In this document: one piece after another, positions 1 through 64,000 of the stretch | Layout: every line of letters starts with the position of its first letter | How positions within the stretch are numbered: the first letter of the stretch is position 1 | Assembly (NCBI GenBank): GCA_021730935.1 | Contig: JAKFYJ010000006.1 | Coordinates: 1 to 64,000, forward strand | Direction of reading: 5' to 3' | Length of the DNA: 64,000 nucleotides | DNA from: Elusimicrobiota bacterium | GTDB lineage: Bacteria > Elusimicrobiota > Elusimicrobia > 2-02-FULL-39-32 | Position numbers and translations under genes: made by a program | The notes under the pieces: model-generated | Seen by the model: only the letters and a program-made list of their open reading frames with translations | What the model was told of the DNA's origin: nothing | The model's database searches: none

Positions 1-368
<368 letters not shown>

Positions 369-417
369 TTATAGTTTTACTCTTGAAAGAACGGCCCATT
401 TAGGGTAGGCTTTCCTG

Positions 418-1746
418 ATGATGACGAATGTGTTCAACCCCATCCGTTTCAGGAGAGTGTTCGTCCTCCCTCTCATTGTTTTTCTCGCCTGTTTCGTCAT
501 CGTGCTTTCCTGGTGGACCATCCAGCTTCAGCTGAATATTTCTGAAGCCGATTTGAACCGCCTCGGGACCATTACCGTCGAAAATCTCTCCAAATCCAGC
601 GTATCCTTATTGACCGCCAATGATTTTGAGTCTTTGAAAAATGTTATCGCTCTGGTCAAAGAAAAAGAAGCCGATATTTTGACCGTTGAATTTCTGGACC
701 TCAAGGGCAAAAAAATTATCGGAGACGGCGACGACATCAAATTGCCCCTGGACCCGGACCGCCTGAAATTCATGAAGGCGACTGAAATCCATAAAAACAG
801 ATATTTCAACCTATACCTTTCCCCGATTTTTGACAAGCGGGCCGCGGTCACAGGAGTTTCCGCGATCCTCTTGTCCAAGGACAAGCTGAACACCATGAAC
901 CGCAAATCCAAACTTCTCTTCGTCCTGATTGTGTTCGGGGTGGTCAGTTTTAATGTTTTTATATATCAGTATCTGGTTCGGGAATCTCTGCGGGCCTATC
1001 AGCTTGAACGCGCGTTCAACGATCTAAAAAATCTTCAGGACAGGATCCTTCAGCAGGAAAAAATGGCGGCCATCGGGCGTCTCGCTTCCGGAGTGGGCCA
1101 TGAGTTGCGCAATCCCCTGGGCGCCATCAAGAACGCGGTTTATTATATTCGGGACGCCATCCCTGCGAGCAACCTTCTGGAAAAAGACCCGACCGTTTCG
1201 GAGTTTCTTGAGATGATAGAAACCGAGATCAAGAATTCGACGGAAATCATTTCCGATCTCCTGGACTTCTCCAAAGTGGGAAAGCTCCACCCTCAGCTGA
1301 TCGATCTCGGCGGTTTGCTTTGGGAGGCGAAAGCCATCGTGGACGTTCCTGACGGCATAGAAATCAGGGAATCTTTTTCCAAGGACATCGCTCCCGTTCA
1401 GGCCGATCCGGTCCGCCTGCGCCAGGTGTTTTTAAACCTGATCGTAAACGCCATTCAGGCCATGCCCAAGGGCGGAACGCTCTATATTTCCACGGAGAAG
1501 GTCAGCCGGAACGGCAGAAATGAAATTCAGATTACTTTCAAGGACACTGGGACAGGCATTTCGCCGGAAAACATGAAGAAGATTTTTGAACCATTATTTA
1601 CGACGAAAGACAGAGGGACGGGGCTGGGTCTGGCGATTTGTCAGGGAATTGTGAGCGCGCACGGCGGGAAAATCGAAGTGAGAAGCGAGCCCGGGAACGG
1701 CAGTGAGTTTGTGATCAGGCTTTTTCCCCCTGAACTGCGCGCGTAA
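418..1746 (+). CDS. Membrane sensor histidine kinase
   Basis: N-terminal TM, H-box GHELRNPLGAI, N-box NLIVNAIQAM, G-boxes DTGTGI / GTGLGLAICQGI. Confidence 0.93.
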   Translation: MMTNVFNPIRFRRVFVLPLIVFLACFVIVLSWWTIQLQLNISEADLNRLGTITVENLSKSSVSLLTANDFESLKNVIALVKEKEADILTVEFLDLKGKKIIGDGDDIKLPLDPDRLKFMKATEIHKNRYFNLYLSPIFDKRAAVTGVSAILLSKDKLNTMNRKSKLLFVLIVFGVVSFNVFIYQYLVRESLRAYQLERAFNDLKNLQDRILQQEKMAAIGRLASGVGHELRNPLGAIKNAVYYIRDAIPASNLLEKDPTVSEFLEMIETEIKNSTEIISDLLDFSKVGKLHPQLIDLGGLLWEAKAIVDVPDGIEIRESFSKDIAPVQADPVRLRQVFLNLIVNAIQAMPKGGTLYISTEKVSRNGRNEIQITFKDTGTGISPENMKKIFEPLFTTKDRGTGLGLAICQGIVSAHGGKIEVRSEPGNGSEFVIRLFPPELRA

Positions 1747-3313
1747 CGCCGGACAGCCTCACCTTAAAGACCGTCCCTTTCCCCAAAACGCTCTCCACAA
1801 TAATTTTGCCGCCGTGAGTTTCAATGATGCCCTGGCAGATGCACAGCCCCAAACCCGTGCCTTTCACTTTGGTCGTAAATAGCGGTTCAAAAATCTTCTT
1901 CATCGTTTCTTCCGAGATCCCCGTTCCCGTGTCCTTGAAGTTGATCCAAACCACGAGGAGATCGTTGCCCACGTTTTCATAACGGGTGTTGATCTCAAGT
2001 TCCCCGCCGTCGGGCATGGCCTGAATGGCATTAGTGATGAGGTTGATGAAGACCTGGCGCAGGCGCTGGGGGTCCACCATGATGATGGGCAGGCTGAGAT
2101 CCAGAGCGTTGATGATTTTGACATTTTCCGGCACCGGGATCACAGACCTGACGGATTTCAGAAGTTCATTGACGTTGGTGGGCTGAAGCTGGAGCTGTCC
2201 CACGTGCGAGAAATCGAGCAGGTCCTTGATGATGTTGGTGGCGCCCTGAATTTCGCTTTCCGCCATGTCCAGGAACTCCGCCAGCATTTGATCGCTTTTG
2301 ATGATCTCGGTGTCTTTGAGAGAGTCCCGGATATAATAAATCGCGTTGTTGATGGCGCCTAATGGATTTCTCAGCTCATGCCCGACGCTGGAGGCAAGCT
2401 GTCCGATCGTGGCCAGCTTTTGGGACCGGAGCATTTTTTCCTGCGCTTCGTTCAGGCTGTTGAGAGCCATTTCAAGGTCTTTAGTCCGGTCGGCGACTTT
2501 CATGGAAAGCGTCTGGTTATAGTTTTCCAGCTCATATCGCGATTTCTTGATTTCCTGAAGCATCGTGTTGAAGGAGTTGGCCAGCTCTCCGATTTCATCG
2601 TTGCTGGTCACGACTGCGCGTTCGGTGAGGTCTCCTTTCGTCATGGCTTCCGCGAGGTCCTGAATGGGGGTGATGATCGCCCTTTTAAAGAAGTAAAACG
2701 CCACGGCGCTCCCGAAAAGAATGATGATCAGAGTTGCGGCCACGCTCCTCAAAATCAGCGATTTAATGTAAGCCCGTGCCCGGGTCAGCGACATGTTCAC
2801 GGAGATATATCCCAGGGTGTCGGTTTCCAAAGAGTCATTCGACGGAGCATCATTGGGCTGAGAAGGATCCAGGAGCATGTCCATCACGCCCCGGGCCTTC
2901 TGCCTCTGGATTGTGAGAGGGGCCAGGGCATGAATATAATTCTCGTCCCGCCAGACGCTGGTGTTTTTCGTTTCGAGTATGTTTTGCGGGGTGTATCCGC
3001 CGCTCATGGAACCGCTCTGGATCTCAACCGCGCCTTTCTTGTCGATCAAAAGGATGGAGCTGACATCCTGAATTTCGATGGCTTTATCAAAAAGGTATCG
3101 GATCGCTTTTGTGTCGCCCAGAAAATACCGCAGACTTGAAGCGTTGCCCAAGCTTTCGCAGAGGAGGAGGGTGCGCTGTTCCATTTCTTTCAGAACGATT
3201 TGTTTCTGCTGATAGGACGCGTTCCAAATCAGGAGGATGCTCAAAAAAGCTCCCGCTCCCGAGAGGTGAAGCAGGTATCGGGTCGTGATGCTCAAAAACC
3301 CTTTTTTTCTCAT
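1715..3313 (-). CDS. Sensor histidine kinase with HAMP domain
   Basis: TM, HAMP-like region, GHELRNPLGAINNAIYYIRD, GTGLGLCICQGI; kinase core paralogous to 418..1746. Confidence 0.93.
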   Translation of the reverse strand: MRKKGFLSITTRYLLHLSGAGAFLSILLIWNASYQQKQIVLKEMEQRTLLLCESLGNASSLRYFLGDTKAIRYLFDKAIEIQDVSSILLIDKKGAVEIQSGSMSGGYTPQNILETKNTSVWRDENYIHALAPLTIQRQKARGVMDMLLDPSQPNDAPSNDSLETDTLGYISVNMSLTRARAYIKSLILRSVAATLIIILFGSAVAFYFFKRAIITPIQDLAEAMTKGDLTERAVVTSNDEIGELANSFNTMLQEIKKSRYELENYNQTLSMKVADRTKDLEMALNSLNEAQEKMLRSQKLATIGQLASSVGHELRNPLGAINNAIYYIRDSLKDTEIIKSDQMLAEFLDMAESEIQGATNIIKDLLDFSHVGQLQLQPTNVNELLKSVRSVIPVPENVKIINALDLSLPIIMVDPQRLRQVFINLITNAIQAMPDGGELEINTRYENVGNDLLVVWINFKDTGTGISEETMKKIFEPLFTTKVKGTGLGLCICQGIIETHGGKIIVESVLGKGTVFKVRLSGVTRAVQGEKA

Positions 3314-4227
3314 CAGTCGTGGATGTAGACAGCCCTCTTCAGGATGGCGGAAGGGATGTTCATGTCGATGGACTTGGCAATTTTTCGGTTCACGCTCACC
3401 TCTTCCTTGTATGGAAATTCCAGGTTAAGTGTAACCGAAAGACTGGGATCTTTCAAGAGATTATTTGCAATTTCTGCGGTGCGCCGCCCGATGTCGATAT
3501 AGTTGGCTTCGAGCGAAGCCATGGCGCCTCCTTTGAGGAGCGCTTTGGACGGCGCGACCACGAGCATATTTTTGGAGATTGAAAACTCGATGATATATTT
3601 GAAAGTTTCCGGGTTCATGATGATGGGGTCATAGGTCAGGAGCAGGACATTGGCCCCCTCGGAATAAATTTCTCCGATGGCCCTGCTTACTTCATTCACT
3701 TTGCTGACTTCTTTGATGACAACCTGCACGTCCGATTTATGGGCCAGCGATTCAAGGCGGTTTCTGTATCCCGCGGGGTGGGTGGCGTCCATCACGATGC
3801 CGACTTTCCCTTTTAAAGGAGAGAATTCCTTGATGAGGTTGAAATAGGATTCCGGAGAACAGTCGAGCGACACTCCGGCCATCTTTGCGAAAATTTCGGG
3901 GTTCGACTGATAAATCACTCCGCTGGCGACCAAAGGGATTTCAGGGAACGTTTTTGAGACCCAGAGGGCGGCGGCGTTTCCTTTTGCGATGATCAGCGAC
4001 GGACTGATTTGCCGGATGTTTGCGGCCAGAACCCTTTCCTCTCCTTTTTGGAGCGTGACCTCGGTGAATTCTGACTGGATGTTGTCTTTCACTCCCTGGT
4101 CGATCAGGGAATAGATTTTATTGGCGTCGCTCAGGACGATGACGATCCTGGGATTGGCGGCGGAGGCCGGAACCAGCATGGCTCCCAGGATCGGCAGAAC
4201 CCATAAATATCGGACAGCGCGGATCAT
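3313..4227 (-). CDS. ABC-type substrate-binding-like periplasmic protein (ABC_sub_bind / TrpX-like family)
   Basis: Signal peptide, RIVIVLSDANKIYSLIDQGVKD..., family pattern; paralogous to 19251..20171. Confidence 0.75.
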   Translation of the reverse strand: MIRAVRYLWVLPILGAMLVPASAANPRIVIVLSDANKIYSLIDQGVKDNIQSEFTEVTLQKGEERVLAANIRQISPSLIIAKGNAAALWVSKTFPEIPLVASGVIYQSNPEIFAKMAGVSLDCSPESYFNLIKEFSPLKGKVGIVMDATHPAGYRNRLESLAHKSDVQVVIKEVSKVNEVSRAIGEIYSEGANVLLLTYDPIIMNPETFKYIIEFSISKNMLVVAPSKALLKGGAMASLEANYIDIGRRTAEIANNLLKDPSLSVTLNLEFPYKEEVSVNRKIAKSIDMNIPSAILKRAVYIHD

Positions 4228-4268
4228 CTTCTAAATGTCCTTTTTGCTCCAGGGCCTGTCGGCGGCGT

Positions 4269-6305
4269 TTAATATTTTACGATCAGCGACAAATAATAGG
4301 CCGCGCGGGTTCTGCCCGGGAGCGTGTTGATGGTCTTCCGGTTGTTTTCAGGCTCATAAACGGCATAATCCATGAGGTTCACGCCGTAAAGGTTCAGGAT
4401 CACGTCAAAGCGTTTGCCGACGTTCAGCAGTTTGGTGGTGTTCAAAGCCAGGTTCGCCGTCACCCAATGATATTCCCCGGAATCAGGATTGACGATGGTC
4501 CTGGCGGCGTTGTTCAAAATCACGTCGTAGCGTTTGCTGTAATAGGAATCAAAGGCTCCGATCGTGATCCCGCGGGGCCAGTCATAAGAGACGCCGCCCT
4601 TGACCATGTTGTTGGGGAGGAGCGATGTGTTCTGCAGGCCGTTGGAGTCCTTGTTCTCCTGATGGCTATAAGAGCCCGTGACGAACAGGTTTTTGATGGG
4701 CGAGAATTTGGTTTCGAACTCCACGCCCTGAACGTCGAACTCCGCGCGGTTGATATAGGTGCTTCCGCCCCCCGCCCTCGGAATTCTGGTGATCAGGTCC
4801 TTTTGCTTGATGAAGAAATAGGTGAGTCCCGTCTGGGTCTTTTCGGTGTTGTAAAAGACGTTGAGGTCGGTGGTCGCGACCTTTTCCGGTTCCAGGCTGG
4901 GATTCCCAAAGAGCGCTCCAGGGAGGACGATGCTGCGTTCCGTGGCAAAAGCGGACCGATAGGCTTCTCCGTAGAGGAGCTTCGTTCCGAGATGGCTGGT
5001 GAAATTGAAGATGGCTCCGAAGCGCGGAACGGCGTGGGCCTGAAGGTTTTGCGGCGCGTTGATCTGGGCGCCGGCGATCAGTTTCAGTTTTTCGATGGGC
5101 CTGTAATCCGCCTGAATGTATCCGCTCCACCAATTGACGACATAAGGCGCGACCGGCGAAGGTCCGGCGGGGTCTTCAATGTCCCCAAGGCCCTGCTGAT
5201 AATCCGATACGCCGCCGAAGACGATGTTGAAGTCATTAAACATTTTGCCGCGCACGGAAAGTTCCGTCAGATAATCCCTGGAACGGTGTTTCACATAGGT
5301 GGAGGAACCTCCGACGGGAACGTCGTTTTCGTTATACATCTGATCGATGTTGCTCGTGACATTGATGCTCGCGTCCCAATTTTCCGACAAAGGCTGGTCA
5401 TATCCCAAATCCCAGATCAGGTGGCTGAAAATCTGCCCGCCTTCCGGCCAGGTCGCCGCGGTCCCCAGGATCGTGTTGTTTTCATAGGCATAAAACACAT
5501 TGGCTTTCAGATTTTTGTAGCTCGAAAGGAAGTTGACGCCGATGTTTCTGCGTCCATAATCCGCAGACCCTTTCCTGGACGGGTGAGTCACGGTCCCCGC
5601 GGCGCTCCTCAGGGTTTCATCATAAGCTTCAAACGGCCAGCCTGTAGATTTATTATATTGCGTTCCGACCTGGAAACTGAAATCTTTCACTTTGGCGCTC
5701 ACGAGAGCGTTGGCGCCCTCCGTTCCGAAATTTCCCATGCTCGCGGAAGCTTTGATCTCGGGTTTGGCTTTGCCTTCTTTGGTGATGATGTTGATGACGC
5801 CCTGGAACGCGTCGGTGCCGTAAAGCACGGAGCCGGGGCCGCGGATGATTTCGATGTGGTGGATGGAGTCCAGAGGAAAAGCCGTATAGACGAGGGCGTC
5901 CCTGGCCGACATGCTGGAACGATAGGGCCGGCCGTTCAGGAGGACGAGGGTGTGCACGTCGTTGTGGGAAAAGAAATCTCCGCGGATGGCCGCGACATTG
6001 TCTCTGAAAAGGTTTGAGCCGATGGGATAAATGGCGGTCAGGCGGTCCAGAACATCCACGAGCGTGATCGCGCCGAACCTGCGGATGTCTTCTTCGGTCA
6101 CGATGCTGATGACGCCGGGCGCGTCCTCGATCTTTTCTTCTCTTTTGGAGGCCACCACAACTTTCTGATTGGCGGCGATTCCGAAAATGTCTTCGGCTTC
6201 AATGTCTTCGGAACGGGCGGCAGCGGCTTGGAAGGGAAGGGTATATAAGAGAAAGGCGAAAATTGCGGCGAGGCGCTTGAAGCTCTGGAATGGGGACTGA
6301 TTCAT
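4269..6305 (-). CDS. TonB-dependent receptor
   Basis: Plug domain VVVASKREEKIEDAPGVISIVTEEDIRRFG ... IEIIRGPGSVLYGTDAFQGVINIITK; beta-barrel ending in aromatic (VKY). Confidence 0.93.
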   Translation of the reverse strand: MNQSPFQSFKRLAAIFAFLLYTLPFQAAAARSEDIEAEDIFGIAANQKVVVASKREEKIEDAPGVISIVTEEDIRRFGAITLVDVLDRLTAIYPIGSNLFRDNVAAIRGDFFSHNDVHTLVLLNGRPYRSSMSARDALVYTAFPLDSIHHIEIIRGPGSVLYGTDAFQGVINIITKEGKAKPEIKASASMGNFGTEGANALVSAKVKDFSFQVGTQYNKSTGWPFEAYDETLRSAAGTVTHPSRKGSADYGRRNIGVNFLSSYKNLKANVFYAYENNTILGTAATWPEGGQIFSHLIWDLGYDQPLSENWDASINVTSNIDQMYNENDVPVGGSSTYVKHRSRDYLTELSVRGKMFNDFNIVFGGVSDYQQGLGDIEDPAGPSPVAPYVVNWWSGYIQADYRPIEKLKLIAGAQINAPQNLQAHAVPRFGAIFNFTSHLGTKLLYGEAYRSAFATERSIVLPGALFGNPSLEPEKVATTDLNVFYNTEKTQTGLTYFFIKQKDLITRIPRAGGGSTYINRAEFDVQGVEFETKFSPIKNLFVTGSYSHQENKDSNGLQNTSLLPNNMVKGGVSYDWPRGITIGAFDSYYSKRYDVILNNAARTIVNPDSGEYHWVTANLALNTTKLLNVGKRFDVILNLYGVNLMDYAVYEPENNRKTINTLPGRTRAAYYLSLIVKY

Positions 6306-6325
6306 TAACTCCTCCTTACTTTTTC

Positions 6326-8290
6326 TTAAAAATTAACAACAATTTCGCTCATGAAAGACGGGCCTGAACGGGCCGGCAAGGTGTTGATCACCTGTCTCAA
6401 AACTTCCGGGTCATATACCGCCTGATCCAAAAGGTTTTCGCCATAGAATCTCACCGATATTTTATGGGTTTGAGTCAGTTTCATCAGCTTTGTTATGTCC
6501 AATATGATATTTGCTGTCACCCAGTGATATTCATCCGCTTTCGGGTTAACTTCAAGCGTGTTTGGAGCGATGATTGCAACATCGGACCTCTGACTGCTAT
6601 AGGCATCAAACAATCCCAGGGTCACGCCGCCTTTCCAGTCATAGGAGACTCCCCCTTTGACCAAATGGTTAGGCATGAGGGTGATATCTTCGACGCCTTT
6701 TTCATTTTCATTCTGTAAATAAGAATATGCAATCATGAATGATAGGCTGGGCAGGGGTAACAATTTGGATTCAAGCTCCAAGCCGTGAGACTTAAGTTCC
6801 CCAACATTGTCAAACGTAAAAACTCCGGCCCTTGATGTCGGAACCCTGACGATACGATCTCTCGCGTTGCTTTGGAAGTATGTTGCAGATGCTTGAACTT
6901 TGACGGAGTTATAGAAAATTTGAGCATCAGATGTCGCCATTTTCTCAGGCTTAAGATTCGGATTCCCATTGACAGTCAGGCCGCGGATCGAAGTTTCAAC
7001 AGCGAATGGAGAACGATATGCTTCTCCATATAAAAGTTTAGCTCCCCACCCGGAATGGAAATTGGCAATGATCCCAGCCCTGGGAACAAGATCCGCGTCA
7101 AGATTTTGAGGTTTATTGTATTGTCCTCCAGCGATGAATTTCAAAAAATCAAAAACCTTGTAGTCCGCTTCCAGATAAGTGCTGGCAAGGGTTGACATAT
7201 AGCTGAGGTTCTCAAAACGAAGCCTTCCCGCCTGACGGTCCACAGTTCCGCCAAACTGAATATTAAAATTATCAAGGATTTTCCCGGAAATGGTCAGTTC
7301 TGCCAGGACGTCGTGTGCATATCTTCCGAGAAAAGTCCCAGCTGACTCAAGATTGTCAACGACGCCATTATAGGTTACATTGGCCTGGGCTTTCCAATCG
7401 TTTGTGAACGAATGCTGATATCCCGCATCAACAAATCCTCTCCTGAGGGTTTCACTGTCATGGGGCCAGATTGCCGCCACTCCTCCCATATGTTCGACCC
7501 TTGAATCTCCCATGAATCCGCTCAGAGATACTTCTTTAAATTTTCCGGAGAAATTAAGTCCGATGTTGTTTTCAGCGCGGTTAAACGATTTTTTGACGCG
7601 CCTTTCGTCAAAGGCTTCAAAATTCCAACCCACCGATTTTAGATGAGCGACTCCACCATAGAGATCAAGGTCCTTTGATTTTACCCCGCCGGAACCGGCA
7701 AATTTAGTCGTTTGGAAGGATCCATAGCCCGACTGTAATTGCGCTTGAGTGGTTGTGGCCGTTTTTGAAATGATGTTGATAACGCCGTCGAACGCTTTTG
7801 TCCCATAAAGCACGGACCCTGGGCCTCTAATAATTTCGATTCGTTCGATCGTTTCAATGGGCATCGGCAAGATGACGGCAAAGTCTTTTCCGCCGTACAC
7901 GCTTTCGCGGCAAGGCCTTCCGTTAATGAGAAACAAAACTCGATTGTTGGCATGTGTTTCAAAATCGCCCCGGATTGAAATGATGTTGTCGGGATAAAGA
8001 AACGAACCGAAGGTGTAAATGCTTGTGACTCTATCGAGGATTTCTCTCAAATTCCGCGCGCCGAACCTGCGGATATCCTCTGCGGTGACCACCGAAATTA
8101 TTCCCGGAGCTTCATATGCAGGTTCTGCTTTTTTCGATGCAGTCACCACGGTCTGCTGTGCGAGGCCAAAGATGTCTTCGGCTTCAATGTCTTCGGAACG
8201 GGCGGCAGCGGCTTGGAAGGGAAGGTTATATAAGAGAAAGGAAAAAATGGCGGCGAGGCGCTTGAAACTCCAGAATCGGGACTGACTCAT
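6326..8290 (-). CDS. TonB-dependent receptor (paralog)
   Basis: Plug domain VVTASKKAEPAYEAPGIISVVTAEDIRRFG ... IEIIRGPGSVLYGTKAFDGVINII; ends VVNF. Confidence 0.93.
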   Translation of the reverse strand: MSQSRFWSFKRLAAIFSFLLYNLPFQAAAARSEDIEAEDIFGLAQQTVVTASKKAEPAYEAPGIISVVTAEDIRRFGARNLREILDRVTSIYTFGSFLYPDNIISIRGDFETHANNRVLFLINGRPCRESVYGGKDFAVILPMPIETIERIEIIRGPGSVLYGTKAFDGVINIISKTATTTQAQLQSGYGSFQTTKFAGSGGVKSKDLDLYGGVAHLKSVGWNFEAFDERRVKKSFNRAENNIGLNFSGKFKEVSLSGFMGDSRVEHMGGVAAIWPHDSETLRRGFVDAGYQHSFTNDWKAQANVTYNGVVDNLESAGTFLGRYAHDVLAELTISGKILDNFNIQFGGTVDRQAGRLRFENLSYMSTLASTYLEADYKVFDFLKFIAGGQYNKPQNLDADLVPRAGIIANFHSGWGAKLLYGEAYRSPFAVETSIRGLTVNGNPNLKPEKMATSDAQIFYNSVKVQASATYFQSNARDRIVRVPTSRAGVFTFDNVGELKSHGLELESKLLPLPSLSFMIAYSYLQNENEKGVEDITLMPNHLVKGGVSYDWKGGVTLGLFDAYSSQRSDVAIIAPNTLEVNPKADEYHWVTANIILDITKLMKLTQTHKISVRFYGENLLDQAVYDPEVLRQVINTLPARSGPSFMSEIVVNF

Positions 8291-8500
8291 TAACTTCTCC
8301 TTATGTGCTTGCTTCGTATGCTCGCGTCATCGAGAAACAAAGACCAGCTCGGATGATAACATTCCTTATTTTTACTGTCAAGCAATATTAATTTAACCCC
8401 TTGAACTATCCGCCCATATCCGTTAACCTTGGGATATGAAAAAGGCTCAATCTATTGTAAAATTAATGTCTCGCTCGAACAGAAGCCAAGGAGGCAGTGA

Positions 8501-9244
8501 ATGAACATTCTCGTAGTGGACGATCAGGCCAGCATGCGGCTGACCCTCAAGGGAATCCTTTCAAAAAAAGGATATGAGGTCTTCGTTGCCGGCGACGGTC
8601 TCCAGGCTTTGGAAGAGATTAAAAAACGGGATTATTCGCTCGTCATCATGGATATCAAAATGCCCGGACTGAACGGCGTGGACGCCTATATAAAAATAAA
8701 AGAGATCAATCCCAGGGTCCCCGTCATCATGATGACGGCTTTCGCCCTTGAAGACGAAATCCGGCGCGCGATCAACGAAGGCGCCTATGCCGTGCTTTAT
8801 AAACCTTTTGACATGGAACGGATTTTTGAAGTGATCGGGGAATGCATCGAAAACAAAACCCTGGTTTTGCTCGTGGACGACAGCGTGGACGACCGCGCTT
8901 CTTTCAAGGCCATCCTGGAACGCAAGGGATATAAAGTCCTGGAAACCAGCAGCGGCGAAGAATGTCTCCAACGCGTCAAGGAACGGAAATTTCAGGTGAT
9001 TTTGCTCGACATGCAGCTGCCCGGGATCAACGGTTTGGACACACTGCAGGAGATCAAGAAAGTCCGTCCGGACCTTCCGGTGATCATGGTCACGGGCCAC
9101 TCGGAAACGCAGATGGTGGAAAACGCCATGACCCGCGGGTCTTTTGCGTATTTGGCGAAACCCGTGGACATTCGGAAACTGATGGATGTGATTGAACAGA
9201 CTTTGACCGTGGAAGGCAGAGCGAAAGGAAGAGCGGATGCTTGA
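8501..9244 (+). CDS. Response regulator with two tandem receiver domains (REC-REC), no output domain
   Basis: Two CheY-like receivers, each with DD, phospho-Asp (VIMDIKMPG, ILLDMQLPG) and K (YKPF, AKPV). Confidence 0.93.
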   Translation: MNILVVDDQASMRLTLKGILSKKGYEVFVAGDGLQALEEIKKRDYSLVIMDIKMPGLNGVDAYIKIKEINPRVPVIMMTAFALEDEIRRAINEGAYAVLYKPFDMERIFEVIGECIENKTLVLLVDDSVDDRASFKAILERKGYKVLETSSGEECLQRVKERKFQVILLDMQLPGINGLDTLQEIKKVRPDLPVIMVTGHSETQMVENAMTRGSFAYLAKPVDIRKLMDVIEQTLTVEGRAKGRADA

Positions 9245-9650
9245 ACTTGAAGTGGTGACCCCTGAGAAACTGGCCTTCAGCGAACAGGCCGATTCCGTTG
9301 TGCTGCCTGCCGTGGAAGGCGAAATCGGGATTTTGCCCGGTCACGCTCCGCTCCTGGCCCAGCTGACGGTGGGCGAGCTTCGCGTCCAGCGGGGCGGAAC
9401 TTCAGAGCGTTTTGCCGTGTCCGGCGGATTTGTTGAAGTGCTCGAAAACAAAGTTAAAGTTTTCGCCGAAACCGCCGAGATGGAAAAAGAGATCAACGCG
9501 GAACGGGCGCGCCTTGCTTTGGAACGGGCCCAGAAAGAAATCAAAGCCGCGGCTTCTCCGGTGGACCTGGCCGTGGCTCAGGCGGCTCTCCGGCGCGCGC
9601 TCCTCAGACTCCGCGTCTCAGAAGGACAGGCAAAACGACGAACCCAGTAA
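9237..9650 (+). CDS. atpC: ATP synthase subunit epsilon
   Basis: MLELEVVTPEKLAFSEQADSVVLPAVEGEIGILPGHAPLLAQL, typical AtpC; C-terminal helical hairpin. Confidence 0.95.
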   Translation: MLELEVVTPEKLAFSEQADSVVLPAVEGEIGILPGHAPLLAQLTVGELRVQRGGTSERFAVSGGFVEVLENKVKVFAETAEMEKEINAERARLALERAQKEIKAAASPVDLAVAQAALRRALLRLRVSEGQAKRRTQ

Positions 9651-9715
9651 TTTCTCACCGCTTTTCTCTCCCAGTTTTTTTCGCCGCCGCAGTTTTCCTT
9701 ATTGTTTCCCCCCCG

Positions 9716-10921
9716 ATGTCTCTTGCAGATTCCTCCAAAACCATCGAGCGCGCCAACCGCGAACTTTCCCAGGGCCGTCCTGACGAAGCCATCAGCCTGG
9801 TGAACCCTCTCCTCAAAAAAGTCCCCGCGATTCCCGAGGCGTTCACTGTGAAAGTGAAAGCCCTGGTCGCGCAAAACAAATATCTCGCCGCGCAGGAAGT
9901 TTATGATCAGATGATCGCGGTCAATCAAGCCGATGATGCCGCCGCTCTTTCCGCTTTGGCCTGGGGCATCCTTAAAGAAGCGTTCACCGACAAGTCTTTC
10001 TTTGTTCGGGGCAGCGCCGCTCAGGCCCTTGGCGAAGTGGGCGACCAGCGCGCCATCAAACCTTTGACTCACCTTCTGAGCGACGAGTTCGACATCGTGA
10101 AAGTGCGCGCGATGGAAGCGATGGGTAAAATCGGAAACAGGGACGCGATCCCCATCCTGATGAGTTTTGCGGAGGACAAGAGATATCTCCTCCGCATCCA
10201 GGCCGTTGAATCTTTGGCCGCGCTTGGAGACCGCAGCCGTCTGGACGTCCTGCACAAGGATTTGGAAGATCCGACGCCTTCCGTGCGGGTGAGAGCGGCG
10301 GAGGTTTTGGGCAACCTGGCGGACCCTTCTTCCATCACTCCATTGCGAGGGAAACTTCGGGACGAGAGTTCCACGGTCCGCGTCCGTGTGGCTGAAGCTC
10401 TCGCCAAGTGCAATGACCAAAGCGTGAACAAGCTTTTTGAGGAAACCATAAAGGCGGGTGAATGGCCGGACAGGATCCGCTCGGCCAAATCCCTCATCAA
10501 CCTCGACAAGCCGGAAACGGCGTTCCCCGTGCTCCGCGAAGCCATGAAACATAAAGACTGGAAAGTGAGGGCGCAGGCCGCTCAAGTCCTGGGCGAGTCC
10601 GCCTCAAAGATGGCGTCCGACATCCTTGCCAAACACATGGACGATGAACGCTGGGAAGTCCGTTTCGCGGTGGTGAAAGCCATTGTGGATTTGGGCGACA
10701 AACAGGCGATCTTCCATCTGAGGACTCTTGTGAGCGCGGACGACGCCGATGTCCGGGCCAGCGCCGCTTCCGCTTTGGGCCAGGTGGGCGACAAAGACGA
10801 CCTCTTTTATCTGCGCCAGGAGTTCAAGGACATGGACGGGCGGGCCAAGGTCGCCGCCGCCAAATCCGTCATCCAGATCCGCCGCAAAATCGAGTCCGGC
10901 AAAGTTCCGGTTTCTCCTTGA
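9716..10921 (+). CDS. HEAT-repeat protein with N-terminal TPR-like segment
   Basis: Repeated VRxxAAxALGxxGDxxAIxxL units. Confidence 0.88.
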   Translation: MSLADSSKTIERANRELSQGRPDEAISLVNPLLKKVPAIPEAFTVKVKALVAQNKYLAAQEVYDQMIAVNQADDAAALSALAWGILKEAFTDKSFFVRGSAAQALGEVGDQRAIKPLTHLLSDEFDIVKVRAMEAMGKIGNRDAIPILMSFAEDKRYLLRIQAVESLAALGDRSRLDVLHKDLEDPTPSVRVRAAEVLGNLADPSSITPLRGKLRDESSTVRVRVAEALAKCNDQSVNKLFEETIKAGEWPDRIRSAKSLINLDKPETAFPVLREAMKHKDWKVRAQAAQVLGESASKMASDILAKHMDDERWEVRFAVVKAIVDLGDKQAIFHLRTLVSADDADVRASAASALGQVGDKDDLFYLRQEFKDMDGRAKVAAAKSVIQIRRKIESGKVPVSP

Positions 10922-10953
10922 ATTTTCGTCGAAGGTCTGTTACATTCTAGCCG

Positions 10954-12459
10954 ATGGGAATTTTCCAGGAACTCGTGCCGATCCTTGAGACAGCGGGCCT
11001 GACCCTTGCCGTCTCTTTCGGCATTTATATTGCCATCCGTTTTTTCGCCTATAAACGCTCCTTTCCCCTCCCCCACAAATTTGATTTCCTCTGGATCGTC
11101 GCCACTCTCCTTGTGCTTTATCTTTTGTGTGCCGTCCATCCTCCTCTGGCCGGAACCGCAAGTCCCCGGATTATCTCCTGGACCACTTTCGCGACCTTCC
11201 TCCTGATCTGTTATATCGGCATTTTCGTGCTCGACCAATTCTTCGTTGAATATTTCATGGTCACCGTCCTGAAACTCTATGTCGCGCCCCCGCTTCGAAA
11301 AGCCATCGTCATGTTCGTGTTCCTGATCGGGGTAATCGTGGGCATGCAGAAAATTTTCAACATGAACCCTATTGCGGTTTACTCTTCAACGGGAGCCATT
11401 ACCCTCGGCATCGGCCTTGCTCTCAAAGACGCGTTCCAGATGTTTTTCGCGGGCCTCGCCCTTTCGAGGGTGATCCGCATCGGAGACTGGATCAATCTCG
11501 GCGACAAGGAAGGCGTCGTGGTGGACATCAACTGGGCGAAGACCGTCCTTCGGACCTGGGAAGGCACTCATCTTTTTATCCCGAACAACGATCTTCAGAA
11601 AGGCATTTTTTTCAATTATAGTTATGGCGACCCGCGCCAGAGATGCCGTCTGGAAATCAGCGCTTCCTACGACGTTCCGCCTCAAAAAGTCAAAGGCGTG
11701 CTCCAGGCCTGCGTGGTGAATGTGGAGGGCGTCCTCAACGCGCCTCATCCGGAAGTCCTCCTCACTTCCTACGGCGAATTTTCGGTTCATTATGCTCTCA
11801 CCTTCTGGATCTCGGATTATTCCCGTCACAGGGAAATTTCCAGTGAGGCGGCGACGCGTATTTGGTATGCCTTCAAGCGGGAGAACATTGAGATTCCGTT
11901 CCCCATCCGCACCGTTCACATGGCAGAGGCCAAGACGGAGGCCAAATCTGTGGAATCTGAAAGCCTTTTGACCGGCATCGACCTTTTCAGGATGCTGTCG
12001 TCCGAAGAAAAACAGATGGTTTTGGAGCGGCTTTTGCGCCAGGTTTATCTCAAGGGCGAAGTCGCCGTCCGAGAGGGAGATCCCGGAAGCTCATTCTTTA
12101 TCGTGCACAAAGGACAATTTGAAGTCCTCAAACAGGCGAAAGACGGATCCCAGAGCGTGATCGGAAATTTGGGGCAGGGGCAGTTTTTCGGAGAGCTTTC
12201 GCTTTTGACCGGCGAGGCCAGGAGCGCCACCGTGCGCGCCGTGACGGATTCGGAACTTTTGCGCCTGGACAAGGCTGATTTCAAAGGCATCCTGGAAAAA
12301 CATCCCCAGCTCGCAGAAGAGTTCGCGAACATCGTGGGGTCCAGGCAAGCGGTCCTCGTGGAACACAGCGTCAAGCAGGAAGCCGCTTCCAAAAACGAAA
12401 ACAAAAACTCGATCTCCAGCAAGATCCGCGACTTTTTCAACCTGAAGGTGAGGATATGA
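10954..12459 (+). CDS. MscS-family mechanosensitive channel with C-terminal cyclic-nucleotide-binding (CNMP) domain
   Basis: TM helices, MscS core (STGAITLGIGLALKDAFQMFFAGLAL...GDWINLGDKEGVVVDINWAKTVLRTWEGTHLFIPNN), CNMP motif GQFFGELSLLTGEARSATVRA. Confidence 0.92.
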   Translation: MGIFQELVPILETAGLTLAVSFGIYIAIRFFAYKRSFPLPHKFDFLWIVATLLVLYLLCAVHPPLAGTASPRIISWTTFATFLLICYIGIFVLDQFFVEYFMVTVLKLYVAPPLRKAIVMFVFLIGVIVGMQKIFNMNPIAVYSSTGAITLGIGLALKDAFQMFFAGLALSRVIRIGDWINLGDKEGVVVDINWAKTVLRTWEGTHLFIPNNDLQKGIFFNYSYGDPRQRCRLEISASYDVPPQKVKGVLQACVVNVEGVLNAPHPEVLLTSYGEFSVHYALTFWISDYSRHREISSEAATRIWYAFKRENIEIPFPIRTVHMAEAKTEAKSVESESLLTGIDLFRMLSSEEKQMVLERLLRQVYLKGEVAVREGDPGSSFFIVHKGQFEVLKQAKDGSQSVIGNLGQGQFFGELSLLTGEARSATVRAVTDSELLRLDKADFKGILEKHPQLAEEFANIVGSRQAVLVEHSVKQEAASKNENKNSISSKIRDFFNLKVRI

Positions 12460-14528
12460 AGAAGCGCCTCCGATTTTTCAGCCTGATTATTTCTCTGATT
12501 GTCTCCGCTTTGGTTTTTACAGCCGTCTCATGTCACAAGCTGGATAACCTGGAATTCAAATCATTGGATTGGCGTTTCAGAATGCGCGGTGCTGAGTCAT
12601 TGGTTTCCCCTGTGGTTGTCGCAGCGATCGATGACAATTCGCTTTCAACGATCGGGAAATGGCCGTGGCCGAGAAAAATTCATGGAGATTTAATTGATAT
12701 TTGCCGAAAAGCGGGAGCCGCCGCTGTGGTCTTCGATGTGCTTTTTCTTGAACCTGACCGTTATGACGCATCGAACGATCGAATTTTAGGCGAGGCGATT
12801 AAAAAGTATGGAAAAGTCATCCTCCCTTTTGATTTCAAATTTGAGACGATTGAACAGACCGAAAACAACGAAAAGGGCGATGAGATTCAAAAAAGAGAAA
12901 TGATTGTTGAAAAAGATGAGCCGATCTCCCAGTCGAGATACGCCCGGGCTCTTGGATTTGTGAATGCCATCCCGGACGATGACGGCACCTTAAGGAAATC
13001 AATTCTGTCTTACGATTACAAAGGCAAGACATACTATTCGCTCGGCGTTCAGTCACTCGCCATGGTTGAAGGCAAATCGCCTGAGGATCTTTTTGAAAAT
13101 ATTCATGTTATTGAATCTAATTATTATGGAAACCGGACCCGACAGGCCTGGGTGAATTGGAGAGGGCCCGAAGAGCTGTTCGTTTCGCACTCGTGCGCTG
13201 AAATACTCGATGCTGAGGTCCCGTTGGATTGGAAAAAACAATGGCTCGGCGGCAAAATTGTTATTGTGGGTTCAACGGCTTTGGGACTCTATGATCATTA
13301 TCCAACGGCATTTTCTCCGTCTTTTCCAGGATTATATATGCACGCAAATGTGATCGATAACTTATGGTCCAGACAGCGGACCCAAGATTTTCTAAAGCCT
13401 TTAAGCAAAACCTTAACACACGTATTAATTTTCCTTTTCGCGATCCTCGTGGGCGCGTTCATCTCCAACTTTTCCGCAACCTGGGGCGCTGTTTCCACGG
13501 TGGCTCTCGCGGCGGCATTTTGGACGGTCGGATATTTTCTCATGGTGAAGAAGTTTTATTACATCGAGCTGGTCGCTCCCACGATCTCGCTCGTCGGCAG
13601 TTACATCGCGGTCTTTTTCTATCGTTTTATTGTTGAGCAAAGGGAGAAGGCGGGCATCAAAAAAGCTTTCGGGGTTTATGTGAATCCGCACGTCGTGGAC
13701 GCCATCGCCAAAAACCCTGAAGCGCTCAAACTCGGCGGAGAACAGCGCGAGATGACCGTGATGTTTTCTGATGTGGCCGGCTTCACCACGATTTCGGAAA
13801 AATTGTCGCCCTCAGAACTGGTTCAGCTCCTGAACCTTTATCTCACCGCCATGACGGACACGATCATGCGGCTGGACGGCACCGTCGACAAATATGAGGG
13901 TGACGCCATCATGGCTTTCTGGGGCGCGCCTCTGGCCCAGCCGGCCCACGCGAAGATGGCTTGCCTTGCGGTCCTGGAAAACCGCGAGCGTCTCAAGCAG
14001 CTCAATGTTGAGCTGAAAGCCAAAGGCATGAACGAGCTTTTCGCGCGGTGCGGGCTCAACACGGGCCCCATGAACGTCGGGAACATGGGTTCTTCTCAAA
14101 AATTTAACTATACTGTTATGGGCGACGCGGTGAACCTTGCCTCCCGCCTTGAAGGCGCGAACAAGCAATATGGCACGATGCTGATGGTTTCGGAAACAAC
14201 TTATGCCGCGGCCAAAGACGAAATCGAGGTCCGCGAGCTGGACCTTCTTCGGGTGAAAGGCAAAAAACTGCCCATCAAAGTTTTTGAGCTGGTCAGCAAA
14301 AAAGGCGGACTCACGGAAGAGCAGAAAAAGGCTTTCGCGATTTATGATTCCGCGCTCGAGCTTTATCGCAAACGGGATTTCAAATCGGCCCTCTCAAAAT
14401 TCGGGCAGGTGACGGAGATCCTTCCCAAGGACGGTCCGTCGGAAACATATTCAGGACGGTGCAACGATTATCTTAAAACTCCCCCTCCCGCGGATTGGGA
14501 CGGCGTGTTCGTGATGACCACAAAATAA
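12456..14528 (+). CDS. CHASE2-domain class III adenylate/guanylate cyclase
   Basis: CHASE2 region (VAAIDDNSLSTIGKWPWPRKIH), three TMs, cyclase motifs VMFSDVAGFTTISE, DKYEGDAIMAFWGAP, NYTVMGDAVNLASRLEG. Confidence 0.93.
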   Translation: MKKRLRFFSLIISLIVSALVFTAVSCHKLDNLEFKSLDWRFRMRGAESLVSPVVVAAIDDNSLSTIGKWPWPRKIHGDLIDICRKAGAAAVVFDVLFLEPDRYDASNDRILGEAIKKYGKVILPFDFKFETIEQTENNEKGDEIQKREMIVEKDEPISQSRYARALGFVNAIPDDDGTLRKSILSYDYKGKTYYSLGVQSLAMVEGKSPEDLFENIHVIESNYYGNRTRQAWVNWRGPEELFVSHSCAEILDAEVPLDWKKQWLGGKIVIVGSTALGLYDHYPTAFSPSFPGLYMHANVIDNLWSRQRTQDFLKPLSKTLTHVLIFLFAILVGAFISNFSATWGAVSTVALAAAFWTVGYFLMVKKFYYIELVAPTISLVGSYIAVFFYRFIVEQREKAGIKKAFGVYVNPHVVDAIAKNPEALKLGGEQREMTVMFSDVAGFTTISEKLSPSELVQLLNLYLTAMTDTIMRLDGTVDKYEGDAIMAFWGAPLAQPAHAKMACLAVLENRERLKQLNVELKAKGMNELFARCGLNTGPMNVGNMGSSQKFNYTVMGDAVNLASRLEGANKQYGTMLMVSETTYAAAKDEIEVRELDLLRVKGKKLPIKVFELVSKKGGLTEEQKKAFAIYDSALELYRKRDFKSALSKFGQVTEILPKDGPSETYSGRCNDYLKTPPPADWDGVFVMTTK

Positions 14529-14529
14529 A

Positions 14530-15321
14530 ATGGAAATATTCTGGCGACTTGTTTTGGGCCACCTGATCGGAGATTTCACTCTCCAGACCAACTATATCGC
14601 CGCCTGGAAACGCAGGAGTCTCGCGGGCATGATCGTCCACTGCGCCATTCACCCGGTCCTTTATGCTCTGCTTCTCTGGAACTATATGGGCAGGATCTGG
14701 CTCGAAGTGGGTCCTCTCTCGCTCTCAGGCTGGGCCTGTGTGTTCATCATCTTCGCCTCTCACTTCATCGAGGACCAGTGGCGCGTGTGGTCGGTCCTGA
14801 AACGCAACGCTCCCGACAACACTTTCTTTTATGTCTGGGACCAGGTCATCCATTACGCGGTCCTTTTCATCATTGCCCCCTCCATTGAAGGCGCCACGAG
14901 CAAATATGGTTTCCTGCGTTATCCTCCCATCGCTGATTTTCTCCCCCTTGATCAGGCGCAGGGGTTGAGCCTCTGGGACCGGTTCATGACGGTGAGCGTG
15001 CCGGAACCCTGGGTGCTGGCCGCGATCCTCATCGTGATCGTGACGCATTTTACGACGGTCTCAATATATTTTGTGGAGAAAGATTTCTTCGGAAAAGATT
15101 TTCCGGGCGACGCGGAAAAATATATCGGCATGGCGGAACGGTTGGCGGTGACGCTCGCGTTTCTGTTGCCGGGCCATTGGAGTTTGGCCGCCGCGGGCGT
15201 CTGGCTGGCTTATCAGATCGTCGGAAAAATCCGCAAAACGAGCGCCGCATCCTGGACAAACCTCGGCATCGGATATGGAACCGCAGTCCTTTGCGGGCTC
15301 CTCATCCGGAAAATCCTTTAA
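14530..15321 (+). CDS. DUF3307-like integral membrane protein
   Basis: GHLIGDFTLQTNYIAAWKRRSLAGMIVHCAIH ... SHFIEDQWRVW, multiple TMs. Confidence 0.7.
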   Translation: MEIFWRLVLGHLIGDFTLQTNYIAAWKRRSLAGMIVHCAIHPVLYALLLWNYMGRIWLEVGPLSLSGWACVFIIFASHFIEDQWRVWSVLKRNAPDNTFFYVWDQVIHYAVLFIIAPSIEGATSKYGFLRYPPIADFLPLDQAQGLSLWDRFMTVSVPEPWVLAAILIVIVTHFTTVSIYFVEKDFFGKDFPGDAEKYIGMAERLAVTLAFLLPGHWSLAAAGVWLAYQIVGKIRKTSAASWTNLGIGYGTAVLCGLLIRKIL

Positions 15322-15353
15322 AAAAATATCGATCGGCTTGATTTTAAAATTGG

Positions 15354-15426
15354 TGCGCCCTGAAGGATTTGAACCTTCGGCCTACTGTTTCGTAGACAGT
15401 CGCTCTATCCCCTGAGCTAAGGGCGC
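15354..15426 (-). tRNA. tRNA-Arg(ACG)
   Basis: Reverse complement GCGCCCTTAGCTCAGGGGATAGAGCGACTGTCTACGAAACAGTAGGCCGAAGGTTCAAATCCTTCAGGGCGCA folds as a cloverleaf; anticodon ACG. Confidence 0.95.
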
Positions 15427-15526
15427 ATGAAATCGGAAGTCCTTAATTTTAGCATATTCAGGCGTAACTTTTGGCGCGTTTCCGGCGTCTAATATAAACA
15501 GGGCACTCAATAAAACGGAGGTTGGA

Positions 15527-15895
15527 ATGAAAAAAGGATATCTGATGGGCATTGCGGCTGTCTCGGCCATGTTTTTGTTTGCCGGCCAGGCCGGCGCGAA
15601 ATGGGGCGGCGGCGCATGCTGTGCGGACAAAACGCAGGGGAAGATGCATGACCGGATGGCGAAAAAACTCAATCTGACGGAAACTCAAAAGGCTGAGCTG
15701 GAGAAAATCATGCAGGAGAAGCGCGGCGAAATGGAATCTCTCCATTCCCAGATGGAGGCGATTCATGAAAAGTATGACGGAAAACTTGTTTCAATCCTGA
15801 CGGACGATCAGAAGAAAAAGTTCAGCGAGATGAAGGAAAAGCGCGAAAAGAAAATGGGCAAATGCAAAGAAAAATGTGAGATGAAGAAAAAATAA
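15527..15895 (+). CDS. Small periplasmic Spy/CpxP-like (LTxxQ) protein
   Basis: Signal peptide, NLTETQKAELEKIMQEKRGEM...LTDDQKKKFSEM. Confidence 0.7.
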   Translation: MKKGYLMGIAAVSAMFLFAGQAGAKWGGGACCADKTQGKMHDRMAKKLNLTETQKAELEKIMQEKRGEMESLHSQMEAIHEKYDGKLVSILTDDQKKKFSEMKEKREKKMGKCKEKCEMKKK

Positions 15896-15905
15896 AGTTC
15901 AGAGC

Positions 15906-17471
15906 TCAAACGGCAACGGGCTTTTTTCCCGACTTCAAAGTCATGCGGGAAGAAAGCCCGTTGTTTTTGCAGTGCGCCAAAATTGCGGCCAGAAAAACCA
16001 GGCCATATTGGGAAACCTTAAAATCCCCGAACCCCGAGATTTGGCGGATCTCCGCAAGCGTGTGGGGCAGATAGGCCGCGAGCTCAATCAGGGTTTTGTC
16101 TGAGAAAATGATATAGGCTGGGACGTTTTTTTCGGCCGCGAGGCGGGTGCGGAGCGATTTCAGTTCTTTGAGGAGTTCCCCGTCATAGGTTTCCGGAGGG
16201 GCGCTTTTCCCCGCCTTCACAGGGACGCGCGCCGTGAGCGTTTCTTGAGGCTCTTTTTCCGTGAAGATCGTTTGAATCCCCAGGCAGACGTCGCAGCTCG
16301 CGCAGTTCCCCGGGTGTTCTTCTCCAAAATAATTCATCAAAAATTTCCGACGGCAAGTTTTGATTTCGCAGAACTCGGACATCTTGTCCAGTTTCCGCAT
16401 CATGACGCGCGTCTGCTCAAAATTGTTGTCGATCCGCACCATATATTTCAGCTTCATGACGTCGCCTCGGCTGTAAAATAGCACGGCCTCGCTTTTGACT
16501 CCGTCCCGCCCGGCTCGGCCCGTTTCCTGATAATAGCTCTCGATGTTTTTGGGCAGGTCCATGTGGACCACATAACGCACATTGGACTTGTCGATCCCCA
16601 TCCCGAACGCGACGGTGGCCACGATCACCTTCACCTCGTCTTTGATGAACAGATCCTGGTTCCTGGCCCGCCGCTCTGAGGCAAGCCCCGCGTGATAGGG
16701 CCGGGCGCTCACGCCGTCTTTCTTCAGTTTTTCCGCGATGTTCTCGACGGAAGCGCGCGACAGCGCATAAACGATGCCGGAATCTTCGGCGTGGTCCCGG
16801 ATATATTCCAACAGCTTGTCATAGCTGTTTTTCTTGGGCTCGATGAAATAATGAATGTTCTCGCGGTTGAAACTTGAGACGAAAATGTTGGGATTTTTGA
16901 GTTTCAGTTTTTCCAGGATGTCTTTTTGGGTGAGAGCGTCTGCGGTGGCGGTGAGAGCGATGACGGGCGTATCGGGAAAATGTTCTTTGAGGACGGAAAG
17001 CTGAAGATATTCCGGGCGGAAATCGTGGCCCCAGTGGGAGACGCAGTGCGCTTCGTCCACGGCGAAGAGTGAGACATTGCAAGCCTTGAGGACGCGGATG
17101 AAATCATATTCGTTGGAAAACAGCCTTTCGGGCGCGATATAGAGGAGTTTGATTTTTCCGGCGCGGAGGTTGGCCAGAGTGTCTCCGAAATCGTCATAAG
17201 ACAGACTGCTGTTCAGGAAAGCCGCTGAGACGCCGGAAAGAGTGAGGCTGTCCACCTGGTCTTTCATGAGAGCGATCAAGGGAGAGATGACGACGGCGAG
17301 GCCGTCCTGCAGGAGGGCCGGGACCTGATAACAGAGAGATTTTCCCCCGCCGGTGGGCATGAGGACGAAAGTGTCTTTTTTCGCGAGGACGGATTCAATG
17401 ATCTTGTCCTGGTTGAGGCGGAAATCAGCGTATCCGAACTGTTCGCGCAGGACTTCAATGGCGGAGGTCAT
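15906..17471 (-). CDS. recQ: ATP-dependent DNA helicase RecQ
   Basis: FVLMPTGGGKSLCYQVPALL, DEAH, ATVAFGMGIDKSNVRYVVH, zinc cysteines, HRDC-like C-terminus. Confidence 0.93.
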   Translation of the reverse strand: MTSAIEVLREQFGYADFRLNQDKIIESVLAKKDTFVLMPTGGGKSLCYQVPALLQDGLAVVISPLIALMKDQVDSLTLSGVSAAFLNSSLSYDDFGDTLANLRAGKIKLLYIAPERLFSNEYDFIRVLKACNVSLFAVDEAHCVSHWGHDFRPEYLQLSVLKEHFPDTPVIALTATADALTQKDILEKLKLKNPNIFVSSFNRENIHYFIEPKKNSYDKLLEYIRDHAEDSGIVYALSRASVENIAEKLKKDGVSARPYHAGLASERRARNQDLFIKDEVKVIVATVAFGMGIDKSNVRYVVHMDLPKNIESYYQETGRAGRDGVKSEAVLFYSRGDVMKLKYMVRIDNNFEQTRVMMRKLDKMSEFCEIKTCRRKFLMNYFGEEHPGNCASCDVCLGIQTIFTEKEPQETLTARVPVKAGKSAPPETYDGELLKELKSLRTRLAAEKNVPAYIIFSDKTLIELAAYLPHTLAEIRQISGFGDFKVSQYGLVFLAAILAHCKNNGLSSRMTLKSGKKPVAV

Positions 17472-17500
17472 GAGAAGAGTATATCAAAAAGAAAATCTGT

Positions 17501-17518
17501 CGGAGGAGGAGGGATTTG
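17501..17518 (-). pseudogene. Isolated 18-bp copy of the tRNA-Ser 3' end
   Basis: cggaggaggagggatttg is identical to 17643..17660 (3' end of tRNA-Ser on the minus strand). Confidence 0.6.
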
Positions 17519-17642
17519 GCCCCTACGCTCGGCAGAGCTCGCTGCGTGGCCTCACCTCGTTCGCTTTCGGCCAGAGGCCTCATCCTCGCTTTGCTCGGCG
17601 CTCACTCGCTTCAAATCCTTGAATTGATCCTGAAAACTGATT

Positions 17643-17733
<91 letters not shown>

Positions 17734-17783
17734 ATTTTAACGACATAGATTTTAGCATATCTTATAATCTATAATTCAGTATC

Positions 17784-19247
17784 GTGAACAACAAAGACCG
17801 TCGTTTCGGCGGGAACCTCGCCTGGGGCATGGCTGGATTCTTGTCCTGTTTCATGTTCTTTTCCCCCGCCTTGAGCTCAGATGAAACAGTTTCTCCTCAC
17901 CAGCATCAGCACATGCGTGAACCCTCTCCGACAAGCATCGACATCCGCCTGGAACGCTCCGCTCATCCCCATCACGGCGGACACGAGAACGCTCACGCGC
18001 ACCGCGGCTTGCTGAGCTCAAACATCACCCCCGAACCCTCCGGCACGAGCTGGGAGCCGGAATCGACGCCGATGGAAGGCCTGCATTACTATAAAAAGAA
18101 ATGGCTTTTCATGCTCCACGGTTTCGCGAATGCCGGATATACGGCCAGGCTCAACAAGTCGGAATCGCTTCGGGGCGCGGACCAGTTTTTCACGACGAAC
18201 ATGTTTATGTTCATGGGCCTCCGCGAACTGAAGAGCGGCGCGTGGGGGTTCCGCGTGATGGCGGACCTTGAACCGGTGATGGGGCCGGACGGATATCCGC
18301 TCCTCATGCAGACCGGCGGCGTGGGCGAAGATCAAACGCACCTCGTGGACCGGCAGCATCCGCACGACATGATCATGGAGCTGGCGGCCACATATAGTCA
18401 CTCTCTCTCAAAGGACCAGACGGTTTTTGTTTATGCGGGGCTCCCCGGGGAACCCGCTTTCGGGCCGCCCGCGTTCATGCACCGTTTTTCTTCCATCAAC
18501 AATCCCACGGCTCCGATCACGCACCACTGGTTTGAGTCGACGCACATCACGGAAGGGGTGGCCACGCTCGGATATGTCTGGAAAAATTTCAAGCTCGACG
18601 GCTCGGTTTTCAACGGGAAAGAACCCGACGACCGCAGGTGGGACATTGAACGGCCGGAATTTAATTCTTATTCAGCGCGGGCCGCAATCAACGCTTCGGA
18701 AAACCTTGCGTTTCAGGCGAGCTATGGCCGCATCGGGAGTCCGCACTCGCTTTTGTCGAACCTGGATTATTCCGACCGCGTGAACGCGACCGCGATGATG
18801 AATTGGATGCCGCCGCAGGAAGTCTGGCAATTCCTCGTGGGCTGGGGCGCAACGATGGATCATCCGGGAAACGCTTTGGGCGCTTTGCTTGTGGAGCTCA
18901 CACGCGCCATCCGCAACACGCATTTCGTGTTTTATCGCCTGGAAGTCGCTTCAAAAAATGATTTGTTCCTCTCGGGCGGGCCGTCGCATTTTCACAGGCC
19001 GGATCTGGTGGCGCTCAGCCCCGACGCCGGAGAAACCAAACTGATTTCCAGGGTCAGCGCGGGATATCTTTATGATTTTAAAACTTATCGGAAAACGTCC
19101 TGGGGCGTGGGAGCCCAAATTTCCGTCTATCCTGTGCCGCGCGCTTTGGAAGTCGCTTATGGATCTCCGGGGCTCAATTTGGTTTTGTTCACGCGGATGC
19201 GGTTTTCGGGATTGGAGAACGCGAAGAAACCCGAGGGGTTCAGGTGA
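17784..19247 (+). CDS. Predicted secreted/outer-membrane beta-barrel protein with His-rich N-terminus
   Basis: Signal peptide; HQHQHMREP...HPHHGGHENAHAH; barrel-like C-terminal region. Confidence 0.65.
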   Translation: MNNKDRRFGGNLAWGMAGFLSCFMFFSPALSSDETVSPHQHQHMREPSPTSIDIRLERSAHPHHGGHENAHAHRGLLSSNITPEPSGTSWEPESTPMEGLHYYKKKWLFMLHGFANAGYTARLNKSESLRGADQFFTTNMFMFMGLRELKSGAWGFRVMADLEPVMGPDGYPLLMQTGGVGEDQTHLVDRQHPHDMIMELAATYSHSLSKDQTVFVYAGLPGEPAFGPPAFMHRFSSINNPTAPITHHWFESTHITEGVATLGYVWKNFKLDGSVFNGKEPDDRRWDIERPEFNSYSARAAINASENLAFQASYGRIGSPHSLLSNLDYSDRVNATAMMNWMPPQEVWQFLVGWGATMDHPGNALGALLVELTRAIRNTHFVFYRLEVASKNDLFLSGGPSHFHRPDLVALSPDAGETKLISRVSAGYLYDFKTYRKTSWGVGAQISVYPVPRALEVAYGSPGLNLVLFTRMRFSGLENAKKPEGFR

Positions 19248-19250
19248 GTT

Positions 19251-20171
19251 TCAGTCCTGGATGTATCCGGCTTTCTGGATGGTGGTTGGAGAAATGTTGA
19301 TGTGGAGGGAATTGGCGATTTTTCGGTTGACGCTGATTTCCTCTTTGGGCGGAAACTCGAGTTTATATTTTCCCGACCGGTCCGGATTTTTCAGCAGGTC
19401 ATTGGCGATGGCCGCCGTCCGTCTGCCGATTTCGGAATAATCCGCTTCCAGCGAAGCAAACGCACCTCTCTTCAGAAGGGCTCTTGAAGGCGTGATGAGG
19501 ACCAGGCTTTTGGAAATTGAAAACTCGATGATGTAATTGAAGGATTCGGGGTTCATGATCAGGGGGTCAAAGGTCATGAGGAACACGCCGGCCCCCTGGG
19601 CATACACCGTTTCGATGGATTGGCTCACCTCTTTCACGTTCCTGGGCCTTGCGATCTTTGCCTCAAGGTTCGCGTTTTTGGCAAGGTTTTCAATCTCTTT
19701 GCGGGTCTCCGTTTGCTGGTCCGCCCCGATGAGCAATCCCACATTTCCTTTTTCCGGAACCATTTCCCGAATCAAGTTGAAATAGGACTGAAGAGAACAG
19801 TCCAGGGAAACTCCCGGGACTTCCGAAAAAATGCCGTTGTTGGATTGGGAGATGACGCCGCTGACGATCAAAGGGATGTCGGAAATTTCCTGCTGGGCCC
19901 AGAGAGCCGCGGCGTTGCCGACCGCGATCACGAGGGAAGGATTGATCTTGCGGATGTCCGGAACAAGGCTGTCCCCGTTTTCCTGAAAAGCCATCTCGGA
20001 GATTTCTCCGGTGATTTTTTCTTTCAGCCCGGCATCAATCAGCTGATAGACCTTGTTGCGGTCGCTCATCAGGATCAGGGTTTTTGCGCCCAACGCTTCG
20101 CCGGGGGCGGACATCACCGCCGCGCATTGGATCAGGAAAAGGAAGGCGCAAAACTTTTTTAACTTCCCCAA
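19251..20171 (-). CDS. ABC-type substrate-binding-like periplasmic protein (paralog of 3313..4227)
   Basis: Shared blocks such as LIMNPE(T/S)F(K/N)YIIEFSISK, EADYSEIGRRTAAIANDLLK, EISVNRKIANS. Confidence 0.75.
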   Translation of the reverse strand: MGKLKKFCAFLFLIQCAAVMSAPGEALGAKTLILMSDRNKVYQLIDAGLKEKITGEISEMAFQENGDSLVPDIRKINPSLVIAVGNAAALWAQQEISDIPLIVSGVISQSNNGIFSEVPGVSLDCSLQSYFNLIREMVPEKGNVGLLIGADQQTETRKEIENLAKNANLEAKIARPRNVKEVSQSIETVYAQGAGVFLMTFDPLIMNPESFNYIIEFSISKSLVLITPSRALLKRGAFASLEADYSEIGRRTAAIANDLLKNPDRSGKYKLEFPPKEEISVNRKIANSLHINISPTTIQKAGYIQD

Positions 20172-20213
20172 GTTTTTTTCCCCATCCGCTCAGGAGTGAT
20201 TCCGCAGAAACCC

Positions 20214-22349
20214 TTAGGGCTGCTGATATCCCCCGAAATCCCAGGCCAGCTGAGCGAAGAATTCCTGGCCCGTCGTGAGACGCGTGTCCAGGGCGAGAGG
20301 CCAGTCTTTAGGTTCCTGCGCGAAAAGGTTTTTCCCGATGAAGGAAGCCCTCAATCCATAAGGCAAATGATAGCTGACATGCGTGTCCATATAGAAAGTG
20401 TCGGGCGTGACCGTGAAGGACAGTCTTTGTTTGTTCAGCGCGTGGTTGACTTCGCTTCGGAACCGGCCTGTCACGTTGACCATGAGTTTCTTCATCGGAT
20501 GCGCCGTGATCCCCGCGCCCAGCATGTGCCGGGCCGCGTTCGGCGGAGCTCCAAGCCCTCCGGTGATCGCAACGATGTCGGAAGTGTATTGCACGTCTTT
20601 ATAGCCGTAGTTGAGGTTCAGGGTCAGATATCGGTTGGGAACATATTCCGTCTCGAATTCGCCTCCCGCGATCAGGACGTTGGCAGGCAAGTTAATCCAG
20701 CGCTGGGCATTGGTCTGGTTGTTTGCGGGGCCGGTGGTCCTGGGAAGAGATCCGTCGGGGAGTCTGCCTCCAGGCAAAAGCGCCACAGTTTCCGCGGTGG
20801 TGAGCGTTTTCCTTTCGATCGCGTCCGTGACGACGCTGTAATATCCGTTGATTTTGGCGATGAATTTTTTTCCGAACCAATGATCGGCTCCGAGCGTGTA
20901 GGTGTTGATCTTTTCCGGTTTCAAGTCGGGGTTCCCCATCAGGAATCCGTTGGGTTGCCTCACATTGGCCGCGTTCGGTTCGTTGGGGTTCGTGGGGGCC
21001 AATTTCATGAACAGCTGAAGGTCATGGAATGTGGGCACGCGGGCGGCCTGCGAAAATCCGGCGCGGACCGTGGTCTTGTCGGTGGGAGTGTAAACCAAAA
21101 GCGCTCTCGGGTTTGTGGCGCTGCTCTCGTTGCTCCAATCACTCCGGTCATGGCGGATCCCCACCGTGGCTGAGAGGTCTTCGCGGATGGCGCGCACATA
21201 TTGCACGAATCCGGAATAGGTCCGGGCGTCCAGTCTGCCGGTCTGGAGCGTGCTCGCGTCCATGTGTTCCTGGTCATACATCACTTCGACTCCGGCGGTC
21301 ACTTTGTTCGCCTCGTTCGGGATCCAGTTCGCGTGGACGCGCTCATAAAAACGCTGGAAATATTCCTGGTCGTCCCGGGGGTTCACTGTGAGGAAAGATC
21401 CGGGGTTGTGGCAGACCATGCAGTTGGTTCCCCGGCGGGTCAGATAGCTCGTTTTGGCGTTCACGTTGATCGTGTCCGTGACGTCCTTTGAATAGTTCGC
21501 TCCGGCCAGAACAACATCTTGCCGGGTCTGCTTGGTGTTCCTGTTTCCGTCGGAGAGGAAAGGTTCGGATTCCGAGCCCATCCCGAACGCCGAAACTTCC
21601 CAATTTTTATATTTGGTGCTCGCGGCTCCGTTCCAGTTGTAAGCGGTGTTGTTGGTGACTTTCGTGAGTCCCAATTGACGGGAATAATCAACGGCTCCAA
21701 TGCCGTCGAATTCCCCTTTCACTCCGCCTCCGACGGCGGAATAGCGCTGATAGTTGCGGCCCAAATTCTGGTCGCTGGCGCGGGCGGCCACGGAACCGCC
21801 GTTCTTCATGTTTTTGCCTCTTTTGGTGATGATGTTGATGACGCCGTAAAATGCGTTGGGTCCATAAAGAGAAGAAATGGGTTCGCGGATCACTTCCACC
21901 TGTTCGATCATTTCGATGGGAACGGGGAATGAATTGTATCCGGGGTTGGCCGCAGAGCCCCCTTTGTCCGGGCTGTTATAAAGATATCCGTCGATCTGAT
22001 ACTGGATGCCTTCCTGAAAGGGACTTCCTCCGGCGCCGCGGATCAGGGTTGCCGAACCCATGGGGCCCATGCGCGTGTCCACTCCGGGGAGGAGCGCCAG
22101 CACCTGTTCGAGAGTGTTGGCTCCTGCTTCTTCAATCTGCTTGTGCGTGATCACGCTGACGGTCCCCGGAGTTTTGCTCACGGCGATCGGAGAAAGAGTC
22201 GCGGACTGAACGGTTTGTTTCGCCATGATGCTGAAAAGATCTTCGGCCGGAACTTCTTCGGCGAAGGCTTGGGCTGCGGGGAATGATATTAAGGAAATGA
22301 GGGACAAGGACAGGACGAGGCAGAGACATCTTTGAAACATTTTAATCAT
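20214..22349 (-). CDS. TonB-dependent receptor (start re-assigned to MIKMFQRCLCL, 27 codons inside the longest ORF)
   Basis: Plug domain VSVITHKQIEEAGANTLEQVLALLPGVDTRMG ... VEVIREPISSLYGPNAFYGVINIITKRG; signal peptide begins at the internal Met. Confidence 0.9.
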   Translation of the reverse strand: MIKMFQRCLCLVLSLSLISLISFPAAQAFAEEVPAEDLFSIMAKQTVQSATLSPIAVSKTPGTVSVITHKQIEEAGANTLEQVLALLPGVDTRMGPMGSATLIRGAGGSPFQEGIQYQIDGYLYNSPDKGGSAANPGYNSFPVPIEMIEQVEVIREPISSLYGPNAFYGVINIITKRGKNMKNGGSVAARASDQNLGRNYQRYSAVGGGVKGEFDGIGAVDYSRQLGLTKVTNNTAYNWNGAASTKYKNWEVSAFGMGSESEPFLSDGNRNTKQTRQDVVLAGANYSKDVTDTINVNAKTSYLTRRGTNCMVCHNPGSFLTVNPRDDQEYFQRFYERVHANWIPNEANKVTAGVEVMYDQEHMDASTLQTGRLDARTYSGFVQYVRAIREDLSATVGIRHDRSDWSNESSATNPRALLVYTPTDKTTVRAGFSQAARVPTFHDLQLFMKLAPTNPNEPNAANVRQPNGFLMGNPDLKPEKINTYTLGADHWFGKKFIAKINGYYSVVTDAIERKTLTTAETVALLPGGRLPDGSLPRTTGPANNQTNAQRWINLPANVLIAGGEFETEYVPNRYLTLNLNYGYKDVQYTSDIVAITGGLGAPPNAARHMLGAGITAHPMKKLMVNVTGRFRSEVNHALNKQRLSFTVTPDTFYMDTHVSYHLPYGLRASFIGKNLFAQEPKDWPLALDTRLTTGQEFFAQLAWDFGGYQQP

Positions 22350-22481
22350 TCGATTCACGCATTCCTCCTTGATTGCTTCATTGCGGCAATGTGATGCTGT
22401 GAATACATAAAAGTCAAAGTGCTGGGCCAATCATAGTAATTGACCTCGACGGTGTCAATAGATTATTTTGTGTTTTTGGGG

Positions 22482-23750
22482 TTATTTGGATTTTTCGTAT
22501 TGCAGGTCGCTTTGCACGCGCTGGAGGGCCTGGCTGATCTTGCGGGAGTTGGGGTCATATTGCACCGCGGCTTTCCATTCGCTGAAAGCTTCGCGGTAAT
22601 TCCTGAGAGAATAATAGACGAGTCCTTTCTGATAATGCGTTTCGGCTTTGCCGGTGTCTCGGGCGGCGACGGCGCGGTCCGCCTGCTCCTGCTTCTCAAC
22701 GACGCGCTGGATCACGGGACGGGTCACGATGACGGTCTTCTGCACGCCGGCCTGCTCCATGAGGTTTTGGATCATGGAGAGCACTCTTTGGTCCGAGGGG
22801 TCTTCCTTGAGGGCTCCGGTCAAAATTTGCAGGGCCTGATATTTTTTGTCGTCAACGGCCAGTCGCTCCGCTTTGGCAAGGAGACCTGTGATGAACTTGG
22901 TCCTCTGGCTCTGCTCGCCTTTCTGTTGAGCGATTTCCAGCCCTTTTGAAGCTTCGGCGCTGTTCGGGTTGATCTTGAGGGCTTCGTCGAAAAGTTTTTC
23001 CGCTTTTTCAATTTCCAGGGTTTCCAGCGCGGCATAAGCCTGTTTCAGCTTTTCTTTTTCTCCGAGGATCGCTTTGGCTTCGGAACTTGAAAGGAGTTTG
23101 TTCACTTCCGTGTCTGCGGGATGCTTTTCGACGTATTTCTGCCAGCTTTCCACGGAACCTTCCCAGTCGCCCACGTTCATGAGAGTGAAAGCTTCACGGT
23201 ATGTCGCGCGCGATTCTTCCGGGAGAGTTTCAATTTTCGAGTCCACTTTCTGGCTGGCGGACCGGAGGCGTTTTTCCACCTGATATTTTTTTTCCAGTTC
23301 CAAGCCCGGGAGCTGGAGGATGGAAATATAGATCTGGCAGGCAAGGAGATAAAATTTGCGCCGTTCCTGAAGCGCCGCGTCCTGGAGCCGGCGTTCGAGG
23401 AGCCGGGGCGACGCTTTCCGGAGAGATTTATACGCGAGCTCGACCGCATCCGCCCGCTCGTCGGGAGTGAACACGCTCCGCATCTGGCCCATCGACGCGG
23501 CGTTCGCGCTCATCATTTGAGCGATCTGATAAATCTGTTCGCGGGCGACGCCGTTGCCGGGGTCCCTGAGGAGGATGGCGGTCAGCTTGTCCATCGCGCC
23601 GGAATAATCCCCTTTGGCCAGAAGTTCATTGGCCTGCATGAAACTGCGGTTGAGGGACGTGGGAAGCTGAGACTCTTTCGCCGCGTTCACCATGGAATAG
23701 AGGGCGAGGGCCTGACAGAGGACGGCGAAGGCGACGAATATTTTCCGCAT
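22482..23750 (-). CDS. TPR-repeat secreted protein
   Basis: Signal peptide; multiple TPR-like units (EKAEKLFDEALKINPNSAEASKGLEIA...). Confidence 0.75.
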   Translation of the reverse strand: MRKIFVAFAVLCQALALYSMVNAAKESQLPTSLNRSFMQANELLAKGDYSGAMDKLTAILLRDPGNGVAREQIYQIAQMMSANAASMGQMRSVFTPDERADAVELAYKSLRKASPRLLERRLQDAALQERRKFYLLACQIYISILQLPGLELEKKYQVEKRLRSASQKVDSKIETLPEESRATYREAFTLMNVGDWEGSVESWQKYVEKHPADTEVNKLLSSSEAKAILGEKEKLKQAYAALETLEIEKAEKLFDEALKINPNSAEASKGLEIAQQKGEQSQRTKFITGLLAKAERLAVDDKKYQALQILTGALKEDPSDQRVLSMIQNLMEQAGVQKTVIVTRPVIQRVVEKQEQADRAVAARDTGKAETHYQKGLVYYSLRNYREAFSEWKAAVQYDPNSRKISQALQRVQSDLQYEKSK

Positions 23751-23755
23751 GAAAT

Positions 23756-24838
23756 TTATTCCTCTTTCTTCAGCTGGTCGGAGCAGAGTTTCATGTAGCG
23801 CGCGGCCATATAATGGTTCGGGTCCTGCTGGAGCACTTTGTCGAATTCGAGGATGGCGTCGGCGAAGCGGCCCGCGCGCATCAGGCGGATGCCTTCTTTA
23901 TAATGCCGTTTCGCGATGCCGCCGAAACGATAGGTCACGCCGAAACGGTGGACGGAAGTGAGGTTCTCATAAGGAACGAACGCATAATCAAATTTGAGGG
24001 ACTCGTTCCAGAAGAGGAGCCCGAAACCCATGGTGAAGTTGGGCGCGATGTCCTTGTCGCTCCTGTATCCGGCGCGCAGGGCCAGGAACCTGCGGGTGGT
24101 GACTTCTCCCCCCATGGCGAACCCGAGGTTTCCATCGGTGGGTTTGCGCATCTCAAAAGTTCCCACCAGGCGGCCGCCCCAATCGGTATAGGAGAGGCCG
24201 AGGTCATATTCGAGAGGGAGAGAGGTTGCTTCCGTGATGAAAGTGGCTTTTGTTCCCATGTTGCGGATGGCGGCGCCGGCGGCCACTTTGGACCACCACT
24301 GGGTTCCGGGGAGGCGATAGAGACCGCCGAGATCGAAACTATACGCGCTGGCGCTTGCGGCAACCAGATCTTCTCTCAGATATCTTGAAGTGATGCCGAA
24401 CTGCAGGTTCTGGCGGATGGTTTTGGCATAAGTAACGCCGAAAGCGGTGTCCGAAGGAGAGAGCATGGAGGTTCGTTTGTTGTTGCGGTCATAACCCTGG
24501 ATGTCGCCGTAGCTCACATTGTGATAGGTCAGGCCGAAGGCTCCGTATTTCGAGTGAGGATAAACATATCCCGCATATTGATATTTGATTTCTTCGAGAT
24601 ATTGGGTGTGGAGGAACCCGATTTCCTGCTGGGCCACGTCCGCGAGGGTGGCGGGATTATAGGAGGCGGAGTTGACGTCGCCGTCCACAGCCACGGCGCA
24701 GTTCGACATGGCCATTTGCCGGGCCCCCACGCCTATCTTAAGGAAGTTGAATCCCGTGGATCCTTTGCCGTCGGCCAGGACCGGCTCGGCATGGAACCCC
24801 AGGAGGAAAAGCAGGACGGCGGTGAATATCCGTTTCAT
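23756..24838 (-). CDS. PorV/PorQ-like (UPF0164-type) outer-membrane protein with C-terminal TPR
   Basis: GSTGFNFLKIGVGARQMAMSNCAVAVDGDVNSASYNPATLADVAQQEIGFLHTQYLEEIKYQ, typical PorV/PorQ-like N-terminus. Confidence 0.8.
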   Translation of the reverse strand: MKRIFTAVLLFLLGFHAEPVLADGKGSTGFNFLKIGVGARQMAMSNCAVAVDGDVNSASYNPATLADVAQQEIGFLHTQYLEEIKYQYAGYVYPHSKYGAFGLTYHNVSYGDIQGYDRNNKRTSMLSPSDTAFGVTYAKTIRQNLQFGITSRYLREDLVAASASAYSFDLGGLYRLPGTQWWSKVAAGAAIRNMGTKATFITEATSLPLEYDLGLSYTDWGGRLVGTFEMRKPTDGNLGFAMGGEVTTRRFLALRAGYRSDKDIAPNFTMGFGLLFWNESLKFDYAFVPYENLTSVHRFGVTYRFGGIAKRHYKEGIRLMRAGRFADAILEFDKVLQQDPNHYMAARYMKLCSDQLKKEE

Positions 24839-25176
24839 CGCACGATCACCAGTTTCCCTTTCTTTTCGTCGGACGCGCTCGTGATGACATAAAAATAAAC
24901 GCCGCTGGCAAGCTCGTTGCCGTCGCTCGCTTTCGCGTTCCAGGCATAAAGCCCCGTTCCGTCGCTGCTTTTGAGCGTGTGGATCAGGAGCCCGTCAGGC
25001 GTATAAATTTTGATGGTGGAATCGGAAGAGAGGTCGGTGAAGGTGATGGAGCTGTCGCCTCTGGAAGGCACGAACGGAACAGGAAAAGCGTGAGCGTTGG
25101 AGAGGGTGGTGGAAGCGCGGCTCCTCGAGGAAGGCGTGGACGAAACAAGAAGCGCCGTCAGGATGAATGCTCCCAT
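24835..25176 (-). CDS. Short secreted protein consisting of signal peptide plus FlgD/T9SS-like C-terminal domain
   Basis: STIKIYTPDGLLIHTLKSSDGTGLYAWNAKASDGNELASGVYFYVITSASDEKKGKLVIVR at the C-terminus. Confidence 0.75.
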   Translation of the reverse strand: MGAFILTALLVSSTPSSRSRASTTLSNAHAFPVPFVPSRGDSSITFTDLSSDSTIKIYTPDGLLIHTLKSSDGTGLYAWNAKASDGNELASGVYFYVITSASDEKKGKLVIVR

Positions 25177-25265
25177 CCTGAAGGTCTTCCTGATGAATAC
25201 TGCCCCCCGACTTTTTTTATTAATTAGAATCCCCCCGACATAACTCCAATTTATTTGTCTTTATA

Positions 25266-25330
25266 AGTATAAGGATATGCTGTAACGAATGTGTGTAAAT
25301 TTCGTAACAAATTTGTAACAATCTTGTAAC
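25266..25330 (-). promoter_or_regulatory. 11-bp-phased GTTAC repeat array plus -10 (TATACT), reading toward 25176
   Basis: +strand gtaac at 25326, 25315, 25304 and 25282 with a degenerate site at 25293; N10; agtata (25266-25271) = TATACT on minus strand. Confidence 0.75.
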
Positions 25331-25381
25331 AGGGAATTTGCAGGTTTTAAGGAGCCAGCGCGCCCAATGGTATCCAATCTC

Positions 25382-25519
25382 TCATCCCCCGAAGAACATC
25401 GTGAGGATGCTGGGCGCAAGCGTGACGAGCGCCAGCAGGAAAACTGCCGTCAAAGTCGGCCCCCAATTTCGTAACAGCGTCTCTGAATTTATTTCTATTT
25501 TTTTGTTTCCCAGGTTCAT
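25382..25519 (-). CDS. 45-aa predicted single-TM small protein
   Basis: MNLGNKKIEINSETLLRNWGPTLTAVFLLALVTLAPSILTMFFGG*; AAGGGGG Shine-Dalgarno-like sequence just upstream; below the ORF-track length cutoff. Confidence 0.55.
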   Translation of the reverse strand: MNLGNKKIEINSETLLRNWGPTLTAVFLLALVTLAPSILTMFFGG

Positions 25520-25585
25520 CTGCGCGTCCCCCTTTTGTTATTTTATAGTCGATAACCGCTTTGCCGCCGCGATAAAAATTGCCCA

Positions 25586-25614
25586 TTGACAATTCCCGGA
25601 TGTGCTGTTATATT
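25586..25614 (+). promoter_or_regulatory. Predicted sigma70-type promoter toward histidine kinase 25721
   Basis: TTGACA (25586-25591), 17-bp spacer, TATATT (25609-25614). Confidence 0.65.
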
Positions 25615-25663
25615 TCTGAAAGCAATTTGTAACAAGGCCTTTTTCATGGGTTCAATTACTTTA

Positions 25664-25717
25664 AGTATAAGGGGATGACGTAACGAATGTGTATAAATTT
25701 TGTAACAGTTTTGTAAC
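25664..25717 (-). promoter_or_regulatory. 11-bp-phased GTTAC repeat array plus -10 (TATACT), reading toward small ORF 25519; directly abuts the HK start codon
   Basis: +strand gtaac at 25713, 25702, 25680 and gtata at 25691; N10; agtata 25664-25669. Confidence 0.75.
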
Positions 25718-25720
25718 TTT

Positions 25721-27148
25721 ATGAAGCTCTGGTTCAAAGTCGCCTTCGCTTCGACAGCCCTGGTTTTGATCACCCTGGTGGCGGTCGGAGGCCTCTTGTT
25801 TTTCGCGGAAAAACGGCACCTCCTTTCCAACCAGTTGGAACAGCAGAAAGACTCCATCAACAACTTCGCCCAGGTCTGCGTGGAATCCGCGGCCGAGCAA
25901 AACGACATTATCCTCATTAATTATGTCCTTTCGCTCTCCAAAGCCCCCGGATTTCGATATGCCTATTTCCTCGATTCTCAAGGCAAGTTCGTTGCACACA
26001 ATGATCCTGCCAAACTGGGCCAAGTCACCCCCGATTCCAGGGCCCGCGCCACCAATGTCACGGAGTTCGTGAAACAGACCATTGTGGACAATGTTGAGGA
26101 AGTGATGACGCCGGTCGTTTATCAAGGAAAAAAAATCGGCGTGGCGGTGGTGGGTTATGACCAGAATTATTTCAAAAAACAGGTGGATGAGACGGTGCGC
26201 GCCACCGTGAAGCGCTTTTCCTATGTGAGCCTCATCGCCAACATCTTTGGTATTTTGGGGAGCATCATTTTCGCGCGCGGCGTCACCAAGCCTCTCGCGG
26301 AACTAACCAAAGCCACGCAGGAGATCGGCAAAGGCGAGCTCGGGCACCGCATCCCCATCAACGGCCAGGACGAGATCGGCGCCCTCGGGAAATCGTTCAA
26401 CGACATGGCGCAGAAACTGGAACAGCTGGACCAGATGAAAAACGATTTCGTCTCAAGCGTTTCTCACGAACTCCGTTCCCCGCTCACCGCGCTCAAAGGG
26501 TTCCTGCAGATGTTCCAGATGGGGCTGACCGGGCCCATGAACGACATGCAGAAAGAAAACCTCACGCTGATGCTCCAGTGCACGGACCGCCTTGGACGGT
26601 TCGTCAACAACATTTTGGATGTCGCGAAACTCGAAGCCGGCATGATGGATTTCACGATCCAGCCTCTGGACCCGAGAGCCGTTGCCGCTGAAATCACTGC
26701 GCTTTTCCAGCCCCAGGCAACGTCGGAAAAAATTAGGGTTTATCTTGAGGCACCGCAGACGGTTTCCAATGTCCAGGCCGATTCCGACAAACTCCGCCAG
26801 GTCTTCACCAACCTCGTCAACAACGCCATGAAGTTCACGCCCGAAGGCGGCGAGATCAAGATCTGGATCAAGGAAGAGCTGAAGACGGTGAAGATGGGCG
26901 TCAGCGACACCGGCGTGGGCATCCCCGCCAACGAGCTCCCCAAACTCTTCAACAAATTTGAACAGGTGAAAGCCACCAAGGAAAAAGCGAAGGGCCACGG
27001 CACGGGCCTGGGACTCACCATCGTGAAGCAGATCGTCGAAGGGCTGGGCGGAAAAATCGGCGTTGAGAGCGTGATGGGCAAAGGCACCACATTTTATTTC
27101 GTCCTGAACAAATCCACCGAAAAGGAGCTCGCGGCATCCAACGCATGA
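25721..27148 (+). CDS. Sensor histidine kinase (periplasmic sensor, HAMP, HisKA, HATPase)
   Basis: SSVSHELRSPLTALKGFLQM, NLVNNAMKFTPEGG, DTGVGI, GTGLGLTIVKQIVEGLGG. Confidence 0.94.
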   Translation: MKLWFKVAFASTALVLITLVAVGGLLFFAEKRHLLSNQLEQQKDSINNFAQVCVESAAEQNDIILINYVLSLSKAPGFRYAYFLDSQGKFVAHNDPAKLGQVTPDSRARATNVTEFVKQTIVDNVEEVMTPVVYQGKKIGVAVVGYDQNYFKKQVDETVRATVKRFSYVSLIANIFGILGSIIFARGVTKPLAELTKATQEIGKGELGHRIPINGQDEIGALGKSFNDMAQKLEQLDQMKNDFVSSVSHELRSPLTALKGFLQMFQMGLTGPMNDMQKENLTLMLQCTDRLGRFVNNILDVAKLEAGMMDFTIQPLDPRAVAAEITALFQPQATSEKIRVYLEAPQTVSNVQADSDKLRQVFTNLVNNAMKFTPEGGEIKIWIKEELKTVKMGVSDTGVGIPANELPKLFNKFEQVKATKEKAKGHGTGLGLTIVKQIVEGLGGKIGVESVMGKGTTFYFVLNKSTEKELAASNA

Positions 27149-27846
27149 GCCCATCGAACGGCGCGAAAAAAGTTTTGGTCGTGTCCACGCACCAGCCCAC
27201 GATCAATGAATTTTCCAAAATTCTGGAGCGCGGCGATTATTCCGTCGAGGTGGTGCAGTCCGGAGAGCGGGCCCTTGAAAAAATCTGGAGCGTTCCCCCG
27301 GTTTTGCTCCTCCTCCACCTTGAGCTTGAGGGGATCAGCGGGCTGGACGTGGTCCGCATCCTGCGCCAGGACGCGCGCACGCGCTCGCTCCCCATCATCA
27401 CATTTTCGAACCAGCCCAACCAGGCCACGATCCTGACCGCGTTCAACCTTGAAGTGGACGATTATCTCTCGAAGCCTTATCACCCCGAGGAAGTCCATGC
27501 CCGGATCAAGGCGGTCCTCAACCGCAAGAGTTCGAACATTTACAGGCCCGAAGACGTGCTGAAAAAAGGTAACATAGAAATCGCGCTCGGGTCGCGCCGC
27601 GTGCTTTGCGACAACAAGGAAGTGAAGCTCACGCCGAAAGAATTTGATCTCCTGACTTTGCTCCTGCGCAAAGAGGGCCGCGCTCTGGCCCGGACCTATC
27701 TTCTGGAAGCGATTTGGAACATGACGAGCAATGTGACCACCCGGTCGGTGGACATGCTGGTGGCGCGCCTGCGGAAAAAACTAAAAAAGGACGGAAGTCT
27801 CATTGAGACTGTGTCAGGTTATGGCTATAGAATCCCTGCAGAATAA
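27145..27846 (+). CDS. OmpR/PhoB-family response regulator with degenerate receiver (pseudo-receiver)
   Basis: Winged-helix C-terminus (VKLTPKEFDLLTLLLRKEGRALAR...SVDMLVARLRKKL...GYGYRI); receiver has VLVVSTH and LLLLHLELEG in place of VDD and LLD. Confidence 0.9.
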   Translation: MSPSNGAKKVLVVSTHQPTINEFSKILERGDYSVEVVQSGERALEKIWSVPPVLLLLHLELEGISGLDVVRILRQDARTRSLPIITFSNQPNQATILTAFNLEVDDYLSKPYHPEEVHARIKAVLNRKSSNIYRPEDVLKKGNIEIALGSRRVLCDNKEVKLTPKEFDLLTLLLRKEGRALARTYLLEAIWNMTSNVTTRSVDMLVARLRKKLKKDGSLIETVSGYGYRIPAE

Positions 27847-28216
27847 AAAGAGAATCCTGATCGTTGAGGACGATTTTGCCCTCCGGAGCATGCTGGCGCT
27901 CCTGATGCAAAGTCTTGGATATGAAGTGTTCCAGGAGGAAAACGGCGGCGCGGCCGTCCAGAAAATTCTGGACCTCCGCCCCGACATGATCCTGATGGAC
28001 GTGAACCTGCCCGGGATGAAGGGGACCGAGATCTGCGGGATCGTGAAAAAAGACGTGCGCGTCAAAGACATCCCCATCCTGATCATGACCGGCGAGTTCC
28101 GCGAGACCGACGACAAGCTCAGGGGTTTCATGCAGGGCGCCGACGATTACATTTTAAAACCCGTGGACATCAGCATCCTCTCGGCCCGGGTGAAGGCGAT
28201 GCTGGCGAACCGGTGA
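27821..28216 (+). CDS. Stand-alone receiver-domain response regulator
   Basis: RILIVEDDFALR, ILMDVNLPGMKG, ADDYILKPVD; start chosen at MAIESL. Confidence 0.9.
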   Translation: MAIESLQNKKRILIVEDDFALRSMLALLMQSLGYEVFQEENGGAAVQKILDLRPDMILMDVNLPGMKGTEICGIVKKDVRVKDIPILIMTGEFRETDDKLRGFMQGADDYILKPVDISILSARVKAMLANR

Positions 28217-28220
28217 GCGA

Positions 28221-28940
28221 ATGAAACACAAAATCGTTGTCGTTGAAGACGACCGCATCATTTCCCGCCTCGTGGTCCAGGCGCTGGAGAACGCGGGTTT
28301 TTTCGTCCAGACCGCTTTCGACGGCAAGGAAGGCATCAAGCTCATTGAGTCGGTGAAGCCCGACCTCGCCATCCTGGACTGGAACCTCCCCGAAGTCAAC
28401 GGCCTCCAGATCTGCCAATATCTGCGCTCCCACAGCACCATCGCAGGCACGGCCATTTTGATGCTCACCGCTTTCGGCACCATGTCCCAAAAAGTTTCCG
28501 CCTTTGAAACCGGCGCCGACGATTATCTCACCAAACCTTTCGACATCCAGGAGCTCATCGTGCGCGTCAAATCCCTCCTGCGCCGCGGGTCCGGAGGCCG
28601 CCCCGAAGTGGGCGACGTGATTTATGCCGGCATCATCGAAGTGGATGTCAAGGCCCACATGGTCAAGATCAAGGGCAAGGAAGTCCGCCTCCGCCCCAAA
28701 GAATTTGAGATCCTCAGCATCCTCCTCCGTTCCCCCGGCCGCGTCCTTTCCCGCCAGTTCCTCATGGAACGCGTCTGGGGCTATGACCCCAAACTCGTCA
28801 TGACCCACACCGTCGACACTCACATGGCCCGCCTGCGCGAACAGCTGGGCCCCGAAGCCTCCAAAATGATCGAAACGGTCCCCGGTTTCGGATACAAATT
28901 CGAACAGCGCGCCGGTGAAGACAAAAAACGCCTCAAATAA
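28221..28940 (+). CDS. OmpR/PhoB-family response regulator
   Basis: KIVVVEDDRIIS, AILDWNLPEVNG, YLTKPFD, winged helix VRLRPKEFEILSILLRSPGRVLSR...HMARLREQLG...GFGYKF. Confidence 0.94.
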   Translation: MKHKIVVVEDDRIISRLVVQALENAGFFVQTAFDGKEGIKLIESVKPDLAILDWNLPEVNGLQICQYLRSHSTIAGTAILMLTAFGTMSQKVSAFETGADDYLTKPFDIQELIVRVKSLLRRGSGGRPEVGDVIYAGIIEVDVKAHMVKIKGKEVRLRPKEFEILSILLRSPGRVLSRQFLMERVWGYDPKLVMTHTVDTHMARLREQLGPEASKMIETVPGFGYKFEQRAGEDKKRLK

Positions 28941-28954
28941 AAATTTTCATCAAA

Positions 28955-28997
28955 GTTACATTCCTGTAACAAAAATGTGATGTGCGCATGGTATATA
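28955..28997 (+). promoter_or_regulatory. 11-bp-phased repeat array plus -10 (TATATA) upstream of pseudopilin triad 1
   Basis: gttac 28955, gtaac 28966, gtgat 28977, N10, tatata 28992-28997. Confidence 0.65.
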
Positions 28998-29056
28998 TAA
29001 GAGAGGACCCTTGATATAAAAAGCGATTAAAATTCTGTGCGTTTTAAAATTCAGCC

Positions 29057-30439
29057 ATGAAAACAATCTTGCCGAACGGCGCAGTCAAAGTGCGATGCGG
29101 GGCGGCCCTGAGGAAGGGCTCTGCCTCCATCATGATCGTGCTCATGCTTTCGCTCCTGACCATCATCCCCGTCGCCATGATGATCTCCGGCAGAGCGCAT
29201 CAGGACACGGGGCTTGCCGTGCATGTTGCAGAGGCGGACAATGTCGCGCGTGCGGGCATCATTGACGCTCTCGCGTGGTTCCGGCGCGCCGGCGTGACAG
29301 GGACTGTCGGTGGCGGATATAACGGATCCGCCTTTTTCCCTCGGTTCAATGCAAATCCGGATATGCGCGACACTTTGGATGAAAATATCGGTCTCGTCAA
29401 GGAATATCAGCTGAACTCTCAAAAAAATCTTTGGGCTCGTTATGAGATCCGGAGACAGAAAGATCCTAATCTCGGTAGTGTCAATGCGGCGCTTCCAGTT
29501 GACGCGGCAACAAATCCTCCAAACCCCATTGATCCTCTTGCGGCTCACGACATCACCAACCTGCGGGCTTCTGCTTGGGATTTGGGTCAAGGAGTTGTAT
29601 GGGGCATTGAATCCAAGGGATATGTGTTTCAGAAAAACACTCTCGACCCCACAGTGGCCTTCAATAAAGCGCCCAATGTTGTTTTGGCCACTTCCAGAAT
29701 TTCCTCAGAGTTCCGCAGGTTATATATGGATGCGCCCTATAGTGAAATCGGGAACACCGGAGCCGGTCCAGCCGTCAATGCCGCTATCATCACCGACAAC
29801 GCGGATAATGTTCGGATCGATGGGCTTGGCCGAAGCATCATCCGAGGCGGCAATGTGCCCGCGATCGGATATTATACAGGCGCCGGAAATCCCACGATCA
29901 ACAATCCTGCTAATAAGGAAATCAGAGGGACGCCGACAAACCTCACATTCATTAACGGCGGATTTGATACGCGTTCAGTCGGGACAGGGCGCTTCAACAT
30001 GTGGGAGAATGTCTTTAAAGTTGAATTTCCCGATTCTTTGGTGCAGATGGCGGATGTGATCGCCAACACTGCGGTGGATCTCCCTCAGCTTTATCCAGCC
30101 ATGTCCTTGGTTTATATCAGGGGCAACGCGGATTTCACGCCCCAGCGTCCTCTCAACGGCAGCGGAATTCTTTTTGTGGGTGGGAACATGACCGTCACGG
30201 ATCCCAAGGCCAGGTTCGACGGACTCATTTGCGTCAATGGAAACTTTTCTATCACTGGAGTCGAATCTTCAATTTATGGCAGAATGATTGTCCGGGGGAC
30301 GGTCACAGTGACAGCCCCGAACGCCACCGACAAGGCAGAGATTGTTTATGACCCCGGAACGGTCACCTATGTCCGCAACCAAATTGCCGTATATCGCGAA
30401 ACCAAAACATCTGTATTTCTTTACACAGGTCTAAAATGA
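29057..30439 (+). CDS. PilX-like type IV pilus-associated protein (triad 1)
   Basis: KGSASIMIVLMLSLLTIIPVAMMISGRAHQDTGLAVHVAEADNVARAGIIDALAWFRR; paralog of 35431..36705. Confidence 0.65.
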   Translation: MKTILPNGAVKVRCGAALRKGSASIMIVLMLSLLTIIPVAMMISGRAHQDTGLAVHVAEADNVARAGIIDALAWFRRAGVTGTVGGGYNGSAFFPRFNANPDMRDTLDENIGLVKEYQLNSQKNLWARYEIRRQKDPNLGSVNAALPVDAATNPPNPIDPLAAHDITNLRASAWDLGQGVVWGIESKGYVFQKNTLDPTVAFNKAPNVVLATSRISSEFRRLYMDAPYSEIGNTGAGPAVNAAIITDNADNVRIDGLGRSIIRGGNVPAIGYYTGAGNPTINNPANKEIRGTPTNLTFINGGFDTRSVGTGRFNMWENVFKVEFPDSLVQMADVIANTAVDLPQLYPAMSLVYIRGNADFTPQRPLNGSGILFVGGNMTVTDPKARFDGLICVNGNFSITGVESSIYGRMIVRGTVTVTAPNATDKAEIVYDPGTVTYVRNQIAVYRETKTSVFLYTGLK

Positions 30440-33400
30440 TTAATAACAGAGAATCCGGATTCAGTCTCATGGAAGTGATCGTGGCCATGACCATCCTCCT
30501 GTTCGTCGGGTTTGCCGTGATGAGTTCCTTTCAATCTCTTAAAATGAGTTCAGTCAGCAATCAGGACAAAATTTTTGCGTCTCAAAAAGTGATCCAGATG
30601 ATGGAGGAACTGCGCTCCGTTGCCGTTGCGGCCAGCACCAATCTCACCCAGCTGGACAAATACGCCGACGGCGGCGGCGTGAAGAACAAAGTGCTCACCA
30701 CGCTTGCAGGGGTGAAACCTGAAGACAATCTGAGCGGGAATGCCGGCGGCAGATATTACAGGCAGATCGTCATCGCCAAAATTCCTTCCGATGTCCGTTC
30801 CCGCCGCGTCGAAGTCCGGGTTTTCCTCACCCAGACCGACGAAGTGTTGTCCGAAGGCATCAGCGTCCTCAAGTCCCTGGCTTCCCAGGACATTCCCAAC
30901 CAGGTTTTTGATCTATATGTCCTCAACATCTCCAACAGCCAGAGTTCCTGGGAAAGGCCCGGAGCCCTGGCCGATTTCAACAATTTCATTCTGGACCTGA
31001 ACATCCGAAACCCCGGTCTCGAGATCCGTCCTCATGTGATCACCCGCCTGGCCTATGGCCGCGACCCTTATTATTCCCCTTTCATCAACAACAACCACAC
31101 CGCGGACGACCCTCTGCTCGTCAACAATCCTGTCCTGGGAGTTTATTGGTATCCGGGACGGCTGGACGCGAACAACGCTTATTATGACTCCAACATTTTC
31201 CCAGGCAGGCATTTAAAAGAAAGGTTTCCAATTCCAGCGCCCAACACGGATCCTTATCAGGAACTGGTTCCGCCCAATCCCATATCGGGTCCTGATTATG
31301 TTGCGGGCGTCGGCGTTTCCCCTTTGACCCTCGAACAAGGAGGTTCTGTCGCGGATCAGTTCAACCATGCCGTGCGTTATCCGGATGAAGATCGGCTTTT
31401 TTTAGCGGCCACGAACAGGGCTGATTTTCTCAAGATTCCCAGACCCGAGCCGAGTCTCATGATGATTTTAAATCAGTTGAACATACAGCCCAACGCTTAT
31501 AGAAACGCGATATTCGTCAACCTGCACGGCAACACGCTCCCTCTCCCCCCCATGCGCAACTATTCCGATCCCGCGAAGGACCCTGTCCTCTTCCCCAATG
31601 TCCGCGTGGTGACTCATCCGGAGAGAATTTGGTATGACTCGAATGATACTGCTGATTACAACGATAGAGTGAGACTTCGAGTTTACTCCTATGTCACTAA
31701 TCCCGATGATCCGTTTTGGGGTATTAATCACGATGACGATTTTATTAGTCCCATCTCAATTGTTCTTTCAAACGCGGATAATGAACTTATACCAGCTAAT
31801 CGAATTACAATAAGCAAATACTCTGGAGATTCCGGCACTGCGTATACATTTGGCGGAGCAGACGATGCGGATATTGCAGGAGGGGCGGATGATTTTAGAG
31901 TCCGCGTAAATTTCCCAAGTCCGGGAAAAACCACCATCACTCTTTATAATAGTCACTTGTTCACTCCCAAAAATTTGTTAACTAAGGGTGGCCTTAGGAT
32001 TGCGGATCGGCTCTATGGATTGGAGTATATCCCCTGTACCTTAAATCCGTATAATGCAAATTCTCCTGGTAGAGATTTTTTGGCATTCAGTCCTGGAAAT
32101 GGAGGACTAACTATAAATAATCCCAACGATAATCCCAAGAACACGGCTCGATGGGAGATTAGATTGAATGTCAGCGGACTTTCCAATAATGGCCGGAAAA
32201 TGTACACCATCGAAACGCGAATCGGCGATGTGGTGGCTGATCCCGGGAATATCGGTTTGAACACAGGCGTTGCCGGAAACAAACCGGAGAATCTTTCGCG
32301 CACTTATGTATGGGTTGGAGTTCAGCCTCCCTTCACAGAACAATTCCAATTCATGGGCGACCCGCGCTATATGCCCTATGCGGACATCAAGGCCGCAGGC
32401 GGATATAACCGATATTTTCTGTCCGGCGGCTTGAACGGAAATGGCAATTGGCCCGGATTTAATCTTGCGGAAAAACATTGGTCCTTTGATGGCGCCAACA
32501 CGAAAACAAAACTCAACATCGATCTCCCGGCTTTTTTCAGGGTCTTCAGAAACGGCATCATCGGCTCCCATGCCATCTGGAGCCAATTCAAGGATCTGCC
32601 TTTCGAATATGTTTCCCTGGGCGGCGACATTCCCAGCATGAGATTCACGGCCTATAACCTCCAACAGCTTCCCTGGCGGCCCGGAATGGGCGTTGGAACG
32701 ATTAAAGTGTTTGAAATGGCGCACGATGATGTGTCTGTGGCCTTGACAGGAACAAGGGATTTTCCACCGGATCCCATAACAGGGATTGTCCCCCCGCGGC
32801 CCGTCATCAACCCCGCCATTCCGGCGGATGAAAGAAATTTGCGTTTGATCGCGCGCGCGGCTCCCTTTTGGTGGAGCAACATCTGGCTGGGCGAACTTTA
32901 TCCTGATGATGTTTTCAGCGTGGGTCCGAATAATCCGAACGAAATGAACGATTGGAAGGAAACTGGGAACCTTCCGGTCGGTCCCGGAAATTTCGTCCGC
33001 GCCGCATACAGCAACCTGACCGGAGGCCCTGTCACCGCGTTGAACCTCGACAACGATGCGGCCAACAATCGTTTGACCTTGCATCCCAGAGACAGGACTT
33101 TGACATCATTTTTTAATGGTGGAATAGCTTATGACATTGATTCCATCAATGCCCGGATTGATTGGGGTGTGGCGCCGTTTGACGGAACCCAGATGGGCAA
33201 CCAATTCAAATATGCGCTCCCGATCCAGTTCACTCAGCCTGTGAACTATGGTCCAAATGTTCTTCCCCCTCTTGAATTTAATAATAATCCCTATAATGAC
33301 CGCACGACAATCAATCGAATCAATTGTTTTTATATGCCGAATCCTCCAGGGTCCCAGGTGATGTCCGTGGCAAACTATCGTTTTCAAATCGGCAACAATG

Positions 33401-34044
33401 CGGATGTTGACGCGGGACTCATGTTTTTGGGCGCGGAAACGTCGTTCGCCATGGATAACCGCGACAGATACAGAATTCTCGTTCCTGGTCTTATCTATTC
33501 GTTCATGGAAATGGGAATGCCGAATGGCGGGGTTCTGCCCGCCCAACCGCCTGTCAGTCGTTTCTCTCAACTCCCGAGAGTCAGTCTGCAAACACCTCTG
33601 GGGTCTGTGGACATAACCGACACGGACATCAACAAGGTGAGGATTACCTGGGACGCCTTCTGGTCCAATTGGGAAGGAAACAAATACACCCTGAACTGGC
33701 CGAACTGGGTCAATGGAGCGCCCGCTGTCAACTTTCCAAACGACCCCATTGCATTTCAGATTCTCTATACCATGGACAACGGCAGGAACTGGCATTATAT
33801 ACAGGACCCCCCGAACGCCGCTCCGGCTCGCCTCGGCGAACGGACGGGAACCAAAGATGTTGTTCCCATTCCTGCAAACTTGCCCGTTCTCACTTTTGAC
33901 TGGGACCTCACCGTCGCGGCGGATGTCAACAATCCCGTGAAATATCCTTCGGGAAGCTATATCCTTCGTCTGGAATGTTTTAACCTCCTTCACCCAAATC
34001 AGCATTATTCTTACAACACCCGCCACATTCAGATCAAACGCTAG
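30436..34044 (+). CDS. Giant (1202 aa) PilV-like protein with prepilin N-terminal methylation motif (triad 1)
   Basis: ESGFSLMEVIVAMTILLFVGFAVMSSF prepilin signature followed by about 1170 aa of unassigned sequence. Confidence 0.75.
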   Translation: MINNRESGFSLMEVIVAMTILLFVGFAVMSSFQSLKMSSVSNQDKIFASQKVIQMMEELRSVAVAASTNLTQLDKYADGGGVKNKVLTTLAGVKPEDNLSGNAGGRYYRQIVIAKIPSDVRSRRVEVRVFLTQTDEVLSEGISVLKSLASQDIPNQVFDLYVLNISNSQSSWERPGALADFNNFILDLNIRNPGLEIRPHVITRLAYGRDPYYSPFINNNHTADDPLLVNNPVLGVYWYPGRLDANNAYYDSNIFPGRHLKERFPIPAPNTDPYQELVPPNPISGPDYVAGVGVSPLTLEQGGSVADQFNHAVRYPDEDRLFLAATNRADFLKIPRPEPSLMMILNQLNIQPNAYRNAIFVNLHGNTLPLPPMRNYSDPAKDPVLFPNVRVVTHPERIWYDSNDTADYNDRVRLRVYSYVTNPDDPFWGINHDDDFISPISIVLSNADNELIPANRITISKYSGDSGTAYTFGGADDADIAGGADDFRVRVNFPSPGKTTITLYNSHLFTPKNLLTKGGLRIADRLYGLEYIPCTLNPYNANSPGRDFLAFSPGNGGLTINNPNDNPKNTARWEIRLNVSGLSNNGRKMYTIETRIGDVVADPGNIGLNTGVAGNKPENLSRTYVWVGVQPPFTEQFQFMGDPRYMPYADIKAAGGYNRYFLSGGLNGNGNWPGFNLAEKHWSFDGANTKTKLNIDLPAFFRVFRNGIIGSHAIWSQFKDLPFEYVSLGGDIPSMRFTAYNLQQLPWRPGMGVGTIKVFEMAHDDVSVALTGTRDFPPDPITGIVPPRPVINPAIPADERNLRLIARAAPFWWSNIWLGELYPDDVFSVGPNNPNEMNDWKETGNLPVGPGNFVRAAYSNLTGGPVTALNLDNDAANNRLTLHPRDRTLTSFFNGGIAYDIDSINARIDWGVAPFDGTQMGNQFKYALPIQFTQPVNYGPNVLPPLEFNNNPYNDRTTINRINCFYMPNPPGSQVMSVANYRFQIGNNADVDAGLMFLGAETSFAMDNRDRYRILVPGLIYSFMEMGMPNGGVLPAQPPVSRFSQLPRVSLQTPLGSVDITDTDINKVRITWDAFWSNWEGNKYTLNWPNWVNGAPAVNFPNDPIAFQILYTMDNGRNWHYIQDPPNAAPARLGERTGTKDVVPIPANLPVLTFDWDLTVAADVNNPVKYPSGSYILRLECFNLLHPNQHYSYNTRHIQIKR

Positions 34045-35045
34045 TGATTAAAATGCGCTGCTCCGGAGAAAAGGGGTATAGCCTTCCGGAAATAATGATC
34101 GCTTCGGCCGTCCTCCTCCTTCTCACCGTGATGTTTTATCCGATCATCAAGGTGTCCCAAAGCGGTTCGGTGAAATTCGAAGCAGGCTTCATGATCAAAA
34201 AAGAAGTGCAAAAATGCCTCCTGGAAATTTCCCACCGCCTCGTCCAGTCAAAGCGTGTTTTTGGGAGGACCGACGACATCCGGTTTCTGACCAACCTCAG
34301 CGGACAGACGCCCGAACTCCCGAACAGTCTCCTGCCCCTTATTCAAATCAATGCCACTCCCGGAGCCCCGGGATATCCTCAGGCCAGCGTCGGCAACGCG
34401 CTTTTGTTTGCTTCTCAAGTGAGGTCGCAGGACCTGGACCTCGTGGACGCAAACGCCAATGCATTTTCGGCCCGGATCGACATCTATCGCTTTTACTGTT
34501 ATTTCCTGACGGTCGGCGAGACCAGCGTTTCGAATAAACCAGCCAGGGTTCTTTATCGGTGGGAAAGCGTGGACTATGCAGATTTTTCGCAGATCAACAC
34601 ATTCACTGCCGGACCATCGCTGCGACAGCAGATGATCGTTCAGGCTTTTGCCGCTTTGGGGCTCACGCATGCCTGGAACCCGTCTCAGATCGATTATGCG
34701 GCTTCATTTTTCAAGTTAAAAGCCGATGGAACCATGCCCGGAGAGCCCGGGGCTTATGAAATCGAGAGGCTGACCGAAACGCCGCTGATGACTGTCCAGA
34801 AAGCCACTTCCGGATATCGTTACGGCGTCGCACCGAACACGGACCCTGCGACAAACCCCAAACATCCCGTCCCCCTCTATACCGTCCCGAACGGAGATTT
34901 TCCCTCGGGCTTTGAAGTGATGGTCGGCGGCATCTCCTCCAACCGCCAGGTGTTTTATCGCCTGGTGCTGGCCGCCGAGTCCACTTCCGTCACCACCATC
35001 AGCGTGGAACAGGCCCAGCTCACCACCGTCCGAGACGTTTGGTGA
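34044..35045 (+). CDS. PilW/GspJ-like prepilin-type protein (triad 1)
   Basis: EKGYSLPEIMIASAVLLLLTVMFYPIIKVSQSGSVKFEAGFMIKKEVQK. Confidence 0.7.
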   Translation: MIKMRCSGEKGYSLPEIMIASAVLLLLTVMFYPIIKVSQSGSVKFEAGFMIKKEVQKCLLEISHRLVQSKRVFGRTDDIRFLTNLSGQTPELPNSLLPLIQINATPGAPGYPQASVGNALLFASQVRSQDLDLVDANANAFSARIDIYRFYCYFLTVGETSVSNKPARVLYRWESVDYADFSQINTFTAGPSLRQQMIVQAFAALGLTHAWNPSQIDYAASFFKLKADGTMPGEPGAYEIERLTETPLMTVQKATSGYRYGVAPNTDPATNPKHPVPLYTVPNGDFPSGFEVMVGGISSNRQVFYRLVLAAESTSVTTISVEQAQLTTVRDVW

Positions 35046-35060
35046 CCCGACGACAGGAGG

Positions 35061-35315
35061 TTGAAGGCGCTGCTGCCTCAAGCCAAGACTTATGCCAGGA
35101 ACCACGGGCATTCTCTGTCTCAACTGATTGAAAACTCGCTGAGGGAGATGAGCCATTCGGAGGACATCCCATTTTCCAAAAGATGGAGCGGGAAATTCAA
35201 GGAAGCCGCAAAACAGACCGCGCGCTATAAGTCTTTGGGAAAGCGGTATCTTTATTCTCCGATCCCTGCCCGAACCCCGGAATCCGTCCTGAAACTGCTC
35301 CAAACCCCCTTGTAA
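35061..35315 (+). pseudogene. N-terminally truncated DUF6364-like (ribbon-helix-helix antitoxin-type) remnant
   Basis: QAKTYARNHGHSLSQLIENSLREM motif; only a TTG start, in-frame stop 18 bp upstream, expected N-terminal strand missing. Confidence 0.4.
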
Positions 35316-35354
35316 TTTCCCCGTTTTGGGGGTATATTTCCTTCAAGGCATTTC

Positions 35355-35392
35355 GTTACAATTCTGTTACTTTTCTGTAACTTTTGTGTGAG
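35355..35392 (+). promoter_or_regulatory. 11-bp-phased repeat array upstream of pseudopilin triad 2
   Basis: gttac 35355, gttac 35366, gtaac 35377, gtgtg 35388; -10 at the expected position is poor. Confidence 0.6.
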
Positions 35393-35430
35393 GACTTTGC
35401 AACATTGATCTGTTAAAGTTGTAAGAGCTC

Positions 35431-36705
35431 ATGAAAAATATGAAATCAAAATCGGGGTTGATTTCGGCGCAGGCGGGTTCCTTGGGCGAGAGCCAAAAGG
35501 GGTCCGCGGCTCTCATCATGATCCTGGCCCTTTCCATCCTCGTCCTCATCCCCGTCGCCATGCAGGTCTCCAGCACGTCCCGCTCTCAAAGCCAGTTTCA
35601 GCTTGCCAGTTCCCAGGCCGACAACGCCGCCCGCGCCGGGCTCGTGGACGCCATCGCCTGGTTCCGCAGACAGCCGGGCCAGCCCGTCCACCAGACCGGA
35701 GGCCAAACTTTCCCCGACCAGGCCTTTGCGCCCCAGGCCAATTCCAATCCCCTTTTGAACGACACCCTGGACCCCACCGTCGGCATCGTGAAAGAATATG
35801 CCCTGTCCGACACCTCGGAACTTTGGGTGCGCTATGAAGTGAGGAAACAGAGCGACACGGCCTCCAACGCCGTGGACGTCCACGCGGTCCACGACATCAC
35901 GGACAAACGGATGGAAAACCACAGCGCGGGCGACGGGCTCGCCTGGTATATCGAGAGCTCGGGATATGTCTATGCCAAAAGAGATCCGGCGAAGGCGTTC
36001 AATGAAGCGCCCAATGTGGTCAAGGCTCATGCCCGGGCAAGCACCGAGATCATGCGCGTCTCCGTTCAGCTCCCGGCCCTGGCCGCGCTCAGTGTGAACG
36101 ACGTGAACACCGTCACCTTCAAAGGTTCTCCCAAGATCCGCGGCGGCAGTTCCGTGGGCCTGGCCTATCACGACGGCGTGCCTCTGGCCGCGCTCGCGCC
36201 TTCCACGGTCTCCGGGTCCCCCGCGTTCGACGAAATCGCTTCCGCGATCGACCCCAAAAACATTTTCGGCATGAGCCCCAGGGAACTCAAAGTCCTTGCG
36301 GACATCAGCGTCAGCACCTTTTCCGAAATGCCTTATTCATATACGGGCCACAAGACTTATCCCGACATGGCTCTGGTTTTCATCGACGGAAACGCCAAAT
36401 TTGACAGCGGCCGCCAGCTGATCGGCGGCGGCATCCTCTTCGTGAACGGCGACCTCAGCATCACGGCCGGGTCGCTGTGCAATTTCAGCGGGATCATTTA
36501 TGTCGACGGAAACCTGTCGGTTTCTCCCGGATCCGTCATCTCGGGAGCGGTGGTCGTGAAGGGGAGTGTTTATATGGACGGCACCCAGGCGGCGGAAATC
36601 AATTATGACGAGAGCATCGTCAATTCAGTCAGGAACCAGCTCGCGCAATATCGGGAAAACCGCTCGACTTATTACAACTTTTCGGGAGCCAAACTCACCC
36701 AATGA
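35431..36705 (+). CDS. PilX-like type IV pilus-associated protein (triad 2)
   Basis: KGSAALIMILALSILVLIPVAMQVSSTSRSQSQFQLASSQADNAARAGLVDAIAWFRR; paralog of 29057..30439. Confidence 0.65.
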   Translation: MKNMKSKSGLISAQAGSLGESQKGSAALIMILALSILVLIPVAMQVSSTSRSQSQFQLASSQADNAARAGLVDAIAWFRRQPGQPVHQTGGQTFPDQAFAPQANSNPLLNDTLDPTVGIVKEYALSDTSELWVRYEVRKQSDTASNAVDVHAVHDITDKRMENHSAGDGLAWYIESSGYVYAKRDPAKAFNEAPNVVKAHARASTEIMRVSVQLPALAALSVNDVNTVTFKGSPKIRGGSSVGLAYHDGVPLAALAPSTVSGSPAFDEIASAIDPKNIFGMSPRELKVLADISVSTFSEMPYSYTGHKTYPDMALVFIDGNAKFDSGRQLIGGGILFVNGDLSITAGSLCNFSGIIYVDGNLSVSPGSVISGAVVVKGSVYMDGTQAAEINYDESIVNSVRNQLAQYRENRSTYYNFSGAKLTQ

Positions 36706-39700
36706 AAAACATTTTCAGTTCCGGAGAGGAGAACCTCATGAAACAGGACCGCGGGTTCAGCCTGGTGGAAGTGGTCGTGACCATGTCGATCCTGCTTTTC
36801 GTGGGGCTCGCCATCATGAACAATTTTCAGTCTCTGAGCAAAGCCAAGTCCGGAGATTTCGACAAAACTTTCGCCTCTGAAAAAGTCATTCAGATGATTG
36901 AAGAGCTCCGCGGCGTCGCCTCCACAAGCAAGTCCGTGGATCCTCTGGACGCTTATAACGACGGGAATGTCCAAAACCTTGTCCTCACCACGCTTGCGGG
37001 CGTGACGGATCCCGGGCACCCTCTGAGCGGAAACTCCAACCAGTTTTATACCCGGAACATCCTCATCACAACGGTCCCCAACGAACCCGATGTCCGCAAA
37101 GTGAGCGCCAGGGTTTATCTGGCGAGTTCAAAAAAACTCCTCGCCGAGGCGGTGAGCATCATCCGTTCCCTCGCCAGCAAGAATGTCCCCACCCAGGTTT
37201 TTGATCTCTATTTCATCCAGATCGAAAATGTCCAGGCGCAGTGGGCCGCCTGGCCCCGCACGACGAAACGGGACTATGACACCGTGATCCAGGACCTCCA
37301 GAACCGCAACCCCGGACTCGAGATCCGGACCCACGTCATTTCCCGCCTCGCCTATGGACGCGATCCCTATTATTCGCCCTATATCAATTATGCCGTCCGG
37401 AGCGACAACCTGAATCCGTCAGATATGCGGGTTTATTATTATCCGGGATTCTGCACCAACCCCTTTGACAATCAGCCCAGCTTGATCTATCAGCCGAGCG
37501 GCGTGTCCGCCAAATATAACTGGGACGGCGTCGTCTCCAAACCCGGCCCTGCTTTTGCGTCTTATCTCGATCCTCTGCTCAGGAACACCCAGGGCGACAG
37601 CATCGCCGACATCTATAACCACGCAGTCCGTTATCCCGAAGAAGAGCGCCTGTTCGCCCTCGCCGCCGCCGCCGCAGAAAACGCGGGGCTCCCCGCTCCG
37701 GAAATGAGCCTCCGGATGCTCCTGGAAAAAATGAGTTCGTCGCCGGCCGAATTGCAGAACGCGATGATCGTGAATTTTCACGGCAACACTTTGCCTGTCC
37801 CCCCCATGCGCAATTATTCGGACGCCGCAAAAATTCCCGACAACCATCCTTATGTCCGCGCAGTCACTCATCCGGAACGCATCAAATATGACTTGCCCGG
37901 CAACAAAGTGAAACTGCGCGTCTACACCTATGTGACGAACCCCAATGACGCCCAGTGGACGGACCACAACATCGCGCTCTCCTCATTCACCATCGTCCTC
38001 TCCACGGCCCTCAACCCGGCCAATGTCAGCATCCGCAAATCCACCGGAAATTCTTTCATTGATTATGCCTGGCAAGACACGAACCAAGGCGGAGTCGTCG
38101 ATTACATCGTGGGGACGGACTATAAACACAATGTCACCACCATCACCGTGTTCAACAGCCCCCTGTTCACTCCCGAATATTCCTCTTCAGGCAGAGGCCT
38201 CAAAACAAGCCGACAGCTTTATGGCCAGGAATATATTCCCTGCCCCGTGGACAACACATTTTCTTATTTCGACCCGACCGCTGATTTCCGCGAGTCCGGC
38301 AAGAATTTGACCTATGCCGGGGACATCCCCAAGAACACGGCCCGCTGGGTGATCACGCTTGGGGGCGGAGCGGGAATGCCGTCTTTGGCCAAGGGCATGT
38401 ATACCATCGACACCCGGATCGGCCGGGACACCACCGCCGGCTTGAGCGGAGGCAATCAGCCGACGAATTTGTCCCGCACTTTCGTGTGGGTGGGACAGGA
38501 AGTCCCGGGCTCGGAAATGATTCAGTTCATGGGAGATCCCCGCCACATGCCTTATGCCGATCTGAAATCTTTCGGCCTCTACAACCAGTTTTTCACCGCC
38601 GCGGACCTTTCCGCCCAGGGTTATGAAAACTTCAAAATTTTCCCGGCCTCCTGGTTCAACGGATACAACAATGTTTTGAACATGGATGTTCCCAGGTTTT
38701 TCATGCTGTATCGGACAGCGCTTCAAAAAACGGAATCGATTTTCAACAATCCAGCCACCCAGGCTTTCGCGTATTTGCAGGCCGGAGGCGAGATCGGGGA
38801 CGTCAACACCCGCCTCACTCCGTGGCGGCCGAACGATAACGCGGCTTCCGGTTCCGTCCGGGAAATTTCGGCCCCCACCGGAAGCTCCTATTCCCCCGCG
38901 GAAAGTTATAACCGCCTGATCGCGAGAGACGGCGCGAATTTCTGGTATAGCCGGTTTTGGCTGGGCGAACTTTATCCCGATAGCGAATACAAGGATTGGT
39001 GGCAGACCACCGGAAACCTGCCCGTGGGATCCGAAAAATATTACCGCGCGCTTTACAGAAAACTCACCGGCGGAGCGGTCACGAGCCAGTCTGATCTGGA
39101 CCCCGCCGATTCTCCGGCCACGGTCCCTGCCAACAACACCCGCCCCGCATCCATGGCTGACACCCGCGGTTCCGCCTCTTTCTTTAACGGCGGAAAAATC
39201 GCAAACTCTTATTTTTCGCATTTCTCTCCGGCCTCCGGAAACCCCGCGAATTACGGCGACCTGACGACCCCGGGACTGAACATGGCCAAAGATTTCAATT
39301 CCGTGTTGCCGAGTTTTATGGACGCGCCCCGCCCTTTCCGGCCCGACGATGTGACCGCCGGAGGGTATCCTCCGGAATTTTCGACCGTGACGTATTCCAA
39401 TGTCACACAGCGCACCACTCTTCTCACTTTCAGGACCGTTTATGAAACGCGGAGCCTGGAGGGGTCCCACGACTCAAGCGCGGTCATCCGGATGTCCACC
39501 AACACAGGTTTGATGGGGAGCGTAATCGTCAGCGGCATCAACGGTTCCTCCGCAGGTTCCCAAAATGTGACCAAACTTTCCGCGATCGAACTCATACACA
39601 CGTTTCTGGACCTGGGACTTGCCGATGACAGCCGAACGCCCCAGATCCCCCTGGTCGCCATCACCAGCCCCACGGCGGTCACGGATTTCAACAACCCCTC

Positions 39701-40046
39701 CAGCCTCAATTTCGTCTGGACCTCTTCCTGGACCCGCTGGGACAACCAGCCCTATACCTCTTCCTATCCCTCAAATTTCTCCGAAGGCATTCCTCTCGTC
39801 TTCAACGTCAAATATTCCAAAGACAACGGCAAAACCTGGAATTTTATCCAGGACGACGCCGCGGCAAAACCGGGAATTCTGGACAGCGGAGCCTCACACG
39901 CCGTCTCCGCCTATGGATACACCTGGGACGTCTCCAACAGCGCGCAATTCCCCGCCGGGACCTATGACGTCCGCGTCGAGGCGTATCGGACGAACCGGGC
40001 GCTCCACTATGCGTATCAACAGATCCACATGTATTTTCAGCGATGA
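36702..40046 (+). CDS. Giant (1114 aa) PilV-like protein with prepilin motif (triad 2)
   Basis: DRGFSLVEVVVTMSILLFVGLAIMNNFQSLSKAKSG; co-linear homology to 30436..34044 (e.g. NPGLEIRTHVISRLAYGRDPYYSPYIN). Confidence 0.75.
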   Translation: MKNIFSSGEENLMKQDRGFSLVEVVVTMSILLFVGLAIMNNFQSLSKAKSGDFDKTFASEKVIQMIEELRGVASTSKSVDPLDAYNDGNVQNLVLTTLAGVTDPGHPLSGNSNQFYTRNILITTVPNEPDVRKVSARVYLASSKKLLAEAVSIIRSLASKNVPTQVFDLYFIQIENVQAQWAAWPRTTKRDYDTVIQDLQNRNPGLEIRTHVISRLAYGRDPYYSPYINYAVRSDNLNPSDMRVYYYPGFCTNPFDNQPSLIYQPSGVSAKYNWDGVVSKPGPAFASYLDPLLRNTQGDSIADIYNHAVRYPEEERLFALAAAAAENAGLPAPEMSLRMLLEKMSSSPAELQNAMIVNFHGNTLPVPPMRNYSDAAKIPDNHPYVRAVTHPERIKYDLPGNKVKLRVYTYVTNPNDAQWTDHNIALSSFTIVLSTALNPANVSIRKSTGNSFIDYAWQDTNQGGVVDYIVGTDYKHNVTTITVFNSPLFTPEYSSSGRGLKTSRQLYGQEYIPCPVDNTFSYFDPTADFRESGKNLTYAGDIPKNTARWVITLGGGAGMPSLAKGMYTIDTRIGRDTTAGLSGGNQPTNLSRTFVWVGQEVPGSEMIQFMGDPRHMPYADLKSFGLYNQFFTAADLSAQGYENFKIFPASWFNGYNNVLNMDVPRFFMLYRTALQKTESIFNNPATQAFAYLQAGGEIGDVNTRLTPWRPNDNAASGSVREISAPTGSSYSPAESYNRLIARDGANFWYSRFWLGELYPDSEYKDWWQTTGNLPVGSEKYYRALYRKLTGGAVTSQSDLDPADSPATVPANNTRPASMADTRGSASFFNGGKIANSYFSHFSPASGNPANYGDLTTPGLNMAKDFNSVLPSFMDAPRPFRPDDVTAGGYPPEFSTVTYSNVTQRTTLLTFRTVYETRSLEGSHDSSAVIRMSTNTGLMGSVIVSGINGSSAGSQNVTKLSAIELIHTFLDLGLADDSRTPQIPLVAITSPTAVTDFNNPSSLNFVWTSSWTRWDNQPYTSSYPSNFSEGIPLVFNVKYSKDNGKTWNFIQDDAAAKPGILDSGASHAVSAYGYTWDVSNSAQFPAGTYDVRVEAYRTNRALHYAYQQIHMYFQR

Positions 40047-41044
40047 CCCCGCGCGCGACTCCCCAGGCCGGATTCACTCTCGTCGAGATGCTTCTCAGCG
40101 TCACCCTGATGGCCATGATGATCGCCATGGTGGGCCCCATGATCAACCTGACCCGTTCCGGAACGGTCCAATATGAAGCGCACATGCAGATCAAGACCGC
40201 GGCCCAGAAAACCATGAACAAAATCCAGCATCGCCTCGTGGAGTGCAAGCGGCTTTTTCAGGGCACCGCGCCGGACATCCTGTTCCAGATGCGCTGGTCT
40301 CCGGACGGCCAGCCCGAACCCATCAGCGGAAGCGTCCTCCCCGTCATCCAGCCCAACGGGTCTCTTGCGGATCCTTCGGCCCTAAGCGGATCCACCGGCA
40401 ACATGCTTTTCCTCGCGTCTCTGGGCGTGCCTGAAGACCTCAGCGTCCTGAACGGTTCGGGCGTGTCAGAAAACCTCAGGATCGACAATTATCGTTTCTG
40501 TTTTTATTATGTCGGCGCGGGTTCCGGAAAACTGGTCGGCGACAAATTCAACCGGACGCTGTGGGAATGGGAGAGCGTCGCGTATGCCGATTACAGCGCG
40601 ATCATGGCGATCAGCGACACTGCGAAAAGGCTCAACGCGGTCAGCGCATTGATGAACAAAGGTTTTTTATACGCCTGCGACCTTTCCACTGTGACGGCGG
40701 CCGGCGCTTTTTATCTCCTGAACTCCACCGGGACCCTGAGCCCCCAGATATATCACATGATCGTGCGGGATTCCGGGGGCCCGATTGCCGCCATGGGAAA
40801 CATGACCGGGTCCTATAGCTACGGCGTTTCTCCCAACACGGGCGGAACTTTCACTCCCAAGGATTCTGTCCCAAAATTCGCGACAGCGAGCGGTGAATTT
40901 CCGTCGGGATTCGAAGTCCTCGTCACGGGAGTTTCCGGCTCGCGGCAAGTGGTGGCCCGTCTCGTCATGGCGGCTTCCTCCGGCATCACCCGAAGCGTTT
41001 CCTACGAACAGATGATCTACGCCACCGTCCACGACGTCTGGTAA
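40043..41044 (+). CDS. PilW/GspJ-like prepilin-type protein (triad 2)
   Basis: QAGFTLVEMLLSVTLMAMMIAMVGPMINLTRSGTVQYEAHMQIKTAAQKTMNK; paralog of 34044..35045. Confidence 0.75.
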   Translation: MTPRATPQAGFTLVEMLLSVTLMAMMIAMVGPMINLTRSGTVQYEAHMQIKTAAQKTMNKIQHRLVECKRLFQGTAPDILFQMRWSPDGQPEPISGSVLPVIQPNGSLADPSALSGSTGNMLFLASLGVPEDLSVLNGSGVSENLRIDNYRFCFYYVGAGSGKLVGDKFNRTLWEWESVAYADYSAIMAISDTAKRLNAVSALMNKGFLYACDLSTVTAAGAFYLLNSTGTLSPQIYHMIVRDSGGPIAAMGNMTGSYSYGVSPNTGGTFTPKDSVPKFATASGEFPSGFEVLVTGVSGSRQVVARLVMAASSGITRSVSYEQMIYATVHDVW

Positions 41045-41083
41045 ACCCTCCCCCAACCCCTCCGTCCAAAAGTCACATTAATT

Positions 41084-41137
41084 TTTACATTTCGTTTACA
41101 TCCCTGTAACTTAATTTCAAGCCATACCCTTTATACT
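41084..41137 (+). promoter_or_regulatory. 11-bp-phased TTTAC/GTAAC array plus -10 (TATACT)
   Basis: tttac 41084, tttac 41095, gtaac 41106, degenerate 41117, N10, tatact 41132-41137. Confidence 0.8.
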
Positions 41138-41143
41138 CATAGT

Positions 41144-42091
41144 ATGAAAACGAGATTGCAGGTTATCCTCTTCACCGCCTCTCTCATAAGCTCAGCCGCG
41201 CTGAATGCGGCGCAGACCGGCGGAGCCTTCCTCAAGATCGATCCTTCCGCCCGGAGCTATGCCCTGGGCCAGAGCGGGGCGGTCGCGGCGCTTGGAGCGG
41301 AATCCATCGGGACCAACCCCGCCAATTTAATGGATATGAGCCGCAAAATGGAGCTCATGTCGGCTTATTCCAGCATCAGCGAAGACGTCTCCTATGCCCA
41401 CATTGCCGGCGCCGTCAACCGTTCCATGAACAAGAACCTTCTCGTGGACGCCATCGGCTTCTCTTATACAAGGCTTTCGGTCGGCGGCATCGACGGCAGA
41501 GATTCCGGCGGAAACAAGACGGCGGATTTCGGAAGCGTGGACAGCCAGATGTCCATGAGCCTGAGCGGAAACGCCGGGAAAATGAAATTGGGACTCACGG
41601 GGAAAGTGGTGCAGAGCAAGATCGGGGAATATAAAGCCAACACGGCGTTTGCGGGCGATTTCGGGATGAGCTGGGGGTTCCGTTCTCTGGGCAGAAATAT
41701 TACAGCCGGCGCGAGCGTTTCCAATTTTGGACAGGGCATCAAATATATCAACCAGAAAGATGCCTTGCCCACGACCCTGAACCTGGGCTTGGGAACGGCC
41801 GTGGGGCCCCTGAATCTCATGGGAGGCCTGAAACAGGAATTTAACGGCAAAACAGCGATGAACATGGGCGTGGAATTCAACGCGGGCATGGTTTCCCTGA
41901 GGGCCGGAATGAACGCGCTCAGCGGAAACAAAGGCAACAAAACCTCGAACGGCTTCGACGGATTGTCGAGCGGCGTGGGGTTCAGGATCGGGAACACAAG
42001 AATGGATTATGCCATCGGCCAGGCCAGCGCGGATTTGGGCGTCACCCAAAGATTAAGTTTGACCTTGCAATTTGGAAGAAAACCTGAATAA
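41144..42091 (+). CDS. PorV/PorQ-like outer-membrane protein
   Basis: GGAFLKIDPSARSYALGQSGAVAALGAESIGTNPANLMDMSRKMELMSAYSSI; C-terminal LTLQFGRKPE. Confidence 0.8.
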   Translation: MKTRLQVILFTASLISSAALNAAQTGGAFLKIDPSARSYALGQSGAVAALGAESIGTNPANLMDMSRKMELMSAYSSISEDVSYAHIAGAVNRSMNKNLLVDAIGFSYTRLSVGGIDGRDSGGNKTADFGSVDSQMSMSLSGNAGKMKLGLTGKVVQSKIGEYKANTAFAGDFGMSWGFRSLGRNITAGASVSNFGQGIKYINQKDALPTTLNLGLGTAVGPLNLMGGLKQEFNGKTAMNMGVEFNAGMVSLRAGMNALSGNKGNKTSNGFDGLSSGVGFRIGNTRMDYAIGQASADLGVTQRLSLTLQFGRKPE

Positions 42092-42103
42092 TTACATAGG
42101 CCT

Positions 42104-42499
42104 GTGAAAAATATCGTGGAGGAGAAAAACATGAAACCGAAATATTCAAGAATCGTCGCTGAAGCCATGGTCCCCGCTCTGATTTTATTTGCCGCCTGCA
42201 CCTTCAAGGCCATGGCCCTCTGGGCGTCCGACTCTTCCATCCGGGTCTATCCCAACCCCTGGCGCGCTGGCCAAAATGCCCCCCGATCGGTCACCCTGGA
42301 CAATCTGCCCCTCAACAGCACGGTCAAAATCCTGTCCCTGGCGGGAGACCCCGTAAAAACCCTTTCCGTCCCCGGGGGCTCGGCTTCCTGGGACCTGACC
42401 AATGAGGCAGGAAACAGCGTTACTTCAGGCGTTTATGTCTATGTCGCCAAATCCGAAGGAAACCAGGTTTTTAGAGGCAAAATCGCCGTTATTCGTTAA
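42104..42499 (+). CDS. Short secreted protein: signal/TM segment plus FlgD/T9SS-like C-terminal domain only
   Basis: SIRVYPNPWRAGQNAPRSVTLDNLPLNSTVKILSLAGDPVKTLSVPGGSASWDLTNEAGNSVTSGVYVYVAKSEGNQVFRGKIAVIR. Confidence 0.75.
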   Translation: MKNIVEEKNMKPKYSRIVAEAMVPALILFAACTFKAMALWASDSSIRVYPNPWRAGQNAPRSVTLDNLPLNSTVKILSLAGDPVKTLSVPGGSASWDLTNEAGNSVTSGVYVYVAKSEGNQVFRGKIAVIR

Positions 42500-42603
42500 T
42501 ACTCTCCTCCCTTCCCCTGTAAACCTTTGTAAAACCATGTAAAGGCGTCCTTGTGGTTCCCCCTTTTTAGGGGTACCCTTGGGGTGTCATGGCATCCAAA
42601 ACT

Positions 42604-42657
42604 TTTACATTTTGTTTACATCCCTGTAACTTAATTTCAAGACCCGTCCTTTATAAT
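42604..42657 (+). promoter_or_regulatory. 11-bp-phased TTTAC/GTAAC array plus -10 (TATAAT)
   Basis: tttac 42604, tttac 42615, gtaac 42626, degenerate 42637, N10, tataat 42652-42657. Confidence 0.82.
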
Positions 42658-42663
42658 CAGGGT

Positions 42664-43605
42664 ATGAAAAACAAAATGAAACTCCAGCTGATCGCGGCAC
42701 TGGTCCTCAGCTCAGCGTCCCTGAACGCGGCCGTGAGCGGCGGATCCTTTTTGAAGATCGATCCTTCAGCGAGAAGCTATGCCCTGGGCCAGAGCGGAGC
42801 GGTTGCGGCGCTCGGAGCGGAAGCCATGGGAACGAACCCCGCCAATTTAATGAACATGAGCCGAAAGATGGAAGTGATGTCGGCATATTCCAGCCTGAGC
42901 GAAGGCGTGTCTTATGGCCACATCGCGGGAGCCATAAACAGATCCGTGAACAAAAATCTTCTGGTGGACGCCATCGGCTTCTCTTATACGCGGCTTTCAG
43001 TCGGCGGCATTGACGGCAGAGATTCTTCAGGGAACAAGACCTCAGATTTCGGATCGGACGACAGCCAGATGTCGATGAGCATGAGCGGGAACATCGGGAA
43101 GATGAAAGTGGGAGTGACTGGGAAAGTGGTGCAGAGTAAGATCGGGGAATATAAAGCCAATACAGCGTTTGCGGGCGATTTCGGGATGAGCTGGGGATTT
43201 CGTTCTCTCGGCAGAAACATCACGGCGGGCGCGAGCCTCTCAAATTTTGGACAGGGCATCAAATATATCAACCAGAAAGATGCTTTGCCCACGAGCATGA
43301 ACCTTGGACTCGGAACCGAAGTGGGCCCCTTGAACCTGTTGGGAGGGCTCAAACAAGAACTGAACGGCAAGATGGCGATGAACATGGGATTGGAATTCAA
43401 CGCGGGACTGGTTTCTCTGAGAGCGGGCATGAACGCATTGGGCGGAGCGAAGGGGAGCAAAGGCGGATTCGACGGGCTCTCCAGCGGCGTGGGATTTCGG
43501 ATCGGGAACTCGAGGATGGATTATGCGGTGGGCCAGTCTTCATCAGATTTGGGCATCAGCCATAGATTAAGTTTGACTCTCCAGTTCGGCAAGAAGGCGG
43601 AATAA
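42664..43605 (+). CDS. PorV/PorQ-like outer-membrane protein (start re-assigned to MKNKMKLQ)
   Basis: GGSFLKIDPSARSYALGQSGAVAALGAEAMGTNPANLMNMSRKMEVMSAYSSL; the longer ORF start at 42589 lies upstream of the -10 box. Confidence 0.82.
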   Translation: MKNKMKLQLIAALVLSSASLNAAVSGGSFLKIDPSARSYALGQSGAVAALGAEAMGTNPANLMNMSRKMEVMSAYSSLSEGVSYGHIAGAINRSVNKNLLVDAIGFSYTRLSVGGIDGRDSSGNKTSDFGSDDSQMSMSMSGNIGKMKVGVTGKVVQSKIGEYKANTAFAGDFGMSWGFRSLGRNITAGASLSNFGQGIKYINQKDALPTSMNLGLGTEVGPLNLLGGLKQELNGKMAMNMGLEFNAGLVSLRAGMNALGGAKGSKGGFDGLSSGVGFRIGNSRMDYAVGQSSSDLGISHRLSLTLQFGKKAE

Positions 43606-43607
43606 AC

Positions 43608-46544
43608 ATGAGAAAAATGTCAAACATAGGGACATATGCCGCGGCGTTTTTGTTGTCTGTGTCAACCCCTGTCCCATGCCTTATGGCTGCAGTTCATTCC
43701 ACTGACATCATCTATCAGGACAACCTGCAGTATGAAGGCGCTTTCAGGGTGCCTGTGGGAGATTTCGGCGGGCCGCAATTTCACGGATTTAATTATGGAG
43801 GCACGGCCTTGGGATATAATCCCGCGGCGAACACGCTTTATCTCATGGGCCATGATTCTGACCAACTGATGGCGGAAATCACAATTCCCGGACTGGTCAA
43901 CAGCAAAAATTTAAATGCCTTAAACAGAGCGTCGGTCGTGAAAGGTTTGGTGGACGCAACGGAAGGCAAACTACCCCTCATCAACCCCGGCGATATTAAC
44001 GGGATGAAAGTCGGCGGCATCCTTCCATATAACGGCAAACTATATTTTTCCGCTTATGCCTATTACGACGGAAACGCTACCCAAATTAACACCCATTTCG
44101 TGAGGCCTCTGGATTTGAGCGTAAACGGCCAGACGGTCGGACCTCTCCGGGTGGGCACAGTCAAAGCGGGGCTCATCGCAGGATACATGACTCCGATCCC
44201 GGCTGAATGGCAGGCGGACTTTGGCGGCCCGGCTCTCACCGGACTCTGCTGCATTTCAATCATTGGGAGAACTTCCGAAGGCCCATCGGCCTTCGCCTTT
44301 GATCCGGCCCAGTTGGAGTCTGTGTCTCCTGTCCCGGCAAACCCGCTTTTATATTACCCCATCAATCACGCAAACCTTGGGAACTGGGACAATGTTGCCA
44401 CCGTGAACCTGGGATTCAATATGAGCACGAGCGTCAAAGGCATCGTATTCCCGAAAGCGACCAGGAGCGTCCTGTTCTTCGGCGCCACCGGAACAGGCGT
44501 TCCCTGTTACGGGCCCGGCACAAGCGACCCAAGCAAACACGGTGAACCGGCTCTGGACATAGGAGACACCGCTGACGACTGGTGTTATGACCCCGCCGAC
44601 AACAGCAAAGGGACTCACGCGTATCCCTATATTTATCAGGTCTGGGCTTATGACGCAAACGATTTCGCCGCCGTCAAAAGCGGGCAGAAAAATCCGTGGG
44701 ACATTTACCCTTATGCTCTTTGGAGCCTCGATCTTATGCCCGTGAGCGGCAGAACTCTCGGCGGCGCGGCCTACGATCCTTCGACGGACCGCATCTATGT
44801 ATCTCAGCAATTCGCAGACGGGTCCATGCCCGTCATCCATTCACTCAAAGTCAATGTCGGCGCAAACGCGCCTCCCCTCGACGGCACGGCTCCCGCGGTG
44901 GCCATGAAAAATCCCTCAGACGGCGCCACGGTCTCCAGGGTTATCAATTTAGAAGCCACTGCGACAGACAATGTCGGCATCACCGATGTCGAATATTTTC
45001 TGGACGGAGCCAGCTTTGCTCATGCTTATGTCGGAGTTCCGTTTCCCCACTTATGGGACACTCGTTTGATCGCGAACGGTGTTCACACTCTTTATTCCGT
45101 CGCCAGGGACATGGCTGGAAATTCAAAACAATCTGCAGCGATCATGGTGACGGTCAACAATACTGATAATGTCAAACCTACCGTTTCCATCTCTCTCCCC
45201 GCCAGGAACGCCACCGTTACCCGGAACACCGTCCTGCTTGCAGACGCGTCGGACAACGTCGGGATCGCGGGGGTCAAATTTGTGCTGAACAATTCCGTCA
45301 TCGGTTCCGAAGTCACTTCGGCTCCATTCTCCATGAACTTTGATTTCACGCCGTATGCTAAAGGGAGCTATAACCTCACTGCGGTCGCCAGAGACGCGGT
45401 CGGAAATATTTCGTCATATATGATCGCCATCAACGTCGACAATTCCGTCAATGCCGCGCCTCCCTCAGTTTCCGTCACGGCTCCTTCTGCCAATGCCTCA
45501 ATCACCAGTTCCACTATCGTCACAGCCGCCGCTTCCGACGCCATCGGCGTGGCGGGCGTGCAGTTCAAGGTGGACGGCGCGAATCTAGGGGCTGAGGACC
45601 AGACTTTTCCATACTCGGTCATATGGTTTTCAACGGCGGGCATCAATGGAACCCATCTCCTGACCGCGGTTGCGCGCAATTCTGTCGGGCTCTCCGCCCT
45701 TTCCGCTTCCGTGACCGTAAAAGCAGATAATGTCGTCACCTCCACCACCGTGGCTGGCGGGGTTTCCATCTCCACTGGAAGCAACAATGGCAATAACGGG
45801 AATCCTGGAGGCAACAGCGGCAATTCCGGAAACTCCGGGAACTCCGGCGGGACCACCACCGTCACCGTCAATCCCCCCATTTTCCGCAAAGGCAACATGG
45901 CTGTCGCCGTCGATTCCGGCACCGGCAAAGCGGACATGGTTGAGCTTCCCTCAGACTTAACGAGAAAAACCGCTCTCCTGAGGAAAAATCTCATGCTCCT
46001 TGGAAGCGAAGTGGAGTTCACGATGTCTTCGGGGACTCTGGCTTCTGCGACGATTTATGTCCCCTTCGACGCTTCGCTGATTCCCGCGGGATACACGACC
46101 GCCAATGTGCGGGTGGCTTATTACAATCCCTCCACAGGCCTCTGGGAAATCCAGGACAATGTCTCTGTTCAGGGCGCCCAGCTTCTCTGCACGGTTCCTC
46201 ACTTTTCGATTTATGCTCCCGTGCTGGTCAAACCTGCGTCGGCTCCGGAACTCCAGGAAATCTATGTGTTCCCGAACCCGACCGTCGGTTCTGACAACCC
46301 CACGATCCGCGTCAAGATGGGCCAGGTGGACACGGTGGAAGTGGACATTTATGATTTGTCCGGAGCCAAAGTTCACAGCGCGAGTTTCTCCGGAGAGTCC
46401 CCCCAGATCGGTTCAGACGCGCAATTTTATTATGACTATGCCTGGACAGAAGAAAAAGCCAGCGGCGTCTATATCGCCGCCGTCAAAGGCAAAACAGCAT
46501 CAACCACCGTCAAAGCCAAGGTCAAATTCGCCGTCGTCAGATAA
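43608..46544 (+). CDS. Large modular secreted protein: N-terminal unassigned domain, three bacterial Ig-like repeats, Gly/Asn linker, FlgD/T9SS-like C-terminal domain
   Basis: Repeats APAVAMKNPSDGATVSR.../KPTVSISLPARNATVTR.../PPSVSVTAPSANASITS...; C-term EIYVFPNPTVGSDNPTIRVKMG...ASGVYIAAVKGKTASTTVKAKVKFAVVR. Confidence 0.8.
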   Translation: MRKMSNIGTYAAAFLLSVSTPVPCLMAAVHSTDIIYQDNLQYEGAFRVPVGDFGGPQFHGFNYGGTALGYNPAANTLYLMGHDSDQLMAEITIPGLVNSKNLNALNRASVVKGLVDATEGKLPLINPGDINGMKVGGILPYNGKLYFSAYAYYDGNATQINTHFVRPLDLSVNGQTVGPLRVGTVKAGLIAGYMTPIPAEWQADFGGPALTGLCCISIIGRTSEGPSAFAFDPAQLESVSPVPANPLLYYPINHANLGNWDNVATVNLGFNMSTSVKGIVFPKATRSVLFFGATGTGVPCYGPGTSDPSKHGEPALDIGDTADDWCYDPADNSKGTHAYPYIYQVWAYDANDFAAVKSGQKNPWDIYPYALWSLDLMPVSGRTLGGAAYDPSTDRIYVSQQFADGSMPVIHSLKVNVGANAPPLDGTAPAVAMKNPSDGATVSRVINLEATATDNVGITDVEYFLDGASFAHAYVGVPFPHLWDTRLIANGVHTLYSVARDMAGNSKQSAAIMVTVNNTDNVKPTVSISLPARNATVTRNTVLLADASDNVGIAGVKFVLNNSVIGSEVTSAPFSMNFDFTPYAKGSYNLTAVARDAVGNISSYMIAINVDNSVNAAPPSVSVTAPSANASITSSTIVTAAASDAIGVAGVQFKVDGANLGAEDQTFPYSVIWFSTAGINGTHLLTAVARNSVGLSALSASVTVKADNVVTSTTVAGGVSISTGSNNGNNGNPGGNSGNSGNSGNSGGTTTVTVNPPIFRKGNMAVAVDSGTGKADMVELPSDLTRKTALLRKNLMLLGSEVEFTMSSGTLASATIYVPFDASLIPAGYTTANVRVAYYNPSTGLWEIQDNVSVQGAQLLCTVPHFSIYAPVLVKPASAPELQEIYVFPNPTVGSDNPTIRVKMGQVDTVEVDIYDLSGAKVHSASFSGESPQIGSDAQFYYDYAWTEEKASGVYIAAVKGKTASTTVKAKVKFAVVR
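45781..45857 (+). repeat. Low-complexity Asn/Gly/Ser linker repeat (GNSGNSGNSGG type)
   Basis: aacagcggcaattccggaaactccgggaactccggc in the coding frame. Confidence 0.85.
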
Positions 46545-46640
46545 TCCCTCCCCCTGTAAACCCTTGTAAAGGCATGTAAAGGCGCTCTTGCGGTTCCCCC
46601 CTTTCGGGGTTACCCTTGGGATGTCATGGCATTCAAAACT

Positions 46641-46694
46641 TTTACATTTTGTTTACATCCCTGTAACTTAATTTCAAGCTTGACCCTTTATAAT
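46641..46694 (+). promoter_or_regulatory. 11-bp-phased TTTAC/GTAAC array plus -10 (TATAAT)
   Basis: tttac 46641, tttac 46652, gtaac 46663, degenerate 46674, N10, tataat 46689-46694. Confidence 0.82.
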
Positions 46695-46700
46695 CATAGT

Positions 46701-47642
46701 ATGCAAAACAAATTGAAATTTCAGCTGATCGCGGCACTGGTCCTCAGCTCAGCGTCTCTGAACGCGGCCGTGAGCGGCGGATCCTTTTTGAAGATCGATC
46801 CTTCAGCGAGAAGCTATGCCCTGGGCCAGAGCGGAGCGGTTGCGGCGCTCGGAGCGGAAGCCATGGGAACGAACCCCGCCAATTTAATGAACATGAGCAG
46901 AAAGATGGAAGTGATGTCGGCTTATTCCAGCCTGAGCGAAGGCGTGTCTTATGGCCACATCGCGGGAGCGATCAACAGATCCGTGAACAAAAATCTTCTG
47001 GTGGACGCGATCGGCTTTTCTTATACGCGGCTTTCAGTCGGCGGCATTGACGGCAGAGATTCTTCAGGAAACAAGACCTCAGATTTCGGATCGGACGACA
47101 GCCAGATGTCGATGAGCATGAGCGGGAACATTGGGAAGATGAAAGTGGGCGTGACTGGGAAAGTGGTGCAGAGCAAGATCGGGGAATATAAAGCCAATAC
47201 AGCGTTCGCGGGTGATTTTGGAATGAGCTGGGGATTTCGTTCTCTCGGCAGAAATATCACGGCGGGCGCGAGCCTCTCAAATTTTGGACAGGGCATCAAA
47301 TATATCAACCAGAAAGATGCTTTGCCCACGAGCATGAACCTTGGACTCGGAACCGAAGTGGGCCCCTTGAACCTGATGGGAGGGCTCAAGCAGGAACTGA
47401 ACGGGAAGACGGCGATGAACATGGGATTGGAATTCAACGCGGGACTGGTTTCTCTGAGAGCGGGCATGAACGCATTGGGCGGAGCGAAGGGAAGCAAAGG
47501 CGGATTCGACGGGCTCTCCAGCGGCGTGGGATTTAGGATCGGGAACTCAAGGATGGATTATGCGGTGGGCCAGTCTTCATCGGATTTGGGCATCAGCCAT
47601 AGATTAAGTTTGACTCTCCAGTTCGGCAAGAAGGCGGAATAA
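46701..47642 (+). CDS. PorV/PorQ-like outer-membrane protein, near-identical paralog of 42664..43605 (start re-assigned to MQNKLKFQ)
   Basis: Protein nearly identical to 42664..43605 across its whole length. Confidence 0.82.
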   Translation: MQNKLKFQLIAALVLSSASLNAAVSGGSFLKIDPSARSYALGQSGAVAALGAEAMGTNPANLMNMSRKMEVMSAYSSLSEGVSYGHIAGAINRSVNKNLLVDAIGFSYTRLSVGGIDGRDSSGNKTSDFGSDDSQMSMSMSGNIGKMKVGVTGKVVQSKIGEYKANTAFAGDFGMSWGFRSLGRNITAGASLSNFGQGIKYINQKDALPTSMNLGLGTEVGPLNLMGGLKQELNGKTAMNMGLEFNAGLVSLRAGMNALGGAKGSKGGFDGLSSGVGFRIGNSRMDYAVGQSSSDLGISHRLSLTLQFGKKAE

Positions 47643-47644
47643 AC

Positions 47645-49921
47645 ATGAAAAAAATATTTCTGATTTTTCTTCTCCCCCTTTCCCAAACAGCATTCGCAGT
47701 CAATGAACCCCTTTTGCATCAGTCCGACATTTCTTATGTGGGCTCGTTCCGGATGCCCGCGGGCAAGCTGGGGTCGAACAACGGGTTCGATTACACGATC
47801 AAAGGCATCGCTTATAATCCGGCCAACGATTCTCTTTTCATCAGCGGGAGCATCTTTGAACAGAAAGTTGCGGAAATCAGCATTCCGAGTCCCGTCAACA
47901 GCGTCAACCCCGCCCTTCTCCCGAGAGCGGCGGCTTTGCAAAATTTTCAGGATATCACGGAAGGAAATTTAACGAACATCGGCGCGGGCGGAGCGAGCTG
48001 CTGCGCCAACGGGGACCAGGTGGGAGGACTCTTCGTTCATTCCAACCGCCTCATCGGAAATGTGTATTCATTTTATGACGCCGGTCACGAAGCTAAACTT
48101 TCACATTTCACGTCCGGGCTAAATTTGTCCGTGCAGGGCGATTTCGGAGGGATGTATCAGGTGGGCTCTATCAACCCTGCATTTGTTGCGGGTTACATGG
48201 CGTCCATTCCCCCTGAATGGCAGGCGTCCCTCGGCGGCCCGGCTTTGACAGGTCAATGTTGCCTTTCCATCATCGGAAGAACCTCTGAAGGTCCCGCCGC
48301 TTCTGTTTTTGATCCGGACGATTTGGGCGTGAGAACTCCCGTTCCCGCAACCCCCGTGGTTTATTACGACATCAATCATCACAACCTTGGAAATTGGGAC
48401 AACAAGTCCATTTCAAATCCTGTTTATAATATGGGGACTGCGATTCAGGGCCTGGTTTTCCCTGAAGGAACCTCCAGCGTATTGTTTTTCGGAAGGACGG
48501 GCCTGGGCATTCCCTGTTATGGAGAAGGCACAAACAATCCTGCGTTGGACCAACTTCCTGTTCCAGGCCAGGGCGACATTTATTGTTATGATCCTCTGGA
48601 CAACACAAAAGGAACTCACGCCTATCCCTATACCCAATATGTGTGGGCCTATGATGTGAACGATTTGATCTCTGTCAAGAACGGGCAGAAAAACCCCTGG
48701 GACATTTATCCTTACGACACCTGGGCTTTCAAATATCCGACGGTCCCCGATTCCATTAACATCATGGGCGCGGCTTATGATCCCGTGACGCAAAGAATAT
48801 TCATCGCCCAGAACCATGGAGATCCCGCGGTTTATGACCCGCCCATCATTCATGTTTATCATGTGAACGCCGCCGGAGGCATCCAAACAAACCAGGCTCC
48901 CTGGGCTTATGCCGGAATGGACTTGAGCGTCGATGTTTCCTCCACTGTCAGTCTCAAAGGCATTGCGACCGACGACAATCTTCCCAGCCCTCACGCGCTC
49001 TCGTATTCGTGGAGCCGGGTGAGCGGAAGCGGAACCGTCACATTCACCAACGGGGCGAGACTCAATGCCTCCGCAGATTTTTCTGCCTCGGGAAGTTATG
49101 TCCTCCGTCTGACCGTCAGCGACGGCTCTCTCTCCGCAACGGACGACATTTCTGTCACTGTCACGGGAACTCCCTTAAATGGGAACAATTCCGGCAACAA
49201 TGGCGGCAACTCCGGCAACTCCGGCGGGACCACCACCGTGACAGTCAATCCCCCCATTTTCCGCAAAGGCAACATCGCGGTCGCCGTCGATTCCGGAACC
49301 GGCAAAGCGGACATGGCCGAGATCCCCTCGGATGCCACACGGAAAACCGCTCTCCTGAGGAAAAATCTCACGCTCCTTGGAAGCGAAGTGGAGTTCACGA
49401 TGTCTTCGGGGACTCTGGCTTCTGCGACGATTTATGTTCCTTTCGACGCTTCGCTGATCCCCGCAGGATACACGACCGCCAATGTGCGCGTCGCTTATTA
49501 CAATCCCTCCACAGGCCTCTGGGAAATCCAGGACAATGTCACTGTTCAGGGCGCCCAGCTTCTCTGCACGGTTCCTCACTTTTCGATTTATGCTCCCGTG
49601 CTGGTCAAGCCTGTGTCGGCTCCGGAACTCCAGGAAATCTATGTGTTCCCGAACCCCACCGTCGGCTCTGACAACCCCACGATCCGCGTCAAGATGGGCC
49701 AGGTGGACACGGTAGAAGTGGACATTTATGATTTGTCCGGCGCCAAAGTTCACAGCGCGAGTTTCTCCGGAGATTCCCCCCAGATCGGTTCAGATGCGCA
49801 ATTTTATTATGACTATGCCTGGACCGAAGAAAAAGCCAGCGGCGTCTATATCGCCGCCGTCAAAGGCAAAACCGCGTCCAGCACCGTTAAAGCCAAGGTG
49901 AAATTCGCCGTTATTCGTTAA
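47645..49921 (+). CDS. Modular secreted protein: N-terminal domain homologous to 43608 protein, one PKD/cadherin-like domain, Gly/Asn linker, FlgD/T9SS-like C-terminal domain
   Basis: Shared LGNWDN, GTHAYPY..VWAYD, KNPWDIYPY blocks; C-term EIYVFPNPTVGSDNPTIRVKMG...KVKFAVIR. Confidence 0.8.
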   Translation: MKKIFLIFLLPLSQTAFAVNEPLLHQSDISYVGSFRMPAGKLGSNNGFDYTIKGIAYNPANDSLFISGSIFEQKVAEISIPSPVNSVNPALLPRAAALQNFQDITEGNLTNIGAGGASCCANGDQVGGLFVHSNRLIGNVYSFYDAGHEAKLSHFTSGLNLSVQGDFGGMYQVGSINPAFVAGYMASIPPEWQASLGGPALTGQCCLSIIGRTSEGPAASVFDPDDLGVRTPVPATPVVYYDINHHNLGNWDNKSISNPVYNMGTAIQGLVFPEGTSSVLFFGRTGLGIPCYGEGTNNPALDQLPVPGQGDIYCYDPLDNTKGTHAYPYTQYVWAYDVNDLISVKNGQKNPWDIYPYDTWAFKYPTVPDSINIMGAAYDPVTQRIFIAQNHGDPAVYDPPIIHVYHVNAAGGIQTNQAPWAYAGMDLSVDVSSTVSLKGIATDDNLPSPHALSYSWSRVSGSGTVTFTNGARLNASADFSASGSYVLRLTVSDGSLSATDDISVTVTGTPLNGNNSGNNGGNSGNSGGTTTVTVNPPIFRKGNIAVAVDSGTGKADMAEIPSDATRKTALLRKNLTLLGSEVEFTMSSGTLASATIYVPFDASLIPAGYTTANVRVAYYNPSTGLWEIQDNVTVQGAQLLCTVPHFSIYAPVLVKPVSAPELQEIYVFPNPTVGSDNPTIRVKMGQVDTVEVDIYDLSGAKVHSASFSGDSPQIGSDAQFYYDYAWTEEKASGVYIAAVKGKTASSTVKAKVKFAVIR

Positions 49922-49985
49922 TGACTCAGGGGCCGCGCGCTTTCTGCCCGCACAATCCTTATCCCCATTTGCTAAAATAAATCCC

Positions 49986-50528
49986 ATGTTCCGCCGGCTG
50001 ATAACGCTTATTATTTTTATCCCTTTTTGTTTTGCCTCTCCGGCACATCCCGCAGACCCCTCTCCCCCCTATGTCGAAGAAGATCATGAATTTTTTCATT
50101 ATCTGGATCATGGGCTTTCCTATCTCATCAACGAAAAAAATTATGAAGCGGCCGTCGCGAGTTTCGAATCGGCCCTGAAAATAAGGCCCAAGGATCCTGC
50201 GGCGAGGAAAGGCCTCCGCCTCGCGAAAACCAAGCTCAAACAGCTGCCTCTGCCGGCATCCCCGTCGGAAGTCCAAACCCCTCCGAACCCGGATGCCCCC
50301 AGAGTTGAAGAGGACAAGGCGTATGCCAGCACCTCCACCGTGGTGAACACAGATGTTCCGGACGAGAAGCGCAGGCGCATTGAACAGCATTATCACGCGG
50401 GCATGGTGGCTCTTCTGGATGAGGATTACGACAGGGCCATCCACGAGATGGAATCCATCCTCGCCATCGAGCCGGCTCACGAAAAAGCCAGAAAAGCCCT
50501 TCAGCGGGCCTACTCTCTGAAGGAATAA
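49986..50528 (+). CDS. TPR-type secreted protein
   Basis: Signal peptide; NYEAAVASFESALKIRPKDPAARKGLRLAK and DYDRAIHEMESILAIEPAHEKARKALQRA. Confidence 0.72.
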   Translation: MFRRLITLIIFIPFCFASPAHPADPSPPYVEEDHEFFHYLDHGLSYLINEKNYEAAVASFESALKIRPKDPAARKGLRLAKTKLKQLPLPASPSEVQTPPNPDAPRVEEDKAYASTSTVVNTDVPDEKRRRIEQHYHAGMVALLDEDYDRAIHEMESILAIEPAHEKARKALQRAYSLKE

Positions 50529-50548
50529 ATTGATATAATTTGATGCTT

Positions 50549-51421
50549 ATGAAAAAACTAAAACTTGGCTTACCCAAAGGCAGTCTGCAGGAATCGACTT
50601 TAGAACTCTTTAAAAAGGCCGGCGTGCGCATTCACGCCTCTGACCGCTCTTATTTTCCCACGAGCGACGATGACGAACTCGACATCATGATGGTCCGCTC
50701 CCAGGAAATGGGACGCTATGTCGAAGACGGGACTTTCGACGCGGGACTCACCGGCCTGGACTGGATCATGGAAACGGGAGCGAAGGTGGAAGAAGTCTGC
50801 GAACTCAAATACGCCAAGACCGGATTCCGGCCCGTGCGCTGGGTGCTGGCGGTTCCCGAAGCTTCCTCCATCAAGACCGTCAAGGATCTGCAGGGCAAGA
50901 AGATCGCCACCGAAGCCGTCAACATCACCAAAGGATTTTTGTCGAAACACGGCGTGAAAGCCGATGTGGAGTTCTCCTGGGGAGCCACGGAAGCCAAAGC
51001 GGGATATCTCGTGGACGCCATTGTGGAGCTCACGGAAACAGGCTCCAGCCTGCGAGCCAACAAGCTCCGCATCGTCTCCGAATTGCTGTCTTCCACCACG
51101 CGCTTCATCACCAACGAAAAAGCGCTCAAGGACCCGTGGAAGAAAGAGAAGATCGAAAATTTGGCCATCCTCCTTCAGGGCGCTCTTGCCGCGGAAGGCA
51201 TGGTCGGATTGAAAATGAATTTGGAAGAAAAGAATTTGGATAAGGTGACGGCCGTTTTGCCCGCCCTCAAGAAGCCCACCATCTCGCACCTGTCGGTCAA
51301 GGGATGGATCGCCATTGAAGTGGTGCTTGAAGAAAAGACGGTCAAGAAAATTCTTCCGGACCTCAAACGCGCAGGCGCCACCGGCATCATTGAGTATCCT
51401 CTCAACAAACTGATCCCCTAA
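50549..51421 (+). CDS. hisG: ATP phosphoribosyltransferase (long form)
   Basis: [39 protein letters not shown], regulatory C-terminal domain. Confidence 0.93.
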
Positions 51422-51432
51422 ACTCACCGACC

Positions 51433-52500
51433 GTGAGAATCCTCCATGTGCTCTCGCAGGTCCAGATCACAGGGGCGGAAACTTATGCCCTGACCCTGGC
51501 CCGCGCCCAAAAGAGCCTGGGCCACGAAGTTTTTTTCGTTTCCGACAGTCTCCACGAAGTCCACAGTTTCAGGTTTTTCCCAACCCCCATCCACCGGGAA
51601 AATTCCAGCTATTGGGGCCGGTTCAAGAATGTCAAAACTCTCAGAAGAATCGTCCGGCAGGAAAAAATTGATCTGATCCATTCCCATTCCCGAGCGGCAA
51701 ACCTGGTGTCTTATTTTTCAGGAGTTCCCGTCGTCACCACCGTTCACGGACGCTGGCGCAACACTTTTGCGTTCCGCCAGTTCCCCTGCCTTGGCCGCCA
51801 GACCCTGGCCATGTGCCCCTATCTTGAACGGTATCTGGCCCGGGACATCGGCATCCCCAAAAGCAAAATCACCCTGATCCCCAACCCCGTCGATATCGAC
51901 CGTTATTCTCCCGGAGGAAGGACCAACAACGCTCAATCGATCCTTTATATCGGGCGTTTTTCCGGACAGAAAGGAAAGGCCCTTCGCTTTATGATCGAAA
52001 AGGTGTTCGGCGAAGTGCTCAGGAGTTTTCCCGACGCCCGCATAAAAATTTTGGCGGACACCCCAACCCTGAAAGATCAGGACGCGGTCAAGGCGTTGAA
52101 CTGCGGAGGGCGCATGGACTCGGTTGAGATTGCAGGCCACTCCGGCGAACTGATCCCGCTGTATCGCAAATCCTCTTTGATCGTGGGCGCGGGGCGGGTG
52201 GCGCTGGAAGCCATGGCTTGCGGCAAACCCGTCATCGCCATTGGAGAATCTTCCGCGCCCGGGCTCCTCACGGCAGAGAGCTTCAATGACGCCTTCGATT
52301 CCAATTTCGGAGATTGCGGCGTCTGGAACAAATTTTTGGGGCAGGAAGCGCGGCTGGTCCAGGACTTCAAGCGAATTCTCGGGGACGCCGCATTCAGCGA
52401 AAAGGTTTCCGATTGGGGCCGGTCCGTGATCCTGGAAAGATATGACGCCGCGCTCATCGCAAAAAGAATCGAGGATGTCTATAAAAAAGCCCTGTCATGA
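51433..52500 (+). CDS. Glycosyltransferase family 4-like
   Basis: GTG start; VRILHVLSQVQITGAETYALTLARAQKSLGHEV...HSHSRAANLVSYFSGVPVVTTVHGRW...YIGRFSGQKG; EAMACGKPVIA. Confidence 0.88.
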   Translation: MRILHVLSQVQITGAETYALTLARAQKSLGHEVFFVSDSLHEVHSFRFFPTPIHRENSSYWGRFKNVKTLRRIVRQEKIDLIHSHSRAANLVSYFSGVPVVTTVHGRWRNTFAFRQFPCLGRQTLAMCPYLERYLARDIGIPKSKITLIPNPVDIDRYSPGGRTNNAQSILYIGRFSGQKGKALRFMIEKVFGEVLRSFPDARIKILADTPTLKDQDAVKALNCGGRMDSVEIAGHSGELIPLYRKSSLIVGAGRVALEAMACGKPVIAIGESSAPGLLTAESFNDAFDSNFGDCGVWNKFLGQEARLVQDFKRILGDAAFSEKVSDWGRSVILERYDAALIAKRIEDVYKKALS

Positions 52501-53246
52501 ATCCGTCCTGGGTCCCCATCCTGTGTTATCACCGCGTCTGTCCCGAAGCTGAGTTCGGCAAGTTCCGATCCATCTGCGTCACGCCTGAAAATTTCCGTTC
52601 CCAGATGCGGCTCCTGAAGACCCTGGGATACACCTCTCTTTCAATCCAGAACTTCATCGCCAACCAGCGCCTCCAAAAAAACATTCCCTCCAAAAGCGTC
52701 GTGATCACTTTCGACGACGGATACGCCGACAATTTCACCCGCGCGTTTCCGATCCTGAAAGAATTCGGGATGACGGCAAATATATTTCTGGTGACGGACC
52801 TGATCGGGAAAGTGAACGCGTGGGATGGAGAACAGGTTCCGTTGCTGAACCCGGACCAGATCCGAAGCATGAGAGACGGCGGCATGATTTTCGGGTCTCA
52901 CACGCGCAATCACATCGACATGACGAAAGAGGTTCCGGAAAAAGTTAAAGCGGAACTTGAAGGATCGCGCAGGCAGGTTGAAGAAATTACTTTAAGAAAG
53001 GACACCGCGTTTTGTTATCCCTATGGCCGGCTGAACGAGGAAACGAAGCGGCAGGTGCGGGACGCGGGATATTCCTGCGGCCTTGCCACGGATTCCGGTC
53101 CCCTGGAACAGTCCCAGGACCTCTTTGAGCTGAGGCGAGTGCAGGTTTTTCCGGGAACTTCGCTGTTCGGATTTTGGAAAAAAATCCAGCCGTGGTATCC
53201 GCGCTGGATGGAGTTTCAGAATAAAATAAAAAAAATACGCCCGTAG
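52497..53246 (+). CDS. Polysaccharide deacetylase (NodB-like)
   Basis: VPILCYHRV, VVITFDDGYADNFTRAFPIL, FGSHTRNHIDMTK. Confidence 0.9.
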   Translation: MNPSWVPILCYHRVCPEAEFGKFRSICVTPENFRSQMRLLKTLGYTSLSIQNFIANQRLQKNIPSKSVVITFDDGYADNFTRAFPILKEFGMTANIFLVTDLIGKVNAWDGEQVPLLNPDQIRSMRDGGMIFGSHTRNHIDMTKEVPEKVKAELEGSRRQVEEITLRKDTAFCYPYGRLNEETKRQVRDAGYSCGLATDSGPLEQSQDLFELRRVQVFPGTSLFGFWKKIQPWYPRWMEFQNKIKKIRP

Positions 53247-53266
53247 GGGCGATTCATGAATCGCCC
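53247..53266. terminator. Perfect 20-bp palindrome between convergent genes (possible bidirectional terminator or REP-like element)
   Basis: GGGCGATTCATGAATCGCCC equals its own reverse complement; directly follows the stop of 52497..53246. Confidence 0.6.
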
Positions 53267-53271
53267 GTACA

Positions 53272-54201
53272 TCACGATAACAATTTCAAAAGGATCGCCT
53301 TCTGGACATGGAGGCGGTTTCCGGCCTGTTCAAAAATCACCGATTGAGGACCTTCCATAACGCTCGCCGTGATTTCTTCCCCCCTGTGAGCGGGCAGGCA
53401 ATGCATGACTTTCGCGTCTGGTTTGGCGGCCTTGAGCAGGGCGTCGTTCACCTGATACGGCATGAAAATCTGTTTCCGCTGTTCCCTCTCTTCGTCTTTT
53501 CCCATGGAAGCCCAGACATCCGTATAAATCACATCCGCTCCGCTGACCGCGGCCATGGGATCCGAAACGACTGAAATTTTGCCTCCGCTCGCTTTGGCGG
53601 CCTCAAGTCCTTTCTCGATGAATTCCTTTTCCGGCTCATAGTTTTTGGGCGAACCCACAGCAATTTCCATGCCCAGATGCGCCGCGATCAAAATCAGAGA
53701 GTGGGAAACATTGTTGCCGTCGCCGACATAAGCGATTTTTATTTTTTTGAGCCCATCCATGGAGCTTCTGCATTTCATTTCATAAATCGTGAAGATATCC
53801 GAGAGGATCTGGCAGGGGTGCTCTTTGTCCGACAATCCATTGATCACCGGGATTGAAGCGTGTTCGGCCAATTCCTCAATGTCAGATTGCTTATTAGCCC
53901 GGATCATGATGCCGTCCGCATAAAGAGAAAAGGTCCGAGCCGTGTCCGCAAGGGATTCTCCCCGCTTGATCTGGAGGTCCTGGGAATTGAGGATGAGAGG
54001 GGTCCCGCCCAGCTGGGCCATGCCTGAAGCGAAAGAGACGGTGGTTCGGGTGGACGGTTTCTGGAGGATGATGGCCAGAGTCTTGCCTGAAAGCCTGGAA
54101 ACGGCCTTTTTACCGTCTTTTTTGAGGCGCGCGGCTTCCTGAAAGAGGGTTTCAATCTCTTTTATGGAAAAATCCAGGACGGATACTAAATCTTTGGACA
54201 C
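53272..54201 (-). CDS. argF: Ornithine carbamoyltransferase
   Basis: QKPSTRTTVSFASGMAQLGG, HPCQILSDIFTIYE, VMHCLPAHRGEEIT. Confidence 0.93.
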   Translation of the reverse strand: MSKDLVSVLDFSIKEIETLFQEAARLKKDGKKAVSRLSGKTLAIILQKPSTRTTVSFASGMAQLGGTPLILNSQDLQIKRGESLADTARTFSLYADGIMIRANKQSDIEELAEHASIPVINGLSDKEHPCQILSDIFTIYEMKCRSSMDGLKKIKIAYVGDGNNVSHSLILIAAHLGMEIAVGSPKNYEPEKEFIEKGLEAAKASGGKISVVSDPMAAVSGADVIYTDVWASMGKDEEREQRKQIFMPYQVNDALLKAAKPDAKVMHCLPAHRGEEITASVMEGPQSVIFEQAGNRLHVQKAILLKLLS

Positions 54202-54212
54202 GCCCTATTATA

Positions 54213-55037
54213 CTAAAATTGGAGTTCCAAAGAGAAGCCCGCGTCTGAAGCGTCTGTCGTGAGGCCGATCATAAGCTGTCCCAGGGCCCTCATGCCTTTG
54301 GGGAGGTTAAATGAGGCTCCCGGGGCCAGATAAAGCTCATCCACAGAAGGGCCTTCGGTGTCTGTCCGTTTAAACTTGGTTCTTGAGCGGTTGAACCCTT
54401 TGATTTCTCCGATCAGCGACAAGTCCTTGTGGACCTGCTTCAAGGGATAAGACCCGCCGACATTGAAAGAGAAGACGTTCCCGATCCGGACATCGTCCGA
54501 ATTTTCCGTGTTCAGGCGGTATCCCATGCCCACCTGCATGCGGACAGGGTCCAGAGGAAGGACAAGGCCCCAGCCGAAGATGACGCCGAACCCGCCCGTC
54601 CCAAGGCCTTTGTCATAGCTCGCGGTGGGAAACGAAAACCCGATTTCAGCGTCCAGTCCGGGGCTCCTTTGAGACCGGTCGGCATCAAAAAACCGGTATT
54701 TCGCGGCAACCACGAGATCGTTGATGCCGAACTGGTTGCTGTTGTTCTTGCGTCCAACATGCTGAAGGCCCCAGGAAGCGCCCGCTTCAAGTTTATCCAA
54801 AACACCATAACTGATTTGGTATGGGAAGAGGATATGCGACGAATCCAAATCGTCCCCCGAAGGCGTCACGCCGTTCCATCCGTTCTGGAAATTGACGGAC
54901 TGGTCAAATTTGTTCATGCGGGTGGCAAGGCGTTCCTGAAATGCCCAAGGAGAGAGCAAGGATACCCTGGCTTCAAGCGGCGGGCGGAACGCGATCAGAA
55001 ATAAAGTTGCGGCAATAACAGCTTTGAATGGTTTCAT
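54213..55037 (-). CDS. Predicted outer-membrane beta-barrel (MetA-pathway phenol transporter-like)
   Basis: Signal peptide, barrel-like strands, C-terminal SLELQF. Confidence 0.55.
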   Translation of the reverse strand: MKPFKAVIAATLFLIAFRPPLEARVSLLSPWAFQERLATRMNKFDQSVNFQNGWNGVTPSGDDLDSSHILFPYQISYGVLDKLEAGASWGLQHVGRKNNSNQFGINDLVVAAKYRFFDADRSQRSPGLDAEIGFSFPTASYDKGLGTGGFGVIFGWGLVLPLDPVRMQVGMGYRLNTENSDDVRIGNVFSFNVGGSYPLKQVHKDLSLIGEIKGFNRSRTKFKRTDTEGPSVDELYLAPGASFNLPKGMRALGQLMIGLTTDASDAGFSLELQF

Positions 55038-55060
55038 AGGGGGCTCCTTAAAAAATAATG

Positions 55061-55861
55061 TTATTCGCCGATGCTTTCAACGGCTTCGGATACAAGGGTT
55101 TCCGTGACGATTTTGCTTCCGTGAGTCATGGCGGTCATGAGGCAGATGTCGCAGATCTGGTTGATGCGCCTGGGGATTCCCCCGCTTCTGGCGTGGACCA
55201 TGGCGAGGGCTTTTTCATCGAAAATTTCGCTTTTGGCGCCAGCGATCAGGAGCCGGTGGTTGACGTATCTCGCGGTTTCTTCGGGAGCCAGGGCGTCAAG
55301 GTGGAACCGCAAACCGATGCGCTGGTTGAGCTGTTTGATTTCAGTCACCTTGTCTTTGAGTTCGTCCTGGCCGAGAAGCAGGAGGGTGAGCAGAAACTGA
55401 CTGTCCGTCTGATAATTCAGGAGGAGGCGGATCTCTTCAAAGAGGTTGGGATCTTCAATGGCGTGCGCTTCATCCACGACCACGACCGTTTTTTTTCCGT
55501 CGCGCGCGTTGGCTGAAAATATTTTTTCGAGAGCCATCAGGATTTCGCCTTTGCCTTGCGGGATCTGGGTCCCGCCCAGGAGGTGCAGGATCATCTTGAG
55601 CATTTCCGTGTCGGAGAGGCGGGGATTGGTGACCATGGCGACTTTGTAAATATCTTTTTCGAGTTCCCTGGAAAGCGCGCGCGAAAGCAGGGTCTTTCCG
55701 CACCCATAAGTTCCCGTCAGGAGCCCGGCCCCTTTCCCTTCTTTGACGACATACATCAGACGAGCCAGCCCCTCTTCGTGCTGACCGGAATGATAAAGAA
55801 ACTTGGGGTCAGGCGTGTTTTCGAAAGGTTTTTCTTTCAGGCCCCAGTATTGGAGATACAT
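55061..55861 (-). CDS. ExeA-like / secretion-type AAA ATPase
   Basis: MYLQYWGLKEKPFENTPDPKFLYHSGQHEEGLARLMYVVKEGKGAGLLTGTYGCGKTLLSRAL; VVVDEAHAI. Confidence 0.85.
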   Translation of the reverse strand: MYLQYWGLKEKPFENTPDPKFLYHSGQHEEGLARLMYVVKEGKGAGLLTGTYGCGKTLLSRALSRELEKDIYKVAMVTNPRLSDTEMLKMILHLLGGTQIPQGKGEILMALEKIFSANARDGKKTVVVVDEAHAIEDPNLFEEIRLLLNYQTDSQFLLTLLLLGQDELKDKVTEIKQLNQRIGLRFHLDALAPEETARYVNHRLLIAGAKSEIFDEKALAMVHARSGGIPRRINQICDICLMTAMTHGSKIVTETLVSEAVESIGE

Positions 55862-55864
55862 GGT

Positions 55865-56875
55865 TTATTTTGAAGAACTCATTTCGGCATAGAATGTTTT
55901 CGGGTTGAAACCTTCCATGAAAAGGGCCGGAATCCCGACGATGAAAATGAATCCGATCTGGAGGACATGAAGGAGCGCGACGAATGAAAATGCGAGGGTC
56001 GGGTCAAAACCGATGAGGGAAAGAGCGTGGACGCCGCCGGCTTCATAGGTCCCCACGGCTCCGGGAGCGGCGGGGATCATGAGTCCGAGCACGAGGCCTC
56101 CCAGCGTCACTCCGGCCTGCAGCAAGTTCAGGTTCAGGTCCAGACTGCGGGAGAAAATGGCAACCACCGCAATGTCCACTGTCCAGATGAGGGGCGAGAG
56201 GGCGAGAAGTTTGAACACCTCATTTTTGTCCTTGAGAACGTGCAAGCCCGCGATGAAATTCCCCACAATTTTTCCAAGTTTTTCGGGCAGCCTGCCTTGA
56301 ATGTTTTGAAGGACTTCTTCCAGGCTCCGGTTTCTGAAAAATATTTTCAGGGCGAAACCGCATGCGATGAGAACGGCGATGCCGAGCCCGATGTTGAGCG
56401 GCGTCAGGGCGGCGTTCCCTTTGGAAACGCCCATCGCGGGCAGAAGGATGGACATGATGAGCACGAGAGCGGCAAGGTCGAACACGCGTTCAAGGACGAT
56501 GGTGGCCATGACGGTGCTTTTGGGAACGGAGCTTTTGTGTCCGGCCCAATATCCCCGGGCGATTTCCCCCATGCGGAGCGGCAGGAGGTTGTTGATCAGG
56601 ATGCCGCCCACCTGCCAGCGGAGCAGGACCCAGGCCGAAATTTTTTGGGAAGGCTGGAGGAGGATCTGCCAGCGGATGGCCCGAAGATAAAAGCCGAGGA
56701 GCGAAACGATGAATCCCCAGACGAACGGCATCACTTTTGCCTGAGAGAGGATCGGCGCGATCTTGCTCCAATCCACATTTTTTGTTGACAGCCAGAGCGC
56801 GAGAGCTGAAATGAGGAGCGGCGCGAGAATTCGGAGAGCCGTTTTCATGGGATCAGATGAGGAGCGCCAGGACAA
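55865..56875 (-). CDS. Lysylphosphatidylglycerol synthase-type TM (UPF0104) membrane protein
   Basis: Multi-TM; WQILLQPSQKISAWVLLRWQVGGILINNLLPLRMGEIARGYWAG; PAAPGAVGTYEAG. Confidence 0.8.
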   Translation of the reverse strand: MSWRSSSDPMKTALRILAPLLISALALWLSTKNVDWSKIAPILSQAKVMPFVWGFIVSLLGFYLRAIRWQILLQPSQKISAWVLLRWQVGGILINNLLPLRMGEIARGYWAGHKSSVPKSTVMATIVLERVFDLAALVLIMSILLPAMGVSKGNAALTPLNIGLGIAVLIACGFALKIFFRNRSLEEVLQNIQGRLPEKLGKIVGNFIAGLHVLKDKNEVFKLLALSPLIWTVDIAVVAIFSRSLDLNLNLLQAGVTLGGLVLGLMIPAAPGAVGTYEAGGVHALSLIGFDPTLAFSFVALLHVLQIGFIFIVGIPALFMEGFNPKTFYAEMSSSK

Positions 56876-57947
56876 GTCCCATGCTGATAAAGAAGGTCGC
56901 CCACGGCACGACTTTTCCGTTCAGCGCTTTGTCTTTCATCGAAGACTTTTCCGGAACCATCACAAGGTCCCCCTGCATGAGAACGACGTCTTTGGCGGAA
57001 TTCTTTTTGATGGCTTCTTCCGCGCTGAAGGTCATGGTGACTTTTTTTCCTTCCTGCTGTCTCACGATCCGGATCTTGTCCATTCTGGCATTATCTTCAA
57101 ATCCTCCGGCCAGATAAACCGCCTCCATGAGTTTTGTGCCTTCTTTGACTTTGAGAGGGCCCTGGGTTTTGACGGCCCCCATGATCGTGACTGTGACGGG
57201 CGAAGAAATTTCCACCGCGGCAACGGCAGGCGCTGGAAGAGGGACGGGCAGAGGATCAGGCTGAACGGGCGACGTCGGAACAGGTTCAGCGGGCGCCTGG
57301 GCCTGAACCGCTTTGTCGAGGGTCAAGATGATTTGCCCCTCTTCTTTGGAAATTTGATAAGGGGTGTCGTCCCGAAGGGCGATCTGGACTTTGAGCGCCG
57401 GAGGTTTGCCCGGCAGGGTCTGAACCTGCACCTGGCGGACGAGTCCATTTTTGACCGCGAAACTTCTGGAAGCGGGATTGAGCATGTCTCGCGTGTTGTA
57501 TAGATAAAGCAGGATCACGGGAGGTTTTGTCCCCCGCTCGTCTTTTTTGACTTCATCCTTATATTCCGAATTTCCTGCCAGGGAAAAAATGACCCGGCTG
57601 AATTCCGGACTGTCCGTGACCAAAATTTTGCTGAGGGTCCCGTGAGATTGAGGCGCTTTCGCCGCGGGTTTCTCAGGAGCCGGCGTTCCTCCCTTTTCCT
57701 TCAAACGGATTCCATACCAATGGTCGATCTGGGCATAGAGCGGGCTCAGATCAAAATCGGTCCCGCTATATTTTTGGCGGAGCCGTTCCAGGATATAAAG
57801 CCGGTCGTTGGCGCCGAGTTTTTTGGCTTTGGCGGTTTTTTCATAAAACGACATGTCCTGCCTGAAAGTTTTTTCGGAGAGGCTGTCCGCGGAATGAACG
57901 ACGCCTGCGGCAATCATAAAACCGAGGAGGAAGATGATTTTTTTCAT
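56853..57947 (-). CDS. AMIN-like plus SLBB-domain protein with C-terminal TM
   Basis: AMIN-like SRVIFSLAGNSEYKDE...VRQVQVQTLPGKPPALKVQIALRDDTPYQIS; SLBB-like VTIMGAVKTQGPLKVKEGTKLMEAVYLAGGF. Confidence 0.7.
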   Translation of the reverse strand: MKKIIFLLGFMIAAGVVHSADSLSEKTFRQDMSFYEKTAKAKKLGANDRLYILERLRQKYSGTDFDLSPLYAQIDHWYGIRLKEKGGTPAPEKPAAKAPQSHGTLSKILVTDSPEFSRVIFSLAGNSEYKDEVKKDERGTKPPVILLYLYNTRDMLNPASRSFAVKNGLVRQVQVQTLPGKPPALKVQIALRDDTPYQISKEEGQIILTLDKAVQAQAPAEPVPTSPVQPDPLPVPLPAPAVAAVEISSPVTVTIMGAVKTQGPLKVKEGTKLMEAVYLAGGFEDNARMDKIRIVRQQEGKKVTMTFSAEEAIKKNSAKDVVLMQGDLVMVPEKSSMKDKALNGKVVPWATFFISMGLVLALLI

Positions 57948-58477
57948 GGTTTATTTTTCACGGTCACGACGCTGGCGGCGACTTTTTGTCCGGCCACTTT
58001 TTTGGATTCGCTCCTCGAAGGGTCGCGGATGGTTTTTCCGTCAACGATGAAATGATACGCATGGGACCCGGGGGCGAGAGAGAGGGCCGCGCTCCATTTT
58101 CCTGAAGCGTCTTTTTTCATGGCTTGAGGTTTCCACTGGTTGAAACTGCCGCTCACGGAAACTTTTTTCGCATAAGGGTCTCGGAAGGAAAAAAGCGTTT
58201 TTTGTTTTTTGCCGGGAACTTGTTTATTCACAGCTTCAGGCTCGGCATTTTTTTTATCGGCGTCGGCGCTTTGCGGCTCGGAAGCCGACACAATCGGGGC
58301 CGGTTCCCTGACAGGCGCGGAAGGTTCAGGCAAGTGAGACGCGGGCACGGGGCTTCCCACAACGACTTGAGGCTCGGAATGAAAATTTCGGCTGACCCTG
58401 TCCCAGAGGACATAAGCAGAGGACGCCATCACCAGAAGGTCCAGGGCGAGGATTCCCATCAAAACCGTTCTTCCCAT
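57944..58477 (-). CDS. Membrane-anchored AMPK/CBM48-type glycogen-binding-domain protein
   Basis: KKVSVSGSFNQWKPQAMKKDASGKWSAALSLAPGSHAYHFIVDGKTIRDP. Confidence 0.8.
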   Translation of the reverse strand: MGRTVLMGILALDLLVMASSAYVLWDRVSRNFHSEPQVVVGSPVPASHLPEPSAPVREPAPIVSASEPQSADADKKNAEPEAVNKQVPGKKQKTLFSFRDPYAKKVSVSGSFNQWKPQAMKKDASGKWSAALSLAPGSHAYHFIVDGKTIRDPSRSESKKVAGQKVAASVVTVKNKP

Positions 58478-58950
58478 TATTTTTGTTCCGCCTGGGAGAG
58501 GGTCGAGAGGATCTGATACATCTTGTCGACTTTCTCTTTCATCGGACCGCTTGCGTCGGAACCAGCGGAAATGTTGTTCGTCTTGAGCATTTGAACGATC
58601 AGTTTCAATTGACCGGCCATTTCATTCATCTGGTCGGTGTTCTGCTCGTTCATCTTTTTTTCGATCTTGGAAAGCGTCTCATCCATCTGCCGGACCATGC
58701 GGTTCAGGGACTCGAGCGTGACGGGTTCAACGCCGAGGGCTCTGGGAGTTTCGGTCGGCCGGGGCGCGGGAGATTGGGCGATCCTCACCGTTTTGGAAAA
58801 TTCGTCCTGAAGGCTTTCGGGAAGCTCGAGGTTGGATTCGGAGGATTTTTGCAGGGCTTTGAGGATGAGAAAAATGCCTGCGATCGACAAAATGAAAAGG
58901 AGCAGGGCCGCCCAAAAATAAACGTCGGAAAAAAGAGCCGTGATGTCCAT
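58477..58950 (-). CDS. Small single-TM coiled-coil-type protein, unknown function
   Basis: Start MDITALFSDVYFWAALLLFILSIAGIFLILKALQ; follows HD-GYP-like gene. Confidence 0.65.
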   Translation of the reverse strand: MDITALFSDVYFWAALLLFILSIAGIFLILKALQKSSESNLELPESLQDEFSKTVRIAQSPAPRPTETPRALGVEPVTLESLNRMVRQMDETLSKIEKKMNEQNTDQMNEMAGQLKLIVQMLKTNNISAGSDASGPMKEKVDKMYQILSTLSQAEQK

Positions 58951-59954
58951 CAGTCCATCCACCATCTCTGGGCTTTGAGTTCCAGATGCAGAGAGGGGTC
59001 CTGCAAGGGAGCCGCGCACTCATCGATCGCGCTTTCCACAACGATGCCGTTTGCGCTTCCCAAATCCAAAAATTTCTCTTCCTTGATCCGCTCCCCCGCC
59101 GGCCCGGCCACAATTTGCACGGAGGGTTTCATGGGTCGGTCCGGAAAAATGGTCACGATCCTGGCGATTTCTCCTGTGGAAAGTCTAACATAGCTTCCCG
59201 GAGGAAACAGGGTCAGGGTTTCCCAAAGCATTTTGAGAAGGTTACCGTCGAAGGCTTCTCCCGCCTGTTCGATGAGGGTTCGGAGGACGTCGTGCGAAAG
59301 TTTTCGGGCGCGGTTGGGGCGGGGATGGCTCATGGATTCATAATCATGACAGAGTCCGATGATTTGAGCTTCCGCGGAAATTTCAGACTGGCTTGAGTCC
59401 GACGGGTTTTTGATGTTAAGCCGCTGGTGGCTCTGGAGCAGGACTTTGGTGATGATGGTCCTCGATTCATCGTTCAGGGAATGGAGAAATCCCTGGAGGA
59501 TGAGCATGCATTCCTGAGACGGAGGCCCGCTTTGGGGCGCGGCGGCGGGTCGGCTGAAAATTTCTCCAGCTTCGTGGATCAGGGCTCCCACGCCGAGAGC
59601 TCTCCGGGCTTCTTTGGAGAGTTTCATTTTCTGCGCCAGAGCAAGCGAAAGGATCATGACGTTGGCGAGGTGCGCGGTCAAATAATCTTCCGGCGTGGAC
59701 CGCTCAATGAACGAAAGGATTTCGGATGGGGATGTTTCCAGGGCGCCGATCACGGACTCCACCACTTCGCAGGCAGACTCCACGTCGGGCAGGCGCACAG
59801 GTTTGGCCGAAAGGCCCGAGATGAGGATTCGGGCTTCCCGGATGGCCATGGCATAAATTTCTCTGGGTTTGACGCGTTTCGGAGTGAGCGCCGCGCGCGG
59901 AATTTCCCGCGTTTGAGCTGGGGCAGACGGCGTATAAATCTGCGAAAATTTCAT
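58950..59954 (-). CDS. HD-GYP-like protein with degenerate catalytic motifs
   Basis: YLTAHLANVMILSLALAQKMKLSKEARRALGVGALIHEAGEI; HDYESMSHPRPNR; SYVRLSTGEIARIV. Confidence 0.65.
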   Translation of the reverse strand: MKFSQIYTPSAPAQTREIPRAALTPKRVKPREIYAMAIREARILISGLSAKPVRLPDVESACEVVESVIGALETSPSEILSFIERSTPEDYLTAHLANVMILSLALAQKMKLSKEARRALGVGALIHEAGEIFSRPAAAPQSGPPSQECMLILQGFLHSLNDESRTIITKVLLQSHQRLNIKNPSDSSQSEISAEAQIIGLCHDYESMSHPRPNRARKLSHDVLRTLIEQAGEAFDGNLLKMLWETLTLFPPGSYVRLSTGEIARIVTIFPDRPMKPSVQIVAGPAGERIKEEKFLDLGSANGIVVESAIDECAAPLQDPSLHLELKAQRWWMD

Positions 59955-59982
59955 CTTTATTTCCGTCTATGGTTTTACCAAA

Positions 59983-61029
59983 TTATGCCTTCTTTTGCAA
60001 AAGCGCCTTGAAGGTCCCGCCCATGCCTTCGGGGTGCACGAGTGTTTTAATGGCGGAAGAAAGTTTGAGCCGCATTTTAATGTCTTGAGTCTGTTCGAGG
60101 CTCCTGACCGCATCCTCAAATCCGTGGTCAAGAACGAAGCGGGACTGGCTCACGAGCTTTTCGCTTGAAAGACCCCATTTTTCGCCTTCTTTAATCAGAA
60201 CGGAGAAATTGGCATGGGCCGTGATGTCCTGCTCGCCGATGTTCTGATAAAAATCCCGGTTCGTCGAATGCCTGAAATGGCAGAGCGCAGTGCCGCTCGG
60301 CCTCAGTTCGGAAAAGAGTTCACGGGCTTCATAACCATAATCGATGGTGAGCACGATTCCCTTTCTCAGGCACCTTCCGATCTTTGTCATCCATTCCTTC
60401 GAAGACCAGGGAACTTCCGCTTCGCATCCTTCCTGCGGATATTCCCCCAGCCATTCAAAGAATTTAAGGATCGGTTCGCGCGCGTCCTGTTCCACTTCGC
60501 TGAAATTTTCGTCGACCCAAATTTCTTTGAGTTTGCCGCCCTTCATCCGGACCCTCTCAAATGGGAGCGCGTCAAAAAACTCGTTGGAAAAAATGACGCC
60601 TGTGACTGAAGCGGGAAGGTTGTTTTGAGCGGTGAGCCGGCCTTGAAATTTTTTAGCTTTCTCGAGGATCGCCGATTTTCTCGCCGCGCTTTTTTCCACG
60701 GCGACATATTTGAGGCGCTGAAACAGTTCTGTTTCGTTTTGTTCAATCCAGGAGAGGATATTGCCTGCCAGTTTCCCCGGTCCCGGGCCCAGCTCCACGA
60801 TGGAGACAGACTCGCCCGCGAAATTCTTTTTGAGCGTTTCCGCAAAAAAACGCGCGAGGATCTCCGAGAAAATAGGATGCACATCCACATTCGTATAGTA
60901 ATCTTCCGTGCCGGGATTTTTGGAATAATATCCCCACTTTTCGTGATAAAGGGCCAGAGACATGAAGGCTGAAAAAGGAATCAGGCCTTTTTTTCGGAGG
61001 ATGCCGCGGATGAAATTTTCGAGTTTCAA
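59983..61029 (-). CDS. MidA/NDUFAF7-like SAM-dependent methyltransferase (COG1565 type)
   Basis: IPFSAFMSLALYHEKWGYYSKN, SIVELGPGPGKLAGNIL, FSNEFFDALPFERV, LTIDYGYEARELFS. Confidence 0.85.
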   Translation of the reverse strand: MKLENFIRGILRKKGLIPFSAFMSLALYHEKWGYYSKNPGTEDYYTNVDVHPIFSEILARFFAETLKKNFAGESVSIVELGPGPGKLAGNILSWIEQNETELFQRLKYVAVEKSAARKSAILEKAKKFQGRLTAQNNLPASVTGVIFSNEFFDALPFERVRMKGGKLKEIWVDENFSEVEQDAREPILKFFEWLGEYPQEGCEAEVPWSSKEWMTKIGRCLRKGIVLTIDYGYEARELFSELRPSGTALCHFRHSTNRDFYQNIGEQDITAHANFSVLIKEGEKWGLSSEKLVSQSRFVLDHGFEDAVRSLEQTQDIKMRLKLSSAIKTLVHPEGMGGTFKALLQKKA

Positions 61030-61925
61030 ATCTGGACGGCCACGGGCCCGGCTCTGCCAGGGAGATTAGACATGCGGACTTCAGTCTGCGGAGCGTTTTT
61101 ATTTTTGAGAGTTTCGTCCGCGATTTCATTGAGCGTGACAAATTCGACGCCGTCTCGTTTGAGATCACGAATCCAGGCGGAAAAAACCGGAAACAGAGCC
61201 GTCCCTTCAACTTCCGTGTGGATGGAATGGACATGGGTGGAGAGACTGAGCGCCTTCATCTGGAGGGTGAGCTGTGCGTTGAAATTTTCAATGTTCACTC
61301 CGTCCCAGGCCAGCATTTCGTCCATGGTTGGGAGAGTGGAAGGAATTTGCAGTGTCTTGAATTGCTTTCCCCCGACCACGGGATAAAAAGGATGTTTGCC
61401 TCGCGTGTCGCTGGCGTATTTGAATCCGAAGGAATCCTGAATGCCGAGGCTGGCGCTCGTGATCATCCAGGCCGGAGCCGCGAAGGCTTTGGGTTTTTTG
61501 CCCATAACTTTTTCAAAAGCGCTGATGCCCAGTTCATAATGCCTGCGTATTTTTTCTTCGCTCATCCCCGGCAAATGGTCCTGCCACTCCACATGGTGAT
61601 ATCCGTGAATGCCGATCTCATGGCCTTCGCGTTCGATGTCTTGGGCAAGCTGAGGGAAAGAAGATCCGATCATGGGCGCGGGAAGCAGAGTTCCGCGAAG
61701 CATGGTTTTCAGGCTGTAAAGTTTGAGCGCGTTCGTGCGGAACATCTTTTTCAAAAACCCTTTTTTCCTGAACACGCGGAAGACCGCCCGCCCGGAAGCG
61801 TCTGGACCAAAGGGAACATAAAAGGAAGCGCGAATGCCGAGCTCTTTAAAAAGTTTTAAAAAATTCGGAATCCCGTCTTGCATCCCGTCATAAGTGTCGA
61901 CGTCAACTTTGAGGGCGAGGTGCAT
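61026..61925 (-). CDS. ArnD-like polysaccharide deacetylase
   Basis: LALKVDVDTYDGMQDGIPNFLKLFKELGIRASFYVPFGPDASGRAVFRV; EIGIHGYHHVEWQD. Confidence 0.82.
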   Translation of the reverse strand: MHLALKVDVDTYDGMQDGIPNFLKLFKELGIRASFYVPFGPDASGRAVFRVFRKKGFLKKMFRTNALKLYSLKTMLRGTLLPAPMIGSSFPQLAQDIEREGHEIGIHGYHHVEWQDHLPGMSEEKIRRHYELGISAFEKVMGKKPKAFAAPAWMITSASLGIQDSFGFKYASDTRGKHPFYPVVGGKQFKTLQIPSTLPTMDEMLAWDGVNIENFNAQLTLQMKALSLSTHVHSIHTEVEGTALFPVFSAWIRDLKRDGVEFVTLNEIADETLKNKNAPQTEVRMSNLPGRAGPVAVQI

Positions 61926-61934
61926 GGATGAATA

Positions 61935-62546
61935 TTACGATACTAAAGTTTTAAGGCCTGATATAAAAACCTGAAAACTTTTCGATGTGTTGTGTTCTGG
62001 TACCATACGAAGTGAAATAGATGAGGCGGCATTAATTTTTTGAAGACCAGTTGTAAAATATCCAGCATGTTGTAAAATTGTCTCAAGTCTTTCCCATGTG
62101 CCTCCTCGAATTGAATCGGGGTTCCGAAAATCAGATTTTTGAGATAAATTTTTTGGTACCCCCGGGTAGGCTAGCTCGAGTGCTTGAACATCTCCTAAAA
62201 ACCAGGCCTCTAGCTCTTCAATAGCTATTCGGTTTAATATTTGGAAAGTGTTCTGATTAACGGATGTTTTTATTGTTAGCCCAGCATCCTTTGCGATATC
62301 ATTTAGATTATTTTTTATTGATATGCAATCCTCTCTATCTTTATCAATTAATACCACGATTTTGTATTCAGCGGGCATCCATTTTTTATAGGCTGTTAAA
62401 CGCTTTGGCAATTTCCTAAGCAAGTCGTATTTTCCATTGTGAGGATGTATAAGGTAAGTGATGTGGTTCGGCAATATTTTTGGAAGAAGGTTTCTTAATG
62501 CTACTTCAGCTGACGGCTCTTCAACTAAAAATTCAATGTGCGACAT
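61935..62546 (-). CDS. DUF4276-family protein (Toprim-like)
   Basis: IEFLVEEPSAEVALRNLLPKIL, KIVVLIDKDREDC (conserved E and DxD), EELEAWFLGD. Confidence 0.75.
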   Translation of the reverse strand: MSHIEFLVEEPSAEVALRNLLPKILPNHITYLIHPHNGKYDLLRKLPKRLTAYKKWMPAEYKIVVLIDKDREDCISIKNNLNDIAKDAGLTIKTSVNQNTFQILNRIAIEELEAWFLGDVQALELAYPGVPKNLSQKSDFRNPDSIRGGTWERLETILQHAGYFTTGLQKINAASSISLRMVPEHNTSKSFQVFISGLKTLVS

Positions 62547-62560
62547 AAAATTCGATTTGA

Positions 62561-63790
62561 TTATTTAGAAGATTTAGGTGAGCCAGAATTTGTAAGAGGA
62601 TCTCCAACCTCAAAATGACCTTCCATCCATAAATCACCAAGGCAGGCGCCAGTTTCCATAAATTCTTTGACACCTTTCATATCGGAGGCTTTACGAACTT
62701 GAGTGAACCCATTTGAATCTCGATAAAGAATCCAAAGTTCCTTAGCTCTTAAGCCATTTACAAAGTAAGGTGAATGTGTCGTGACCATGAGCTGTGAAGT
62801 CGCGGCTGCGTTTCTGCACTCTTCAGATAATCCTATTAGGAGTCTAGGATGGAGTTGATTTTCAGGTTCTTCAATTCCAATCATTTGAGGCGGCTCAGGA
62901 TCGTACAAAAGTGTTAGGTAAGCTAACATTTTTAAAGTTCCATCAGATACAAACTTAGATAGAATAGGTTTTTCAAATGGAGCATCCTTTATTTGAAGAA
63001 GTAGTCTTCCGTCCTGCATTGATTCTGCTTCAACTTTTTCAAGGCGAGGAACTCTGTCTGAAAGTGTTTTCAATATCTTGGTTAACCTGTCCGGATGTTG
63101 TTCCTTCAAGTACTGAATGACATTGGGTAAATTATCTCCAATCGAGGACAATCGTTCTTGGGGACCTGCTTCGGGAACACCTTTGGTATTGTCAGCTGAA
63201 AGATATGATAGATACCAACCCGTAATAAATCGTCGCAAAGCGCTTACTCTCGGATGCTTAGCAAATTGCCCCAAGGTATTTACTGCTATCATTTCTCTTG
63301 ACTCAAGTTGCTCGTTCACTCGCTCTTCTTTTTCATCCGGAGCATCACCAGAAACTACTACCCCCTTTCCATTTTCAAAATCAAGAAATTTGAAAGGTTG
63401 TGCTGGAGGATTTCTAACCCATCTTAGCCATTCCTCAGATACAAAAGGTCCTTTAGCATCTTCGTCAATTGCGAGATGATATGTGATGATAGGAGTTTTT
63501 GGCTTTTCCCTATACTTAATTTCAATAACAATTTGTCCATTTTGCCCACGGGTGCGTAGTTCTTTAAATCTTCCTCGTTTATCCCAAGCTTTGCGCAGTC
63601 CCACTGAGAAACATTCAGAAAGAAATGCAAAAACATCAAAAATAGTAGTTTTTCCACTCCCATTGGGTCCTAAAAATACTGAAAGCGGCGAGAGATCTTT
63701 TAATTCAATATTTTTGAGAGCACGAAAATTTTCAACTTTTAAATTCTCAATACGTGGAACGTTTTTTATGCTTCGGTTTAACTTATTCAT
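62561..63790 (-). CDS. SMC/OLD-like AAA ATPase (AAA_21 type)
   Basis: [56 protein letters not shown]. Confidence 0.88.
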
Positions 63791-63838
63791 TGTGATCTTC
63801 CTCCAAAGCGATCATATCCATTGAAGACCATTGAGATT

Positions 63839-64000
63839 TTAAGCGTTTTCCTTCAGGAAATAATCGAGGGTTTTTTGGAGGGCGGTGTCCAAGTCCACTT
63901 TGGGTGTCCAGCCTAAAAGTTTTTCAGCTTTTTTTATGGACGGAGTCCGGAACTGGATGTCCTGATAACCTTTGCCGTAATAATCTTTCTCAGTCACATT
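63839..64000 (-). CDS. NAD-dependent epimerase/dehydratase C-terminus, ArnA decarboxylase-like (partial at window end)
   Basis: NVTEKDYYGKGYQDIQFRTPSIKKAEKLLGWTPKVDLDTALQKTLDYFLKENA* read on the minus strand. Confidence 0.78.
   Translation of the reverse strand, partial: NVTEKDYYGKGYQDIQFRTPSIKKAEKLLGWTPKVDLDTALQKTLDYFLKENA

What the first reader, a model, noticed from the sequence alone, without database searches (positions are those of the whole stretch)
23756..49921. Four pairings of a PorV-like outer-membrane protein with a FlgD/T9SS-like C-terminal-domain protein: possible T9SS-like secretion in an unexpected lineage
PorV-like genes at 23756, 41144, 42664 and 46701 each adjoin a protein ending in a FlgD/T9SS-type domain (24835, 42104, 43608, 47645). 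All four partner proteins end in a shared short tail (KGKLVIVR, RGKIAVIR, KVKFAVVR, KVKFAVIR). In Bacteroidota, PorV is the shuttle that binds T9SS C-terminal domains (established). One-to-one pairing suggests dedicated receptor/cargo pairs. No other T9SS core genes (SprA/PorK-N type) are visible in this window.
Basis: partly seen in the sequence, partly recalled or inferred. Interest (0 to 1): 0.8.

Follow-up and report, generated by a model that had tools for sequence, protein, structure and literature searches.

The report
Type IX-like secretion with dedicated anchors

Summary
All four window pairs are real: PorV/PorQ-family barrels (117-178 bits, cut-off 90) beside proteins ending in a type-A-like T9SS C-terminal domain (CTD; TIGR04183 24-30 bits, cut-off 23). 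The genome is Elusimicrobiota, and the pattern is genome-wide: 34 PorV-family genes, 38 CTD genes, and 26 of the 34 PorV genes adjoin a CTD gene (about 1 expected), mostly with 4-bp overlaps. PorV and CTD distances correlate (Mantel r 0.55, 0 of 20,000 permutations).

SprA-like genes occur in 129 of 150 Elusimicrobiota genomes; in one genus SprA, PorV and CTD genes are lost together.

It is not a standard T9SS. The PorU sortase family (C25) is in 1 of 150 genomes; no GldL/GldM motor was detected (no positive control). Several barrels carry LysM, OmpA or TPR domains. Best reading: SprA exports CTD proteins, and each stays bound to its own barrel as a non-covalent anchor, like PorQ-PorZ and SprF-SprB. 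Translocon and pairing are well supported; anchoring is inferred. The 41144/42104 pair may be mismatched.

The parts
23756..24838 (-). PorV/PorQ-family outer-membrane barrel (360 aa) with a C-terminal TPR; nearer PorQ than PorV
   Evidence: NF033709 177.8 bits; PorQ 125 > PorV 83 bits; PF19572 49 bits; TPR_2 24 bits (just under its cut-off of 27); phmmer to PorV 6h3i_F E 1e-8
24835..25176 (-). CTD-only mini-protein (113 aa: signal peptide + type-A-like CTD), 4-bp overlap with the barrel gene
   Evidence: TIGR04183 28.1 bits; best NCBIfam hit is the PorZ CTD region (57 bits); AF2 model mean pLDDT 70-90 per ten-residue block over residues 41-113, best PDB fold PorZ 5m11 E 7e-5
22482..23750 (-). 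TPR-repeat protein downstream, probably in the same operon
   Evidence: TPR_2 57.9 bits
20214..22430 (-). TonB-dependent receptor downstream, possibly same operon
   Evidence: PF00593 101 bits, PF07715 68.5 bits
41144..42091 (+). PorV/PorQ-family barrel (315 aa)
   Evidence: NF033709 117.3 bits; 81% DNA identity to 42589 and 46626
42104..42499 (+). CTD-only mini-protein (131 aa as called, about 122 aa from ATG 42131)
   Evidence: TIGR04183 24.0 bits; PorZ CTD region 64.7 bits; CTD of a different clade from 43608/47645
42589..43605 (+). PorV/PorQ-family barrel; likely true start 42664
   Evidence: NF033709 119.8 bits
43608..46544 (+). 978-aa surface-type cargo: N-terminal domain, three Big_7 Ig domains, conserved pre-CTD domain, type-A-like CTD
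   Evidence: PF17957 136 bits; TIGR04183 25.5 bits
46626..47642 (+). PorV/PorQ-family barrel, tandem copy of 42589; likely true start 46701
   Evidence: 120.3 bits for the whole frame in the genome search; alignment with the other three
47645..49921 (+). 758-aa surface-type cargo: related N-terminal domain, PKD-like domain, near-identical last 230 residues with 43608
   Evidence: PF22352 49 bits; TIGR04183 30.0 bits

Best explanation
The window shows four units of a genome-wide, Elusimicrobiota-wide T9SS-like export and display system. Proteins with a Sec signal and a C-terminal Ig-like CTD are exported through an SprA/Sov-like giant barrel encoded elsewhere in the genome. A PorV/PorQ-family barrel, usually encoded next to the cargo, pulls the CTD out of the translocon. 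Since no PorU-type sortase is present to cut the CTD and free the barrel, the cargo stays bound: each barrel works as the lasting surface anchor of its own cargo, sometimes tied to peptidoglycan or periplasmic partners by its own LysM, OmpA or TPR domain. Shown here: the pairs, the translocon homologue, phylum-wide co-occurrence, co-divergence, absence of C25 and the extra domains. Inferred: export by SprA, CTD-barrel binding, lasting anchorage. Unknown: the energy source.
For: Two SprA-like genes in the genome: P0011, 1917 aa, TIGR04189 129.6 bits, E 7e-38; P0012, at least 1365 aa, homologous to it and in an operon with two CTD genes, a PorV-family gene and a PorV-like+OmpA gene. A profile of 10 Elusimicrobiota SprA-likes finds only SprA in the PDB (E 5.6e-30). 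SprA-like in 129 of 150 genomes and 52 of 59 genera; PorV family in 135 of 150; CTD in 115 of 150. Joint loss in genus g25: CTD in 13 of 14 SprA-positive and 0 of 13 SprA-negative genomes, Fisher p 7e-7, same for PorV. 26 of 34 PorV genes adjoin a CTD gene (plus one corrected by hand); at least 20 like pairs can be read off the hit lists of 14 relatives. Mantel r 0.55, 0.46 without recent duplicates, 0 of 20,000 permutations. CTD model nearest PorZ, then the NucA CTD in the SprA complex and PorU, ahead of FlgD. C25 in 1 of 150 genomes, that hit serving as positive control. LysM in three barrels (one just under its cut-off), OmpA in one, TPR in four. Precedents: PorQ anchors PorZ (PMC5562754); PorP/SprF barrels hold type B cargo, and PorP contacts the periplasmic protein PorE (PMC9143113).
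Against: No structural or experimental proof that any of these barrels binds its neighbour's CTD; the fusion model failed. GldL/GldM were not found, so the energy source is unknown. About 10 of 38 CTD genes lack an adjacent barrel (some at contig ends), and 8 of 34 barrels lack an adjacent CTD gene. The 41144/42104 pair does not co-diverge. Co-divergence can come from co-duplication of linked genes without binding. Three genomes have CTD genes without a detected SprA, possibly from fragmented assemblies.
Confidence: 0.6

Rival explanations
1. A T9SS in which the barrels are shuttles, not anchors, and a CTD-cutting protease other than PorU frees them. The best candidate is the M6 metalloprotease with a CTD that sits with a PorV-family gene beside SprA.
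For: M6-type protease genes with HExxH lie in the SprA neighbourhood of 10 of 23 loci examined (11 proteins, 10 of them with a detectable CTD; the one without is cut by the end of its stretch; own copies P0017 and P0019). PorU itself is a CTD protein paired with PorV in P. gingivalis (PMC5562754).
Against: M6 proteases have no known transpeptidase role (own knowledge), and cleavage of a CTD by them is untested. One freed shuttle could serve many cargoes, which does not explain about 34 barrels or their co-divergence with CTDs.
Confidence: 0.2
2. Ordinary surface or periplasmic proteins with FlgD-like Ig ends beside FadL/UPF0164-like barrels, with no link to SprA or to type IX export.
For: The CTD profile also hits FlgD structures (E 3e-8); some barrels score UPF0164, FadL or TraF families.
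Against: Joint loss of SprA, PorV and CTD within one genus; the 23756 barrel finds solved PorV; PorU and PorZ match the CTD profile nearly end to end (5-97 and 4-98 of 98) while the FlgD matches leave out its first 17 or more positions and most of its tail; the structure search ranks PorZ first.
Confidence: 0.1
3. A complete standard T9SS whose motor, ring and sortase genes are too diverged, or too unusual in family, for the models used.
For: The SprA-like proteins themselves fall below the equivalog cut-off (129.6 against 200), so small fast-evolving parts could be missed. The GldL/GldM searches had no valid positive control, and PorK/PorN were not searched.
Against: C25 was found at E 1e-31 in one genome but not in the other 149. 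No motor gene was recognised among the conserved SprA neighbours (lptF/lptG-like, comF-like, GAPDH-like).
Confidence: 0.1

Closest known systems
Type IX secretion system (T9SS), Bacteroidota
   Same: SprA/Sov-like translocon, PorV/PorQ-family barrels, cargo with type-A-like C-terminal Ig domains, very large cargo
   Different: Different phylum; about 34 PorV-family paralogues paired with cargo; C25/PorU sortase absent; GldL/GldM not detected; SprA beside lptF/lptG-like genes
PorQ-PorZ and PorU-PorV attachment sub-complexes (P. gingivalis)
   Same: A CTD protein held at the surface by its own PorV/PorQ-family barrel; the 24835 CTD is nearest PorZ; the 23756 barrel is nearer PorQ than PorV
   Different: There they build one sortase complex; here many pairs with varied cargo, some of them CTD-only
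Type B CTD / PorP-SprF specialised shuttle pairs (F. johnsoniae, P. gingivalis)
   Same: A barrel gene beside each cargo gene, dedicated shuttle or anchor, some orphan cargo; two barrels of this genome score PorP_SprF PF11751
   Different: Here the barrels are mostly PorV/PorQ family and the CTDs type-A-like, with LysM, OmpA or TPR fused to some barrels

Membership tests
T9SS | SprA/Sov giant outer-membrane translocon | tested here: met
   TIGR04189 129.6 bits E 7e-38, below the equivalog cut-off of 200; profile finds only SprA in the PDB, E 5.6e-30; 129 of 150 relatives
T9SS | PorV/PorQ-family shuttle barrel | tested here: met
   NF033709 above cut-off for all four window genes; equivalog cut-offs of PorV (250) and PorQ (220) not met by the three scanned
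T9SS | Cargo with C-terminal sorting domain | tested here: met
   TIGR04183 above cut-off for all four; Pfam PF18962 below cut-off; fold nearest PorZ
T9SS | PorU C25 sortase | tested here: not met
   Not found in own genome or in 149 of 150 genomes of the phylum, with a positive hit in one
T9SS | GldL/GldM proton-driven motor | tested here: inconclusive
   No credible hit in own genome; GldM 0 of 150; no T9SS genome among the controls
T9SS | PorK/PorN ring, SprE/PorW, PorT, PorP/SprF as components | not tested
T9SS | CTD-dependent export to the cell surface | not testable with these tools
   Needs genetics or surface proteomics
PorP/SprF-type B specialised shuttle pairs | PorP/SprF family barrel beside a type B (TIGR04131) CTD gene | tested here: not met
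   The window barrels scanned hit PorV/PorQ models and the window CTDs hit TIGR04183, not TIGR04131

The most novel reading that the evidence does not exclude
A distinct branch of type IX secretion, near-universal in a phylum outside the FCB group, that works without the C25 sortase and perhaps without the GldL/GldM motor: SprA exports cargo, each cargo is kept by its own co-evolving barrel, the barrel is tied to peptidoglycan by fused LysM/OmpA domains, and an M6 metalloprotease encoded near SprA takes the place of PorU.
Probability: 0.3. Interest if true: 0.88.

Novelty: new variant of a known kind. Interest (0 to 1): 0.74.

Why it matters
A 2024 paper states that T9SS genes are absent outside Bacteroidota and other FCB phyla (PMC11285876), and a 2025 paper calls the system exclusive to Bacteroidota (PMC12618676). 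An SprA-like translocon present in 129 of 150 Elusimicrobiota genomes contradicts both and raises the question of how old the system is or how it moved. If the motor and sortase are truly missing, it separates the minimal core (translocon, barrel, CTD) from what Bacteroidota added. Dozens of paired barrels and tags in one genome are also a natural data set for working out how a barrel recognises its own tag.

Tried and rejected
Predicting a PorV:CTD interface by folding the read-through fusion 41144-42496 failed (pLDDT 35), so it says nothing for or against binding. The first two fusion alignments (A4, A6) misplaced rows and were not folded. One SprA scan of named genomes gave one close Elusimicrobia relative and one Candidatus Fermentibacteria contig. 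phmmer of P0011 alone found nothing in the PDB; the profile did. The GldM, GldL and C25 own-genome searches lacked a valid positive control; only C25 gained one in the phylum search. My adjacency script missed one pair (C45:15067/16061) because the PorV frame was called too long; counted by hand. Paper searches for Elusimicrobia with T9SS, PorV or type IX secretion found no description of this; the library lacks most subscription papers and all bioRxiv preprints. SprA gain by transfer versus descent was not tested. The g25 genus is not named by the tools.

Full report
What is there. All four pairs exist at the stated places. The barrels belong to the PorV/PorQ family NF033709: 177.8, 117.3 and 119.8 bits for three of them (cut-off 90), and 120.3 bits for the whole frame of the fourth in the genome search. 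The partners end in a domain that passes TIGR04183 (24-30 bits, cut-off 23). Two partners are large surface-type proteins with Ig or PKD-like domains; two are little more than a signal peptide and a CTD. The second and third large units are a recent tandem duplication: barrel and CTD end are 95.5% and 93.9% identical in DNA while the cargo middle has diverged.

Which organism. A SprA search of named genomes returned an Elusimicrobia bacterium at 74% identity. The genome is 2.7 Mb in 96 contigs, 95% complete.

The pattern is genome-wide. There are 34 distinct PorV-family places (38 hits, some in pieces) and 38 CTD genes after removing a duplicated contig end and weak hits. Twenty-six of 34 PorV genes have a same-strand CTD gene next to them: 25 from the script and one pair it missed. 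About one is expected by chance. Fifteen of the barrels overlap a CTD gene by exactly 4 bp. From the truncated hit lists I read off at least 20 pairs of the same kind in 14 other Elusimicrobiota genomes.

Pairs change together. Over 23 pairs, barrel and CTD distances correlate with r 0.55, and 0.46 when recent duplicates are dropped; none of 20,000 permutations reached either value. Cargo regions upstream of the CTD were unrelated in most pairs of cargoes. Linked duplication alone can give such a correlation, so this shows long-term partnership, not binding. One window pair is an exception: the 41144 barrel is close to 42589 and 46626, but the 42104 CTD belongs to another clade.

The translocon. 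Two SprA/Sov-like genes lie outside the window. P0011 scores 129.6 bits against TIGR04189, below the equivalog cut-off but far beyond chance. A profile of ten Elusimicrobiota relatives finds SprA and nothing else in the PDB, and all ten members match TIGR04189. P0012 runs off a contig end, is homologous to P0011, and its operon holds two CTD genes, a PorV-family gene and a PorV-like barrel with an OmpA domain.

Phylum-wide. Of 150 genomes, 129 have SprA-like matches, 135 PorV-family and 115 CTD matches. CTD presence follows SprA presence (112 of 129 against 3 of 21; p 5e-11). Within genus g25, 13 of 14 SprA-positive and 0 of 13 SprA-negative genomes have CTDs, and the same counts hold for PorV (p 7e-7 each). 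These genomes are small, so general genome loss contributes, but the three parts go together.

What is missing. Peptidase C25, the PorU family, is in 1 of 150 genomes, found there at E 1e-31. GldM and GldL were not found, but no genome with a known T9SS was among the controls. PorK and PorN were not searched.

The CTD fold. The AF2 model of 24835 is good over most of the CTD. Its best PDB match is PorZ, then the NucA CTD bound in the SprA complex and PorU; FlgD ranks lower. The CTD profile hits FlgD as strongly as PorU and PorZ by score, but only PorU and PorZ match it nearly end to end.

Anchors. PorV in Bacteroidota hands cargo to PorU, which cuts off the CTD (PMC5562754). PorU and PorZ are themselves held by PorV and PorQ, and type B cargo stays on PorP/SprF barrels (PMC5562754, PMC9143113, PMC12618676). 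Here, without PorU, each barrel would remain loaded, which would explain why so many are needed. Barrels with LysM, OmpA or TPR domains fit anchoring to the cell wall or to periplasmic partners. This step is inference.

The SprA neighbourhood. lptF/lptG-like genes lie beside SprA in most loci, usually divergently. M6-type metalloprotease genes are present in 10 of 23 loci, with PorV-family genes close by; ten of the eleven proteins show the CTD (the other is cut by the end of its stretch) and all keep HExxH. They are candidate stand-ins for PorU, untested.

Novelty. Published statements limit T9SS to FCB phyla (PMC11285876) or Bacteroidota (PMC12618676). I found no paper describing it in Elusimicrobiota in the library searched. 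I rate it a new variant of a known kind.

Noticed in passing
window 29057-41044: Two tandem three-gene cassettes; the 1202-aa and 1114-aa proteins are 36% identical and begin with a type IV pilin-like N-methylation motif, unusually large for pseudopilins.
   Followed up: partly
G000 contig C1, CTD at 13327-13620 (-), L073: A 15,660-aa open frame ending in a type IX-like CTD, with no barrel gene beside it; other CTD frames reach 6181 and 3040 aa at contig ends.
   Followed up: partly
L038 10387-18375 and L101-L120: SprA-like gene lies beside lptF/lptG-like genes in most Elusimicrobiota loci examined, with a comF-like gene on the other side.
   Followed up: partly
window 24835-25176 and 42104-42499; C37:8524-9006; similar 137-216 aa frames in relatives: CTD-only mini-proteins paired with barrels: a signal peptide plus the sorting domain and little else. 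Function unclear; possibly a plug or a PorZ-like subunit.
   Followed up: partly
L062 7107-8207 (+): A PorV-family barrel with a C-terminal helix-hairpin-helix domain (HHH_3, 35 bits), a fold usually tied to DNA binding.
   Followed up: no
G006 contigs C83 and C55 (L099, L100): The only Elusimicrobiota genome of 150 with peptidase C25 matches.
   Followed up: no

Follow-up and report, generated by a model that had tools for sequence, protein, structure and literature searches.

Two classes of helically phased repeat promoters around a two-component locus of an Elusimicrobiota bacterium, and their candidate OmpR/PhoB-type regulators

Introduction

PHO boxes consist of head-to-tail 11-nt direct repeats that are bound by OmpR/PhoB-type regulators and keep a strict spacing to the core promoter, the number of units and their conservation being variable (PMC4415409, PMC10294691). 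HP1043 (HsrA) of Helicobacter pylori, a regulator with a degenerate receiver, recognizes a pair of direct repeats with 11 bp between their centres, and its site is located directly upstream of the -10 box, in place of the -35 box (PMC5253667, PMC8345958). In Porphyromonas gingivalis, PorV-type and related secretion genes are under the two-component control of the PorXY-SigP system (PMC4800418). In addition, CmrRST of Clostridioides difficile is an atypical signalling locus with a pair of OmpR-family regulators (PMC12548384).

The window analysed in this work, that is, the whole stretch of 64,000 nucleotides from an Elusimicrobiota bacterium, contains seven arrays of phased pentamers (P1–P7) with the tandem 11-nt repeats and strict spacing of the E. 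coli PhoB class-II promoters and the Bacillus and Streptomyces PhoP boxes. In E. coli phoA, 10 nt separate the last GTCAC from TATAGT. Unlike PHO boxes, the arrays usually comprise four or five units, have GTTAC instead of GTCAC, and are associated with surface and secretion targets, a separate GTCAC set serving pstS in the same genome. HP1043 resembles the role proposed below for regulator 27145; however, HP1043 is essential, lacks a partner kinase gene as an orphan regulator, and has TTTAAG boxes, whereas 27145 belongs to a kinase/receiver operon with GTTAC-type arrays and surface targets. PorX works via the ECF sigma factor SigP bound at promoters, whereas here the tandem operators abut sigma-70-like -10 boxes. 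The likeness to CmrRST lies in gene organisation only (two OmpR-family regulators per locus). Judging by these features, the arrays appear to belong to the known OmpR/PhoB-type tandem operator-promoters, with box sequences and surface targets of their own.

Results

A preliminary description of the window had listed the phased pentamers of P1–P7, and every coordinate and strand was correct when checked against the sequence. All seven arrays are located within the intergenic fraction, which makes up 4.5% of the window. They are direct repeats with an 11-bp period (one helical turn), the proximal repeat lying at a fixed short distance from a sigma-70-type -10 box. In P1, P2, P3, P5, P6, and P7, the last phased unit is followed, after exactly 10 nt (N10), by TATACT, TATACT, TATATA, TATACT, TATAAT, and TATAAT, respectively, so the spacing described earlier for six of the seven arrays was borne out by exact counts. 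P4 had been taken for the only array without a good -10 box; however, its fifth phased unit, GCAAC at 35399, is followed after 10 nt by an in-register TAAAGT, which gives N10 in all seven arrays, with a weak (4/6) -10 box in P4. The arrays of P6 and P7 are 95.5% identical, and P5 is 81% identical to both; since P5–P7 are tandem duplicates, the seven arrays amount to about five independent ones rather than seven separate instances.

Nine strand-wise KTWAC-N6-KTWAC-N6-KTWAC clusters (≤1 mismatch) were found in the window versus none in 40 Markov-1 sequences of equal length. In the whole genome, the array pattern gave 55 matches versus 11 for the reversed pattern. In nine family genomes, four boxes at 11-bp period followed by N10 and TAYANT (≤3 mismatches) gave 67 matches versus 0 for the reversed pattern. 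Among 103 family arrays, the first -10-like hexamer followed an in-phase box with N10 or N11 spacing in 39/66 cases, and register classes 4 and 5 of 11 held 43/66 of these hexamers. As for coding DNA, ~313 kb of the same genome (94% long ORF) contained 35 intergenic forward clusters and 11 inside a long ORF, the loci outside the window having been picked for carrying a match, which biases the number of clusters and leaves the coding/intergenic split unbiased. Two of the 11 are P6 and P7, which fall inside an ORF only through its over-extension. The arrays are thus not as common in coding DNA, the point on which the preliminary description had staked its reading.

Comparison of the boxes revealed two classes. 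Class A1, GTTAC-GTTAC-TATAC-GTTAC-N10-TATACT, includes P1, P2, and three further sites of the genome; class A2, KTTAC-N4CT-GTAAC, includes P3–P7, with P3 and P4 as loose fits. The third box differs systematically (TATAC-type in A1 versus GTAAC in A2). A matrix built from 10 A1 arrays, all outside the window, gave 62 bits for P1, 58.5 bits for P2, 6–21 bits for P3–P7, and 22–35 bits for the sites of another class, B. The earlier idea of one hidden regulon is only partly right, and a single regulon for all seven was rejected on these scores, which split P1/P2 from P3–P7.

A scan of relatives with the array, proposed in the preliminary description, showed conservation at orthologous promoters. 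Three other genomes carry A1 at orthologous genes (G001 and/or G007 keep the P1 and P2 promoters, G001 and G002 the promoter of C43), and A1 adjoins the kinase operon in two genera; in the scan of nine family genomes, no A1 was found in G003–G006 and G008. As for A2, all own-genome matches (5/5) are located at 28944–46694, within 18 kb downstream of regulator 28221, and only one clear member was found beyond the window (G001:C50). G001 contains a single A2-type promoter in addition to three of class A1. The seven helically phased repeat promoters are real and, as a type, conserved in relatives.

P1 (25266–25330, minus strand; GTTAC/GTTAC/GTTAC/TACAC/GTTAC, N10, TATACT) is located upstream of the unit 25176–22482 with sorting-domain, PorV/PorQ, and TPR genes and has orthologous promoters at G001:C47 and G007:C74. 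The unit encodes a 113-aa protein with a FlgD_ig/T9SS type A sorting domain (24835–25176, minus strand; TIGR04183, 28.1 bits, cut-off 23) and a PorV/PorQ family protein (23756–24838, minus strand; NF033709, 177.8 bits, cut-off 90), whose 71% identical ortholog lies under A1 in G001. P2 (25664–25717, minus strand; GTTAC/GTTAC/TATAC/GTTAC, N10, TATACT) is divergent from the kinase gene and ends 3 bp ahead of the kinase ATG; the same divergent array is present upstream of the orthologous kinase in G007 (C466). Under P2 lies the gene of a 45-aa single-helix membrane microprotein (25382–25519, minus strand; MNLGNKK...FFGG), and a similar 36-aa protein is encoded under the A1 array G001:C47:15600.

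The A2 promoters of the window are all on the plus strand. P3 (28944–28997; (TTTTC)/GTTAC/GTAAC/GTGAT, N10, TATATA) and the A2-like P4 (35355–35419; GTTAC/GTTAC/GTAAC/GTGAG/GCAAC, N10, TAAAGT) are located upstream of the pseudopilin units 29057–35045 and 35431–41044, respectively, for which tblastn found no match in the relatives' loci compared. P5 (41084–41137; TTTAC/TTTAC/GTAAC/TCAAG, N10, TATACT) has an ATG 6 nt past the -10 box and is predicted to be leaderless. In P6 (42604–42657; N10, TATAAT) and its duplicate P7 (46641–46694; N10, TATAAT), the ATG (42664 and 46701, respectively) also lies six nt past the -10 box. The unit 42664–46544 (plus strand) encodes PorV/PorQ protein 42664 and the 978-aa Ig-like protein 43608 with a C-terminal sorting domain (NF033709, 120.2 bits, cut-off 90; TIGR04183, 25.5, cut-off 23; Big_7). 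The duplicate unit (46701–49921, plus strand) encodes a PorV/PorQ-like protein, 98.4% identical to 42664, and a 758-aa PKD protein with a sorting domain (TIGR04183, 30.0 bits, cut-off 23). The NF033709 (PorV_fam) or TIGR04183 (Por_Secre_tail) cut-offs were passed by 42664, 24838, 25176, 43608, and 47645. The gene content downstream of the arrays is consistent with the predicted control of PorV-like, sorting-domain, pseudopilin, and small-ORF genes.

The two-component locus around which the arrays had been placed is an operon (25721–28940, plus strand) in which both 27145 and 28221 contain Response_reg and Trans_reg_C domains. According to the domain models, 25721–27148 encodes a histidine kinase (sCache, HAMP, HisKA, HATPase) with orthologs in G002 (66%) and G007 (58%). 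The next gene (27145–27846) encodes an OmpR/PhoB-type regulator with a pseudo-receiver, in which LLLLHLELEG replaces LLLLDxxLPG. In three genomes, His stands at the position of the acceptor Asp, and the acidic pair is lost in G000 and G002 and degenerate in G007, a loss of phospho-acceptor and acidic pocket typical of HP1043/ChxR-type regulators. Therefore 27145 cannot be an ordinary phosphorylated response regulator; its recognition region, VTTRSVDMLVARLRKKLK, is invariant across three genomes. Between the two regulators, a stand-alone receiver with an intact acceptor Asp (27821–28216; PF00072, 83 bits; orthologs of 83% in G002 and 58% in G007) had been overlooked. The last gene (28221–28940) encodes an OmpR/PhoB-type response regulator with an intact receiver; its ortholog in G007 is 55% identical, and a scan of named genomes with 28221 gave only distant regulators (≤43% identity), spread over many phyla.

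The linkage of a winged-helix regulator gene to the sites is kept in G007. The operon of kinase, 27145, and receiver was found in 3/4 genomes with A1 and 0/5 without it, a small and phylogenetically confounded comparison. No 27145 ortholog was found in G001, the assembly of which is 79% complete; G001:C125 was rejected as a kinase operon since tblastn showed its 476-aa neighbour to be PorV-like and no kinase. The G002 assembly has a run of N at the junction, exactly where 28221 would follow, so the reading of G002 as a genome without the 28221–49921 segment was dropped.

Two further site sets were found. A pst locus elsewhere in the genome encodes a PhoB-like regulator of its own and carries a GTCAC/TTTAC box at N10, which is kept in G002 and differs from the GTTAC/GTAAC of A1/A2. 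The PhoB equivalog scores of 28221 (202.6), 27145 (159.1), and the pst-linked regulator (241.9) are all below the cut-off of 296.2, and in the tree the latter forms a separate group. Class B has the same architecture, is family-wide (>25 sites), and is linked to another, C66-type regulator, a conserved gene adjoined by class B arrays in five genomes (G005 counted). Its hallmark is an invariant third box with spacers (AAAAAG-TTTAG), and its targets include PorV-like and giant secreted proteins.

Discussion

The period, the fixed -10 spacing, and the lack of a -35 box support, at the level of sequence, the OmpR/PhoB-type tandem operators suggested in the preliminary description. We consider it probable that the arrays are operator-promoters of this type that drive surface and secretion genes, A1 most likely via 27145 and A2 via 28221. 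Given the observed sequence, phase, spacing, conservation, and gene content, we infer the protein-DNA pairing, the activation, and the signal as follows. Regulator molecules would line up head-to-tail on one helix face, each occupying its own 11-bp unit. The gene-proximal unit, 10 nt upstream of the -10 box, would take the place of the -35 box, and the regulator bound there would recruit sigma-70-type RNA polymerase, as in class-II activation by tandem OmpR/PhoB-type regulators. A1 would form a conserved regulon belonging to the kinase operon, with the pseudo-receiver regulator as its most likely reader. A2 would form a regulon of local extent, for which 28221 is the most likely reader; together they would drive PorV/PorQ, sorting-domain, giant fn3/G8, and pseudopilin-like genes. 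By analogy with class B, which adjoins its C66-type regulator, and with the GTCAC boxes beside the pst locus and its PhoB-like regulator, the arrays would be read by their own linked regulators, perhaps with 27145 pairing with A1 and 28221 with A2. As the genome encodes 10 Trans_reg_C proteins, an unlinked reader is possible.

A single regulator, 28221 or a heteromer of 27145 and 28221, might instead read all seven arrays with a loose sequence preference, the site being a single one that is strong in A1 and weak in A2. The two proteins are encoded in one operon, and the period, N10 spacing, GTTAC-type boxes, and first two boxes are common to all arrays, the latter even to every class. However, the A1 matrix ranks P3–P7 below class B sites, the third box differs systematically, and A2 occurs at one locus only, whereas A1 is dispersed and conserved, which makes such a regulator rather unlikely. 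The resemblance of the first two boxes, the family-wide occurrence of the architecture, and the similar targets could also suggest that the arrays are divergent copies of the class B operators, with the C66-type regulator as their reader; this is very unlikely given the invariant third box and spacers peculiar to B, the five B-only genomes that never carry A1, and the gap between 58–62 bits for P1/P2 and 22–35 for B.

Ordinary Pho boxes of a PhoB-like regulator, with the surface genes in the phosphate regulon, would fit the tandem binding of 11-nt direct-repeat units (PMC4415409), and the genome has both such a regulator and a pst operon. But the pst locus carries its own GTCAC boxes, so phosphate is not the expected signal for A1/A2; moreover, the PhoB-like group is present in G004, G005, G006, and G008, which lack A1, as does G003. 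The phosphate link made earlier is therefore rejected for P1–P7 and is very improbable. Chance or compositional periodicity in AT-rich intergenic DNA could be suspected from the AT-rich short boxes and the phased, A-tract-like spacers, but it is refuted by the shuffled windows, the reversed pattern, and the retention of arrays at orthologous promoters, and has practically no probability left.

Within the preferred reading of two classes with two linked regulators, an extended scenario is possible though doubtful. In it, 27145 would be the direct master activator of the dispersed A1 regulon, tuned by the kinase and the stand-alone receiver without its own phosphorylation, and 28221 would have developed A2 as a code of its own for a pseudopilin/PorV segment gained recently, so that at least four parallel promoter codes with one 11-bp and N10 grammar would coexist in one genome.

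For an uncultured family with almost no regulation known, the arrays offer a promoter code that can be read from sequence, and they assign orphan surface proteins, PorV/PorQ proteins, and giant secreted proteins to predicted regulons. Promoter classes with a common spacing grammar and differing boxes represent a natural test of specificity divergence among paralogous OmpR-family regulators, and the locus is an example in which the possible function of a conserved pseudo-receiver within a kinase operon can be studied.

Phased Arrays and Their Spacing

The coordinates and strands of the 11-bp-phased 5-mers listed in the preliminary description for seven arrays (P1 and P2 on the minus strand, P3–P7 on the plus strand) were all correct. 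Six arrays contain a TATAxT-like hexamer exactly 10 nt past the last phased unit (N10). P4 had been described as lacking a good -10 box; since TAAAGT stands 10 nt past its fifth unit, GCAAC (35399), this array also obeys the N10 rule with a weak -10 box. All seven arrays are intergenic, the intergenic share of the window being 4.5%; P6 and P7 overlap an ORF only under upstream ORF extension, and the fitting start codons are 42664 and 46701. In P5, P6, and P7, ATG is located 6 nt past the -10 box (41137–41144, 42657–42664, and 46694–46701, respectively), from which leaderless transcripts are predicted.

KTWAC triples with an 11-bp period and no more than one mismatch formed nine clusters in the window versus none in 40 Markov-1 sequences; across the whole source genome (G000; 2.7 Mb, 95% complete), 55 were found versus 11 for the reversed control. 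Four boxes with N10 and a -10 box gave 67 matches in the nine family genomes compared (six genera) versus 0 for the control. The 103 arrays in the loci covered by the analysis yielded 66 cases, 39 of which have the first -10-like hexamer at N10 or N11 relative to an in-phase box.

Promoter Classes

Four promoter classes share one common grammar. The A1 consensus is GTTAC-N6-GTTAC-N6-TATAC-type-N6-GTTAC-N10-TATACT (12 members: P1, P2, and contig positions C11:42104, C16:30139, and C43:12376 in G000; two arrays in G001:C47 and one each in G001:C41, G002:C96, G007:C74, G007:C109, and G007:C466 of the relatives). Class A2 (KTTAC-N6-KTTAC-N4CT-GTAAC-N6-TCAA-type-N10) comprises P3–P7 and G001:C50, with P3 and P4 fitting loosely. 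A matrix trained on ten A1 arrays, all outside the window, scored 62 for P1, 58.5 for P2, and 30–57 for left-out A1 members, versus 22–35 for class B and 6–21 for P3–P7. Thus, the seven arrays proposed as one regulon share phase and spacing but fall into two classes.

Class B (GTTAC-AAAAAK-KTTAC-AAAAAG-TTTAG-type) occurs in all nine genomes, with more than 25 sites in G000 (e.g., C3:30664, C8:2398, C8:50497, C10:8363, C12:28695, C14:27181, C40:3139, and C58:5582; loci L004–L039). Most of these sites precede genes for giant secreted proteins, PorV-like proteins, or regulators. In several genera, a class B array directly precedes a response regulator of the C66 type. The pst-linked class (TTTAC-GTCAC-GTCAC-N10-TAAAAT) is located at pstS and is kept in G002 (contig C58). 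GTCAC/TTTAC Pho-box-like arrays precede pstS and two more genes near a PhoB-like regulator (L020:13213–13260, i.e., G000:C6:63213–63260; L020:5800–5860; L020:11515–11560).

Targets and Conservation

A1 promoters precede giant secreted proteins of 1292+ aa (fn3/G8, C11) and 1674+ aa (G8/beta-helix, C16), as well as an fn3 protein in G007. The P1 operon encodes a sorting-domain protein (25176), PorV/PorQ (24838), and a TPR protein (23750); its orthologs are under A1 in G001 (identity about 56–71%, 71%, and 60%, respectively) and G007 (about 54–61%, 50%, and 42%). By NCBIfam, 24838 and 42664 belong to PorV/PorQ, and 25176, 43608, and 47645 each carry a T9SS type A sorting domain, all with scores above curated cut-offs. 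Of the large proteins, 30436 and 36702 start with N_methyl pilin motifs, as does 40043. A promoter with a PorV/PorQ-like gene is tandemly duplicated (42508–43618 and 46545–47655, 95.5% identical), and a third copy is found at 41080–42063 (81%).

Under P2 lies the gene for a 45-aa membrane microprotein (25382–25519, minus strand). Its 36-aa counterpart under A1 in G001 lies directly upstream of a 3412-aa FG-GAP/fn3/FlgD_ig protein. In G007, which belongs to another genus, a divergent counterpart of the P2 array is located upstream of the orthologous kinase. The C43 promoter has counterparts in G001 and G002; it drives a small protein, 53 aa long in G000 and 52 aa in G001 (L024:3454–3615 and L172:9489–9647). 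This conserved protein adjoins a tRNA. When aligned on GAAAATTATACA, the G000 promoter is exactly 11 bp longer before the -10 box than that of G001, with N10 in both.

Two-Component Locus and Proposed Regulator Pairing

The locus (25721–28940) encodes a kinase (25721), regulator 27145 (27145–27846), a stand-alone receiver (27821–28216), and the regular regulator 28221. The receiver gene, absent from the preliminary description, overlaps the 3' end of 27145. In 27145, the acceptor Asp is replaced by His in G000, G002, and G007 (two genera), indicating a conserved pseudo-receiver as judged from sequence. These three genomes have the same recognition region in 27145, VTTRSVDMLVARLRKKLK; that of 28221 differs between G000 and G007. 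The kinase–27145–receiver operon is present in three of the four genomes with A1 and none of the five without it. The invariant recognition region and this co-occurrence favour 27145 as the putative A1 reader, but in the incomplete G001 assembly, A1 is present and 27145 was not detected. All five A2 matches of G000 lie directly downstream of 28221, which favours this regulator as the probable reader of A2. The kinase ATG is 3 bp past the end of the P2 array, which makes autoregulation plausible. In G002 (contig C6; L210, 2430–2530), the receiver gene is followed by a run of N and then a homolog of window gene 49986, suggesting that 28221–49921 may be a variable segment.

Relation to Known Promoters

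PHO boxes, at which PhoB binds in tandem to 11-nt direct-repeat units (PMC4415409) with strict spacing relative to the core promoter (PMC10294691), have the same architecture as P1–P7, in agreement with the PhoB-type repeats proposed initially; the arrays described here are known from sequence. HP1043, which has a degenerate receiver, likewise binds direct repeats 11 bp apart directly upstream of the -10 box, replacing the -35 box (PMC5253667). Two-component control of PorV-type genes has a precedent in PorXY, which acts through an ECF sigma factor (PMC4800418). Because of this shared architecture and these precedents, the promoters are of an already known kind; the novel aspects are the regulon itself, the lineage in which it occurs, and the existence of parallel classes.
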